NCBI GenBank assembly: GCA_963971405.1
Contig: OZ020485.1
Coordinates: 7,688,001 to 7,752,000 of the forward strand
Origin: Psococerastis gibbosa
Lineage: Eukaryota > Arthropoda > Insecta > Psocodea > Psocidae
Reading direction: 5' to 3'
Length of the DNA: 64,000 nt
Shown: piece after piece, positions 1 to 64,000 of the stretch
Layout: each line of letters starts with the position of its first letter
Position numbering within the stretch: position 1 is the stretch's first letter
Translations under genes and position numbers: made by a program
The notes under the pieces: generated by a model
Database searches by the model: none
The model's input: only the letters and a program-made list of their open reading frames with translations
What the model was told of the DNA's origin: nothing

Positions 1-378
1 AGCCCCCCCCCCCCCGAAACAAATCCTCGCTACGGCCTTGTGGACAAGTAACAGTTTGTTAAACTGATGACAAGTTGTAATGTGGAAATGTAGTGTTTAT
101 ATGCAAGATTTTCCTGTTTTTTCAAGTGGCGTTGGCTGAAAAAGAAGATTTTTTAAATTTTTCCAACTACATAGGGCGCATACCCGAAAATTAAGCTGGA
201 GTTGCAGTTTGTACTTATTTCTGAAGGACTAGATGTAGGCTAATAAATGTACCAACCACGTTTGTTAGTATTTTTTTATTGACGTTTTTTTCCATTTGGC
301 GGTGGTTTGTTCTCAGAGATGTAAATAAAAATATTATGACTAAATAAATAAATAAGTAAATAATGCCTTTTTTTTCTA

Positions 379-567
379 TAACTAAGCCAACCTAGTGGAG
401 TTAGGGCTTTTATAAAGCCCTCTCTTACACCCAACTAGGGAAGCCCGGGACCGCCTGCTTTACATGCCCTCCAAAGCATGGCCAGAAAATGTAGCCAGTG
501 TAGGACTCGAACCAACAACCTTTCGGGTGAAAGCCAGAGTCCGTTCCACTACTCTACATGTCCTAAA
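379..567 (-). repeat. tRNA-derived SINE, family B, copy 1
   Basis: Read on the minus strand, a tRNA-like head (anticodon loop CTTTCAC, then a B-box of the form GGTTCGAGTCC) is followed by a body with GGCGGTCCCGGGC and an end reading CTAACTCCACTAGGTTGGCTTAG. The same unit recurs at 17367-17554, 18500-18690 and 31103-31270. The loop resembles tRNA-Glu(TTC). It is not a functional tRNA because no acceptor stem closes. Confidence 0.85.
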
Positions 568-2359
568 TGGGGTTGGAGGCCATTTTCAAAGGATTTATGG
601 GACTTTTTGCTATCAAACTAAATTGACCCCTCCTTATCAAACAAGACAGCGTTAGCATCAATACCATTCTAATTGCGCAATCGGGGGCCACAATCATTTG
701 TCTTTAAAACTTAAAATCTGACCTGGTGACGGACAGATTAGGAATCGACAGGGTCGGATTAGTAAAAAACACAAGACAAAGACATAAGAAAGTGAGGGGA
801 AAGGGGGGGGGCTGTGATGACTACAATCCTATCTAGTGTAAAATGGTCTTTTGGTATCCAATGTATTCTCTATATAAAGTTTATTATGGTGTTACTCCAA
901 TATATTGCATAATAGCGGAGGCACATCAAACGTCAATTTATTGACGGACTTAGCTTTGGTGCAGACACAGGCAGATAATATTTTGTGGATATGCGGACTA
1001 AATCGTTGTGTTATTACTACGACGGTTTAGATTGTATATAGAAATACTATTGAATTTAACCCCCGGGGGAAAAATTGGAAACTATAAGCTAGTGCAAAAT
1101 AGTGGGGTTTTACGCATTTTAACAGTAGTAGAGTATACGAGTAGATTTTAAAAAGCTTACGAAGGAATGGTTATTCATATTGATGCAGACAGAGGGGCCA
1201 GGGGGTCCACCCAGGGGGAAATATTTTGAAAAATAGGTTCGAAATATTGAGATTTTACGATTTTAACAGTAGTAAGCTTATAATTTGCAGAGGAAGACAT
1301 ATTCATATCACTGTAGGCCTACTAGATTTATTTAATTCTCAACTTTTAATTTCGGAAAGGGGGGGGGCTGCAGCCTGCCCCCTTGCCTACGGCCTTGGTG
1401 TAGTCAATCGTTTGGATACAACTAGGCAACATATTTCTGGGAACATGGGGAAATTCAAATGCTCCAGCTGGTTCCTTTTTCATGTTTCTATATATTCACA
1501 TACCGTATGTACCATGCGTAATGAATAATGAAAATGTGAATGTGACCCACAGACCAAAGTACGGTACCTTATATCGTATTTGGCAAGCATCCATGTATTT
1601 GTATTAATTAATATAAAGTTATATTTCAATCAATAAAGAAATTATGGGCGGCCCATTGGCTTTATTTTACCTAGTTTGACCACTGCATGGTCTGCAACCT
1701 GCATGACAGGTGTGTATTTTATGAGTTCTTACTTCTTTGGTCAAGACTCAAGGCTTACCTATGGTGGGTGGCCTACAGGGCTACAGAAGACAAATAAAAG
1801 AAAATTTCGTAGCTATCCTTGTTCGTCCGTGGGACTGTGACTATACAGAGTTTTACTGTGACTACAGAATTTTACTGTGACTGTGACTACGTATTTTACG
1901 TGTAGTATGTAGAACAGGATATTTATAATAAAAAAATGATCAAAAACTTACCTTTATTTATGCCAACGAAGAACGAACAACTTTCCCATTATATCCATAG
2001 CGTAATAATTGTCCTGAAAGAACACATCACACACTCACGGCTATAGATAATCGTTAGACGTTAATAATAATACTATAAAAATAAATGCGATGCGAAATTG
2101 CGGACTGTGAAGGTGGCGCGTCTTGAAAAGTTGAAAATCAGCCATCAGGCATCAGGAGGGTAAAATTAGAGCCTGGAGGCTGGAGGGAATAGGGATTGCC
2201 GCATTCCTAAGCTCAAGGCTAAGCCAACACCATATAATGGAAACAATATACCCCTAGTTTTTACTTTTTACCTGAATTGGCTGGTGCGTGCCTGCGTGGT
2301 GGGTTTGCACTTTGCACCGTATGTGTATAGGCCTACGCTTAACGCTATGGCCTACGTGA
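568..2359. other. intergenic, no gene seen
   Basis: No convincing coding potential. Pieces of a repeat with long G or C runs and the phrase GGGGTTTTACGCATTTT lie near 1060-1110 and 1190-1400; otherwise AT-rich sequence. Confidence 0.6.
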
Positions 2360-2367
2360 CATAGCAT

Positions 2368-2662
2368 CAGGCGCGGATCTACGGGGGGGGGGCTATGGGG
2401 GCTATAGCCCCCCCCCCCCCATTAGGGTCCTCAAAATGCGTAAAACTTCACTATTTCAGTCCTATTTTTCCCCAATTTTCTCCCGGGGGAGACCCCCCGG
2501 CCCCCCTTGTGCCCTATTGTATTAATTACCTATAATATAGAACCCTCATTGCTCTGAAAATGCGTTAAACCCCAACATTTCAGCCCTATTTTCCAAAAAC
2601 AAATTCGAAATTTAATCTCACTTCTCAGCCCCCTCCTTGGTCTCATTCTAGATCCGCGCCTG
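2368..2662. mobile_element. non-autonomous hAT-like element with intact TSD
   Basis: Terminal inverted repeats CAGGCGCGGATCTA and TAGATCCGCGCCTG enclose 295 bp. The 8 bases on both sides are identical, CATAGCAT (2360-2367 and 2663-2670), the duplication length typical of hAT transposons. The interior has no ORF; it holds long G and C runs plus the phrase AAAATGCGTAAAAC, found again in several other repeats in the window. A perfect duplication suggests a fairly recent insertion. Confidence 0.88.
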
Positions 2663-2670
2663 CATAGCAT

Positions 2671-5065
2671 TGCATATAATATTATGTAGGCTAACTAGAC
2701 GAGTTGGCGGAGCTGCCCATAAAAATTTAGTCATTTTTACAGGAGCCATCATATTATTATATTGTCAGTTTAACTGTCTAGTCTTAAATTATATTTGCCA
2801 ATTCTGGCATAAAGACTAAATTTATAGCGTATTCAATTTAATTATGGTGTAATTAACACTGTAGGTTCACACAAAAAACAACCCAATGGGGACTGCGACT
2901 GATCCCTCATGACCACTGCCTTATTGGGGATGTTGCAGTCAGCAACATGACCAACCGCCGCGTTCTTCCCCTGACTACCAATGAACCCAATTTAAAGTTC
3001 GCTGGACTCAGGCTGGGCAAGTTTTGACCTTTGACCTTCTGTATCATAGAGCTAGTCATCCACTCATCCAATTCTCTGGCAAATGGATTACTCCTGACCA
3101 GGCAATCGAACGGTACTACAATATAGGTCAATAGAATGGATTGCTAAAAGCAAATTTTCATTATATTTCCTGTTGACATGACAAAAGAGAATACTACATG
3201 ACGTATTAAAGTCGGTCCATACTGTACATAAAAGCCTGACGATCAGGGTTGATGTTCAGGCCTATCATTACCACGACAGATTCAAATTGAGGCCAGCCCT
3301 TGACTGCTGTAGGCCAAACCTCGAAACTAACAAAAACTTGTATATGCAAAATGATAACATACTCTCTTATGGCATATTGTACTAGGCCTAAGAAAAGCGT
3401 CGGGAACCTTTAATGAAACAATCTGCACACGGCTTACACCCAAAAGTCCAAGAATTTATTGATTTTGACTAATCACTTTTAAGGCTTAGCTAATCCAAAA
3501 GAAATTGGCTATGCTGCGTGCCCAAGCTAGAAATCAAAACATGGAAGAATTAGCCGAAATGCAATAATAATGTTATTTTCTAGTGTAGTTTTAACTATTT
3601 TACTCATTTCAATTTCCTGTACTTACATAGTTCTCTTTAAAGAGTTTCACGATGTTTAATATTTATGTGATTATTTTAAAGGGATTAAATCAAATTAACT
3701 AGTACCATTTAAATGAGCGCAAGCAAAATTTAAAAAGGGCGCGATTCTGGGAAATCATAATGCGCATGCTCCGTGATAGAAATGCCTGTGACACTTGTAC
3801 ATTGCTTGCAGAACCATAATTTTGCAGTATTACCTTACACAGGCAATTATAACTCCTGGAGAAGTCGAGTTATATATTCATGTTGAACTTGGCTTTACTT
3901 TTGCAATGTTACTATAGTTTATAGGTTATGATTATTAACCTCGTATTGATGTTAAGCGAAACCTTAAAATTATCGGTGCATTTAGGACAATATTATTACC
4001 ATAATTTTATACTCCAACGAACAATTTGACCTAATCTGACAGCAATGTGTTCACTGTGTTCGACCGATTTCGATCGATTGCGCGAAAGTCTGGGTAGGCT
4101 ATATTATTGTTAAAAACTCTTAAGATATTATGCTCATAAAATATATTTTTACTTTACTTTACTATGAAATTATTATACTTATTACTTACCGGGTTACCTA
4201 CCTATATATTTTATGTAGTTCAATGCAATGAGCCAACTTCAATGAGTCAATAACACCGCCCAATAGGAACGGTATTTTTTAACAGCCTATTTATTAATAA
4301 GTAGGCCTAATTATTTAAAAATGTAAGTCTCCAATCAAGCTTGATGATGTATCGGAAATGTGCGATATACTCAATTAATGAGTTGATTAATATTCTAAGT
4401 CTCATCTTAAAAGTAGTCCATATAATAGGCTATATGCTATACAGTATGCATACTGTATGTATATAATATGTTGTAGACTAAATATTTCATTTCTTTTAAT
4501 GAAAGTGTACTAGAAGGTTGCATGCGTTTTATAATACTTTACGGCTCATATTGTACCCCCCCCCCCTATTACACACTCGAATGTGGTTCTGCAATAAATT
4601 AATCTAATAATAAACACGAGTCTAAAAAACATTGGAAAAAATTGGAAAGAAATACTGCACCATATACATTCAGATGTACATCATATGTATGCTGTAAATG
4701 CCTCAACATAAACAGTCCTAACATGGTTCGAATATAAATATTATAGAGTGTGTAATCAGGGCATATACAACCTTTTTATTTGTCACTAAAAATTAGCTTA
4801 TTACCTGCAGCAATAGGCTAAAATATGTAATTGAAAATCCAATTATGATGATAGGCTAGTAATTTATATTAAAGAAATTTACTTCAACCTGGAACAGAAC
4901 CTTTGACTCACTGGTCCATGCACATAACTCGGTTCTCTACCGATTGGACTAGGTACTGGTAAAAATTGACAGTTACAGATGACAGCATGAGAGCGTTTTG
5001 CTATGATCAAAATAGGTTCCTTTAAAGCCAGAGGAAAGTTAAAAATAATCTGAAAACAAGATTTA
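2671..5065. other. intergenic, no gene seen
   Basis: AT-rich. A 74-codon minus-strand open stretch at 2907-3131 lacks splice signals or a recognisable domain and is not called. Confidence 0.55.
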
Positions 5066-5420
5066 GATGCCATCGCGAGAGGAGCGAAACAAGAGCGCGC
5101 TCCGAATATGCGCCTGTAAAGCAAGGATCTCAAAAAAAGATTTTGATGACATCGTGAGAGGAGCGAAACAAGAGCGCGCTCCGAATATGCACCTGTAAAG
5201 CGAGGAGCTCAAAACATGACCGGGAGAGGCTCAAAATCGAAGCGTTCTAAAAGGTGCTTTATGCGATCGTATCGGTGTTTAGATGACATCGCGAGAGGAG
5301 CGAAACAAGAGCGCGCTCCTAATATGCGCCTGAAAAGCGAGGTGCTCAAAACATGAGCGGGAGAGGCTCAAAATCGTAGCGCTCTGAAAGCTACCTTTTG
5401 CGATCGTCTCGGTGCTATAC
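5066..5420. repeat. irregular tandem repeat, GCG-rich unit
   Basis: Three copies of a unit beginning GATGACATCGCGAGAGGAGC and containing AAACAAGAGCGCGCTCC start near 5066, 5145 and 5282. Spacings are about 79 and 137 bp, because the last two copies carry an extra segment ending in GCGATCGTNTCGGTG. It is GC-rich against an AT-rich background and adjoins the next satellite directly. Confidence 0.85.
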
Positions 5421-5423
5421 GGG

Positions 5424-6155
5424 ATATATTGTGTAATTACTGATTAATATGATTAATGGGAAAACTTACATTGATTGACTGTATTATTCTCATAGTTCTC
5501 GTCTCGTGGCAATACTGAAAAAAAAGAAGAAAAAAGAATTAGAATTAAAAGACTGATATATTAGCCATGTGATGTTTATTAAAAATATATATATGCTGTA
5601 TATTATATTCAGTACTATATATATTGTGTAATTACTGATTAATATGATTAATGGGAAAACTTACATTGATTGACTGTATTATTCTCATAGTTCTCGTCTC
5701 GTGGCAATACTGAAAAAAAAAGAATTAGAATTAAAAGACTGAAATATTAGCCATATGCGATGTTTGTTAAAAAAAAAATATGTATACTGTACATTATATT
5801 CAGTAGGCCTACTATATATAATGTGTCATTACTCATTATATGATTAATGGGAAAACTTGCATTGATTGACTGTATTATTCTCATAGTTCGTCTCGTCTCG
5901 TGGCAATGCCGAAAAAAAAGAAGAAAAAAGAATTAGAATTAAAAGACTGATATATTAGCCATGTGATGTTTATTAAAAATATATATATGCTGTATATTAT
6001 ATTCAGTACTATATATATTGTGTAATTACTGATTAATATGATTAATGGGAAAACTTACATTGATTGACTGTATTATTCTCATAGTTCTCGTCTCGTGGCA
6101 ATACTGAAAAAAAAAAATTAGAATTAAAAGACTGATATATTAGCTATGTGATGTT
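5424..6155. repeat. ~195-bp satellite, about 3.7 copies
   Basis: A unit starting ATATATTGTGTAATTACTG and containing CATTGATTGACTGTATTATT and GTTCTCGTCTCGTGGCAAT repeats at about 5424, 5619, 5816 and 6012. Copies differ mainly in lengths of A and TA runs. Copies 1/2 and 4 are closest; copy 3 is more diverged. Confidence 0.92.
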
Positions 6156-6470
6156 AATCAACGCGCGCGGCAGCGCGCGACCAAGATTCATGAGCTGCCC
6201 AGCAAGTATAGGCCTATCTCCACGGCGAGTTTACGGCATTTTAACCACTTTCCAACCATCACTGTAGCTCACCCAGTTGTCCGATTGACCTCTTATTTTG
6301 CATTCAGGCTTTAAACACAGCACAGAACCCCAATTTAAAAATTCAGCACTCTAGCATGATTGGTTGCTGAAATCCAAATACCCCAAAACCACGCTTTTCG
6401 CTTGGACTCACTCACTCACTCACTCAAGCTGACTGACACAAATTATAGGCCACTTTCAGAAGTGCTGGAG

Positions 6471-6584
6471 ATGTGAAACTCAGGAATTAGTCTCTTCTTA
6501 CCATCAAACCCCCAGAATAAATCAAAAAACCCGAAAAAGTTTAATGATAACTTAGCAATCACGTAATGAATTTTACGTACTTAG
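6471..6584. repeat. direct repeat, left copy
   Basis: About 114 bp beginning GATGTGAAACTCAGGAATTA is repeated in the same direction at 7387-7500 with only a few differences. The LINE at 6585-7202 inserted at the right-hand end of this copy. Confidence 0.85.
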
Positions 6585-7202
6585 TCGTCGTCTTCGTTGA
6601 CTCTCAGGCTGCCATCTCGTCGATTGCTAGCTACGAACACAACGAGGACTTTGATATTCTGCAATGCAGGAAAATCGTGAGCAATCTCATCCGCACTGGC
6701 TGCACCATATAGTACTACAATGGATCCCTGGGCATGCTGATGTCCATGGAAATGAGGAAGCGGATAGACTCGCCAGAGAGGGAGCTGCTATGGAACAACC
6801 TGACAAACCCATGACCTTAAGTGACTGTAAGAGGCATACCAAAGAATTCTTTCAGGTTAAGTGCGGGACAGCTCACAGGACCGACGCCGCTGGAAAAACA
6901 TGGCAAAAACTAGTGCAGAAGAAAGACAGGCCGCCAAAGAACCTACCCAGATACGAGTCAGTTGCGGAATTTAGGTTAACTATGGGCCATGACTACCTTC
7001 AGAAACATCTCCACCGTATAGGTGTAGCAGCGGAGCCTTTCTGCCCTTTATGCGACACCCGGGAAGAGATGGACGGAAATCATCTTAAGACGTGCCAGGC
7101 TCTTGTCAGTAGCAGAGGTTCACCAGATTATGTGTTGTACTGGGCTGCAAGAAAGCTGATGGCGGAAGCCTAGTGCTATGGTGTAATTTAAAAAAAAAAA
7201 AA
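6585..7202 (+). mobile_element. 5'-truncated LINE, RNase H and zinc-knuckle end
   Basis: Conceptual translation gives an RNase H C-terminal segment: FVDSQAAISS in one frame, then WIPGHADVHGNEEADRLARE in another, so there is a frameshift near 6700. A Cys/His cluster of the form C-x2-C...H...C (PLCDTREEMDGNHLKTC) follows, as in I/Jockey/R1-type non-LTR elements. The element ends in a run of A at about 7190-7202. A 10-bp target duplication ACGTACTTAG flanks it at 6575-6584 and 7203-7212. The apolipoprotein endonuclease and reverse transcriptase parts are missing, so it is a dead copy. Confidence 0.9.
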
Positions 7203-7386
7203 ACGTACTTAGCTTACGGCCGAGCATACATATGGCACGCTCATCCCATCCACGTATGCAAGACAACTGAAATTTGGGATTGGGTTCATTCTTGCCATTT
7301 CCCATTTTTTCCACTTTATTCAGAAAATTGATTACGTAACTTAACTTAGTCACTTAACGAAATAGCTCACCTCCAGATGTGCTGGA

Positions 7387-7500
7387 GATGTGAAACTCAG
7401 GAATTAGTCTCTTTTTACCATCAAACCCCCAGAATAAATCAAAAAACCCGGAAAAGTTTTATGATAACTTAGCAATCACGTAATTATTTTACGTACTTAG
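7387..7500. repeat. direct repeat, right copy
   Basis: Second copy of the 6471-6584 unit, ending in the same ACGTACTTAG. It predates the LINE insertion, since the LINE interrupted only the first copy. Confidence 0.85.
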
Positions 7501-8984
7501 CCTAAGCCCTAAATCACCCTCCATTCAAAATGTGATATATACCTATACATAGTATTGTTCATAAATCCTGGAACAAACACGTTTATAGCTTTTTATAAAA
7601 AATCCCTTCCGGCTCTGGCCGATCAGGAGTAGCTAGGGAGATTCCGCAGACCCTGCTTTTCCTCTGAGATGCTACAAAAACATAGCCAGCATTTAATTTG
7701 TGGGGAGGGGGGGGGAGGTTGGAATACCCCAATAAAACGACGGGTCCTCCCCCCCTCCCGGAAAATTTTTAATAATTTACAAACCATGCCTTCTGTTAAA
7801 GAAATAAATGAAAGTGAAAAACAATGTCATTGTTTACCTGAACTGAATACTTTGTTTATTGGGAAGCGCTTTCAAACCATTAACGACGTTAAGCCAACGC
7901 CAAGGGCTATTATAATAAATTTTCATTGAATTCAGTTCAGTTACACAATCATTAGCAAATTTTTTTTTTTTTTTTTTGGGGGGGGGGGGGTTTAGGACAC
8001 CACGACTTTGAACCACTAAAAAAAAACTATAAATGGGCCCAAATTAGTGAGGTTTTACGAATATTACACCCTGGAGAAAGGGTGGGCCCGTGGGTCTCCC
8101 CAGGAGAAAAAAAAATGATTACGCCCAAAATTAGGGAGGTTTTACGCATTTTGCAAGCAATACAGTTGAGATTTTACAGACGAATAAATTTACCACTGAC
8201 GGGAGACCGGGGGTCTCCCCCTTAAAAACAAAATTAGAAAAAATAGGTCTGAAATATTGGGGTTTTAAGCATTTTCAGTAATATTTTATTTTTAAGTACT
8301 TGTTGAATATGTTAATTTTTTCATATAAATTAAACATACTAAGAATTTATTTCCCTTTCATGATTGTGGATACTGTGCCTTTAGCCTCCATAATGTCTGT
8401 CATCAGAAATCGTGGGGGGAACTATTTACGCTTATTTACGCCAATGTACACAATGACATTGGGTTTTATTTTAATTCATTTCCTTAACAGAAGACGTGGC
8501 TTAGCGGCAAACGTTTTCAAACCGATGAGTAACGTCAAGGTCTACTTTAATTGACTGGCGGCAACTTTCTTTGCAGATGGTTGAGAAAAGCTTGTCCATA
8601 TATATATATGAAATGTCTCAATTTATTTGGTGTTCATATCTAAAATTAACAGTAAGGGTACCTATGAACCTGTTAGTAATAACGTTATTATTGTATATTA
8701 ATTTATCTTTCATTTGTAGCGTGTATGGGAAGTTTAAAATAAATAAATAAAAAAACCTCGTAAATCACAATTTGAATAAAATTTTGTTTTAGACTCAAGG
8801 AGGTTATGAAATAAAAATTTTTGTAGAAATTTACAGAAAATTTAAACATTGGTCGCCATCTGAATATGTAGATTAATCTCCCTAAACAGAAATGTCTTTT
8901 TTTTATAATAAGCTTTCATTGATCTCATGTTACAAAAGATAGTGATTATAACAGTAAATTAGCTATTTTCCGTTATTATAAATC
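7501..8984. other. intergenic with G/C-run repeat debris
   Basis: No gene seen. Around 7700-7760 and 7960-8290 lie homopolymer runs and phrases such as GAGGTTTTACG and GGGGGTCTCCCC, shared with the repeats at 1190-1400, 2368-2662 and 57225-57460. Confidence 0.6.
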
Positions 8985-9258
8985 AAATGTTTATTTTCCT
9001 CTATGCCATAGTTAAAATTGATCAATGATCATACAGTAAAATCACAAACAAATAAACTAATATTAAAAAATGGCGTCATGGGATATGTTAAGTACAAACA
9101 TTTCTATAGATTTCTATAAAAAGAAAAATTGTAATTTCCGTCAATGTCATTTGCATTCTGCAATGCGAGGTCGGTGGAAACGCAACCTAAGTCTTGAATG
9201 TCTGCTACCACGTCACCGTTGTTGGAAATAGCCCTAGCCGGTCAATGGAATGGTCGCC
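8985..9258. mobile_element. left-truncated PIF/Harbinger-like MITE
   Basis: Homologous to the elements at 23151-23529 and 24684-25067 from their interior word AAATGTTTATTTTCCTC to the right end, GGAATGGTCGCC, followed by TAA. The left inverted repeat is absent. The right arm keeps the word TGTCTGCTACCACGTCA. Confidence 0.85.
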
Positions 9259-9261
9259 TAA

Positions 9262-10472
9262 GCCTTTCCAGCCCACAGAAATTTGAAAAATTTGAATTTA
9301 TATGTAACAGCATATTTTCTTTCGTCCACGTATGGCGAGTAAGAAATTTACATGGAGCTACCCGATGGGTGGCATAACAATAATAATAAAAAAATTTGTC
9401 ATTTACTAACGTCTTAATTTCAATTATTTATTTGATTGTTGATAACGTGTAATATGTAACACGACTATGTAAACGAATGATTACCTATTAAAAATGACAT
9501 TTTACATATTCTAAAAATAAAATAGCCAAATGGCAAAAATGGCTGGTAACGGAGTGGAGACTACCTTCACTGAGATGGTAATGAACACCGTTTACACAAT
9601 GAACAATGAGTTTATTGGTGTAGAATTACAGCAAATAAACAAGGCTAATAGTTAATATTTTAATCACTGTCTAAACTAAGGTGTGATGCATTTATCTTCT
9701 TCATTCAGATATTTTGTAAAAACCTCGTTTTGAGAACAGTTTCGGTTCGAGGATTTTCTTCAAAATACAGGGCTCCCATTCGGAAAATTAAAATTATAAG
9801 CAATGGAAGCGAAAAAGATACGCAAAGATACGCAAGTTGCAATAATAAAAAAAATAATGCATTATTTTTTTATTTATGTTTTCGTGCCCTAGTCAGTTAT
9901 TTACTTAAAATTTGAATTTTTTACCTTCAAATTTCACACTTCCTTCTTGTTGGCAAAACTTTTTTCCCGCCAATTCTTGAAATCATCGAAATTTTCGCAT
10001 GTAAACTTTTTAAACTTTAAATGCATGCATATGCCTAAGCTTAGCCAATTAGTGGGATCTGATACTTTGTTCCCATTTCAATATTGGTTCCGGGCTGAGT
10101 AAAACATAGTTATTTCGGATGTGGTAACATGTCCAGAAGAAATATATAAGTATCCTAAAACCAGAAACTAGGACGCTTGGTCCGCTGATGAGGAAATCAG
10201 TAATTATATAATACAGCCAGGCCCGTAGTCAGCACTTTGCAGACGTGCGACGTTTCACTACATACTACAGGATGAGAGCCCTCCCCGAAATAGAATCATT
10301 GTCTGATAATAGCCTAAGTCGAATTAAAACGAGAAACTGATGCTCGGTTCACAAATGAGGAAATTTCCTTTGAAATTAATAGGAACCCACACCAAAAAAG
10401 TCTTTATTGAATAATTGACTTGAAACTTGATTTTATTTTAAACACATACGAGAGCCGTAGATTTTCACTTAA
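9262..10472. other. intergenic, no gene seen
   Basis: AT-rich sequence without recognisable coding or repeat structure. Confidence 0.5.
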
Positions 10473-10840
10473 GAGGACATGCTACGTAGAAAATTAGCAC
10501 CCAAAAATTAGTTGTTTTTATTGACAGTTAATTTTTTAATTAATTAACCAAGTTGGTAAAGATTTGGCTCATGAAAGTTGTGGAAGACTACTTTATGCGC
10601 ATCATATAATAGGAAATATTAAATTTTTGGTACCTTAGTTCTTTAAAAAAAAAAAAAAACCATTGGGGACTAAATTTCGCGTAATCTGGGATTTTTTGAA
10701 GAACTACAAAAGAAGTAAAAATACCCGATTATATGATGCACGAAGTAGTCTTCTGTTTTTAATAACTTGCTATGTAATGAATTCAAAAGGCAATAAAAAC
10801 AAAAATTCTGGGGTGCTATTTTTCTACATAGCCTGTCCTC
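10473..10840. mobile_element. TTAA-flanked MITE (piggyBac-like), copy 1
   Basis: Terminal repeats GAGGACATGCTACGTAGAAAA and TTTTCTACATAGCCTGTCCTC are flanked on both sides by TTAA (10469-10472 and 10841-10844). The interior contains AAAGATTTGGCTCATGAA and a palindromic core around CCTTAGTTCTTTAAAAA. No ORF. A diverged relative lies at 34760-35147. TTAA duplication is the piggyBac signature; the assignment rests on that only. Confidence 0.82.
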
Positions 10841-10947
10841 TTAAATACCTAGTAATTTCAATTGTCAACTGATCATCCCAAAACTTGCAATGACATACGG
10901 AAGGCAGTTGTTAGAAAAAAACATTGGAAAGCATAGCAAAAGGGCAA

Positions 10948-10953
10948 TTTATT
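10948..10953 (-). promoter_or_regulatory. TPK1: AATAAA poly(A) signal of TPK1
   Basis: The minus strand reads AATAAA about 56 bases beyond the TPK1 stop codon at 11009-11011, in the expected place and orientation for 3'-end processing. Confidence 0.55.
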
Positions 10954-11008
10954 TTTAGAGAAGCATTTGGATGGTGAAAGATGACATGGTCAGAAATGCA
11001 AAATTCAG

Positions 11009-11139
11009 TCACTGCAGAATTGTTTTCACATCGACGACCGTTGTCCATATGAGGTGGTGGGACGTTTCGATTTCAACGTTCGTCTTGATGCATGTATTGG
11101 ACGAGCTTACCAAACGACCAAACTCCAAGTCTCCTTTTT
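11009..11139 (-). CDS. TPK1: thiamine pyrophosphokinase, last coding exon
   Basis: This exon encodes the C-terminal 42 residues, beginning at the EKGDLEFG junction and containing the family pattern FGRLVSSSNT and ETSHHLIWTT. Known TPK1 proteins end with an equivalent FGTLVSTSNT...ETDHPLLWT segment that closes the thiamine-binding domain. The acceptor reads ACATTTCAG on the minus strand. The upstream exon ends in phase 1 and this one starts with two bases completing a Glu codon, so the join is exact. TGA at 11009-11011 ends the protein, with AATAAA at 10948-10953 downstream. The enzyme transfers pyrophosphate from ATP to thiamine, making thiamine diphosphate in the cytosol. Confidence 0.92.
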
Positions 11140-11440
11140 CTGAAATGTGAAAAAATGTATTGCTTTATAGCCTTGCAAGCAATGAGTATACTGTAGGCGC
11201 GGGGCCTTGCCATGGACTTAGGCCACAGAACCTCTAAATGCTAACAATATAATGCGAACCCCCCTTACAGATTTTATTCCACTGTTTGAATGTTGGCATA
11301 CCAGCCAATGTCCCATTCTTCCATCAATGGGCAAAGTGCCTGCTGAACATTGCAGGAGTAGGCAAGAGTTAGCATGGTTTGATGCATGCTCATGTACTGA
11401 ACCTATACTGTTATTACTAGTTTTATTACGCCTTACCCTT

Positions 11441-11572
11441 TTTAATTTTTTTTTTTAAATGAAACATTTCATGAATGCATCCGATTGATCTCTGCAGTCA
11501 CCCCACTATGAAGCCTAATAGGTACTTGTATCGAGTTACGGCAAGGTGTGACTCGCACGCTTCCACCTAGCC
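11441..11572 (-). repeat. SINE family A, diverged copy
   Basis: On the minus strand it runs from GGCTAGGTGGAAGCGTGCGA to an A-rich tail, with the shared word CAATCGGATGCATTCATGAA. Better copies are at 26811-26999, 32788-32957 and 44764-44935. It lies in the last TPK1 intron. Confidence 0.65.
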
Positions 11573-11681
11573 AATGTATTAGCTTTTATGTATTATATTA
11601 ACACCCTCGGAATTTGAAATTTTAACACAGAATAGTAACTGACACAATAGCAAACCATGCCAGGTTTCTCGTATCACTTTT

Positions 11682-12053
11682 CAGGGCTGCCAAACGACTT
11701 CAGCCGTATTCCATAAAATTTTTGAAATAATTCCTCGGAATTCCCCGGAATTTTTAAAATGTTGCTCCCTGTCATATTATGATTTTTTAAACATGTCTAT
11801 GTCCATGGCCCTGGTTTCTAACCTTATCTGGTTATTTTAATTGTAACTTTAAATTGCAGCCGATAAAAAAAACCCATCAGTTTCGGCTTCAATCATCAGA
11901 AATTGGCATGATTCCGTAAATTGGCATACAAATAAATGAGTAAATTCTCCAAAATCCCCAGAAAAACCTAAAAAATGTTGATCCCGGAAATTTCTCGGAA
12001 TAGAATTATTTCCCACTGAATTCCGAGGTAAACCACGGAATGTGGCAGCCCTA
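11682..12053. mobile_element. non-autonomous hAT-like element in a TPK1 intron
   Basis: Termini CAGGGCTGCCA and TGGCAGCCCTA form an imperfect inverted repeat, and the 8-bp word TCACTTTT occurs on both sides (11674-11681 and 12054-12061). Repeated GGAATT/CCGGAA words form the sub-terminal arms. No ORF. It sits in the intron between the last two TPK1 coding exons. Confidence 0.87.
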
Positions 12054-12687
12054 TCACTTTTCACACCACTTAACTGATAAACGACTTTCCTTGTTCATGC
12101 AAGTTTTAGAACAGAAGGCTAGTGGCATTACCATTATTACGTACGTCTTAGTACAATAAGATGGAAATAAATGTATATTCATTGTACTTTACTCACAGTA
12201 TGTTAACTTTTGTGATAGATTGGTAAAGTTAATGTAAACGTAAAACCAAGGAAATGCATGTTACTTATTATGACTGAAACACAAATTACAAAATTGCGGT
12301 GTCCAAAATAATAACTTTTGCTGACGTTGCCTCATTTACATTTAATTAAGAAGTTTTCTATGCAACTTTCCAACAAAACCGTCCTTTTTTAAATCAGCAT
12401 AGGGAATAAGCAAGCATTGGGAACAAGGCAAAACAGGATTTTACATTTTACTATGCACAGTACTGAAAACACCAAGTCCCAATTAAGAGTGGAACTTTTT
12501 TAAAAATTGTAGCGACTGCAACTAATTATTTTTCTATTTTACTCCAGCCTACTACTATGCAATATATCAGTCACATAGAGCAGCAAGCCAGCTATCATTC
12601 CCGATTGACCTATTTTTGATGCACAACTAGTTCCACGAACCATTTTCTTGTTCCTTGTTTCATTAAATTAGACAACATCATGCTTAC

Positions 12688-12952
12688 CCAAGTCCCATTT
12701 GAGGCCGTTCGTGGTCACGGTTGTCAGACCTTTCAGGGGGATCAGACCGCAAGGCAGAGAAGAGGACACGTTGGAGGGAGGCACCTGGATCGCGTGGCGA
12801 CCAGCGGGCAGCAGCCAAGTCAGACTGTCACTGCTGACGATGATCGGGTGCCAATCTACCTGCCAACTCTGCGCATGGTACAGCGACTCCATATTAGCCA
12901 TAATCTGGTCCAGCCGTCCTGAATGCTCGCATATGCATAAAACATACTGAAT
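12688..12952 (-). CDS. TPK1: thiamine pyrophosphokinase, penultimate coding exon
   Basis: The exon encodes about 88 residues starting IQYVLCICEHSGRLDQIM. They include GRLDQ, which matches the GRFDQ motif of animal TPK1, then PIIVSSDSLTWLL and PCGLIPL...TTNGLKWDL, the core of the beta-rich thiamine-binding domain. On the minus strand the acceptor is GTTTCAG and the donor GTAAGC. An alternative acceptor six bases inside would drop two residues; I chose the outer one because it keeps the family length between the TDFTK and GRFDQ regions. Entry phase is 0 and exit phase 1, fitting both neighbouring exons. No stop or frameshift is present. Open stretches on the plus strand here are antisense shadows. 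Confidence 0.93.
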
Positions 12953-13132
12953 CTGAAACAAATTTTAGAAATGAAAATGTTTCTATTTTACGGCTCTGCA
13001 GCCCTACTATATTAACTTAACTCCGGGAATAGGGTAAAATTATTCTCAATAAACTGAAAGGCCGAAAGTTATATTGCGAAGGACTCGTATCTGTACCTAA
13101 TTAAGGCATGCCGTCGCCGGTTTCATTGCGTG

Positions 13133-13300
13133 AATGGTAAGTTTGTCTCAGCTTGTCCATTATCGCTTGTAGCCGGTGTAGGTTGACATCGAGAATGTAT
13201 CCCAGTTTGCCAATGACCAGAAATTCATACGGAAACAACACAAATAATGTCCGAAATCCACGGGGTCGTTGGCATTGGACAAGGCACCTATGGCCAATCT
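13133..13300 (+). repeat. interspersed repeat shared with 45960-46130
   Basis: Reads GGTAAGTTTGTCTCAGCTTG, then GTAGCCGGTGTAGGTTGACA, and matches 45960-46130 over about 165 bp with many substitutions. Probably an old SINE; no clear pol III boxes. Confidence 0.65.
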
Positions 13301-13319
13301 AAGTAGGCCAGGGCCTATA

Positions 13320-13445
13320 AAAATGCTCATACACTGGGAAGAAAGATCGCCGGTGGTATGAGAAGCTTGGGACTCTCAACCGAGGACGCCCAGAACAAGA
13401 CTGTGGAAACGCTGCTGTAGTGCCGCCGATGCGCATTAAAAGCAA
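13320..13445 (+). mobile_element. LINE 3'-end fragment
   Basis: Translation gives KIAGGMRSLGLSTEDAQNKT, nearly the same peptide as on the minus strand at 22020-22090. Both are remnants of the same element's C-terminal coding end. It lies in the large TPK1 intron. Confidence 0.65.
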
Positions 13446-14067
13446 GTAAACCCCAATTGATTCATTTGCTTTAAACAAGAGTGCAAAATGCGCGGGAAAT
13501 TCAAATTAATAAATGGATCCTTGGCTATACATTTTGCGCCCCTGGTTGGGGGATTGTGATAGTTGGTGATGCAGTGGACAACGAGGACCGTCTAAAACAG
13601 TTTGTTATGGCTTGTGTTAGAGAGTGTGGGTGTAAAGTAATTGATTGTTGTGATGTTTGCATGAAAGACATTTGAGTATCAAGGTTTAGGTATTTAAAAA
13701 ATTAATTGTGGAGTTGACGACAGCGATAATGCCGAATGGTAGTTTGAAGTGTTGGTAGGTTTTGCCTGGGTTGAGTAAACACATAGGGCTGTGCAGAAGT
13801 AGTACGTGTACGATTGTGAGATAGGTTTTTTAGTGACCACATAGAGGGGCTGGTTCGCCGCACATCAGATGGCCTTGTTTGGCCTATTCATAGCCTATCC
13901 AACATGACCTCTGCTTGTCATTGTTTTCGAGAGGATGTTAATTAAATTAAATTAATCAATTGTGGTTTATTCAGAATAATTTTAATCCTATCCCCGGTAT
14001 TAAGTTAATCTATAAACAACAGGACAGTAGGGTAAATTGTCTTGCAAGTTGCAATGTATAGGTAAAC

Positions 14068-14285
14068 TAAGCTGAGTTGATTCACAGCAGAAAAATCACG
14101 GTAAGCTGACTGAGACAATCTGAGCAAATATTACACGAACAGTCACTTAATGATATATTGTATATGCGAAGCGAGCTTTCGTGTATATCACTTGTAAGGT
14201 GACTGTTGATCGCGTAACACTTGCACAGTACGACTCAGTCAACTCACCGTGATTTTTCAGCTGTGACGCTTGGCTCAACTAACCA
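14068..14285. repeat. imperfect inverted repeat, about 80-bp arms
   Basis: The arms carry AGAAAAATCACGGTAAGCTG and, inverted, CTCACCGTGATTTTTC, and extend outward to AGTTGATTCACAGC / GCTGTGACGCTTGGCTCAAC. The centre is AT-rich near 14150-14200. It looks like an old MITE; no clean target duplication. Confidence 0.7.
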
Positions 14286-15900
14286 CACCCTTCGATTATG
14301 CAGCTGCTTATTCGATACATTCGCAGCTAGCCACCATATCTGGTGGCCTTATCGCTATGCGCCACCAGCGGACCCAGTAGTAGCCTACAGCTCTGCCCTA
14401 GCTGTATAGCTCCAACTCGCTAGGATGGATTAGTAATAGAACAAAGATCAAAGGGTTCCTGGGGCCTCAAACCGTGTAAATCCGTTGAAATCTCGGAATC
14501 GGAAATTTCGACTGTCACAAAGCTTTCCTTACACTACGTATAAAGTGGAAAGCAAAAAATAAAACATAATTGATTGTCCAAATTATTTCCTGTTTGCCTA
14601 TAAATAAATACCTGTATTTATTTATTATGGCCTCCAGAAATTTGTCTCCTATGACAACTTTGGTAGACATAGCGGATTTTAAATGACAGAAAAATGGTAT
14701 GAGTGACCCTTCGGCTTCTACATGTATAATTTTAATATGAAAAGTATGAGCAAATTATGCCTAGAAGGTAGATACCCTCTCATGCACCTTTAATTAGTAA
14801 TCAAATACACGAGTGAGATCAAGTTTTGCTTCAGGAATTGTGGTAAGATAGAGAATAAAATATTTTTATCAAGATTCAAAGATCAACAACTAAAAACTCG
14901 TTTCTGCATTGACAGTACTAGGCCTACTGTATAATACTGTATGTTCAATGTTGTATTTTGTCCATCAAGTCACACTTATAAGAAATAGTGCGATTGATAT
15001 TTTTCTTTTCGGTGACGTAATTTTGTTTTCTCTACCCAATGGTGACTATCGGGTCATAACGTCAAACACTACAAGTACCGTAAGAGTATGTACCATTAGC
15101 AAGGCTTCACTGAATCATATATTTAAAGGAAATGTAGACTACTAGTAAAAATATCTTTATTTTTAATTACATTTATGGCCTATCTTGATAAGCAAATTAT
15201 GTGACCAGCAATAGAAACGAACGAAGCACCAAGTTTGTCGATGTTATTAAGAGTCTACGTACGCCTCGTAGGAAAAAGGTACTCCAAAATCCGTTGCCTT
15301 TACATGCTTCTATTTTTTACTTAATTAACAAAGCAAGACATTAAAGAATATAAAAGGCCATAAAATTAGGTAATTAATGCAGAATTGTGAAAAACAGTAG
15401 AAGCAAGTGATGAAGAAATTAATTAAAAAAGCGCGCTCCTATGGCACAATCCAAGGGCTAATTTAGGCAAGTGTGTCAAACCTCGCATACAACGGCATGG
15501 GGTCATAGTCAATTGCACCCAATTGTTGATGTTTGGAATAGTGGAACCGGTTAAATACCTTCAATTAATGCTACCACTATTCAAACAAAATTCCACCAAC
15601 CATGCCCAGGGATGGCAAACACCGTGCCACAGTTGGCAAATAGGAAATAATTCGGGCACGTTTAAGCTTAACAAAACCTTAGCTTACACTACATAAAATA
15701 AGATATTCTTCAAGTGTATTTAATTTCGTTTCCAAAAACAAAACATGTGTTTTACAAAAATTTTCTCGCGGCTTCGGCAATCGGGAGTAATTATTCTAGG
15801 TCTAGCGTTTCGGGCATGGCAAACATTTTATTTTTACCTAGGAAAGAAGCTCATAAGAATTGTTGTTTCCATCGCCCGCTTTCAACATTTCTGCTTTAAG
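14286..15900. other. TPK1 intron, no further features
   Basis: AT-rich intronic sequence of the minus-strand TPK1 gene; nothing recognisable on either strand. Confidence 0.5.
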
Positions 15901-15901
15901 C

Positions 15902-16205
15902 AACCCTGTCAGTCTAGCGGGGGGAGTGAGTCTGTCTGTTAACGCGAGGCACCCTAAAAGCAGACTCTTTCACCTCGGGGGAAAGGGGAATCGACTGACA
16001 GGGTGGACCTCCCCATTACAGTAGATTCCGAACCACTTGGGGAACATGGTAAAGTCACACGATTAATTCGGAGGTGACGAGGACTCGACACGCACGTAGG
16101 CGGACTGGTTCAGTCTCAGCGCGTTATCATGTCCCACCATGTTCCCCTGCCAAAGCTGTGTACACTAACAATTTTGAAGCATGCTCTGCTGTTATGGATT
16201 CAACA
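15902..16205 (-). repeat. interspersed repeat family F
   Basis: The reverse complement of 16010-16090 matches 44568-44650 (GGTTCGGAATCCACTATAATC region), and 16080-16205 is the inverse of 18785-18925 (GTCCCACCATGTTCCCCTGC region). The family has at least four copies here: this one, 18785-18925, 44460-44745 and, in part, 48595-48780. Confidence 0.75.
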
Positions 16206-17366
16206 TGGTAAAGCCGTTGGCAGAAGCTCATCAGAATAAAGGACATGTATAAGTGCAAAATGTACGAAACTAATACACGTTTTTCAAAGTACTTAATAAG
16301 TTATTATTATTTGTTGTATAAACAGTGTTATTCAGCAATATATTTGTAGCTTACTATAGTTTGGGGACGCCATGGCTTCATTGTGATTTTTTTAAAAAAC
16401 AAATTGGCCCGTGCGTTAAAAAAAAGCCAACCCGGCTCTAACTAGAAATTAAACAAAATTTAACATTTATAAGGAGAGTAGAACAATTGTCAATACATTG
16501 ATTGGGTATGTACAGTTTCAAGTAGGCTTCACATTTATGAACTGTGCTATAAATCATTAATTATTGACCTAGTCATAGCCTACATTAAAGGCTAATGCTA
16601 TGCCGCGTTATTCACATTAGTTGTAGCGATAAATAAAAGCATGAGACAATCTAATCAATCCGTATGATCTGAAGTAAGAGGTACAACTGATAAATGAACA
16701 AAAGATGAAAAACTTTTAAATCTCATGACTGCGAGTCAACGCATTATCATAGGAATATCAATGAACCATTTGTAATTTTAGTTTCTTACAGCCTATTTTC
16801 TCAAATAAATAATTTATAGCTGTTTCCTTGCACTGTTTAAGTTATATTTTCCCCTAATTTGAGGTAGGCATCGCGATTAAACAATTCCTCCTCTGATTGG
16901 CTGAAACTGAATTGTAACAGAAAATGCCAATATTTAAAAACGATTAACAAAACAATTATATTTACAAAACAGTTACATTTTTTATTTCCTTAAAATTTCT
17001 AAGTAAAAGTGCCATGAAAAAAGGAAGTTATATATATGAAGGGCTGGTGTCCAGAAGTTCGCGGCCTAGCCTAGAAGAACCGCTAAAAATATAAGCATTG
17101 CTTAATGTTTTAGGGTGTTATTTTATTAACATAATTGCAACTCATCTTTGCACTTTTAAGCCATCCTAAAATAAAATTAACAGAAAAATGACATTTTATT
17201 TGGTCTTCTACAACGAAACAAATCGTCAGTCACCTGGTGATTTCTCAATACTTTAGTGAGTGCTTAAAAAGTAGTAATGAATTAAAATAGAGAGGCAGAG
17301 TGTAAGCCGTGGTTTTCAGCAGCCAACACTAAAAAAAATTTACCCCGAAACATTCGACTCTTCGGT
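16206..17366. other. TPK1 intron, no further features
   Basis: No coding or repeat structure recognised. Confidence 0.5.
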
Positions 17367-17554
17367 CTATTACTAAGCCAACCTAGCGGAGTTAGGGCTA
17401 TAAAGCTCTCTCTTACACTCAACTGGGAAAGCCCGGGACCGCCTGTTTTACATGCCCTCCGAAGCATGGCCAGAAAATGTAGCCTCGAATGTAGGACTCG
17501 AACCAACAACCTTTCGGGTGAAAGTTGGAGTCTGTTACACAACTCTACATGTCC
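17367..17554 (-). repeat. tRNA-derived SINE, family B, copy 2
   Basis: Full-length relative of the 379-567 unit on the same strand. The B-box region reads GGTTCGAGTCCTAC and the body carries GGCGGTCCCGGGC. Confidence 0.85.
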
Positions 17555-17754
17555 TAACCTAACCGAAACAAGCCGAAAATTTCTGTTGTATAAGTGGGAT
17601 GTTAATGCATCATGTCATTTTGGCATCACAAATGGAGCAGTAGGTAAGAGAGAATAGAATAGAATAGTATCCTCCGTCAGTCCTCAGGTCAAGACTCTCT
17701 TGGGTTGTCATACCGCGGGGGTTTTATTTTTGTATTTAATGCATAATACCACAA

Positions 17755-18164
17755 TTCGTCTTCAAAGTAGCTGAGCTTCTGAGTAATGCCTTATGGTCTC
17801 AGAGGCGAAAATCTCTAACCTCCTTATGGTGAAGATGGAAGCGCATAATGGCGACTAAACAGGGGGACAGAATTTGAGCCGGGATAAGGAAAAACTCCAG
17901 TCTTTTTTGAGCAGGGCACTCTATTGCTCCCGGATTGGTAATCTGGCCCGAAGTCGGAGGAACTCAATGAAAAGTCAACGGCACAAGGATGCAGAAGGCA
18001 ACAGGAAACCACTACATTACCATTTCCTAGTACAGTCATCATGACTAAGTACAATCGGTAATCTACACACTTGACTTCCTTTTAGGGAGTCCGAAGTACG
18101 GTATCTGCGTGATACAATTGCCATCTTCGACATATGAGGCATTAGAAGAAGAAGAAGAGACCAC
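17755..18164 (+). repeat. SINE-like family D with LINE-type GAAGAAG tail, copy 1
   Basis: Body words CGTCTTCAAAGTAG, AAGGATGCAGAAGGCAAC and CATTACCATTTCCTAGTACA are shared with 42794-43138 and in part with 26200-26482. The 3' end, a CTTCGA-ATGAGGCATTAGAAGAAG type tail, resembles the LINE end at 29840-30175. It ends only 38 bp from a TPK1 exon. Confidence 0.8.
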
Positions 18165-18201
18165 ACTTGGCTTGATATGCTAAGTAGGCTGAATAATTTA
18201 C

Positions 18202-18452
18202 CTTTACTCCCAAGGCTGCCTCCATGCTGGTTACAACGCGCAGTGCTTTGGTAAAGTCATTTTCGTCCTGGTCAGGTGTCGGATAGAACTGAACGCCTTG
18301 TCCTCGAAATAGGGCTTCGGTTTCTTCAGTTATGGAATCCAAGTCTCCAGTGATGCAATGTGGGGGATTCGGCGCCTTAATCTCCGGGGGAAGTTGTTCC
18401 AAAAACCTTTTCCATCTATTTGATCCTCCGTCGACGGTAATCCGGATTAAAG
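18202..18452 (-). CDS. TPK1: thiamine pyrophosphokinase, catalytic exon
   Basis: The exon encodes 83 residues beginning LIRITVDGGSNRW. It holds the conserved kinase signatures: VDGGSNR (nucleotide-side loop), GDLDSI, and PTPDQDENDFTKAL, whose acidic residues coordinate Mg-ATP in TPK enzymes. The acceptor on the minus strand is TTATAATTTCAG and the donor GTAAAT; entry phase is 1 and exit phase 0. With the two downstream exons about 214 residues are accounted for against about 243 in human TPK1, so roughly 30 N-terminal residues (the LVxLNQPL region) are missing. I did not find that exon between here and 33 kb. A family B SINE begins 48 bp upstream. Confidence 0.93.
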
Positions 18453-18499
18453 CTGAAATTATAATAAATAAAAAAATTGTAAAATAAAATAAATTATCA

Positions 18500-18690
18500 G
18501 GACATGTAGCGTAGTGGTACGGACTCTGACTTTCACTCGAAAGGTTGTTGGTTCGCGTCCCACACTGGCTACATTTTCTGGCCATGCTTCGGAGGGCATA
18601 TAAAGCAGGCGGTCCCGGGCCTCCCTAGTTGAGTGTAAGAGATGGCTTTCTAGCCCTAACTCCGCTAGGTTGGCTTAGTAATAGGAACAA
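18500..18690 (+). repeat. tRNA-derived SINE, family B, copy 3
   Basis: Best-preserved copy: GTAGCGTAGTGGTACGGACT head, anticodon-type loop CTTTCAC, B-box GGTTCGCGTCC, then the GGCGGTCCCGGGCC body and the CTAGGTTGGCTTAG end. Opposite in direction to the TPK1 gene in whose intron it lies. Confidence 0.88.
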
Positions 18691-18784
18691 CAAAAAGTCC
18701 CTATTTATTATTTATTATTATAATCGTATGCTGAGAGCTACTGGTTAGATTAGCATAGTATTTAATTTTTGCCAACGGCCTAAC

Positions 18785-18925
18785 CATGTTGAATCTATGT
18801 TGAAACAGCGGCAAACTTGGTAGTATGCACAGTGTTGGCAGGGGAACATGGTGGGACATGATAACGTGCTGAGACTATACCAGTCCGTCTACGAGCGTGT
18901 CGAGTCCTGGCCCTGAGCGATGATT
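18785..18925 (+). repeat. repeat family F, inverted copy
   Basis: Matches the complement of 16080-16205, including GGGGAACATGGTGGGACATG and CGTGTCGAGTCC. Confidence 0.78.
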
Positions 18926-20400
18926 TTAGTTCTCAACTCTCAAGTATTTACCTCTTTCCCATTGTGATAACAAAAATGTGCTGGGGCAGGATATAGGCTG
19001 ATTGAGAATAATGATGGCGGTGGCAGCGTGGTCCAAGATATGACAAACATTCCATGTCAGCATCTTTGCACACTGCAAAAATAATAATTAAAAGTCATTG
19101 ATTAATACGTTTATAATACCGGAATAATGGATACAAAATGATGAGTTCCTTATCCAATGTAAGACGGAGGACATGTCTATTAACTACACACATGGCATTG
19201 CCCCTCCCCCTCCCCCCCCCCCCACGATATGTTAATAAAACAGAAATAAATAAAATGAAAGAAACTGGGCCCCTGCCATGCCAAGGTTCCATTCTTACAT
19301 AGAGAAAAAAAATATATCTTGCAAGCTTGAACTATACAAGTAGATAGATAGATGGAAAATGAATTTCTCAACAAAAAATAGGGGGATATAAAATTTCAAG
19401 CTGTTGCCCCCTCAAGCCGAAGCGTGGGAGGGAGGCACATCAAACCTAATATAAGAAACTTTTAACAAAATCTATGTAACATGGAAAAAAATAAGAAAAA
19501 GCGGACTATCGTCCTTGTTATGCAAAAACAATGGCAAGGTTACACTTGAATGTTACAATTATTATTTTTTTTAATTTACACATTCAGAGCAGACTATGGT
19601 ACTTGTTTATGTACGATCATACATACAAAAAAATAATAAAATATATATATATATATATACGTATACGTAGTATATAAAGGCTAATAGTCGTAGGTACGCA
19701 TTTTGGTTACATTAATATTGCAGCATAATATACCAATTAATATGGAGTTAATGAAATGCTTAAGTCACTTCACATGATCTAATTACCTAACATAACCAAT
19801 TAATGAGTGAAATACCTGAGTGTATGACCGTACGCCTAAATTAACGTCAAGTTAATTTTACTTAGAAAGGTATCTACGTGCTGCACATAATGTCCACTGA
19901 GTAAAAGGAGACTTTAATATTTAAACGATTCAACCAATATATAATCATTTTTAACAATAAAGTATAAAAATATACCAAATAAAAAGAGGGACACTTCAGC
20001 CTCATTATACTAAGATGGCCTATATACAGTATATTAATTATACTATTTTGTTAATATATTTGAATAGACATAAATGAACATGATGATGAAAAATCATGAA
20101 ACATGTTAAGGAAATTAGTATTTTTTAAAGCAACTAGTTGTTTTAATTACTTCAAATTAAACTATTAAAGTCGAGTAAGAACAGTTGAACAGAATGTTAC
20201 GATAATTTGCGGTACATAATAATCACTTCACTTTTCACTTTTTTCCTTGACTAGTAACCCCGGACAAGGTGCATATATTGAGAAAAACAATTTGTTATTA
20301 ATCAACATTATCACGCTCAAGCTTCCGCTTATAGAGCGATCTTAGTGCAGTGGCACTACAAGATATCAAATAAAATTAATAATAATAAACCATTATTAAG
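18926..20400. other. no gene seen
   Basis: AT-rich with C-run and (AT)n stretches. The segment 20225-20275 (CACTTCACTTTTC...CCGGACAAGG) is the inverse of 52325-52395, a short dispersed repeat. Confidence 0.5.
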
Positions 20401-20875
20401 TAAACAAAAAATAACAAAAACTTAGAGTTTTAGAAAAACTTGTTATAACAACCCGAATTAGTAAAACCCAAATAATCGTTAAGAAATTAACTTTGTCTAA
20501 GAAACCCACTTGTGTTAGTATAAAACCGTGAGCGCTTTCGGCAAGAACTGCCATCTACAGAGGGAAACCCACTAGCACAGTTACACCTTATCTGCGATTT
20601 GAGACTTGCTCAACTCGAGGAGAAGATGCAAATTGATGATGCATTTGCATCTTCTCCTCGAGTTGAGCAAGTCTCAAATCGCAGATAAGGTGTAACTGTG
20701 CTAGTGGGTTTCCCTCTGTAGATGGCAGTTCTTGCCGAAAGCGCTCAGGGTTTTATACTAACACAAGTGGGTTTCTTAGACAAAGTTAATTTCTTAACGA
20801 TTATTTGGGTTTTACTAATTCGGGTTGCTATAACAAGTTTTTCTGAAACTCTAAGTTTTTGTTATTTTTTGTTTA
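20401..20875. repeat. near-perfect palindrome, 233-bp arms, 9-bp spacer
   Basis: Positions 20401-20633 are the reverse complement of 20643-20875 with about three mismatches. The outer ends are TAAACAAAAAATAAC and GTTATTTTTTGTTTA; the spacer is TGATGATGC at 20634-20642. No ORF and no clear target duplication. It could be a fold-back transposon, a recent inverted duplication or an assembly artefact. Confidence 0.95.
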
Positions 20876-20889
20876 TTAGAATGAAATAC

Positions 20890-21619
20890 CACGAAGTCAC
20901 GAGTAATCTAATTATTTATATTATTGAGTACTCACTCTAGCCTTCTGCAATGAGTGAGATCCTTCTGAACTCTGAAATATGGTATTGTTATATATATAAT
21001 AAAACTTATATATATATAATATAAAAATATATATACAAAATTATGTGTATAATAAAATGGCTAATAGTCTGCATTTGAAATTAAGTATTTTTTTATATAT
21101 TCTTTTATTTTCCCTATTTTTTTCAATTCGTTTAGTTAAAGTGGCAATTTGTTAAATATCTCTGGTAAAACTGTTTCATTGAGGCGTCTGCAGTACTAAT
21201 AATGTGTTATAGGAATATTTCGTCTCAATGTGTCTTCATTTCTCAGTTGCCTCTTACTCTGTGTGTTTCCAACAATTTTGCTTAATTACTTAAAATAGTT
21301 ATTCTTTATTATAAGATATTTGTACAGTTTTCCTATTGGTAGTAATAATAATAATAATAATTGTGTATATCCCACATTTCACACCATACGAGGATTACCA
21401 CCCTTCTTAAGGATTTACAGTCAAGTAAATGACCATCATATAGAAAGTATAAAGACAATATTCTTTCTTCTTTTCTTTCTTATAAGCTACAGTACATATT
21501 TAGGTACGAATGCCTAAAAGCAGCCATTATTATAAATATGGCCCAGAACTATAACCCCCTCCCCACTCCAGCGCAAAATTAGGCGACACGTCACCCTTGC
21601 AAATGACGTGACTCTTGCT
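20890..21619. other. no gene seen; short (AAT)n run
   Basis: AT-rich, with an AAT microsatellite near 21341-21361. Confidence 0.5.
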
Positions 21620-21622
21620 TTA

Positions 21623-21762
21623 GACGCAGATTCCACCAACGTCAATAGTGATATTAAATGTTTTTTTGACGTGGTAGCAGACATTTTTAGACTGTCTAAA
21701 AATGTCTGCTACCACGTCAAAAAACATTTAATATCACTATTGACGTTGGTGGAATCTGCGCC
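21623..21762. mobile_element. 140-bp hairpin MITE, PIF/Harbinger-like
   Basis: Almost perfectly self-complementary: termini GACGCAGATTCCACCAACGT and ACGTTGGTGGAATCTGCGCC, flanked by TTA on both sides (21620-21622, 21763-21765). The centre holds GGTAGCAGACAT on the left arm and its complement on the right. Confidence 0.88.
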
Positions 21763-22019
21763 TTAGCGAAGTTCAGTTAAAACTATTTTCGTAGTGCGTC
21801 AGTGATTTCTCATACCACGTCTATTCCTAATGGAGCGGGATGTAGGTTATCTGTAAGTCAAAACTAATCTAGGTTTCTGTAAATGGGTCGAAAGTAAATA
21901 TTGTCTCACTTGTGATAGGTCTAAACAAGATTCCAATCGATATGGCGACAGTTTTATTTGTCTTTCATTGAGTAATCTCTGGCCAGGAAGCAATGCTCGT
22001 CAAAATATAATTTTTCCGT

Positions 22020-22270
22020 GGTAGCAGTTCCACACAGTCATGTTGTGTGCGCCTTCTGTTGAGAGCCCCAAATTTCTCATATCTCCGGCGATCTTTCTTC
22101 TCAGTGTAACTTTCGGCCTCCCTGGTGGTCTTCTTCCTTGCATCTCCCGGTTCATTACTTTTTTTGACTAGGTGGTTTTCGTCTCTACGTAGTACGTGTC
22201 CCCACCAGTTCAGCCTATTTTCTCTTAGTTGCTCCTGTACGTCACGGGTTCTCTTCTCATCAGGACCTTT
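22020..22270 (-). mobile_element. LINE C-terminal coding end, defective
   Basis: Minus-strand translation, with frame changes, gives RLNWWGHVLRRDENHLVK and GRRPPGRPKVTLRRKIAGDM, a pattern common at the C-terminus of non-LTR reverse-transcriptase ORFs. Related to the 13320-13445 fragment. Confidence 0.75.
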
Positions 22271-22320
22271 TTAGCATTTCTGCTGCGTGAATCATCCGTG
22301 CAATAATATAAAATTTGATT

Positions 22321-22460
22321 ATTCATACATTGGTATGAAGTGTACGCCGATGATGTCGCAGTGTTTGCGACTCTCAGGATACCGCTTTACACTTCGCTGG
22401 AGATGGAGCCACACAGGATGACCATCATAAGAATTATGGAGCATGCGATATAATACTCAG
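22321..22460 (+). mobile_element. reverse-transcriptase fragment with YADD
   Basis: The frame at 22343 reads YADDVAVFATLR, the catalytic YxDD box of a non-LTR reverse transcriptase. Little else is recognisable; it is decayed and opposite in direction to the neighbouring LINE fragment. Confidence 0.6.
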
Positions 22461-23150
22461 CAGTAGGCACAAATTCAACACGGAAGGTAGTAATTTATCA
22501 GACCCAACATGTGACCGAACATAAATATCTACAATCGACAATCAAGCATCCCATTCCATCCTAGCGGATCACTCCAAAATAAAAACACCCAAATTCAGAA
22601 AATTAAATTAATTAGGGTGTAGGGTATGAAACCATGGTACCAAACCAAGCGAAATATTTCTAATACCGATCAGAATTGTCATATAGAACATCTTATTAAG
22701 AATAATTTGACTGATAAACAAACCTTCTATTATGAAGGCTTAAAATTAATTTGTTTGAAACATTGAGGGTTAATAGTTTTAATTAACTTAGAAAAATTTG
22801 TCAGTATTTGAGGGTGCACTCGAAGAATGTTCTCTATTGTGGTTTTTCTTTTTCTTTCATTCTCAAGTTTATTGTATTCTTTATTTATTTATAGTCAATT
22901 TTTTAATGTATCACATAGTTGTAAAATTATAAGCCATTTCAAAATAACAGGGGCCCAAACACGGGTCAATCCTATGGGGTCCCCCTACCACCTATTAATG
23001 TAACATGCCCTGATATAATGCTGTAAAAATTGTTATTACAATTACAAAATATAGTATTTAAACAGATGTAAAGAACTTTACCTAACAAGTAGTTGTTTGG
23101 AATAAAATTTCAAAAAATTAAGTGATTTTGTATGGTGTTTTTAGAGATAA

Positions 23151-23529
23151 GGCGCCCATTCCACCGACCGGCTAGGGCTATTTACAAAAACGGTGACGGC
23201 AGACATTCAAGACTTAGGTGGCGTTTCCACCGACCTCACATTGCAGAATTGACGGAAATGTTTATTTTCCTCTATGCCATAGTTAAAATTGATCAATGGT
23301 CATACAGTAAAATCACAAACAAACAAACTAAAATTAAAAAATGGCGTCATGGGATATGTTAAGTACAAACATTTTAATAGATTTCTATAAAAAGAAAAAT
23401 TCTAATTTCCGTCAATGTCATTTGCATTCTGCAATGCGAGGTCGGTGGAGACGCCACCTAAGTCTTGAATGTCTGCTACCACGTCACCGTTTTTGTAAAT
23501 AGCCCTAGCCGGTCGGTGGAATGGGCGCC
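23151..23529. mobile_element. full-length PIF/Harbinger-like MITE
   Basis: Inverted termini GGCGCCCATTCCACCGACCG and CGGTCGGTGGAATGGGCGCC, TAA on both sides (23148-23150, 23530-23532), arms of about 110 bp and a unique AT-rich middle containing TTTATTTTCCTCTATGCC. The right arm holds TGTCTGCTACCACGTCACCG; the left arm has lost a few bases of the same word. Confidence 0.92.
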
Positions 23530-24439
23530 TAAACGCGGGACTGCGAGGACTAGCCTGTCCAATGTCCTGCAGGAAATAAAAGCACATGAAGGTGGTGAGA
23601 CTTTTTGTCAATATTATACAGCCCTGCGAATGAAAAGGACATATCTCTACATGGAACATGGTTACATACAGTGATCATTTAGTCAATTTAAAGAAGCTAA
23701 GCGACTACGGGAAATTTTCACGGGAACGAGGCGTTTTCACTACGGGACGAGAACGAGCGAGAAAGTACGGGACTTGGCACTGAAATGGAGTTCATTCCTG
23801 TCCCTATAATAATTTATTAAAGTCAGATTTAGAAATTAAGATGCTAAATTCATCATGCACTACTTCAAACGCACCCTTACGGAGGATTCTAATGTACTCC
23901 CTGTAACGTTATTTTCACGCTATGTACACAATTGCCGATATTCTTTACTATAAAAAAATTTCCGATTCGACAAACTGCCCCACACACACCTTAAAGGTGC
24001 CAAACAACTTATATGGAGAACAAGCCGTGTAATACGGTGAGCTATAGGCTATAGCGATGTCTATGGGGTCTGTAGCCTGACGATGGCCTAGTTCTGAAAC
24101 CAGTCACTTAAATATCTTTTAGCAATCCTTGACAAAGTTATTTTATTTACTAGCCATAGCCGGTTTTTATTTAATTTTGCACTATATTTACCAAATTTGT
24201 TTTGCATGTTTTTTGCTCAAAACTTTTTTTTTTAATTGTTGACGATATTAAATGTGTTTTATAGCAAGCTTTGGTCATTATTTTTTCAATTTTTAAATAA
24301 ATAGACCAGCTTCATTGAAGATTATAGTGACCGGTACGTACGTGTCGAGGAGAAATTGATTCAGGCCGATTCAACGAATTATAGTGAACATTATAGGGAA
24401 ATGAGGTCTCTCCGTATGGTGAACTGTATGGAGTAACCG

Positions 24440-24590
24440 AAATTAGAGAATATATATATAAAAAAAAAAAACTGGGCTTGGCGGGATTGGAACCCGCGAT
24501 CTACACTTATACTGGGAGTCGTCTTAACTGCTGGACCACAAGGACTAGTAGTCTAATTTCGGTTATACGAGGAGGTTACCTTTAAATGTC
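24440..24590 (-). repeat. tRNA-like SINE, family C, copy 1
   Basis: On the minus strand, GGTCCAGCAGTTAAGACGAC (A-box-like) is followed by GCGGGTTCCAATCCCGCC (B-box in a hairpin). The flanks read CTAATTTCGGTTA, seen at every copy (48950-49115, 55590-55792, fragment 30225-30285). No acceptor stem closes, so it is not a real tRNA gene. Confidence 0.75.
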
Positions 24591-24683
24591 AGTATATCAT
24601 ATAATATTCCAATGCATTGTATGGATTACTTTATCGGACGCATTGTAGAAACCCTCTCCAAGTCTCCATGCCTTCGTCCTATA

Positions 24684-25067
24684 GGTGCCCATTCCATTGA
24701 CCGGCTAGGGCTATTTCCAACAACGGTGACGTGGTAGCAGACATTCAAGACTTAGGTGGCGTTTCCACCGACCTCGCATTGCAGAATTGACGGAAATGTT
24801 TATTTTCCTCTATGCCATACTTAAAATTGATCAATGGTCATACAGTAAAATCACAAACAAATAAACTAATATTAAAAAATGGCGTCATGGGATATGTTAA
24901 GTACAAACATTTTAATAGATTTCTATAAAAAGAAAAATGCTAATTTCCGTCAATGTCATTTGCATTCTGCAATGCGAGATCGATGGAAACGCTACCTAAG
25001 TCTTGAATGTCTGCTACCACGTCACCGTTGTTGGAAATAGCCCTAGCCGATCAATGGAATGGGCGCC
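24684..25067. mobile_element. full-length PIF/Harbinger-like MITE, second copy
   Basis: Same family as 23151-23529 over its whole length. Termini GGTGCCCATTCCATTGACCG and GGAATGGGCGCC are flanked by ATA on both sides. Both arms keep the intact GTGGTAGCAGACATTC word. Confidence 0.92.
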
Positions 25068-25477
25068 ATAGGCCCTAATCATTATTTGCCAAACGGAGAG
25101 AAGCATCTAAAATATTTCAGAAGCCATATTATACAACTAGTGACTGTATTTATCCATTATTACGTCATTTGAATAGGCTAGCACTATCATAGTAAATGGA
25201 ACAATGAATCACAGCTGCTACAACCCTGGTGATTGTGATTAAAATCGTGCTAGATAAACGAGCAACCAAAAAAATGACAATCGAATCTTTATCGATACCT
25301 TTATAATCTGGCCCCATGGTAGGACTCCTAGGGCCCCCTATAATTCTTGAATCACCTTAGTTAGCCAAGTTAGGCCAAATTCACAATGGAATTAGAATAA
25401 AATAATGCACTGCCACTCTTGGATATCGGAAAACGGAACGAAGACAAGCTAGAATGCACTGTATATTGTAAGCCCAT

Positions 25478-25840
25478 ACCTCAATTACACTTCCAACCAC
25501 CCTCAAGCCACCGAAATAGGTATTGCCTAAACGATTTGCTCAACGGATCCAGAATCCGAATCAACCATTAGGAAAGTACATACAGTTACCAAGGCAAAAC
25601 ATCTAAAGAATGAACTGGAACTGTGTCTAAGAAATACTCAATGAATGCGATCGAAAATACATAGGGGAAGCATGTTGGTCACAGAAAGAGCTCAGCAACA
25701 CAAACGATGCGTGAGACTAGGAGAAACAGAGAAATCCCATGCAGACTATGGACTGAAAATAAAATGGGACGAAGCAAGCGTCATTCTTAGGGAGAAAGGT
25801 TTCAGAGAAAGCTATAAGAAGCAACAGCGATGGCCCTAAA
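25478..25840 (+). mobile_element. Penelope-like element fragment, GIY-YIG end
   Basis: The frame at 25646 reads CDRKYIGEA, matching the C-x-R-x-YIGET core of the GIY-YIG endonuclease of Penelope-like elements. A shift to the frame at 25645 gives HKRCVRLGETEKSHADYG then WDEASVILREKGFRESYKK, the conserved EHRRAxRLG...HAxxxGHxIxW...IL...KExL end. The upstream part (NHPQATEIGI region) is poorly kept. Frameshifts make it inactive. Confidence 0.75.
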
Positions 25841-26199
25841 TACTGATCCTATAAGCCAGCCCAGCATGAAATTAGACACGACATGCTTGCTATTAGTTAG
25901 GAAAACACTTAAGTCGAAGTAGAAGAATCCTTAGGTCGAATCCTCAAGGGGATCGGATTTACTCAATAATTCAGAGTAGAATACAAGACAGACAATCGTC
26001 CAGAAACCATCAGTTCTTCTCACTACTAAGCCTGACGATGGGAGTAGCACCCACTTCCAAAACGTCACCCCTTCCCCTGATAATGGGCTCCGACCCAATT
26101 GTTCGATGACTGTCAGGTCCCTGCCTCTAATCACAACACAGCAGGTAATGTTAGTCCAACTAATTCTTTGTTGGGCAACATTCAATGACGGCTAACACA

Positions 26200-26482
26200 G
26201 GCAGGTACCGAGTGGGGTTCGGTCAAAGACCCCCCGCCTAACTCCGTGGAGTTAGGGCATGGGCACCCTCTTGTCCATGGGAAACGAAAAGCTCCTTAAA
26301 GGCGGACGAACTGGATCCTGGCAACAGGTGACGGTCAACGGCATAGGATGCGGAAGGCAAGAGGAAACCACCGCATTATAGGCCCAAGTGGCATCCCAAG
26401 AACCAGCAACCATGTACAATTCGAGGCATCGAAGTCACATGTTGCTGCTGACCAGCCATCCGGCTGTGACTTGAAGAAGAAG
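26200..26482 (+). repeat. SINE-like family D, diverged copy
   Basis: Shares CAACGGCATAGGATGCGGAA with copies at 17755 and 42794 and ends TTGAAGAAGAAGAA. The first part (CCGCCTAACTCCGTGGAGTT) is not seen in the other two. Confidence 0.6.
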
Positions 26483-26810
26483 AATTCTTTGTTAAATAAA
26501 GTATTAGTTTGTAGTATGATATTGTTAAAAAAAAAACTGTAGAACATACAGTGTTAGGCTGTTGTATAATCAATCTAATTGAATTTAGCCTGTAAAATGA
26601 TGGCGTGCTCCTTAAAATCTCTTCTCTAGAAAACACCAAAGTATCATAACAGGACATATCACAGGACTTCTACCTAATTATCTTAGCATGAAATTTCACT
26701 ACCACGAACACCGGGACCAGTAACAATACTTCTGACGCGCCAACAAAGCAAACTATGCATTCGCACGCAGTCATTTCAAAGCAATTATAATATTAATAAT
26801 AGCGATTTCG

Positions 26811-26999
26811 GTGGCAAGATGGTAGCGTGCTTATACTTGTCCGAGTCTCTACCCACCTTGCGGTCGGAGACGTGTCGTAGCGCGACACAAGTACATATTA
26901 GGTTACTAAGTGAGGCGATTGAAGAGGTTAATCGGATGCATTCATTATATTGTTTGTACGCGGTTAACCTTTTTTTAAAGAAAAAACAAGGAAAAAACT
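26811..26999 (+). repeat. SINE family A, copy
   Basis: Runs from GGCAAGATGGTAGCGTGCTT through GAGACGTGTCGTAGCGCGAC and GAATGCATTC-type sequence to an A-rich tail. Three other copies in the window (11441-11572, 32788-32957, 44764-44935) share head and tail. Confidence 0.8.
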
Positions 27000-27060
27000 T
27001 AAAGTATGAAAATTATTTTTCCAGTGAAAACCCTACGGTAAAATGGAAGCAATACGGAGA

Positions 27061-28010
27061 ACAATAATGGCTGTTAAAAAGTTTGGCTACTGGGGCGCAG
27101 GCTTTGCCGGTCTTGGGGAGGTTAGCTGCGTTGGGGGTCCACAGTTCACAGCAGAGCTTGTTGCCATCCGAATGACGTGCGCGTTCATCAAATCGACTCT
27201 GGCAGGAGGAGATAGATTAGCAATCTTCTCTGGCAGGAGGAGATAGATTCGCAATCTTCTCTGACTCAGCGTCCGTTCTGACGGCATGGTTTCTCCCCAT
27301 TCCCAAAAGCACCACATACTGGTTAATGATATTAGAGCCCAGCTATAGGGAATTTAGCCGAGGATGGGTGCAAAGTCAGATTGTACTGGGTGCCTGCTCA
27401 TGTACAGTAGGTATCCCGGGCAATGAAGAGGCCGATAGATGGGCAAATGTATGTACATTAATTCAGTGGGCCTACGACTATACTGTCAGTGACTGCCATA
27501 GCGGTGTCAAAGGACGAAGGCGTGATAGGTGGCAGCAGATGTGGGACTGCGATGAAAGGAGGCGATACTGTCACTCAATCCTCCCCAGGGTGGTATGGGG
27601 AGGCTGGCTAGAGTCTCTAAAGTTGTTACGAGGCGTAGTGACAACCTCGTCACGTTTGATATCTGGACAGACCAGGGCGAAGTGTCATCTGCAGCGAATG
27701 TCAATTGTGGACTCAGCCTCTTGCGATCAGTGTAGCCAACAGGAAACGGTACAAGACATTTTATGGGTTTGCCCACGCATGGATCTAGCTGCGATGGATA
27801 GACTCACAGTTGCAATTCGTCAAGGTTTGTGGGACTCAGTCACGGAAGTAAGGGAGTTTATGGCGATGGCCCTTGAATTAGGGGTATCATCGGTCCTGCA
27901 ATGCCTTACAAGGGAGTTGGACGATGTAGTCACGATTAAGGAGTGACTAAGTTTGTACTGTACCTCGGCCTGCTTTTAGCTTAGCCAAGTGGCCGTAGTA
28001 AAAATAAATA
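27061..28010 (+). mobile_element. LINE 3' end: RNase H and Cys-rich tail, broken
   Basis: Translation starts GYWGAGFAGLG...QFTAELVAIR (RNase H start), continues after a frame change with FSDSASVLTAWF, then VGIPGNEEADRWAN (end of RNase H), and finally CDQCSQQETVQDILWVCPRM, a Cys/His cluster as in Jockey/R1-type ORF2 tails. A 31-bp direct duplication (27198-27228 and 27229-27259) causes one frameshift. The stop is at 27944-27946 and an A-rich end at about 28000. Reverse transcriptase is missing: a 5'-truncated dead copy, adjoining a family A SINE. Confidence 0.85.
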
Positions 28011-28020
28011 AAATGTTTTT

Positions 28021-29839
28021 AAACCAGGATGTTCTTCTTCTGCCAGGAGCCCTCTGTCCTTCTTACATCCCTTGGAGTAGTACATTTAGAAGGCGACACT
28101 TTTCGTTTCTCATGACAAGACCTAATTTCCACAACTGTACCTGATCGGTTACACTCTTTACCCGTGAATCTCAGCGATGTGACCTAATTAATAACTCTAT
28201 ATATGACATTTAAAAATTGTTTTTATACACTTATAAGCGGCTGCCTCTCGCTACAGCTCGCCACTTCGGGGTCACGGGCGAGCCTGTTCCAGGCTCCTTC
28301 ACGGCTTGCAATATGCAATGTATTGTGAAGCAAGCGTGTTCTCATACAGTAGATTCAAATAAATAAATAAAAATTATAACAATGGGAAGAGATATCGCGG
28401 ATGGGAGAGTTGCGAGTTGTGTCCTAGATCAGATTATATAGCTTGAATTTTTTGGAAATTTTCAAGGCCAATCTGGCAAAATTTGCGGCAAGGGTATAGA
28501 GTAGTGAGCGAACATATCTCTGCAAACATGCTGAGTGACATTAGTTTGTTAGTTTTTATAAAGTAGGATAAAGCCCCCCCCCCCCCCTGTTTTCTCCTGC
28601 GGTCTTTCATTTGAACTTGCGCTGCAGCAGTAGGCTGTGACGGCAGGGAGCCGAGTAGTAGACAAAGTTTACTGAGTGAGTCATGCATCGCGTGACACTG
28701 CACCACTTCCTATAACATCCCTTATCCCCGACGAAAACCTAAGGGCATGACATTTTACTAATTCATAATAGAAGGCTATGGGAAATACGGTATATATACT
28801 GTATCTATACAATTTGCTATATTACCGAGTGGCAAGTTTATCGGGGGTCAAATGAAATTACACTATACAAAGCAAAGGGTTATTATTTAATATCGCAATG
28901 AAACTAATTTCAGTGGAACTTACAAAATCGTACAGAAGTCTCGGATTGGCTCTAATAGATTTTTACAACGCGAGTTCTTTTCTAACGTACAGTAATATAA
29001 ATAGAAAGCCATTGGCGGGCTACACAACCATTTCTTCTGTTGTAACCCAGCTTCATTTTCAAAATTCATCCGGGAATAACTGAGGGGAAGGGTGGAATCC
29101 TTACTAGGAAAATAGTGGACTAGACTTAGACTGTTCGATATGCGAGAGATTAATTAGTTATTATAGTTATTAATATGTAAGTTTAGTTTATTAGTAGTAT
29201 GTTTAATTTAGTATTTTAGTTTAGGGCAGGGAAAATTAATTGTATTAATTGTTTTATGTTTCAATACACGTTACTTACTTCTCTGCAAATAAGAGTTATA
29301 CAGTATCGACAATAAAAAAGTGGCCAAAAATCTATTCAACGATTCGCACGTGCCGCGAATTAGACAAATACTCCGCAAGAACCTAACGCCAAAGAAAAAG
29401 TGACCAATATGTCTTGAGAAGTAACCTAAATTCAGGTGCTAACAATCAGAACAAATGGCCCCACATACAGTTCACCTACGAATAGGACAATGGCAAACAA
29501 TCCAACCACGCTTAATGAACTCGGTCTTGGCTGCTCTCAACCTATTGTTGTGTCCAGTTGCCATGGGAACCAAACCCAATTTAGCTGCGTTATGGAATTA
29601 GCTGGAGCTTAGGACAATGTAGATAGTGAAGAACTGCAATAACGAATAATGACTACTGTCAATTACTGGGAGCGACATGCCATTCTTGACGTACGATATT
29701 CAGGTGAAGGCCGGATCTGGTAGGCATCCCACCACTGACAACTTTTAATACACTTCGATTTACGCTAAACAGTAGGTAAACTCACTGCTACTATACGTAC
29801 TTTACTATCCTATAGTGGTAGGTTAGATTAACAACCCAA
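28021..29839. other. no gene seen
   Basis: AT-rich with one C run near 28575. No recognisable exon; the missing N-terminal TPK1 exon was sought here without success. Confidence 0.5.
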
Positions 29840-30175
29840 AGTCAATTTCAATGACCAATACAGCACATAACCTGGAGAGATCAAGCCCCTAATGCTGAGG
29901 TCCTGAGGTGAATGGACACAAAAGCCAAGTTGCTGCTGGCGGTTAAGAAACGGATACTTCGGCCATGTGATGAGGAATGAACATTATCGCTTTCTATATG
30001 TAACAAACTAAGGGAAGATGGGAGTACTGAGGGCTCCCGGCTGAAGAACATCCTAGTTGAAAAATCTGAGACTGGTTTGGCAAGAGCACGACTTCCCTTT
30101 TCAGAGCGGTAGTCTTCAAGGTCCAAATTGCCATGATGATCGCCAATCTTCGATAAAGGATGTACTTAAAGAAGA
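29840..30175 (+). mobile_element. LINE 3' end with GAAGAAG tail
   Basis: Broken frames give RYFGHVMRNEHYRFL, LKNLRLVWQ and finally CHDDRQSS next to CCATGATGATCGCCAATCTT, the C-terminal and 3' UTR end of a non-LTR element. The terminal AAAGAAGAAG tail is shared with the family D SINEs. Confidence 0.75.
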
Positions 30176-30224
30176 AGTACTAATATATTGCAGTATTATA
30201 TAGACTGACACTGACTTCAAACTA

Positions 30225-30285
30225 ACTTTGGTTGAAGAGGTAACTTCCTCGCTATAACCTCTAATTTCCGTAGAGAAGTACTAAT
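30225..30285. repeat. SINE family C fragment
   Basis: TTGGTTGAAGAGGTAACTTC and CTAATTTCCG match the flanking part of the family C copies at 48950 and 55590; the tRNA-like part is absent. Confidence 0.55.
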
Positions 30286-30289
30286 ACAG

Positions 30290-31102
30290 AAAAAGTACTA
30301 AGGTACTATCATTAACAGGTTCTAAAAACTTATGAGCTGCAAAATCGGCCAAAAGAACAATAGTATCAGAACTGAAGAGTGACAACTGATTGACTTTTTC
30401 AATGTTAATAAGTTGTTTATGACACAAACAGAAACGATGGAAAATTAAAGGAAGAAAACCGTTCTTAATTGAATATTAGAAAAACCAACAAAACAACATC
30501 ACAGATAAGAGCTGTTCTTCAAATTCGGTTTACAATACTCTTTGGTAGAATGACAATTTATTATTCATACATTTCTATGCCCAAACAATATAGACTTCAA
30601 CGATAAACATTGATACTGGCAATGAGCCAACTATAGCCAGGCATTTCTGTGCAAAAACAGTGGGCCTAGGTGTTATTTCGTATTCGTATTTTCAATCAAA
30701 TGTCAATATTAATATAAACAAATAATGACCAGGAATTAGGATTTGGAAAGAATGAGAATTACTAGGAGGAATACTAATTGTAGGGAGTCTGGCAATTTGG
30801 TAGCCTCTCTTTTCCGATTGTAATTATCAATGATCGGTGGTCACCAGCAATACTACCTCGGATTTCTCAACGGTTCAACCAATTTTTTGGGTGCAATAAG
30901 CTACCACACTCTTTACTTAATGTGCCTCACATCCCTCCCACACTCGCGGCCTCGTAGGCAAAAGCTATGGGATTCAAAAGGAACCACCATGCATTTGAAT
31001 AGGGAAAATACGGCGGCTTCCATCGGGTAACAATTCTTGTAGCTTTAACAACAACTAGAAAAACCAAAATCGGAAACCCTACAAGTTCATTTGCTCAGCA
31101 AG
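30290..31102. other. no gene seen
   Basis: No coding or repeat structure recognised. Confidence 0.5.
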
Positions 31103-31270
31103 GATATTTAGAGTAGTGGTACGAACTCGGACTTTCACTCGAAACGTTGATGGTTCGCGTCCCACACTAGCTACATTTTTGGGCCATGCCATGTCCCGGA
31201 CATTCCTAGCCGAGTGGAAGAGAGGGCTTTACAGCTCTAACTACGCTAGGTAGGTTTAGTAATAATGCAA
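31103..31270 (+). repeat. tRNA-derived SINE, family B, copy 4
   Basis: AGAGTAGTGGTACGAACTCG head, CTTTCAC loop, GGTTCGCGTCC B-box and a CTAACTACGCTAGGTAGGTT end. About 20 bp shorter than the other copies by an internal deletion. Confidence 0.83.
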
Positions 31271-31274
31271 AAAG

Positions 31275-32780
31275 CCATTATTTAATTCGCTCGTCTGGTT
31301 GGCTGTCACCATATATCGTAATGGGGTTGTATTACACAGCCCACGTTCAGGCAATTAGCGTACCAGGATTGAATGTTATTCATGGTCAGGAATAGTCCAT
31401 ATGGCAGAGAACTAGATTTAGAAGTGGAAGGTCGTCCGCAGAGATTCAACATAAAAAAAAACATTTTCCGCCTGACCTGGGTACCTTTGCGGGGGGAACG
31501 CGGCTGCCGGGCATGATGCTGACCCTCAATGTCTCAAATAGTTCAGTAGTCAAGTAAGAGGGTTCTCTACCTTTAACTACATTGACGCAACTTTTTTTTT
31601 ATCAAATGTTATTCGGACAGACAGATATTCCCTTCTCTACACTAGTATCGCAGTCGTATACCCACTACAGAATGTATAGTACAAAAGAAACAAGTACATT
31701 ACGATCAATCTTATTAATTTAAGTTGATATCCAATGAATCAATAATTGTAAATCACTTTCGATTGGTGGGAGGACACATCATTACCGCAACTTGCCATCT
31801 TCCCTTCACAAAAGTCGGTTTATTATAAAACGCCACGTGCAATAAAACACCACTCATGCTACTGATCTCTTACAGTAGTTTATTTCATTTTAATTGAACA
31901 ACCCCAACGTCGGGAGCACCATTTTTATCTGTCCTGCCAATGGCTAAATCCAAAACTGTCCTACTTTCAAGTTCAACTTGCCTTTCAACGTGCTGGTAGC
32001 CAACGAACAAAAAAAATGGTGCCACCTCCGTGAGATTCTCATCACTCGGGTTCCTTGGTTATCAAAAAGATGGTGGGTGTGAACATAGTCAACACAACCT
32101 GGTCGGTACGCTAGAAAAATTAAAATGGCTACGACCACCAGCCCCGTCTCTGAACACCATAAATTCAATTTACAGACTCTGGGCAGTGAAATCCACAAAC
32201 CCAGGACCTTTCAAAGACCTCAATAATCAGACAGCCGCAGCGTCTACGTTAATATAGAAAATTGCTACTATTGATCGCCCCTTGTCTGCCAGCGAATTAT
32301 TGCATGTTTTAAACGCACGACCCCAGTCAATAACAAGGCTTTTCACCCCAATCACAGATAACAGATAAGGGTAACTTCCGGTGCAGTGGTCAGAATGTTT
32401 GCGGCTTGCATGGGAAATGAAGAGTTCAAATCCTTGCGTGGAAGCCATAACTGTTCTGTCATTCTGATTGCAGATATCGAAACAACTTTCTTACCTGCAG
32501 CAAGAGGGATGTTGGAAGTTTTAAATAGGCGAAAATAATTATGTTAACAAGTTAAAAAAATTAACAAAGCATGATTTTGGCATTTTGGATTTCTACAGGG
32601 AAATAAGTTAAAAATTAGAATTATGTTTATTTATTGGTATCTTCCACCATGTTAATTTCTGATTATTGCCACCTTTAGTTTTATGATGAAAGAAAGAAAG
32701 AAAAATGTCTTTATTTCCAATATGGGCAAATTTTGGGATTTTTGGCTCACTCTTACAATTAACCCATAAATGATTAGTGT
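31275..32780. other. no gene seen
   Basis: Short open stretches on the minus strand at 31944-32198 and 32227-32448 have no recognisable domain and no clear splice context. Confidence 0.5.
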
Positions 32781-32787
32781 AATTTTT

Positions 32788-32957
32788 TTTTTTTTTTTTA
32801 CAAAAGGTTAATCGCATATAAAGAAATCAATGAATGTATCCAACTGGGTCTTCAGTCACCTCTGTAGGTTAGCACCCATGTTGAATTACGACACGTCTCC
32901 GATCGCATGACGTGTAGAGACTCGCACAAGTACAAGCGCGCTACCACCAGGCCATTG
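32788..32957 (-). repeat. SINE family A, copy
   Basis: On the minus strand it begins CCTGGTGGTAGCGCGCTTGT, includes CATGCGATCGGAGACGTGTC, and ends in a run of A (the T run at 32783-32800). Confidence 0.83.
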
Positions 32958-33360
32958 AAGTCGAAATTGATTCCTGTAATTCCCCTAGGGTCCAGGGAAG
33001 TAATGTTTATATTTCATTTTCTGATTCTCCCAGCCTCTGTGATATTCTCTTTGGCCAAGTAGTTTCAAGCATATGATATTGAACTTTTTACTAATTTGGG
33101 TAGCCAGGCGAACAAATTGGTTCATACTGTTAGAGGATTAGAAGCATTCCCAGGTGTCTAGTTTGCGGTAGGTTAAGGTTACCTATCACATTTTGAGCCT
33201 GGCCGTGTATATTTTCAAAATACCACATGTTTTTTTAACAAATTTCGCTTCATATAATAATTCAATTTTTAGAGATTTTGCTAACTTGTTAACTATGTTT
33301 ACAACACACAGAAAACGGTCCAAGTGCAATAAAATGAAACTCACCAGGGGGTAATTGAAG

Positions 33361-34551
33361 TTACAGCTTGAGAGTAAGTTTTGAGGTAAGTTCCTCAGCA
33401 GTTCCGCCCCACCGCAGTCTAAACATACGCGACCGCCACCGCAGCACAGGGTACCACAAAGACCGAAAAGTCATCGCTGGCCATGTCACCTCACTGAGAA
33501 CCCAGCCGATTAGAAACTCCACTTTGTTGAAAGGAAGAGACCCATGCTGAACAATCGTCAGCAGAAGCCAGTCCGATAGAAACCAAGCCAATAGATGCAG
33601 CAGAAGAAATATCGTAGGATCCCAGTCAAATAGGATGTGGGAAGCCCAACTTGCATACAATCCGCTGATTATGCTGCCAGTAAAGGGCTCTACGGAAAAC
33701 GTTAATGGAACCATAGCTAACCTAAGTTTCGCCCAACGGGCAAGGCGTTCTTGAAAGTACACAATACGGCAATGTCCAGAATTTTGGAGAGCAGGATGTG
33801 TTGACAGAGAAAGTTTCCAACCGCGGTCCCGCACAGCCTCAGCTATGAAGAAATCTTCTGCAATATATAATCCAAACGCACGCAATCCACCTGCCTCCTC
33901 TAATACTGATTTACGAATTAAAGTTGACATTCCCGTGTGGCAATTAATGCCTAACAGATCAGCTCCAAGTGCCATTCTGGCATGAAACGTTCCAAAGTAT
34001 ATTTTTTCTAGTGTTGCCGGGAAGCCCTCTCTATCACATGTAAATGGCATTTGGTGAACTATGGCAACATATTCTGTCATTTTTGACACCATGTCCAACA
34101 GCGCGTCGTCACGTATTTTAATACCACAATCTGAGATCATTACAAGTTCATATTTAGCCGCAGCATAGCCGGGGTGCATGTTGTTAATTTTGGGATTTAC
34201 ACCGACCACTTCACCTCCAATAAATAGACTAGCATCCACTTGAGCGTATTTTTCCATAAGACACCGCACAACCGGCAAAGCGGCATCTTTGTCATCTTCT
34301 ACACAGAACAGAAGTTCGTAGAGAGGGTAGCTTTGTATGAAAAAACTTTCGAGATTCTGCATTAAATTCGGGTCTTCCCCAGAGAGAGGTTTTAGAATCG
34401 ATACGCCAGGAAGGACACTTTCGGGTGAAATTTTGGTAACTTTTCTGTGAAGTTTCCATTTTGCATGAAATATGGCAATTATTTGGATAAGCCAGAGAAC
34501 GCACCAAGATACGGCAAAAAACACGGCCAGGCCCAAAAGAAGTGGAATCAT
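33361..34551 (-). CDS. UGCG: ceramide glucosyltransferase, intronless
   Basis: A complete 396-residue protein moves glucose from UDP-glucose to ceramide, the first step of glucosphingolipid synthesis, on the cytosolic face of the Golgi (GT21 family). It aligns end to end with animal UGCG (human 394). Residues about 3-28 form the N-terminal membrane anchor. Catalytic motifs are intact: D86 in CVEDDKD (D1), D141 in ISDCGI (D2), D233 in YIAEDFF (D3), and RLARW at 269-273, the (Q/R)xxRW box. His190 is the family histidine, and GGTAEE at 382-387 is the conserved C-terminal signature. Hydrophobic stretches at about 290-335 and 345-360 are membrane-associated. ATG at 34549-34551 gives the family start. 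No intron interrupts it, whereas vertebrate UGCG is split. No stop or frameshift, so it appears functional. Confidence 0.96.
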   Translation of the reverse strand: MIPLLLGLAVFFAVSWCVLWLIQIIAIFHAKWKLHRKVTKISPESVLPGVSILKPLSGEDPNLMQNLESFFIQSYPLYELLFCVEDDKDAALPVVRCLMEKYAQVDASLFIGGEVVGVNPKINNMHPGYAAAKYELVMISDCGIKIRDDALLDMVSKMTEYVAIVHQMPFTCDREGFPATLEKIYFGTFHARMALGADLLGINCHTGMSTLIRKSVLEEAGGLRAFGLYIAEDFFIAEAVRDRGWKLSLSTHPALQNSGHCRIVYFQERLARWAKLRLAMVPLTFSVEPFTGSIISGLYASWASHILFDWDPTIFLLLHLLAWFLSDWLLLTIVQHGSLPFNKVEFLIGWVLSEVTWPAMTFRSLWYPVLRWRSRMFRLRWGGTAEELTSKLTLKL

Positions 34552-34759
34552 AGTTACTTACGAGCTACTAGTTAACTGTAGGTTTCTTATGACCATTACC
34601 AGTACACAAGAAACCTACTCAAACGATAAACTAGACATTTAGATTACCAAAAACACTGGCTCCTACATCTACTAGCAGAAGACACGACAGTTTAAAAGTT
34701 AATGGTCATGTTGGTACTTCTAACTAGATTTCCCTCCATTATGTAACTAATCCCACGTA

Positions 34760-35147
34760 CTTTATAGGATTTAAAAATATAGTAATTATTTTTATTTTTA
34801 TTTCATTAACCCAGCAGTAAAGATTTGGCTCATTTAATATTTAAGTGCATCATATTATCGGGTATTTTTACTTTTAGGGTCGGTTAAATTTTTCGCGAAA
34901 TTTTAGTCCCCGATGGTTTTTTAAGAAAGAACTAAGGTACAGTACCAACAATTTAATATTTATCATATTATATTTAAGTGCATGTATTATTATTAGTCTT
35001 CTACAACTTACAGCTAGTACATGAGCCAAATCTTTATAACTAAATGTCTTGCTTTGTTGCCTTTGTTAATTAGGCCTAAATAAAAAATTAATAAAAAGTC
35101 AGTAAAAACAAATTTTGTAGTGCTAATTTAAAACGTTGCATGTCTTC
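34760..35147 (-). mobile_element. TTAA-flanked MITE (piggyBac-like), diverged copy
   Basis: The minus-strand reading matches 10473-10840 through its right part: GAAGACATGC next to TTAA (35148-35151), AATTAGCACTAC, AAAGATTTGGCTCATG, GAAGACTA and GGGACTAAAATTTCGCG. The other end near 34760 is degraded, so that boundary is approximate. Confidence 0.7.
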
Positions 35148-35318
35148 TTAATCTTTTGCTCCCAGCTATAGTAACTGTTACAGAAAGCTTTACTTAAAAA
35201 TTAATTACGGCACGGTACTTAATTCCTCAGCTGCCTTACTTTCTGTTGTTATGTGTATCAGCCTGCCGTTAATCTCATTGTGGGTTCATATAGGAACAGA
35301 TTGTTTTATCTTAGTCTA

Positions 35319-35950
35319 TTTGTTGTAAAAAGCTTTTAATGATGCGAATCGTCCTCTGGGGAGCAAGCTCTAAATACACTCTTGAGAGGATTTTTAAGCT
35401 TCAGAAGAGGGCGATCCGATATCTCTGCGGTGGTCTGCCTAGAGTCGCATCAACATGTCGTCCACATTTCAAAAGTCTGGGCATTCTAACGGTACCCTCC
35501 CTCTATGTTCTGGAGGTGTGCACCTATGTAAAGAAGGTGTATGGCACCTTGCCTAGGCTGGGTTACACTCATGATGCCTATGGTACTATAGGGACAGGGA
35601 TGATCTCGTGATCCCTATGCATAGAACCAGTAGGTATGAGGGTAAACCAGCCTATGCAGGTGCTAAGGTTACAAGGGCTGCCTAGAAACATTAGGGAGGT
35701 GGAAGAAATGACAGCTTTTAGAAGTAAGCTAAAGAGGCACCTCGCAGACCAATGCTTACATGGACATTATGTGGAACTAGACAGCTGGTGTTCTTTTCAT
35801 GATTCTATATGTATATTGCTCTAGGCTATTTTTAAGTGCTTCATTTGTTTATTAATTTATTGACTTATTGTTATTGTGTCTTATAGTTTTTTGAACGCCT
35901 ATTGTTTCATATTATGCCACAATACAGAGATATTCTATTCTATTCTATGA
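35319..35950 (+). mobile_element. LINE 3' end, reverse-transcriptase C-terminus
   Basis: The frame from 35339 gives LWGASSKYTLERIFKLQKRA and RPHFKSLGILTVPSLYVLEV, the C-terminal region following the polymerase domain of Jockey/CR1-like elements. After frameshifts it continues with LPRNIREVEEMTAFRSKLKR (from 35636). It ends in ATTCTATTCTATTCTAT at 35933-35949; TAGAATAGAAT tails near 37868 and 17653 suggest other copies. Confidence 0.82.
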
Positions 35951-37579
35951 TGTCATATCAATTGAAAAGGAGTGTACACAAGTTCTTGAATGAATTTAAG
36001 TAAAGATACAATATGTTGCAGTATATAACGATATTACCGTATTAAAATAATGTTACGGGATGTAGCCTATTTTAATGAATGGTAGGTATTGTTAATATAT
36101 TTTCTTTCCTTCTATGCATTTATTAAGCCTTAATGATATGCCTAATTACTAAAATAAGAAATAGAGGTAATAATACTAATATTAAGATTTTAAACATAAC
36201 AGTGTAAAATACGACACGGTAGATTTTATTTTATTTCGATATTTCTAATGAATTTACTGATTTGAAATAAGTTATTCCTTTTTTGCTACACTAAAACGTA
36301 AAGTATACGAAAATTTAAATAAAAGCGCCAAGACGTGCATAAAGAAAAGAACTTTCTACTTTCTAGTTAGAATGTTGGTACCATTGCTTTGTAATTTGGT
36401 TTGTTTTTATTTCAGACCTTTTATATTTTTTTGCCAAAATTGAGGCTTATAGCAAGGAATTCAGGTTTGTAACACTATTTGAATATGATAACTCTGTGTA
36501 TTGGATCATTAATTACCTAAAAGTTTAAGAAAATACAAAATGTTGCATAATCAATAATTTTGGGGTTTGAAAAGTTTATGAAATAGCGGGAATTCAACCC
36601 CTAGCGGAGGGTGGCAGTACCACCCTAATTCTAATACCATACACTAACACATTCACATTTCACAAAATCACAAGTCACAGTCACAACCCCCTGGGCTGTT
36701 GTGAAACAATGAAAAAAGTGGTAATGCGTGGCCTTTAGTGTTATAGTAGTTATAATTTTTGATTTAATTTTGGGTGTTCTATTTCTTATATAATATCTTG
36801 GTTTTAGTGCTTTCCTGGAGAGGAGGCACACGCCAACAATAGTTGATAATTCAGTGCATGGGATTCAACGCAGCATAAGTACTGCAGTCCCAGAAGCGGT
36901 TATTCAAGTAAGTCGAAATTGGGTTAGTTTACTGTACACTGAAAGTAGCAAAATCTCAGTTGCCCAGTAAGTTCAAATACAAAAAAAGATTAAGCTCGGC
37001 TTTACTGTCAGGACACATCTGCTTCTAAGCACTAATTACTAAAGAGGAAAATATCAATGTGTTCTTACTGTTGTGTAACGCTGGATAGTGAGGGAAAGAA
37101 ATAAGAATCACAAGGGTAGAATATGTATTTTCGTGGGGCAATTCCATGGTCATGATGAGAAAAAAAAATCGACGGAATTAATGGAGGCTAAATTTTAGTT
37201 ATAATTAATCATGCTATCAGCTAAGGCTTGAATTTGCTACTGTGAGTTAATTATTATTGTAACAGTATTGAGGACCCAATGAATTTTAAAATTATTACAG
37301 CCTAATAATCCTATTAATAAGAAATTGTATGCTGTTCCTAAGAATAAATCACAGCTCGGCATTAAGAACAAATTGGAATAACACTATGCGTTTTTTTGGT
37401 AATGGTCGATATTGGAAACTATTACATAAATGGTTTTTTATGCATCAAATTCAATAATTATTGTTTGTGTTAGCAAAAGGTACAAAACATGTATCAAAAT
37501 GCTCAGATAAATATCTTCTGTTCGCCCTCATATTTTTTCGGCGATTAATATCTCATGAGATATAATAAGATGTTTACTC
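35951..37579. other. no gene seen
   Basis: AT-rich; no coding or repeat structure recognised. Confidence 0.5.
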
Positions 37580-37582
37580 TTA

Positions 37583-37713
37583 GGCGGGGTTTCCACATAC
37601 GTCAATATAAATAAGTAAATGTGGTATTGACGTATTAGCAGACATTAAAGACATACTAAAAATGTCTGCTACCATATTTAGCATTGACCATTGACGTATG
37701 TGGAAACCCCGCC
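37583..37713. mobile_element. 131-bp hairpin MITE, PIF/Harbinger-like
   Basis: Termini GGCGGGGTTTCCACATACGT and ACGTATGTGGAAACCCCGCC are flanked by TTA on both sides (37580-37582, 37714-37716). TTAGCAGACATT and AATGTCTGCTACCA lie around the centre. Confidence 0.9.
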
Positions 37714-38369
37714 TTACGCTATTTTTGTGTATATTGATTGTTCACTGCATACTGGGAAATATAGATGTTATTTATTTGTCTTTTATGAAACATCCTCCGA
37801 TTGTATCTTAAGAGAATTAATCTAATAAATAGGCAAGTAATATGAGTTTTAGTAAGATTAACCAGTATAGAATAGAATAGAATTTTTTTTTGCATCACAC
37901 AGCCGTAGCCCTTATGTGTATAAATATTCCATAATGTAAAGCGAAAAACAACAACAAAAATTCCTACTGTTTATAGCCTATTGTAACTTCTTATTAAATA
38001 ATTTAAATTTATAAAAAAAAACCTACCTAACTACCAAAGAACAACGTAATATATAAATATATCCTAACTACCATTCTTACAATAAAATTTAGTTACAAGT
38101 TCCTCTGAATAATTCCAAGCTTAGCATAAATGGATCTAAGGTGTCTTATTACTCATATTAGGAAACTCACTAATGTTCCTCAATAACTCGGCCTGCATGC
38201 ACAGGCACAGCCATCAGCAGGGGGAACCTGCTACACAGTTACCCCTTGAAATCAACGTTCTAAAGGCGCTTGCTTTCTATGAAGAAAAAATTTGGGTGTC
38301 TTTCAGAGCTATGAGACGCAGCTGACTCTTCCTATTCACTACACGCCACCACATGAGATCTCTGTAATC

Positions 38370-38668
38370 TCATAGCGCTGTCAAACAATTGCTATCGGTA
38401 TAGCTTGTGGAAACACAGCGTTTCATGTTGGATCCTGACTTGCAGAACTTGTTAAAGTGAATAGCCTGATCACTGTGCATCTTGCTGCTGCAATTTCTAT
38501 TGGCTAAATGGACAGTGTACATAGTTGAGACTCCCAAAAACACATCAGAACATTTGCATGTCGTATGGGAGTTAGCAATTTCTTGACACAGTTGCTGAGT
38601 AGCAATGCTACGGGGATCAATGACACCTGGACTTATAGCGAAGCAAATAGGAGTTAGTGCTGACACAG
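38370..38668 (-). CDS. possible Cys-rich terminal exon, unassigned
   Basis: On the minus strand an acceptor TTATTATTTCTAG leads into an open frame of about 99 codons ending in TGA. It contains eight cysteines (among them LCQEIANSHTTCKCSD, NRNCSS, NKFCKS, MKRCVS), suggesting a secreted disulphide-bonded product, but I recognise no family. No start codon or upstream exon was identified between here and TAF12, which lies divergently only about 300 bp away. It could be a terminal exon, a pseudogene piece or chance. Confidence 0.35.
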
Positions 38669-38974
38669 CTAGAAATAATAAGTGAATAAATAAATAGCAA
38701 TTAATATATATAATAACTACAGATTAATCGGATCCACAACGAAGGCATTTACATTTACAACATCACAATTTACTACAGAGTTAAGGCAAGGTGTAACCAG
38801 AGGGGAACACAATGTGATACCTCAGGTTACAAAAAAATTAGGCGAAGCGGGTTTCAATAAACCCGACCGGTTTCAGACCTAACAAAATAGAAATGGCGCC
38901 CAATTCGTCAAGTTTCATTCGACCTCAGCCCAATCAATAAGGGCCAGATCTGCATTTTCCCATTTTGATTGCAG

Positions 38975-39169
38975 ATGACTCACCCCATGCTACCTGAGAG
39001 AGGGTCTCCAGCCCCCGGGCTTGGCGTCGTCACTCATTCCCCTCACGCTGCTAGCAGCATGAGTCCGAGCTCCATCCCGGCTAAAGATACAGGCAACCAG
39101 ATCTTGACTCGTGCCCGCCTTCAAGACTTGGTGCGTGAAATCGACCCTTCCGAACAGCTGGATGAGGAG
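38975..39169 (+). CDS. TAF12: TFIID subunit 12, first coding exon
   Basis: ATG at 38975 directly follows an acceptor-like TTTTGATTGCAG, so the start is probably preceded by a 5' UTR intron. The first ~43 residues are Ser/Pro-rich, as in the variable TAF12 N-terminus. NQILTRARLQDLVREIDPSE then begins the histone-fold domain (human: NQVLTKKKLQDLVREVDPNE). The donor is GTATGT at 39170 in phase 0, after LDEE. TAF12 is a histone-fold subunit that pairs with TAF4 in TFIID and with an ADA1-type partner in SAGA, acting in the nucleus. Confidence 0.93.
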
Positions 39170-39227
39170 GTATGTAAGCTTCAACATTTTTCCACATATT
39201 GGTTTGCTCGTGAAACCAATTAAGCCA

Positions 39228-39258
<31 letters not shown>

Positions 39259-40339
39259 GCGTTTTATATTTACGGGGAGAGACGTAAGACTAGAAAGTCT
39301 TTTTCTGTCTAACCCACGTCCAAAAAAATAATACAATTTCCAAAATACAGTACAGTCAACCAAACAACGATCCGTAGCAATACTGTAAAGAATCACAAAA
39401 TTTGTTCCGTATGTTAAATTAACCAAGCTATCAAAATAAAGCGTGCGTCATTTTACATTTTCAAATAATTTAATAATTGCTAATTATTATTTTTTTGGTT
39501 TAAGTTGCAGATGACTACTTCATGAATCATATAATAGGGAATTTTTAATTTTTGATTCCGTAGATTTTTTTTATAAAAATGATTGAGGGTTAACATTTCA
39601 CGTACAATGAAAAAACCAATAATTAATAGTACCCTATAATATAATGCATAAAATCGTCTTCTACAACTTAAATGAACCATTATGTCAATAGCTTGCTTAG
39701 TTAATTAAATAAAAAATAATAAATAATAATAATAAGTATTATATTTCCTACGGAACGTACGTACACTCTTAAGTATTAAATAAAATCATAAATATAAAGA
39801 ACCTATTTCGGGGTGATCCAAGGCAATGTTGGCCAATGTTAACGACCAGCTTACTAACAAATAAGAATAAAATTATTAATTACTGCACTTAATTCCACAA
39901 AATAAATATTTGAATTATGACAGCTGTTTCGGTGATAGATACCAACTTCCGACTAGTTCTTACAAGTACATATTACACAAATCAGTATTATTGGTGTGGA
40001 GGGGGAATGGGCGAGGCATTTTAGACACTTGGTCTATATTTTTCTTATTTGTCATGTATCACTTCCAGTCACTGGAAAAACTCTCTCATGGACCAGCTTA
40101 TTCTTTAGAGAAAATCGCACATGTAACGCACAACTCGCTTTTTGCACAAAGTCATCGGTTTTCTATTAAATATTGATCACAGAGCCATTTGTTGTCTGAT
40201 CCAATTTTTCCATTACCAAAAGGTGAAGTTATGAAATTTACATGTTTTTTTCCTTTTCACTGAGGCTATATGAGTAATATGTTTGGAGGTGACTATACTG
40301 GAAAAGGTTGTTATTAAAATAGCATCCTTTTCTTTCAAG
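39170..40339. other. TAF12 intron with microsatellite and inverted repeat
   Basis: A 1170-bp intron, GTATGT to TTTCAAG. It holds an (AAT)n run at about 39229-39258 and an imperfect inverted repeat at about 39502-39672 (AAGTTGCAGATGACTAC / GTCTTCTACAACTT), whose words recall the TTAA MITEs at 10473 and 34760. Confidence 0.75.
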
Positions 40340-40591
40340 GTCGAAGAATTGTTGTTACAATTGGCTGATGATTTTGTCGAATCTACCGTCAATGCAGCCT
40401 GCGTGTTAGCTAAGCACAGAAAAGCTCCGGCCGTCCATATCAAAGATGTGCAACTGCATTTAGAAAGGAACTGGAATATGTGGATACCAGGATTTGGCAC
40501 GGACGAGTTGCGGCCTTATAAACGTTCCGGTGTTACAGAAGCCCACAAGCAGAGGATGGCGCTAATTCGTAAAACATTGAAGAAATACTGA
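40340..40591 (+). CDS. TAF12: TFIID subunit 12, second coding exon
   Basis: Acceptor CTTTCAAG, then 83 codons and TGA. It completes the histone fold (VEELLLQLADDFVESTVNAA, then KDVQLHLERNWNMWIPGFG) and ends KQRMALIRKTLKKY, as in other animals. It joins exon 1 in phase 0 to give a 148-residue protein, close to human TAF12 (161); the shortfall is in the variable N-terminus. No frameshift or missing core residue. Confidence 0.95.
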   Translation, partial: VEELLLQLADDFVESTVNAACVLAKHRKAPAVHIKDVQLHLERNWNMWIPGFGTDELRPYKRSGVTEAHKQRMALIRKTLKKY

Positions 40592-40599
40592 TAACCCTA

Positions 40600-41435
40600 A
40601 TTTCGTGCAATTGAACTTTTTTTATCATTACGAGCTAGGGGAAATCTTCGTATACATAATTATTTAAATTTATTGACATTCTTTGAATAGTAAATTACTT
40701 ATCTTTGTATCATTGCTTTTTATTTGCCATTTAAATGCCTGGTTAATTAACGGGTAGATGACAGAATCTGGATTACATGTAGGGTTTAAGGTGGAGATTT
40801 CAAAATATTTTGTAAACAAATAACGAACTTGCCCTTTTTACGAAATTAATTATTTCCTCGATATGCAGCTGCGAAAATATAACAATATTGTCAAATGAAA
40901 AATTCAAAAAGAATGCAAGCTTTAGCATATCAATAACCGTTTTCTGGAAATGGCTTAATTATAACAGTGGGCGTGGACATGGAAAATGAAGACAATTTTC
41001 TTTCTTTCTATATTGCAGCTACAGTAGTAGTAATTCAGTTTGTCTGCGTATTTAGAAAGATTATTTTATATATTAATGTTTCATCTGACGACTTTGACAT
41101 TTTTGCTGCTGTAGAACGAGGAATTACTTCATTTCAACAAATTTGCTTTCAAAATAGTTTGAAATCTTTGCCTTAAGGTTTCTTTTGAATTAAGTATTAA
41201 AAATTTTGCATGGGCGTTGCCTTCACATTGCCTGATGGTCTAGTTGACGGGGTATCGGGCTCGGGACTATGGTAATATAGTACAATGTCTTAATAATGAC
41301 AATGATTTTCCGCTGACATTTATAAATGGCCGTAGACATCTTGGGTAGCGAAAACTGAAAAGTAATTAGTAACTAAAGGAAGTAAATGATTAACTGCAAA
41401 ATAAATGTACTGTAAAAATTATTTATGAACCTGAT
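40600..41435. other. TAF12 downstream region, nothing recognised
   Basis: AT-rich; no clear poly(A) signal near the TAF12 stop and no other feature. Confidence 0.45.
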
Positions 41436-41439
41436 CTAC

Positions 41440-41690
41440 TGAACCTGAAATAGGATGAGTAGATAGTCAAGATATTTTGCGAGAGACTAGCGTATATTCA
41501 GAAAGCATTACAGGAAGATGACTGGCCGGACGTCCTTGAAAACGCTGGAAAGATGAGTTGGAAACTGACCTTCTCAAGTTGGGAGTCCTTGGATGGTGGA
41601 GCGTTGTACAAAACCGAGATGACTGGAGGAGTGTTGTCGAGCAGACCAAAGCTCATCAAGGGCTGTACAGCCAGAAGAAGAAGAATACAT
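41440..41690 (+). mobile_element. LINE C-terminal fragment with GAAGAAG tail
   Basis: Translation contains GRPRKRWKDELETDLLKLGV and WWSVVQNRDDWRSVV, the usual last segment of an endonuclease/reverse-transcriptase LINE, ending in CAGAAGAAGAAGAA. Confidence 0.78.
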
Positions 41691-42273
41691 ACAATTGGTG
41701 AAACTCTTTGATCTCAGCAAGTAACTGCTCTTATGATTTATATTATATTATATAATTTTACATCATTGTACCCGGAAATACGTATATCACGTGATCTAGT
41801 ATCGAGACATTGCATCAGCCCTGGCAGTTGTCTCGGATTAAAAGTCTTGCTACTTCACTGTGATGTGATATCTGCTATCAATGCGCCTTGTCATTTTTGT
41901 TTTAACCCTAGAATTAACTTTGGATTAGGCTTATCTGGAAATGGTCAGTAGGTTAATTTCTTATCTTCGCCCAGAGTAACTGCAGGTAACCCCCATTTTA
42001 CTCACAATACTCACTAATAAAAGTGGGAATTCATTTTTGGTTCAAGGTTCATGTAAAAAAATTCGAGTTTTGACACAAACGCACTAGAAGGAAATATTAA
42101 TTTTGTTAATAACATAGCAATATGTCTTAATTAAGGAATACATTTCAAAATATTTTGCTCTTGGTGGTTTTTGACGAAATTAATTAATTTCTTGTTCTAC
42201 AGCCGTAAAATTATAAAAGTGGTCAGATGAAAAATTCACAAACAATGCAAACTTTCATAGGAAATTCAGATAA

Positions 42274-42615
42274 GGCGGCAATTCCACCGGCGAATGTACT
42301 TCATTTGTGATTTGAGATTTTTTGTTTTAAGGAGACTATTATGTAGATACTTAACTTATCTATTATAAATTAAGTTATAATATGGTAGCAGACATCATTA
42401 ATAAGTCTCTACCATATTATAACTTCTATTCTAACTTCTATTCTATTCCATCTATCAATAATCCGTCATTTGTGCATCAAAAATTGAAGAGATGTTTATT
42501 TTAAGGATACTATTATGTAGATACTTAACTTATCTATTATAAATTATGTTGTAATATGGTAGATACTTGTTATTGATGCACAAATGACGGATTATTGACA
42601 GATGGAATAGCCGCC
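42274..42615. mobile_element. PIF/Harbinger-like MITE, composite
   Basis: Termini GGCGGCAATTCCACCGGCG and GGAATAGCCGCC, flanked by TAA on the left and TTA on the right. The interior holds AAGGAGACTATTATGTAGAT twice in the same direction (about 42331 and 42503) and GGTAGCAGACATCATTAATA. The left half matches 49217-49483; the right half looks rearranged. Confidence 0.82.
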
Positions 42616-42793
42616 TTACGTGCATTAAGCTGATTTTATAAAACAGTAAGTTTTATATAAGTCGGGGAAATAGACTAATTTGAAAGAAAGCTTCAATTTT
42701 GTATGCATTTTTCAACAGTTCTTGTACAATGTTAAACCTATAATTGTTACATGCTAACATACAATATTGCGAAATGTAGTGCTGGACAGGTTA

Positions 42794-43138
42794 TTCGTCT
42801 TCAAAGTAGGTGAACTTCTGAGTAATGTCTTGTGAATGTGAAGACGCGAAAACCCCTTATCTGTACCTCCTCGTGGTGAATATGGAAGCGCGTAGTGGTG
42901 ATTAAACAGATAGGGGAGTATAAGCAAAAAACACAGTCTTTTCTGTGCAGGGCACTCCTTTGTCATGTGTTTGGGAAATTGGCCCCGAAGGTGGAGGAAC
43001 TGAATGAAGATTCAACTGCATAAGGATGCAGAAGGCAATGGCAAACCAATGCATTACCATTTCCTAGTACAGTCATCAAGACTACAATCCCATGATGATC
43101 GCCAATCTTCGATAGATGAGGCATTAGAAGAAGAAGAT
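42794..43138 (+). repeat. SINE-like family D, copy 2
   Basis: Matches 17755-18164 over its whole length and ends with CCATGATGATCGCCAATCTT and GATGAGGCATTAGAAGAAG, the tail shared with the LINE end at 29840-30175. Confidence 0.82.
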
Positions 43139-43139
43139 C

Positions 43140-44118
43140 ATTTGACTCCGGGCACGAAAGCCTCTGTAATTTTGATGTTCATAAACAATCCATAAGTTGC
43201 CTTCAGTCAGTCACTTACCAGGTTCTTTGCGGTTTGGCAAAGCCTCAAATCGAACCGTCATTGTTAATAATTTACAACAATGTAGCAGAAGTGGTTTCCA
43301 GATAAGACATCCTATAAATGCCGCGATCATTATCGTTACGCATCATAATATTGTCAATTTCCTAGCGTACCATACAATAGGTAAGGTAAGAATGCATTAT
43401 TGTTATTATTTTTAATAAACCAACGCGACCGCTTATTCATAGTCTATTTCAAATTACAATTAAGTAGAAAGCAATGGCACTGAATGAAAATTTTACTTTC
43501 GAACAAAGAAGATAGAAAAAAATTAAATTTAAGAATATAAAATATTCTTTTGACAAGCACATGATCTTGTAATATTTTGCGCAGACCATTACCCAAAAGT
43601 ATATTAAAAATGGTTCACAGTAATGTGAAATCCTGTATTAGAGAAAGAGAAACGTGAAAAATGGGCGGAACGGGATTCGAATTCCGTTTCCGTTAATTCT
43701 TCCATTATTAATAACCTTTGGCGAATTTTGGGTTTTTTAAAAAAAAAGCTGACCATTAATCTAATTTGTACTTATGTAGCTATTATAGATTAGTAATGTG
43801 AGATCGAGACTACAGCGACACAACATATTTAAAGCCATTATGTAATAATAATTGAATAGGCTTCGAACAGAACTTTATTTATGTAGACCAGGGTAAGCCT
43901 AAGTTAGTCGCAGCATTATTTAAGTATAACACAAATTTTATAATGACACTCCTCTGTCATAAAAATAATATGATTTTGATTTTGCTCTGCATTTTGGTTA
44001 AGTTAAATAAAGTGGTACCGCAGGCTAGATAAGTTCCACTACTTTTGCCAAAATTAATTTTAAACCATATTCCACCATTACGTTTTCATATACTGTACAT
44101 AGTTTATTTTTCAGGAAA
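43140..44118. other. upstream region of the aminopeptidase gene
   Basis: AT-rich. No TATA box or initiator can be assigned with confidence. The acceptor-like TTTATTTTTCAG immediately before the start codon at 44119 suggests a 5' UTR intron. Confidence 0.45.
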
Positions 44119-44410
44119 ATGGCAAAGCAGCACATTTTTGTGCTTCTTTTATCGGTGATCCTTCGGCTTGGTTTGTGCCAAGATGATGCCGTAAGGTATC
44201 TCCTACCTGGAAACTTGCAACCGCTATACTACAACCTGACTCTCTATCCGCACATCGAGCGGTTCAGACCTCTGCAGCCTGCAAGTTTCCAATACGAGGG
44301 CGCGATTGACATTACTTTGGAGACCGTCAATGAAGATGTTTCTGAAGTGGTTATCAACAGACATAGCGAGATTAAGCTCGTGGATGTATCTGTTGAAGGT
44401 TCTGGTTCAG
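44119..44410 (+). CDS. M1 aminopeptidase, exon 1
   Basis: Start codon and 97 residues. A signal peptide (about residues 1-21, MAKQHIFVLLLSVILRLGLCQ-type hydrophobic core) replaces the internal anchor of vertebrate aminopeptidase N, so the enzyme enters the secretory pathway as a secreted or GPI-linked type. YLLPGNLQPLYYNLTLYPHI follows, the standard opening of the N-terminal beta domain (domain I) of M1 peptidases. The exon ends in phase 1 at a GTACTG donor. M1 enzymes remove N-terminal amino acids from peptides using one zinc ion. Confidence 0.94.
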
Positions 44411-44459
44411 GTACTGTCCTATTTTGTATTGCATAAGGCTTACCACTTACTAAACTTAA

Positions 44460-44745
44460 AGCCGGCCGCCATACCAAGTTGAATCCAGCGAACCAGAGCA
44501 GGTTCAAAGCTGCAGATAACTTGGTCGTGTGCACAGTGCCGGTAGGGAAACATGGTAGGACTTGTCCTGGTCACCTCCGAACTAATCGTGTGACTTCACT
44601 GTGTTTCCCAAGTGGTTCGGAATCCACTATAATCAGGAGGTCCACTGTCCTATGGGCTGGGGCATAGGACAGTCAAGTCGGGGTCGCTCTATGGGCCCAA
44701 ATATGAGGCCTAAGTCGTTATTAACCCGACGAACACTACTACTAC
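44460..44745 (+). repeat. repeat family F copy in aminopeptidase intron 1
   Basis: CACCTCCGAACTAATCGTGT and GGTTCGGAATCCACTATAAT match the complement of 16010-16090. A small (CTA)n run ends it near 44742. Confidence 0.75.
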
Positions 44746-44763
44746 TACTAAACTTAAAGGACT

Positions 44764-44935
44764 TCGATGGCATAATGGTAGCTTGTTCGTACTTGTACGA
44801 GTCTCTACACATCATGCGATCGGTGACCTGTCGTAACTCAACACAGGTATTACCTACTGAGGCGAGTGAAGAGGCTATTCGGATACATTCATTGAATTGT
44901 TTGTATGCGAATAATCTTTAAAAAAAAATTAATAA
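44764..44935 (+). repeat. SINE family A copy in aminopeptidase intron 1
   Basis: Head GATGGCATAATGGTAGCTTG, middle CATGCGATCGGTGACCTGTC, end GGATACATTCATTGAATTG and an A-rich tail. Confidence 0.82.
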
Positions 44936-45650
44936 TAATAATAAAATAAAATACTAGCCTAGTCGGATATTATTATTTATGATCCAAATTACATGGAAGC
45001 GGCTTGAAATAATATGTCGGAACAGTTGAAATTGTTTCTCCGAGATTCATTAGCAATGGCGCTCGTTAAAGTAGCATATGGACTACAATTATTTAACGGA
45101 TGGCTTATTTAAGTCCCCACCAGGCGGGTTAGATGGGTACCCGCAGCTCAGTCAATCAGCGATTCGGCAGTTGTGACTGAGATGTTGCGGGAGGCATAAG
45201 CTAAACATGGTGAAAATTAAACCAGTAAGATCGCCATGGACCCAGAACTTCTACGCCTGCGATTCTGCTGTCAGCCATGCCTGCGGACCTACTAAGGCCA
45301 TTATTTTTAATCTTACCCTGGGAATAAAAATGCAAACAAAGTAATTGTGGCACTTTCTATTGTAAAATTATCTTGTGTACATTTTTAATTCCAGGTTAAG
45401 ATAAAAAATAATCGCCAAAATTGTTCATTTGTTTTTCATTTCCTAATATATATATTTTTTTTTTATCTTGAACCCGAGGAACTCGGTCAGCTTTCCTTTG
45501 TGGTTGCCACCTTTCCCCCTGCGTTTCACCGCTATTGGCCTTACTTACCTTATGGTTAGCCGCCATCTAATCTATTTTATTGGTATCCTTGGTCTACCCC
45601 TATTCTGGAAAAATTAAAAAAAAATCTGAATTCCAAAAATGTTATTTCAG

Positions 45651-45834
45651 ATAATGTAGAGAGAACCGTGACGATTGGCAGTTTTGACTCCAGAGCTAAT
45701 AAGCAAGTTTTAAACGTAAATCCACCTTTAACCAAGGGCAATCAATACGTACTCTCCATTAACTACACTGGGGTTAATAATAACGACCTGACTGGTTTCT
45801 ACAGAAGCAGCTATAATTCAGGGGGCCAAACAAG
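45651..45834 (+). CDS. M1 aminopeptidase, exon 2
   Basis: Acceptor TTATTTCAG, donor GTAATT. It enters in phase 1 (completing an Asp) and leaves in phase 2. It encodes the middle of domain I, ending GNQYVLSINYTGVNNNDLTG and FYRSSYNSGG, equivalent to the LxGFYRSxY motif that precedes the substrate-facing strands in M1 enzymes. No stop or frameshift. Confidence 0.94.
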
Positions 45835-45959
45835 GTAATTACATAATAGTTTAAAAAATCCTGTAGTTACATTGGTATTTGGTTAGTTCTTTTCTTAGAC
45901 TCCTATATCTATGACTTGTTCCTGTGCTTAGCTAAGTCAAGCTAACCCCTGTTACAAGG

Positions 45960-46130
45960 TTCAGTGGTAAGCATATCTCAGCTTGTGCATTGTCACTTGT
46001 AGTCAGCGTGGGATGACATTGAGGACTTGACCCAGTTTGCAAACGACCAAAAATGCACTCGGAAACACTACTAATAATGCGAAAAATAGCTCACGTTGTT
46101 GCATCCATGCCGACATCGATCCTTTCGTAG
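45960..46130 (+). repeat. interspersed repeat shared with 13133-13300
   Basis: GGTAAGCATATCTCAGCTTG and GTAGTCAGCGTGGGATGACA match the copy in the TPK1 intron; it lies in aminopeptidase intron 2. Confidence 0.65.
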
Positions 46131-46176
46131 CTGATCTGCCGAAATTTTTAGCCTAAAGATTATTGGTGTATTTCAG

Positions 46177-46347
46177 GTGGTTGGTTGTGACAGACCTGGA
46201 ACCCACTGGTGCCCGTCGCGCTTTCCCTTGCCTCGACGAGCCCGCCTATAAAGCTATCTGGGAGGCCGCTGTGGTTTACAACCAAACGTTGTATGATGAC
46301 GGATACGTAGCCCATTTTAACACAGAGATTAGTTCTGAAGAAGTGAG
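46177..46347 (+). CDS. M1 aminopeptidase, exon 3
   Basis: Acceptor GTATTTCAG, donor GTGAGG, phase 2 on both sides. It encodes [20 protein letters not shown] then [13 protein letters not shown], the family hallmark TQ-x-EPTDARRAFPCFDEP-x-KA. The change of Asp to Gly in EPTGARR is visible; otherwise the segment is conserved. It belongs to domain I, which packs against the active site. Confidence 0.95.
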
Positions 46348-46602
46348 GTGAGGAAAATTAGGCAGTGGTTTTGTTTACTTTAACCATTATTTATTTATCT
46401 TATATTGATTTTTAAAGTACTTACTTAATGGTAAGTAACTAAATTTGCGACCTGGAAAGTTATTACATACAGCTCTGTACGGGTTTAACCGGATCTGTGT
46501 AAACTTCCTGGAAAGCAGCTGCTGCTGGCAAAAGATGGGAAATAACAAATGACCTACGGGTCAAACGCCATCCCCAGTAGACGTCGCGGTCGCCACATCT
46601 AA

Positions 46603-46776
46603 GATGGTTACAACTACCACCAGAGCCGCCTGCACAGAATAGGCTTCGTAGAGTTTCCCATCTGTCCCTCTAACGAGGCTGAAGGCATGGCCGACTGCCC
46701 GTTCAACTACATGGCTCTGGACAAGATGACGAAGATGGAGACTCCTTGCAGCAAAACTCTACACAGCTTCTATTGA
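46603..46776 (+). pseudogene. unassigned open stretch in aminopeptidase intron 3
   Basis: Fifty-seven codons with codon-like base usage read DGYNYHQSRLHRIGFVEF, then ICPSNEAEGMADCPFNYMAL, and end at a TGA. The region is GC-richer than the rest of the intron. There is no start codon and no clear acceptor, a stop directly precedes it, and it is not needed to join exons 3 and 4, whose phases already fit. Likely a captured or decayed exon or transcript fragment; I do not recognise the family. Confidence 0.35.
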
Positions 46777-46866
46777 CAGAAATTCAACGTTAACGAGCGT
46801 TAGATGAGTAACTAAGCAATAAGACAATTTTGCATTCTCCTACAGTGTCTACTAATTATTTTTCAG

Positions 46867-47202
46867 AAATGGACTTCATATCACTCGTTTCGAGCCTACA
46901 GCCCTGCCCATCTCCTCGTACCTCGTCTGCGTCATTTTAGCTGATTTCCTCAGCAGTCCGCAGCCAACCTACTTTACTAGCAGCTACAACGGGGAGAATG
47001 CGACCAAACCATTTTGGACTATTGGCCAAAGCAAGTTCTACTCCCCTCGTCAGGATCTAACCAGCCAAGTGGCCGGACCAGCTGCTTTGAACTTCGTTTC
47101 ACAGAAGACCGGCGTTGGCTTTGGCCTATTGAAAGTAGAGCAGGCGGGTATTCCAGATTTTTCTGCTGGAGCCATGGAAAATTGGGGTCTTGTTACTTAC
47201 AG
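46867..47202 (+). CDS. M1 aminopeptidase, exon 4, GAMEN exon
   Basis: Acceptor TTTTTCAG, donor GTTCGT, phase 2 on both sides. It spans the end of domain I (EPTALPISSYLVCVILADF) and the start of the catalytic domain. The exopeptidase motif GAMEN is intact at residues 317-321 of the spliced protein, preceded by KVEQAGIPDFSA and followed by WGLVTYR. GAMEN binds the substrate's free N-terminus, which marks this as a true aminopeptidase. Confidence 0.96.
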
Positions 47203-47311
47203 GTTCGTAATTAGCTACTAGACCTTTTCTCTTTCTCTTATACCCTCTTTAGTTTTTAAGATATTTATAGAGATTACTATAAAAAAAGTATTTTTTTTTT
47301 TAATTTTACAG

Positions 47312-47495
47312 GGAAAGTCTAGTTTTCTGGAACGAACAAACTGGTAGTACAAACGCTCAAGAAGGCGTAGTCACAGTGACAGCCCATGAACTTGGTCATC
47401 AGTGGTTTGGTGACTTAGTAACCTTGCACTGGTGGAAAGATCTTTGGCTCAATGAAGGCTTTGCTACATTCTTTGAGTTCCATACGTCAGATCAG
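47312..47495 (+). CDS. M1 aminopeptidase, exon 5, zinc-site exon
   Basis: Acceptor TTTTACAG, donor GTAATT; entry phase 2, exit phase 0. It carries the complete gluzincin site: HELGH at residues 353-357, then 18 residues and Glu376 in [12 protein letters not shown], supplying both zinc histidines, the catalytic glutamate and the third ligand. The reading frame stops being followed after residue 389. Family members run about 900-1000 residues, so over half the protein (the rest of domain II, and domains III-IV) is not in view. The next exon lies beyond 64 kb or is lost. Confidence 0.96.
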
Positions 47496-47666
47496 GTAAT
47501 TTTTCCTTTGTCATTCTTCTATTTGTTCACTGTGTACTGACTGCTGACTGCTGACTGACTGCTGACTGACTGCTCAACGTTGCCTTACACTTTTTAAGGC
47601 AATTCCAGTAACCTGTCAGACTTGTCACACTTGCTGGTCTGTTGGGATTTGGTAATACGTGAGTTG

Positions 47667-48518
47667 TTGCTTTCCAATTTATACGTAGTATAAGGAAAGC
47701 TTTGTGACGGTCGAAATTTTCGATTCCGAGATTTTAACGGATTTATATGTTTTAAGGTCCCAGGAACCCAAAAAAGTGGTTTTTACGAAATGTCTGTCTG
47801 TCTGTCTGTGCGTCGATTTCCGGGCAAACTACTTGGTCGATTTTGATGAAATTCGGCATGTAGGTTCAAAAAAATCATGCCTCGGGACCATTTTTTTTAT
47901 TTTGGGCTAACTCAATTTGGGGGGGTTTTATTTTCAAAAAACTTCAAAAAAACGTCTAAAAAAATTATTTCCCAAAAACGGCTCGAACGATTTCTTTTAA
48001 ATTCACATATATTGTAGTTGTTGTTAATGTTGATAAAATGCGGGGGGTCGCTTGCCCCTTGATAGTTTGCTTCTGGGGGTAAAAAAATAAAAATGACTGA
48101 ATTTTAATGAAAAATGACTAAAAAATAATTTTTCTGCGACACCTTTCTATCGATGATTTCTACCTTCAGGTATGTTTTAGGTGTTAAATTGAGTAACGAA
48201 ACCGGACAGGTTGCTTTCCCAAAAAAGTATTTGGTTTTGTACAAAAAAATGTTTTTGAAATAATGATAGAAAATTCACGCTCAAATGCATAGCGTGCCCT
48301 GCCAGTATTGCTGTGTGGTGATGTGTTGGTCTGACCTATCTAGAATTTACCTCACCACCAGTGACGATTGACGTCAGGTGGACACCCCCCCCCCCCCCCC
48401 CCGAGATATCGGAAATTTAACCATAGGAAAATTTTTTACCATGAAATTACTCATTTTCTCTATCTACTAATTTTGACAAATTGGAAAGCTTGTTCGAGTA
48501 AACTCGGACCGGTTCTTT
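47667..48518 (+). repeat. ~830-bp dispersed repeat, family E, copy 1
   Basis: Matches 51033-51854 over its length: TTGCTTTCCAATTTATACGT start, a (TCTG)n run, GGGCAAACTACTTGGTCGAT and GAAATTCGGCATGTAGGTT in the middle, a C run near 48385 and AAACTCGGACCGGTTCTTT at the end. No coding capacity. A TCTG run followed by a GATTTTGATGAAATT-type block is seen in dispersed repeats of many invertebrates. Confidence 0.88.
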
Positions 48519-48594
48519 ATTGAGATGTTGGAAAAGCCGTAATGTAGTGAATAACGATCTGGACTTTCGTAAAGAAACTCCATTCCTATGTCTA

Positions 48595-48780
48595 ATTATA
48601 AATAATTACACATGTGAGAGGCTGAAGCCACGTTGTTCGGAACCCACAATAATCAGGAGGTCCCCTCATTCATATCATAGCAAGTTCAAACACGAAGGCT
48701 TGGCGTTATGTAAGCTCCTAAGTCGAACCCATGCTCAAGCTAAAATCGTGCGATTGACAGAGATTGTGTTATGTATGAAT
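48595..48780 (+). repeat. repeat family F, partial copy
   Basis: GTTCGGAACCCACAATAATC and AGGAGGTCCCCTC match 44620-44650; the rest is diverged. Confidence 0.6.
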
Positions 48781-48949
48781 TGAGAGCCCCTTGACACCCT
48801 AAGGGGGGTACTAACAAGTTAGATAACGATGAAGAAGGCTATTCCACATACTTTAGGGCTGTTTTATCCTGTTACTATTCATAGCTATGGGGGAAGACTG
48901 CAGTATCGGTTTACACATTGTATTGTAGTATTATATGGAGTATATAACT

Positions 48950-49115
48950 CTGACATTAAATCAACTTTGGTTGAGGAGGTAACCTCCAGGTTATAACCGA
49001 AATTAGAGGATATAGAAAAACTGAACTTGGCGGGATTCGAACTCACGATCTACGCCTAACCGGGGCGTCGTCTTAATCGCTCGACCACAAGCCCGCACAA
49101 GAACAGTTGATGTAG
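48950..49115 (-). repeat. tRNA-like SINE, family C, copy 2
   Basis: On the minus strand GGTCGAGCGATTAAGACGAC and GTGAGTTCGAATCCCGCC form the A- and B-box region. AACTTTGGTTGAGGAGGTAA and CCGAAATTAGAGG lie on the other side, as in the other copies. Confidence 0.78.
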
Positions 49116-49216
49116 GCACATTACCATAGGAAAATCTGTATTTGGCGGGAGCTGCCCGAAATGTTTCTAGAATATGTTGTAGAATCCACCTTTATTCTCA
49201 TGCTTAGTCTAAGTAA

Positions 49217-49483
49217 GGCGGCAATCCCACCGGCGAATTTACTTCATTTGTGATTGGAGATTTTTGTTTGTTTTGTTTTAAGGAGACTATTATGTAGATA
49301 CTTAACTTATCTATTATAAATTAAGTTATAATATGGTAGCAGACATCATTAATAAGTCTCTACCATATTATAGCTTAATTTATTATAGATAAGTTAAGTA
49401 TCTACATAATAGTCTCCTTACAACAAAACAAACGTCAACGACAAAATCAAATTTGAAGTAAAATCGCAGGTGGAATACCCGCC
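49217..49483. mobile_element. 267-bp hairpin MITE, PIF/Harbinger-like
   Basis: Termini GGCGGCAATCCCACCGG and GGTGGAATACCCGCC, TAA on both sides (49214-49216, 49484-49486). The arms pair through AAGGAGACTATTATGTAGAT and its complement. GGTAGCAGACATCATTAATA sits at the centre. Confidence 0.9.
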
Positions 49484-49489
49484 TAAGCG

Positions 49490-51032
49490 GTAGGTTTTAT
49501 TTTTAAGTGCAAATTAACGTCAACATGTTCAGACACATACAGATGGTTCTGAGTGACGTCGTAGGGGTGTCCAAAGTACAAATGGGGACATTGACGAACT
49601 GATGAGGTTATAAGGGTTTTATTGTTACTTTTATCATAGTTTATTATTCCAATTCGTAGAGAGGGGGGGGGGGTTATGTATATACATAGTCACTTCTTCG
49701 TGCCTTAGGCATTAAACTGAATTAAACAGAATTACATAGTCACCCCGAATGTTAGCATAAAGTTTGTGGGTTTATTTTTAATTGGTCCGGAATACAGGGA
49801 CGGGCGACTGCCCCCCCCCCACCCCCCATTTTACAAAAGAAGGGTTGAGGGTTCTCTCCCTGTTATCTCCACTGTGTTCAGTATTATGGAAAAAGCTTCG
49901 TCCGTTAAATCTGAAATTTTATTGCGGTCACTATTCGCACCCCCCCCTCCCTTGCTTTCCACGGGAGAGACCACGGACCCCATGTTCGTATGTATATAAA
50001 ATTTGAAGAGCAGGTAGGGGGGGGGGGGGGTGTTTTCAATCTTAGCACATGCAGGGGTCCCAAATTCATAGTTTCGCTAACTGGTCTTAGGTCAATTTTT
50101 CATATGGAACGGGTAGGGGCCGCACGGGCGTACGCAGGAATCGGAGCGGGGGGTAAGGGAAAGTGCGGATCTAGCGACTATTAAATATGATACTTTAAAG
50201 TTTGCCGGGCCTGCTGGCACCAGATCAATTTAAGGATAATTATGGTTGGTTCGAATATATCATATTCTCTCCTATGTTGAACTCCAGCCTATACGTTTAC
50301 GCCTACCGCTGTAATAGTAATTGTAGACCTGTGATCGCAATGCAACGTTTCCAATTGATTGTTGCCCCTACTGTACCATGCTTCGGTACGCATATTAATT
50401 CATGAAATACTGTAGTTGGATATCAATCTCAAATATAAAAAATGTGAAAGAGCGGGAGACTGGGCAAGGCCGTTGCCGTATATACGAAGCCGGTTGCATA
50501 CCTAATGAAATTGTAGATAATCAAGCAGATCTGCAGTTCGATAATTATGCAACCTCTTTCCGTTGTAATGATGACTCACTCGAAATCCTACGCTTAAGCC
50601 AACAATACTTTCATGTGGAATACTCCCCCCCCCCCCCTTCCCCCCGATAATATGTTATCTCCTTCCGGGGTTTCTGTTAAAATGTCCAACCGTTTTGAAC
50701 CACTACTGCGCTTATATTTACTTTAAATCTTAAAGAATATGTATCTGGTACGGTACCACATACTATACCAATTAATGATAGCCCGCCCTGGTATACTTTA
50801 CATACAGTACCATGATATTGTAGTAGAATTGCACTTGTTTGTACATTATAGAAAATGCAATTATATCATCGAAGAATCCGTTAGATAGAGGAAATTATTA
50901 GATCTAAAATTTTACCCCAGAACAGGCGTAGGGAGTTGGGTACGGTACTGGACTAGCCGAAAGTCGCGACATTGAGACGCCAGCGCACGGACAGTCGTAC
51001 TGTAAAATCGCCCATTTTTTTATTTATTATTA
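49490..51032. other. no gene seen; many G and C runs
   Basis: C and G runs at about 49660, 49811, 49940, 50020 and 50627 mark further G/C-run repeat debris. Open frames here (49766-50650) are low-complexity artefacts. Confidence 0.55.
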
Positions 51033-51854
51033 TTGCTTTCCAATTTATACGTAGTATAAGGAAAGCTTTGTGACGGTCGAAATTTTCGATTCCGAGATTT
51101 CAACAGATTTACACGTTTTGAGGTCCCAGGAACCCAAAAAAGTGGTTTTTACGAAATGTCTGTCTGTCTGTCTGTCGCTCTGTCTGTCTGTCTGTTCATC
51201 GATTTCCGGGCAAACTACTCAGTCGATTTAATTGAAATTTGGCATGTAGGTTTATAAAAATCATACCTCGAGACCAATTTTTTTATTTTGGGCTAACTCA
51301 ATTTGGGGGGTTTTATTCTCAAAAAACTTCAAAAAAAAGTCTAAAAAAATTATTTCTCAAAAACGGCTCCAACGATTTCTTTTAAATTCACATATATTGT
51401 AGCCATTATTAATGTTAATAAAATGCGGGGTGTTGCTTGCCCCTTGATAGTTTGATTCTGGGGGTAAAAAAATAAAAATAACTAAATTTTAATGAAAAAT
51501 GACTAAACAATCATTTTTCCTTTCTATCTATGATTTCTAACTTCAAGCATGTTTTAGGTGTTAAATTGAGTAATGAAACCTGATAGTTTGGTTTTCCAAG
51601 AAACTATTGGGTTTTGAGCAAAAAATTTTTTTTTTTGAAAAAATGAAAGCAAATTCACGCTCAAATGCATTGGGTGTCCTGCCATTATTGCTGTGGTAAT
51701 TTGTTGGTGTGACCCATCTAGAATTTTCATCACCTTCAGTGACGTTAGGTAGACCACCCCCCCCCCCCCATTTATCATGAAATTAATCATTTTCTCTCTC
51801 TACTAATCGATGAATTGGAAAGCATGTTTGATTAAACTCGAACCGGTTCTTTTT
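51033..51854 (+). repeat. dispersed repeat, family E, copy 2
   Basis: Second copy of 47667-48518, with a longer TCTG run (about 51157-51195) and a C run near 51757. The two copies are direct repeats about 3.4 kb apart. Confidence 0.88.
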
Positions 51855-51859
51855 TTGTT

Positions 51860-53551
51860 GGAATTCATCAAACTGAACAAATCTATCAGAAACTAACATT
51901 CAATCTCCAATTATGGCTGAATCTTTATCGGTGGGACAGAAAAAGACATTTGGAGGGTGCAGTCAAAAAGGAGAATTTTAGAGTTTTCAAGCGGGCTCAC
52001 AACATTGGACAGGGAAAATAAACTTAAGGAGCCGGTTTGTAGCATGCAAATGTTATGACCCTTAAATTGTAATCAAGAAAGTTTTTTATGTATAGGCCTA
52101 ATTAATACTTTTCGAGCTACAGCCAGAAAACCACAGGGCTCCAGATGTAATTTTTTTTACTTATTTTGCTTTGTTGACAATTTTCCGCCTCGAAATTTTG
52201 GTGGGAAACTACAGAACCGGAATCAGAACCCCGGAAACATAAAGAACGAAAATAAAAATATCCGTCAACCTAACTTTCCAAGGAATGTACAAATTAACTG
52301 GACAATATTGTATTTAAAAATTCAATATAATGCCCCTTGTCCGAGGTTCACCGGACAAGGAAAAAAACGAAAAAGTGAAGTGAAGTGATTGACGTATTTG
52401 CATACTACCGTAGGCTATCTCACATATGCCCTATGTATTATTCAATAGTATTTCATTGTTGCAACTGCCTAATTGCCAACACAGACTGTTTTACATAGGC
52501 AGTCAAGAATGTCAATATCAGCATTTATAAAATATGCTCAGAATACCTGGTTTTAGTGCTAAATCGAAAATTAGGATAAAAGCAGGTTAATATACATTAC
52601 ATGCACTGTATATAACCTATATAGCCTAGAGTATATAGACAGTTAAAAAAAAAAAAACGAGATCTGGCCATTATTATTATTTTTTTTTTTCTTAATCACC
52701 AACGGAGCTCTCCAATGGTCGCTGCTGAAGATAGCAACGGTCATAGGGGTTAAAAAATTGTACCGTAACCAATTATAACGAGTAGAAATGGCCATATTAC
52801 TGTATTATACGTACGATATGTGTCAAAATGGCGGGGAATATTTCTTCTATTCTTAATAGGATCCAACCTATCATTTTAAAATTAAAACTTCATGAGATTT
52901 GACTTCTGCAAAAAAAGGGGGAATTGGGTTTACTTTCCCTTTATCCTCGAATAAACACTTACCTAAAACAGTATAGGCTATTGTATATTGTTCGCAGCCT
53001 TAGGCACGAAAAATATACAACATACAATAACAAAAATCACAAAGTTAATAAACAATATGCAAATTATTACAAAATACAACAAACAATCAAAAAGTTAACA
53101 AAACAATATGAAAATTAGAGCCCATTGCATATGCTGCTGTACTCACGAATCGAAAACTGGAAATAAATATTATGAGTTTGTTGGTTTATGGAACTGTACA
53201 GATCTAGGGGGAAATTTAATAATTGTACAATACGTTTAAATCAGGAGTCACTTTTTCGCATTTCCTATCCGCATAGGAAAGAAAAAAAACTCATTTCAAG
53301 ACTAAACAATCAATATTGCCTTATGTACGGCCATAGTATTAAATACAAGTATACAGTATAACCCAATGTGCGATATACTGTAGAGTATATTGTAAAGAGC
53401 CGTACTGCAACCAGGAATTTAACATATTCATATTTAACATTTAACATATTTATCATAATATTTACATCCAGTTTTAACCTTACAGTGCAGGCTGACTTAT
53501 AGTCTAAATCATACAATATTATCCAGGGCACTTTATAGACGGGTATTCTCG
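51860..53551. other. no gene seen
   Basis: AT-rich. The segment 52325-52395 (CCTTGTCCGAGGTTCACCGG...GAAGTGAAGTGA) is the inverse of 20225-20275. Confidence 0.5.
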
Positions 53552-53554
53552 TTA

Positions 53555-53716
53555 GGCGGGTATTCCATATACGTCAATCCTCAATGAAAAATTGAAAAAT
53601 GACGTCAAAATGACGTAAATTGACGTGGTAGCAGAATTTTTAGTATGTCTATAATGTCTGCTAAAACGTCATTTTTCAATTTTTCATTGACGATTGACGT
53701 ATATGGAATACCCGCC
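53555..53716. mobile_element. 162-bp hairpin MITE, PIF/Harbinger-like
   Basis: Termini GGCGGGTATTCCATATACGT and ACGTATATGGAATACCCGCC, TTA on both sides (53552-53554, 53717-53719). GTGGTAGCAGA and AATGTCTGCTA lie at the centre. It adjoins the 3' end of the exon at 53776. Confidence 0.92.
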
Positions 53717-53775
53717 TTATGCCATGTTGATTTGTGTTTGGAATTGCGCAGAATGGCCATAACACAGTGTCAAGA

Positions 53776-55005
53776 TTATAATAACATATTCTCGGCTAGA
53801 GTGAATATTGACCCCTGCATGTTCGTTACTATACAGTACCTACAGTACAATGTTGAGAGCGCTTCTAGCTCGTCGGCCTCAATCAAATCGGACACATTTT
53901 CGTCCGTTCTCTTTACGTCCCGGAGAAAATCATCCATCAACATTTTGCCTGTTTCTCCTGCCCTCCGACGGTTAAAAATAATAGCCCTGACAAGCACGCA
54001 ACGCGCCAATTCTTGCCAATGTTTCTTGAAACCAGGCTTTGTATTTTCAATTAATGTATTAATTTTGTTTTCTAAAAGAATTTTAAGCTTTGCGATGTCT
54101 TCGCTTAACGGCAGAACTACCCTTTTTTTGGCTTTCTGATCATCTATGGCCATGTGGGACCTGAAGTTTTGGGTGTCCCGCCAGTCGCCTTCAAAGAGTT
54201 TCAAAAAATTGCTTGTTTCTTCTATCATTTGTTTGTTACGTTCCACAAGCGCTTTGTTCTCTAAAACCTTTCTTAATAAAAGCACATCTTCACCAGTTCT
54301 AAGAATTACACTGGGGTGATTGAAATTGTCCGATAGTTTTATTGCAATTTCTTTTAATGCGCTGTAGTTGTCGAGAACAATTGCCTCCTCCATAGTGGCA
54401 GTAGGTCGTTGTACATGTAATCTGAATGCTTTTAAAATATTTCCTAACCTTCGCAGTCTCCCTCTAATGTACACCTGGTACCGAAGCCCGTATTTATTTA
54501 CCAGCCTGTCACCTACTGCCACTATGGTCTCATCTGTGACAATGATGCTGTAAAGGTCAGGATTTATTTTGCAGCATATTGCCTCCAGGTCCCCCGACAA
54601 TGGGTGTGGTTTCTGTGCAATTTTTTTCCCCAACTGAGCAGCTTTTAAGAATCGATCTGAAGATTTTCTATGCATTTCCTGGCATTTGCAGCTCCTGCGC
54701 AGGTGTTGAGATATTTGCGATTTTAGGTATGCGCCACCACAATAGTAGCATGTGGTGTATAACCCCGTTTCGGGTACTGTTGCCACCTTCCTCGTTACTA
54801 TTACATGGTCATTTTGCATTGAGTTGTACATAAAATCCTCTTCTTTAATTAAATCTCTAAATTTTTTCGCCATTTCGTCCTTAGGCAGAGCCATCCAATT
54901 CCGGAACAGGGGATGGTCTTTATGTTTTTTTTTGCCTATGCCGGGTAATCCTAGTTTTGAGCTCTTTGCAGATGCTGCAGTAATGTAATTTATTTTGTTT
55001 GTTTC
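53776..55005 (-). CDS. large exon: C2HC zinc-finger protein, FNRRRAGE type, unidentified
   Basis: On the minus strand an acceptor ATTTTTTTTTCAG leads into an open frame of about 409 codons (37 before ATG 54894, then 372). GLPGIGKKKHKDHPLFRNW is followed by a zinc-finger-like C49-x2-C52-x11-H64-x4-C69 (numbered from that ATG). A long helical, charged region ends in ARCVLVRAIIFNRRRAGETG at about residues 297-316. That FNRRRAGE pattern recalls invertebrate proteins related to Crypton tyrosine recombinases, but the catalytic half is absent, so the link is only a guess. The frame may stop at 53776 or splice out near 53840 (TGTAG then GTACTG). Probably the last or penultimate exon of the minus-strand gene from 61 kb. 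Entry is phase 0, which does not match the phase-2 exit of 56612-56710, so an exon may be missing. Confidence 0.7.
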   Translation of the reverse strand, partial: ETNKINYITAASAKSSKLGLPGIGKKKHKDHPLFRNWMALPKDEMAKKFRDLIKEEDFMYNSMQNDHVIVTRKVATVPETGLYTTCYYCGGAYLKSQISQHLRRSCKCQEMHRKSSDRFLKAAQLGKKIAQKPHPLSGDLEAICCKINPDLYSIIVTDETIVAVGDRLVNKYGLRYQVYIRGRLRRLGNILKAFRLHVQRPTATMEEAIVLDNYSALKEIAIKLSDNFNHPSVILRTGEDVLLLRKVLENKALVERNKQMIEETSNFLKLFEGDWRDTQNFRSHMAIDDQKAKKRVVLPLSEDIAKLKILLENKINTLIENTKPGFKKHWQELARCVLVRAIIFNRRRAGETGKMLMDDFLRDVKRTDENVSDLIEADELEALSTLYCRYCIVTNMQGSIFTLAENMLL

Positions 55006-55114
55006 CTGAAAAAAAATATTTCAATAATATTATGCCGCATAGGAAAAGAATCTATTTGATATCTTTCTAAGGCTTGAAGTAATGATGATGCACATTAGCG
55101 CCAAGTGACCTTAT

Positions 55115-55524
55115 CAGGGCGGTAGCGCTTTGAATTTCCCATAAGAAACGCATGGGGCCATTTAAAACGAACCACAGGGAGCAACTTACTATTTGAGGTG
55201 ACAAAAACAATTGTAATTCATTGAAATGGGGTTCAGGCTGGGTAGAAGTAACATTGAACTCAATTCAAATGCAATCTTCTTGCAGAAATAAAATTAAAAC
55301 TCACCTACTGGCATGCGGTGTTATAAGGTGCGTATGACAGTGAGTAAGTTGTAATTTTATTTCTGCAAGAAGATTGCATCTGAAATGTTATTTCTACCCA
55401 GCCTGAATCCCAGTTCAATGAATTGTAATTGTTTTTGTCACCTCAAATAGTAAGTTGCTCCCTGTGGTTTATTTTAAATGGCCCCATGCGTTTCTTATGG
55501 GAAATTCCAAGAGCTACCGCCCTG
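55115..55524. mobile_element. TTAA-type inverted-repeat MITE, copy 1
   Basis: Arms begin CAGGGCGGTAGCGCTTTGAA and end AGAGCTACCGCCCTG, about 190 bp each, including CATAAGAAACGCATGGGGCC and its complement. Right flank TTAA, left flank TTAT (probably mutated TTAA). A close relative is at 57814-58232. No ORF. Confidence 0.87.
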
Positions 55525-55589
55525 TTAATCTAATAATTGAAAAACGCCTATGGGCTGTGATTTTAATTTTATTATTAATTTACATTAAA

Positions 55590-55792
55590 TTAACTTTGGT
55601 TGAAGAGGCAACCTCCACATAACCGAATTTAGAGAACTTAGAAAAATCCGGACTTGGTGGAACTCGAACCCACGATCTCCGCCTTTCCGGGGGCTTGCTT
55701 TGCAGCAGTTAAGATAACGCCCTGGATAGGCGGAAATTGTGGGTTCGAGGCCGACTAAGTCCAGATTTTTCTAAGTTCTCTAAATTCTGGGT
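55590..55792. repeat. SINE family C, head-to-head inverted pair
   Basis: The minus-strand tRNA-like part (GTGGGTTCGAGTTCCACC, 55640-55705) faces a plus-strand one (GCAGTTAAGATAACGCCC...GTGGGTTCGAGGCC, 55720-55790). The ends TCTAAATTC / GAATTTAGAGAA also pair, so the block can fold into a hairpin. Confidence 0.72.
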
Positions 55793-56004
55793 ATTAATTG
55801 TTATAATTACCTTAATAAAATAATAAAATAGTGATGGTCCTTCCCTATGCCCTAAGCAAGACCTTTCATTTGATTTATAATAACAATCGCCGATGGACCT
55901 AATATTTCAGCCTATGAATTACGTCATCATATAGTGAGCTAGTATGCCCATTTCCCAGACGAAAAAGCTGGTAATACTGCGCATTCAGGTTCAGGCAAAT
56001 ATAG

Positions 56005-56190
56005 CAGGGACGGTTTCAGAAAAAGGTTTCGGGGGGGGGGGGCGGTGACCTGAAAAATATCGCGTTTCCCTTACTTGAGTAAAAATTTCTCTTCATTTCC
56101 TTCAAAAGTCCATTCTATCTAGTATAAAGCTATTTTTCTCGGGGGGGGGGGGGCAACTGCCCCACCGCCCCCCCCAAGGATCCGTCCCTG
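56005..56190. mobile_element. 186-bp hAT-like MITE with intact TSD
   Basis: Termini CAGGGACGGTTTC and GGATCCGTCCCTG; the 8-bp AAATATAG occurs on both sides (55997-56004, 56191-56198). The interior has two G runs and a C run, as in the element at 2368-2662. Confidence 0.87.
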
Positions 56191-56611
56191 AAATATAGTT
56201 CCGTACATCAAATGAAAGGTTTTCAATTGAGGTATAGCTTGGGGCATAGTGAAGATCCTTTTCCTAATGCCATTAAAAGATAAAACCCATAGGCTTTAAT
56301 CGTGTATGCTTAGTCACAGGGGCAAAATTAGCGCAGCAAATGATCAAATGATCACTCAACCTATGCTTGCATTTGAAAATTTGGAGATTGCGCCTATGAC
56401 CCCCTTAAAAACCCCTCTCTGCAATTGACCTTTTATTTGAATCAATCCATATCAAACTTTGACCTCTTCTTATAGTAATTAATTTCTGACCCCATCTCAA
56501 TATTGCCATAATAACGGAAAAAAATAAAGGTGGATGGGTGGAACATTTAGTATGTACCCGGTATACAATATGTACTATACGTTTACAGTATACTGTATAT
56601 TCCTTGCTTAC

Positions 56612-56710
56612 TTCCTTTTTTCTTCATTTTCTCCTCCAACTTTCTCCTCTTCTCCCTTTTCCTCGTCCTTTTCTTCTTCAAGCTCTGTCTCAGGCGTATT
56701 CTTAGGGATG
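56612..56710 (-). CDS. candidate exon, Glu/Lys-rich, paralogue of 58662-58769
   Basis: Acceptor TTATGCTTTAG, donor GTAAGC on the minus strand; 99 nt, phase 2 on both sides. It encodes IPKNTPETELEEEKDEEKG then a further acidic-basic stretch ending EEKRK, likely a charged, unstructured or coiled segment. Closely similar in DNA and protein to 58662-58769, including bases beyond the splice sites, so one arose by exon duplication. Joining either copy or both keeps the frame. Function unknown. Confidence 0.5.
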
Positions 56711-57224
56711 CTAAAGCATAAAAATCATTTAAGTTTTATCTGCATCCATGTTAATTTCTTTAATGCATTACTAAGGTACTAGTATTAGGTATTTAGAGAT
56801 AATAAACACTACCTGCTAAATAGTCTACCTATGATGTCAAATTATGTGCATAATTTCTTATTGCGTTGAGCCTCCTACGACAGAGGTTGAGAAACGTTTT
56901 ATATGAAATTATCTAAATCCAGTTACAGCGGGGTTGTTAAATAAAACTATGTTCCACCCAGAAATGTTGGTGGTCATACAGCATACAATACAGGGTTCCG
57001 GATAAATTGAATCAACCATAGGTGAATAGTAGGTATAGAGGGTAACATTTAGGAATACTAAAAATATAAACACTATTATTAGGTATCGAAGATAAGGATA
57101 ATCTACAATAGTAGTATTTTTAGATTTTCAAAATTCAGTGCACGAATTAGAGAAGTAGAGAAAGAAAAACCTGAAAAAATGATCGGAAACGTGAATTGAC
57201 CTGTGTTTACATCAGGCTCGTACC

Positions 57225-57460
57225 CAGGATTTTTTTTTTTGGGGGGGGGGTGGGTCAAATCAGGAACAAAAATTTTTATAAATGAATGTAGTCCAGCCCG
57301 ATGTCTGGTAGCGAATAGAGAGGTCCCGGGGGGTCTCCCCCGGAGGAACAAATGCTTGAAAAAATAAACAGAAAATGGTGGGGTTCGGCGTTTTTGTATC
57401 GGTTTTGGCCGCGGCCCCCTTCCCTGCCCGCCCCCTCTGAGTATGCCCATGCAATACAGC
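57225..57460. repeat. G/C-run repeat relative
   Basis: TTTTTTTGGGGGGGGGG, GGTCCCGGGGGGTCTCCCCC and GGTGGGGTTCGGCGTTTTTG recall the interior of the hAT-like element at 2368-2662. No paired termini were found. Related debris lies near 59276-59372 and 60265-60312. Confidence 0.6.
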
Positions 57461-57813
57461 CTACAGTTACAGTACACCATGGCACTACACTTTGCAGTGC
57501 AATATATAACACGTTTATTTTAGTGTTCGGCTAAAACTCTTAAATTATTTAGTACTTTATATTAAAAAATTGGGGGGGCCTGGTCTACACCTTGCCGGGG
57601 GGTGTAGATTCAATTCCCGTTCCCTCTCATTTATCCACATTTTCCTTTCTCCAATTCTTATGCCTGTAGAGGGTTTTCTACAAAATTAAATTACTTAAAT
57701 TACAGTACGTAGCCTACTCTGTACCCCCAATTGACTGTTATGTTATACATGTTATACAATATTTTCAGTACACGATTAAAAAACTATAAAACTACATTTT
57801 TTTTAAACTTTAA

Positions 57814-58232
57814 GAGGGCGGTCCCATTTCCCGTAAGAATCGCATGGGGCCATTCTTATAGAGATTTTGAGGGAGCAACTTGCTATCTGGGGCAATAATA
57901 ACTAAATTCATTCATTGCAGTGACATTGAAGGGGGCAACCTGAATTTTTAAACTTAATTCAGATGCAATCTTCCTGGAGAAATAAAATTAAAACTCACCT
58001 GTTGTCATCTGGTGCGTATATGTGCGCATGACAGCAGGTGAGTTTTAATTTTATTTTTCCAAGAAGATTGCATTTGAATTAAGCTTAAAAATTAAGGTTG
58101 CCCCCTTCAATGTCACTGCAATGAATGAATTTAGTTTTTATTGCCCCAGATAGCAAGTTGCTCCCTAAGAAGTTGCTCTCTAAGAATGGCCCCATGCGTT
58201 TCTTAAGGGAAATGGGAAATCGGACCGCCCTG
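57814..58232. mobile_element. TTAA-type inverted-repeat MITE, copy 2
   Basis: Termini GAGGGCGGTCCCATTTCCC and CGGACCGCCCTG are flanked by TTAA on both sides (57810-57813, 58233-58236). Arms carry AAGAATCGCATGGGGCC and GGAGCAACTTGCTATCTGGG with their complements. The centre (CATGACAGCAGGTGAGTTTT) matches copy 1. Confidence 0.9.
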
Positions 58233-58661
58233 TTAAGAAAAAATACACGTAGGCTACTATGGAGACCATGAATTTTGTACAGTCGAGATGAAATTTCATG
58301 CATAATAAGGCATTACAATCAGAAACATTTATACAAAATTTAATGCAATGAAAATAACTTGTTTAGCCGTTGAACCTTTTTTTACATTAGAAATAACACC
58401 GCCATAAGTATTATATAATAATACCATAAGTATATTGGTAATAATAGTGTTTTTAGTTTTCTTCTACCACTCACGGTTTGACTTTAAAAAAATAAAAAAG
58501 ATTTTCCAAAACTCCGTGGGACACCCTGTAGCGGACACACCGTTCACTTCCGAACATGGGGTGATTGGTCAAATCATCCCTAAAGGTTTCCCTCCATCTT
58601 AACGATTCACCTAGGGACTATATGATTCAGCTCATCCTGGACACCCTGTACACTTACTTAC

Positions 58662-58769
58662 TTCTTCCTCTTTATTTTCTCTTTATTTTCTTCTCCAACA
58701 TTCTCCTCATCTCCTTGTTCCTCGTCTTTTTCTTTTTCTAGCTCTTCCTCAGGTGTATACTTTGGCATG
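58662..58769 (-). CDS. candidate exon, Glu/Lys-rich, MPKYTPEEE
   Basis: Minus strand: acceptor TTATTTTTTAG, strong donor GTAAGTAAGT; 108 nt, phase 2 on both sides. It encodes MPKYTPEEELEKEKDEEQGD then a charged run ending KEKIKRK. The Met could itself be a start, with upstream exons untranslated, but the upstream exon 59167-59254 also joins it in frame. See 56612-56710 for its paralogue. No family recognised. Confidence 0.52.
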
Positions 58770-59166
58770 CTAAAAAATAAAAATCAGACAAATTTTGCCG
58801 CCATTCAGGATTAAACGAAATTAATTAATTAATTAAATTAATTTTCTGTAATGTGTTAAGGTGTGAATCTCGATTTCCAAAACGGTATCAGGTTCCGTGG
58901 AGGACTACTGACGCTTCAACTCCCAAAAGACTGTTGAAATTGGTGAATACGGTACACGTTTATGCATTTATTTTTATTTTTATTATTTTATTTTTGACGT
59001 TCGATTTATTGCCGCGACACTATGATCTAAATCTCCAATATTTTTTTTATTTAGTGGATGAAATAGTACATGAAGTATGTAGTAACCTTGACCAAGCCTT
59101 CGCCCAACCCAGCAGAGCTATGGGCACAAACGAGAACTTGACCACTGTCAGTATTACATTACTCAC

Positions 59167-59254
59167 TTTAATAGGTCTTCTGGGTCGCATTCCACGTAAC
59201 CAGGCCCTGTCAGCGAACGTGCGCTTGTGCTTCCTCCACTTTCACTGGTATAAC
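59167..59254 (-). CDS. candidate exon of the unidentified minus-strand gene
   Basis: Minus strand: acceptor TTGCATTTTTCAG, donor GTGAGT; 88 nt, entry phase 1, exit phase 2. Only one frame is open: YTSESGGSTSARSLTGPGYV then ECDPEDLL, a Ser/Gly-rich linker. Both phases fit the neighbouring candidates (59653-59743 upstream, 58662-58769 downstream), which is the main support. An open stretch on the plus strand (58853-59275) overlaps it and is probably a shadow. Confidence 0.5.
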
Positions 59255-59652
59255 CTGAAAAATGCAATATATTAGGAGCTGGGGTGCCCACAGAAAATTT
59301 TACACGGGGGGCCAAAAAAGTGCATTAGTGAAGGCTAGCCGTCAAGGCAACCCAGGGGGGGGGGGGGTCAGGGGGTTAGACCGAATAAATATGATACTCA
59401 TTGTTGTTATAGCAACGGTAGCAAACTTAATGCAAGGTTGTTTATTTTTTTGTTTTCATATTACTAAGGCACTATATCGGCCATTCTCATGAAAGTGCGA
59501 CCAAGCGGTAATATTTTTTTTTTCTAATCTGTAGACTTTTGTTGAAGTAGTATGACCTGTATGAGATGGGTTCGAAAGAAAGTACTTTTACAAAAGTGAA
59601 AAGAGTCAAAGCCAAGGAATGAGTTTTACAATAATACAGTCTAAAGTCTTAC

Positions 59653-59743
59653 CTGCACCCATAGAATAAGACAGTTCCGATTGCGACTGTTGGGACATTT
59701 CCCAGTAAGTGCGCTTGCCCATTCCTACGAGTAGTTGGGCCCT
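59653..59743 (-). CDS. candidate exon of the unidentified minus-strand gene
   Basis: Minus strand donor GTAAGA after GGTGCAG, exit phase 1. The frame compatible with the next exon reads RAQLLVGMGKRTYWEMSQQS and continues QSELSYSMGA. The acceptor is uncertain: AAAG at 59744-59745 gives phase 0 and joins the MSSASRK exon, but it lacks a pyrimidine tract. GTAG further in would make MGKRTY the likely start. Confidence 0.42.
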
Positions 59744-61011
59744 CTTTCCAATCCCTATTATACTATTATAATCGACTCAATTACATTAAGTTTTATAGAC
59801 ATATACGTTAATTATTTCTGATCTTGGATCTTGGTCTGAGGTTGTCAAGTGGTGGAGTGCTGAGCTACAACACCCTCCCCCCCCCTCAGTCATAATGGTA
59901 GCCTATCCTAAAGTATTGGAGATACGCACGCACTCCAGCCCTCCAAAATGTTTTTAAATACGGTAACTGGTCTCCTGGGCCCTGGGGAGAATTCCGTACC
60001 ACAGGCCGCCCGTACCCCCTGGATGTTCGCAATAATTTCAATAAGTCTTGTGTGGAACCACAAAATTTTTCTGCTGGGCCCCTTGTTCGCAATAAATTGC
60101 ACACTTTTGTCGACGAAATCTAACCATAATTCTGTCAAAATGAATTTTTTTTATAGAATTCCCTCGGTTGAGACCCCTCCTTGCGCGTATAGTTTCTGCT
60201 TTACAGTTAGGCACTTATACCAAAACGTTGAATATGCAGTATAAGCTATGTTAAAATTTTATATATACAGGGGGTTCCAGCTCACCCGTGGATCCCCCCC
60301 CCCAAAAAAAAAAAATCAAACTTTTTCTTGGAATATGTTGTGTGCAATTAGATTGAAAGTCATCTAAAAAACTATTTAAGCCGATATCCTGCGTAAGTCA
60401 TGTGTAACAAAGTGAATTTCCTTCATCAAAAAATGCAAGCTGGAGCAATTTGTAGCCCCTTAACATCCGTACTACGTAGTGCAGCAGTTGTCATGAAAAC
60501 TAATTCTACTTACTAAAAAGTACTAAGTAAATCGCTTTATGTGCGCAAGGTCATTTATTTTATTTTTATTTTATTGGGGGGATGCCCTGGCCCTTGAATG
60601 GATCCGCCATTGATAACCTGTGATCAAGCAAAAACAAATTCTATGGTGGCTCCAAACCGTGCTTTCTAATTGGTTCGAGTTCGACTATAGTAGCATCAGA
60701 AAAATTAAATTGGTTTTGTAGGGCTGAAATGTCTCCTCGCTTCTACAATTTACGATAACTTAAGCCTATACCTTCTAATGATTTTCAATATTTTCCACAT
60801 TAAAGCCAAATTTTAAAACTTGTTCCCGAGAAGAAGTACTGTACGACGCCTAGGAATCGGGCCTAGATTTAGAAATAGCGGAAATGACATTACATAGGCA
60901 GTAGGCTTTTATTTTAGCCAAAGTATCCTACGTAAATTTGCACAAAACAGAGTCCCTGGGACCCTGACTAGGCTTAGCAGCATAATCAAATGTTACTATT
61001 TAATATCTTAC

Positions 61012-61147
61012 CTTGCGAGAAGCGCTTGACATGATGATGGTAAAGCTTCAGAACCGGCAGGGAAGGCTTTTGATGCTGCAATAGCAATGCCTACAATAGC
61101 GCCTGTCGTTTTGTAGTTATGCGCAAATGCAATGAAGTGACAATTTT
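61012..61147 (-). CDS. candidate first coding exon, MSSASRK
   Basis: Minus strand: the acceptor is a long C run ending CCCTCCCACAG, the donor GTAAGA. A frame starting ATG at 61030-61032 gives MSSASRK and exits in phase 0, compatible with 59653-59743. The rest (61033-61147) would be 5' UTR. The exon is also open in another frame (HFIAFAHNYKTTGAIVGIA region), so the coding assignment is tentative. Confidence 0.35.
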
Positions 61148-61149
61148 CT

Positions 61150-63440
61150 GTGGGAGGGGGGGGGGGGCAAGAAGGCGCAGAGTGCGGTACAGCTACAATA
61201 ATTCAATAAAGTAAGTGAATACTTTCCATAGGGTCGTCGACCCCCCCTCCCCCCCAAAGAGGCCCCAAATGGCGCCACTTAGGCAGACCTACTGAAGTTT
61301 TTTCCACAATAAATTAAGTACCTACAGCCAACATTACTATCTTCTAACTAAGGTACTTCATAACCATGACATGAAAATGTTATCTCACGAGGCACGCTGA
61401 ATCCTACAATATTATCCTATATGAGCTCTAGAGCCCAATTTGAAAATGAGTGGGCTTTTTATTTGTTAACATATTGTATACGGTACAGTTTTAACACCAA
61501 TGATGCGGTTGAGTCTCATAACAGGTCGATTCTTGCAGTTTTATATACAATAAGTAGGCCTACACATTAATAACCTATAATGTATAACAAAATATTTTGC
61601 AAATATAATTATACTTACTGTATCGACATCTAGTTGCTTTATCAATTCAGCATTTGACACGACATTTCGACTGTATTATATCATTAGAATAAGTTCAACT
61701 TAAACAAACACCCGCGGGTATCGCATACCGTATAATAATGGTTAAACAATATACAGCATGTACTATATTAGCATGCAATAAATCACTATGAATAATTTTT
61801 GCCGGCTTGAAATTTCATCGAATGGTCTTGTAATGCAGGAAGATTCGATTACTAATCATACAAAATTACTTGTCTACCTATTGTACAACTTCTGACCTAC
61901 CAAACAGCAGGCAAACATGGAAATGCTGGACAGATGTACTGTATAGAGTATGTTGCAGAAGTTTTAAATTCTGTGCATGGTTTTTTGTACTTTATATTGT
62001 AATAATTAGGCTACAGTATTTAGTTAGCCGATTTGGTATATGGTAATATATTTACATTTACATTTACTTAAAGGTAAACTCAAATAATATAGCCTAGTAT
62101 TGTAACAGTAACTTACAGTCACGAAATTGTGGAGAAAGCCTCGACTATAATATACGAGTAATACCCTATAAAAATGTCAAGACCTAGCCTACTTGAGTTA
62201 CAGTATCAGGTTAAAAGTGACATGCTATTTTTGACATTTTAAGCTGCTGCATCAATGGGTGGACATGCTAGCTGCGGCCCCCCATTTCAGTCGCATGTTC
62301 TACTATACAATACAATAGCTGAAAAAAATCCTTAAAAATTCCTGTTACGCGGCGATTGGAACATACCGTACCATATCTACCATCCCGTAAAATTTTGCTC
62401 ATTACTTCTGAACATTTTCGGTTCAAGGTCACATGCTATTTACTGAATCAGTTCAGTGTTCCAATGATTTTTATCAAGCCGCCCGCGGCCATATCATTCC
62501 CTTGTCTTGCCTTATTAGAAGATTACAATAAGGTATATTTTATATGCTGCTGTCTAGGCTATGAAAAGACAACGCCCCCCCCCCCCACCCAACCAGAAGA
62601 TAAAAATGGAATATATCACTATATTTACCTTATGACCGACAATGGAAAAACATAAGAGGGATTAGTGAAATGGTCGTGAAAATAATGTGAGAGTTCAGGG
62701 TAACAAAGTTACCAATAAAAATAAACGTAGGCATCAGGCTATGAACACAACAGAAATAAGATTGCAGAAGTGAGCAATTCCCATCCATTTATTGTCAGTC
62801 ACTATCGCTAACAGTTCGAACCAAAAATTCATTGCCAAGTTAAAGAAGACGAAGGATCGCAAACTTATCAAGAACCGAAGAGGAAGATCGAAGGCCAAGA
62901 GAGCTGGAGGATGATAGGCAGAGAGTCGCTGTGACATTAAGAAAGAAACCCTTCCCTTGCCCTCGTACCACCACATGGAGTATATCATATGCTGACAATC
63001 TAATTCGAACTTCTGAATTAAGGCTTTTTAATTTCATGATTTGTAGATGGCCCCTTTTAATACGTATTACACGCTTTGTTTTGAAAAATTAAGCCAGTGA
63101 ACTGCACTCAGTGGTTGCCAAAGTCGCAATAACAATATCAGGCGACCCTGAGACAACAAGTGCGTCATGTCATGGCGGGAGATTGTTTTATCTAACTTCA
63201 ATTCTTTGCGAATATCATTATTTTCAGGGTAATTTTGGACTATTCTGTTATTATGTGTTACAGTTATTTCCTCTCTTACAATATTCCTATAATTACTACT
63301 AGGTACCTACCTCAATAGATTTTGCGCCCGTCTGGTATTTGACTGTGACTACAGAATATGATAGACCATACCGTCCTGAATGACAGTTTGTTAATAGGTT
63401 GTCAAATGGAATCCTGGACTAGGTAGGCAAGGAAAATAGT
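61150..63440. other. no gene seen
   Basis: AT-rich with G and C runs near 61157, 61240 and 62575. No convincing exon on either strand; in particular no continuation of the aminopeptidase. Confidence 0.5.
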
Positions 63441-63448
63441 TTATTTAG

Positions 63449-63642
63449 GGCCAAACCCACCGACCGGCCCGTAAAATTTATGTGGGACAGCAACATTTTA
63501 CTTGTGACCCACAGGTAAATGAGGAGGCTAGATGCAAAAAAGATTTAAGTTATAAAATTTATCATATAACTTAACCTTTTTTGCATCTAGCCTCCTCAAA
63601 TTTAAGTTAAGGTCCAGATGAGGGCCGGCTGGTGGGTTTGGC
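63449..63642. mobile_element. inverted-repeat MITE, possibly PIF/Harbinger-related
   Basis: Termini GGCCAAACCCACCGACCGGC and GCCGGCTGGTGGGTTTGGCC; the arms pair again through GAGGAGGCTAGATGCAAAAA and its complement. The CCACCGACCGGC core resembles the 23151-23529 terminus. No clear target duplication, and the AGCAGACAT word is degraded. Confidence 0.78.
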
Positions 63643-64000
63643 CTTTGTTCGAATAATTCGACCATATCCGGATAGAACATGGCCTAAGGAAGTAAAAAAA
63701 ATATGGTACTGTAGACAGGATGTTTCAGACAAACAGTGAAAACCTCAAGGGCGTGTTCCCCGATCAATTTGGAGCAAAAATAACACATACTGTACATTGT
63801 AACGACAAAAATGCTTTGTTATCGAGCTAGAGGCGGATTAAGGACATAGTGTGGGAGATGTGCAGCGCTCCAGGAAAATGCGCCCTGCTCAGGAACTACA
63901 ATAGTTGGCCCCTTCGTCAATTTAATGATTGCAAATAAAAAGCAATTTAATTGCCTACCTGTCAATATCAGTATCTTATCAAGGAAATTTCTCCCTACGG

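What the first reader, a model, noticed from the sequence alone, without database searches (positions are those of the whole stretch)
21623..53716. A set of unlike hairpin MITEs sharing one internal word, GGTAGCAGACAT
Eight elements (8985-9258, 21623-21762, 23151-23529, 24684-25067, 37583-37713, 42274-42615, 49217-49483, 53555-53716) have GGCG-type termini followed by an ATTCCAC-like block, mostly TTA or TAA on both sides, and TAGCAGACAT or its complement inside. Their arms and lengths (131 to 384 bp) are otherwise different. Conservation of one sub-terminal or central word across diverged elements suggests a transposase-binding site or a processing signal of the hairpin transcript, not mere common descent. 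TWA duplications fit the PIF/Harbinger superfamily.
Basis: partly seen in the sequence, partly recalled or inferred. Interest (0 to 1): 0.75.

Follow-up and report, generated by a model that had tools for sequence, protein, structure and literature searches.

The report
Harbinger MITEs sharing one palindromic core
These are very abundant, ordinary-sized 'cut-and-paste' DNA parasites of the Harbinger kind; different families carry different arms around the same palindromic centre, and related ends that lack this centre have multiplied too, which suggests an inherited chassis with changing ends rather than a site needed for jumping.

Summary
The word is real and huge in number: 31,832 exact copies in the 409 Mb genome against 20 for the reversed word. 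It lies in MITEs with GGCG..TTCCA ends and 3-bp duplications, mostly TTA or TAA (41 of 75 outer pairs have identical 3-bp flanks). Between arm families the word is far more conserved than the arms (0.93 against 0.45, shuffled 0.43, mostly word-anchored loci), and 22,686 matches place it 46-52 bases inside an exact end motif. The word is, however, the best-kept part of a ~56-bp palindromic core. Harbinger is supported: a MADF+DDE_Tnp_4 locus on contig C2 carries, on its MADF side, the 51-bp arm of one MITE family, and the filling of E0, E2 and E3 is a deletion derivative of such an element. That end lacks the word, and 1,086 exact ends with the same inner arm cannot have it at its usual place. 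An obligatory transposase site is therefore unlikely. Best reading: a shared core combined with different Harbinger TIRs, both arms of a copy tending to change together. The DDE-side end could not be read, so an accessory binding site stays open.

The parts
8985..9258 (.). E0: truncated copy of the composite B family; only the right end is present; word (reverse) at 9198-9209; ATG of MADF remnant at 9070
21623..21762 (.). E1: 140-bp palindromic MITE, TTA/TTA; words at 21673-21684 and 21702-21713; folds as one hairpin (-110 kcal/mol, z -24.5)
23151..23529 (.). E2: composite B-family MITE, TAA/TAA; left word lost by a short deletion, right word 23469-23480
23217..23458 (+). inner element of E2 without the word: Harbinger deletion derivative (TIR, leader, first codons of a MADF protein from ATG 23341)
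24684..25067 (.). E3: composite B-family MITE, ATA/ATA; words 24733-24744 and 25007-25018
24755..24996 (+). inner element of E3 without the word: Harbinger deletion derivative, ATG of MADF remnant at 24879
37583..37713 (.). E4: 131-bp MITE, TTA/TTA; word variant at 37634-37645 (2 mismatches) and exact word (reverse) at 37662-37673
42274..42615 (.). E5: 342-bp C-family MITE, TAA/TTA; word 42384-42395
49217..49483 (.). E6: 267-bp C-family MITE, TAA/TAA; word 49335-49346
53555..53716 (.). E7: 162-bp MITE, TTA/TTA; word variants at 53627-53638 and 53654-53665 (2 mismatches each)

Best explanation
The elements are Tourist-like MITEs of the PIF/Harbinger superfamily. Most are built as [about 50-bp family-specific arm, the TIR] - [shared ~56-bp palindromic core, by eye ATTGACGTGGTAGCAGACATTAAAGAC(n)TAANATGTCTGCTACCACGTCAAT] - [TIR reversed]. 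Shown: in the two cases that can be compared the core begins within a few bases of the place where the Harbinger-type ends leave the arm, which by itself would explain the constant ~50-bp distance; the one MADF-side Harbinger end read lacks the core; about a thousand exact ends with the same inner arm lack the word at its usual place; variants in the two arms of one copy tend to go together. Inferred: the Harbinger transposase with its MADF partner acts on the TIR; the core descends from one ancestral MITE and has been kept while the TIRs diverged or were exchanged between families; new or changed arms are made symmetrical by copying one arm onto the other across the palindrome (snap-back or gap repair in a fold-back). 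The word is the best-kept stretch of that inherited core, not an obligatory transposase site.
For: 31,832 words against 20 for the reversed word; 22,686 matches with 46-52 bases between an exact end motif's start and the word, reversed control 0; one large family makes up much of these counts. 110 of 124 arms have 48-52 bases before the word. Between 13 arm representatives: TTCCA 0.97, word 0.93, spacer 0.45 (shuffled 0.43). 24 cores printed, many with the same asymmetric apex across unlike arms. 3-bp duplications: 41 of 75 outer pairs, 33 of them TTA or TAA. C2 locus: DDE_Tnp_4 at 18157237-18157734, MADF at 18159149-18159346, end read in L093 with the arm of the L041 MITE family and no word between arm and MADF start. 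The inner element of E3 runs collinear with that end from TIR through leader to the MADF ATG (score 173 beyond the TIR, maximum of 200 shuffles 50). Ends with the 31-base arm and no T after it: 555+531 exact; where letters are shown, six inverted pairs 349-356 bases apart all continue GGA on one side and GGG on the other, so the repeat stops there. Concerted arms: 27 B copies, summed left-right mismatches 78, permuted mean 117, 0 of 5000 permutations as low; minor variants at positions 14, 15, 34 and 38 in both arms of 7, 8, 10 and 4 copies (2.4, 3.7, 4.5 and 1.1 expected). Second set, 6 copies: 23 against 76 (55 of 5000). Mosaic copy L091 1037-1198: outer-arm sequence of the L041 family on an E7 centre, TTA/TTA.
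Against: Only one end of one autonomous-type locus was read, and its outer flank shows no TTA or TAA; its DDE-side end was out of reach. The ends exclude the word only at its usual place; their inside was not read except 84 bases next to one GGA end in L031. Positions 3 and 42 of the B arms vary in one arm only (18 and 12 copies, never both; 3.0 and 1.3 expected in both), so arm correction is incomplete or sporadic; and likeness of arms within a copy follows in part from subfamilies alone. The arm-copying step is inferred from patterns. One of ten MADF flanks carried the matching end. In the B inner elements both ends share TTGACGGAAAT, so the inner edge of that TIR is uncertain by some bases (by eye in the sequences). 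Harbinger accessory proteins are reported to use subterminal sites (PMC9710019, passages), which fits the rival; the same paper calls PIF TIRs short, about 15 bp, whereas another gives 25-50 bp (PMC9179366, passages).
Confidence: 0.5

Rival explanations
1. The word (with the preceding TTGACG) is an accessory subterminal binding site for the MADF/Myb-like partner or the transposase, at the inner edge of the TIR, so that MITEs carrying it transpose better; elements without it move less well or have lost it.
For: Fixed distance of about 50 bp; conservation above the spacer; outer ACGTCAAT and inner ATTGACGT blocks are inverted copies of one another in several arms (by eye); the Myb-like protein of Harbinger3_DR is reported to recognise a 9-bp subterminal motif (PMC9710019, passages).
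Against: The MADF-side end of the C2 locus and the B inner elements lack it; 1,086 exact ends of one arm type lack it at the usual place; in C-family arms it lies 110-122 bp from the end.
Confidence: 0.27
2. Simple common descent: the core is the centre of one ancestral MITE, the spacers have decayed or been replaced, and the core is kept alike by gene conversion among tens of thousands of copies, with no function at all.
For: The apex between the two words is shared by several arm families although it is not part of the word; a mosaic between families was seen; very high copy number.
Against: Spacers are at the shuffled level (0.45 against 0.43) while the word is at 0.93, a steep contrast for one molecule evolving at one rate; but rests mostly on word-anchored loci.
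Confidence: 0.13
3. The word is a signal in RNA, for processing of a long hairpin transcript into small RNAs, or a host transcription-factor site (TGACGTGG resembles the ATF6/XBP1 site, recalled).
For: E1 folds into a near-perfect hairpin (z -24.5).
Against: Any palindrome folds so; no transcript or small-RNA data here; the word's distance from the centre varies between elements while its distance from the end mostly does not.
Confidence: 0.07

Closest known systems
Tourist-like MITEs / PIF-Harbinger superfamily (mPing-Ping, Harbinger3_DR)
   Same: 3-bp TTA/TAA duplications, GG..CC termini, a matching locus with a DDE_Tnp_4 transposase and a second MADF gene; a repeat of about 50 bp fits the 25-50 bp given in PMC9179366 (passages)
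   Different: Near whole-length palindromes; several arm families sharing one core; over 10,000 copies; another paper gives about 15 bp for PIF TIRs (PMC9710019, passages). In mPing and mPong no transposition-promoting internal sequence is shared (PMC9921582, passages)
P-element MITEs of Anopheles gambiae (PMC1562414, passages)
   Same: Ends from an autonomous element joined to a central region unrelated to it; repair with ectopic sequence proposed
   Different: P superfamily with 8-bp duplications; here one centre serves several arm types
Galileo, with long TIRs resembling Foldback elements (PMC3688188, listing and start of abstract)
   Same: Long inverted arms
   Different: P-element superfamily; no link to Harbinger seen in what was read

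Membership tests
PIF/Harbinger MITE | 3-bp target duplication, TWA preferred | tested here: met
   41 of 75 outer pairs with identical 3-bp flanks; 19 TTA, 14 TAA, 2 TCA, 2 TTT, 2 ATA, 1 TAT, 1 CAA
PIF/Harbinger MITE | terminal inverted repeats shared with an autonomous element of the superfamily | tested here: inconclusive
   MADF-side end of the C2 locus equals the L041 MITE arm over 51 bp except at positions 3-4; the other end could not be read and the copy may be damaged
PIF/Harbinger MITE | matching element encodes a DDE_Tnp_4 transposase and a Myb/MADF partner | tested here: met
   PF13359 at C2:18157237-18157734 (98.4 bits) and PF10545 at C2:18159149-18159346 (32.1 bits), 1.4 kb apart and convergent; that both lie in one element is inferred
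PIF/Harbinger MITE | mobilisation by that transposase | not testable with these tools
   needs an excision or transposition assay
MITE | short, non-coding, high copy | tested here: met
   131-390 bp for outer pairs with the word; 31,832 words genome-wide; the B family keeps only the first codons of a MADF gene
Bipartite transposon end (word as second transposase site) | motif present in the ends of the autonomous element | tested here: not met
   absent from the MADF-side end of the one locus read; DDE side could not be read

The most novel reading that the evidence does not exclude
The core is a pivot that lets a MITE lineage change its ends: once one arm has been overwritten by the TIR of another Harbinger family, the palindromic core templates the other arm, so that one non-autonomous chassis has parasitised a succession of transposases. 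The core would then be kept for its fold-back property rather than for protein binding.
Probability: 0.25. Interest if true: 0.65.

Novelty: new variant of a known kind. Interest (0 to 1): 0.42.

Why it matters
How non-autonomous elements outlive the transposases that move them is an open question. A chassis with a constant centre and exchangeable, self-symmetrising ends would be a concrete answer, and this genome, with over thirty thousand exact words in several arm families, at least one mosaic, and a candidate source element, makes it testable largely by sequence analysis.

Tried and rejected
Rejected: chance. A single recent family with uniform identity (one search gives 14 spacer clusters, some of them variants of one another). 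The highest-scoring DDE_Tnp_4 groups as source: in 5.6 kb around each of three (L081-L083) no such end was seen other than MITEs with their own TAA duplications in L082 and L083; ends beyond those 5.6 kb are not excluded, and L081 was not scanned against Pfam. A second Harbinger (L084) has other ends. The PF13873 Myb search gave 9 matches, none near a listed DDE_Tnp_4 place by eye. Two patterns found nothing in viral contigs. A literature search for the 10-mer returned 69 papers; none of the 20 listed is about transposons by title. A first try at inter-family apex identity was uninformative (3 families, 0.65 against 0.58 shuffled). Bias to know: L001-L008 and L021-L080 were fetched because they hold the exact word, so favours the word, and a few of its 13 representatives are variants of one another. 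In the 12 random 10-kb loci 9 of 10 outer pairs carry the word with at most 2 mismatches; in the transposase-anchored loci L081-L095 3 of 3. Window plus random loci: 16 of 18 outer pairs (without it: L020 4275-4415 and a doubtful pair at window 40790-41172), besides 6 nested inner pairs, none with the word. In one search, 127 pairs were found in L001-L080 and the window; 22 shifted or low-complexity pairs were dropped to give 105, of which 75 are outer and 67 of these carry the word. In one search one of 14 clusters was dropped as a truncated variant. In one search only B copies longer than 250 bp with both arms within 14 mismatches of a reference arm were kept (27). Not answered: the word-bearing count for the same 31-base arm, the control distance N{3,32}, and the word next to the MADF leader (and later busy calls). 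On checking, I lowered the best explanation from 0.55 to 0.50 and raised the accessory-site rival from 0.25 to 0.27, because one search excludes the word only at its usual place.
Full report
What is there. The window is G000:C2:7688001-7752000 of an unnamed 409,210,807-bp genome in 68 contigs. Nine exact GGTAGCAGACAT occur in the window, 0.18 expected with one mismatch allowed. Genome-wide the word occurs 15,809 + 16,023 times, the reversed word 11 + 9 times.

Anatomy. Seven of the eight listed intervals have both GGCG..TTCCA-type ends; 8985-9258 has only its right end. In L001-L080 and the window 127 end pairs were found; after dropping 22 shifted or low-complexity pairs, 75 are outer pairs, 67 of them with the word, and 41 have identical 3-bp flanks, TTA 19 and TAA 14. 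The word starts after 48-52 bases in 110 of 124 arms; the exceptions are six arms of the 42274/49217 family (110-122) and eight others between 38 and 72. Genome-wide 22,686 matches have an exact GGYGnnnnTTCCA start 46-52 bases before the word, against 31,832 words in all. One large family, B, makes up much of this: 67 of the 124 arms are in its cluster.

Word against arms. Among 13 arm representatives pairwise identity is 0.97 for TTCCA, 0.93 for the word, 0.69 for the first eight bases, 0.63 for the seven before the word, 0.64 for the twelve after it (shuffled 0.54) and 0.45 for the spacer, where shuffled spacers give 0.43. Most of these loci were fetched by the exact word, which favours it. 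In 12 random 10-kb loci 9 of 10 outer pairs carry it with at most two mismatches. The 24 printed cores show that about 56 bp are shared in the short elements, in many with an asymmetric apex such as TAAAGACTTATTAATG or TAAAGACATACTAAAA; L039 and L065 have a longer filling and E1 a nearly symmetric apex.

Source element. DDE_Tnp_4 has 150 matches among the 150 candidates scored, of 220. High-scoring ones include another group: L083 holds HTH_Tnp_4, and YqaJ and THAP frames nearby, which I take as ISL2EU-like from memory. MADF gives 113 matches (150 of 210 candidates scored). By eye about 19 places have a MADF and a DDE_Tnp_4 match within about 5 kb; I fetched 1.2 kb outside the MADF side of ten of them. 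One of ten, L093, carries our end: on the minus strand it reads MASWDITSTTILINFF.., and beyond that start lie a leader and then the 51-bp arm of the L041 MITE family up to the terminus. Between arm and leader there is no word: the MITE reads TTGAAGGTGGTAGCAGACATT, the C2 locus TTGAAGGACATTTCAATTTTAC. A word that does occur in L093, at 993, belongs to a separate B-type copy about 700 bases outside that end. The flank of the end shows no TTA or TAA, so this copy may be damaged at its edge.

The composite family. In 23151 and 24684 the inner part is collinear with that Harbinger end: its own TIR, leader and MADF start (MASWDMLSTNILIDFYKKKN..); for 24684 the score beyond the TIR is 173, the maximum of 200 shuffles 50. 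It is a deletion derivative without the word, lodged in the core of an outer MITE; 8985-9258 keeps part of it. Its flanks (TTA left, TAA right in 23217 and 24755) are not a direct duplication; the halves of the core continue the palindrome, CAAGACTTA and TAAGTCTTG.

Ends without the word. The 31-base inner arm of the L041/C2 type followed by a base other than T occurs 555 + 531 times. Of the first 100 places listed, 21 show letters (13 A, 8 G); the six inverted pairs among these that lie 349-356 bases apart each continue GGA on one side and GGG on the other. The word-bearing MITEs of this arm have their two arms much closer (143 bp in all in L041 and L082), so these pairs are another family and not mutated words. 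The pattern rules out the word at its usual place; deeper inside was read only for 84 bases in L031, without a word. Ends without the word have thus spread widely, and the word is unlikely to be obligatory. The matching count for word-bearing arms did not complete.

Arms change together. In 27 B copies the left and right arms of one copy are more alike than arms dealt at random (78 against 117 mismatches, 0 of 5000 permutations as low); subfamilies alone would give some of this. What speaks for concerted change is that variants at positions 14, 15, 34 and 38 occur in both arms together; against it, those at 3 and 42 occur in one arm only, 18 and 12 copies, never both. Six copies of another arm set show the same trend, though they span subfamilies with different spacers (23 against 76, 55 of 5000). 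L091 1037-1198 joins L041-type outer arms to an E7-type centre with TTA on both sides; its right terminal 14 bases stay E7-type. These fit copying of one arm onto the other and exchange between families; they do not show the mechanism.

Judgement. Membership in the PIF/Harbinger superfamily is well supported for the class of element and rests on one locus for the source. The constant distance of the word is explained if the core starts where the TIR stops, as the two comparable cases suggest. Why the core is kept is open. I put most weight on an inherited core with changing TIRs, with a fold-back pivot as its boldest form, and about a quarter on an accessory binding site, since a 9-bp subterminal site is reported for the Myb-like protein of Harbinger3_DR (PMC9710019, passages). 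Papers seen: PMC9921582, PMC9179366, PMC9710019 and PMC1562414 in passages; PMC3688188 as listing and start of abstract. Seven literature searches did not list, by title or start of abstract, a MITE set with one core and several TIRs; that is no proof of absence.

Noticed in passing
window 20401-20875: Near-perfect hairpin, two 233-nt arms 99% complementary with 9 nt between; holds no copy of the word with up to 2 mismatches; family not identified.
   Followed up: no
window 411-566, 17399-17557, 18499-18587, 31101-31189: Repeated sequence with a tRNA-like part (GTTCGCGTCCCAC), probably a SINE (label by eye); ARAGORN calls an unassigned tRNA at 17482-17567.
   Followed up: no
window 55111-55528 and 57822-58217: Related inverted repeats with AATGGCCCCATGCG, another hairpin family.
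   Followed up: no
window 49022-49094 (-): tRNA-Thr (GGT) by ARAGORN, also matched by the Rfam tRNA model.
   Followed up: no
window 33361-34551 (-): Intact 396-aa frame matching Glyco_transf_21, ceramide glucosyltransferase type, in one exon.
   Followed up: partly
window 44029-47537 (+): Exon-like frames with [12 protein letters not shown] and GAMENWG, M1 aminopeptidase by eye (motif recalled, not scanned).
   Followed up: no
L083 1-5601: DDE_Tnp_4 frame with HTH_Tnp_4, plus YqaJ and THAP frames nearby; many places in the genome have equal score and frame length, which suggests recent activity.
   Followed up: partly
L084 485-3946: A different MADF+DDE_Tnp_4 Harbinger with 52-nt exact terminal repeats AAGCTGGGTACAGACTTG...
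   Followed up: partly
L020 4275-4415: Palindromic 141-bp element with the same kind of ends but no word (best 4 mismatches), flanks TAT/TAA.
   Followed up: partly
G000:C3:25540534-25842171 and C14:20360856-20848722: Clusters of five and six similar-scoring DDE_Tnp_4 matches on one strand, about 58-104 kb and 54-201 kb apart, perhaps inside long repeats.
   Followed up: no
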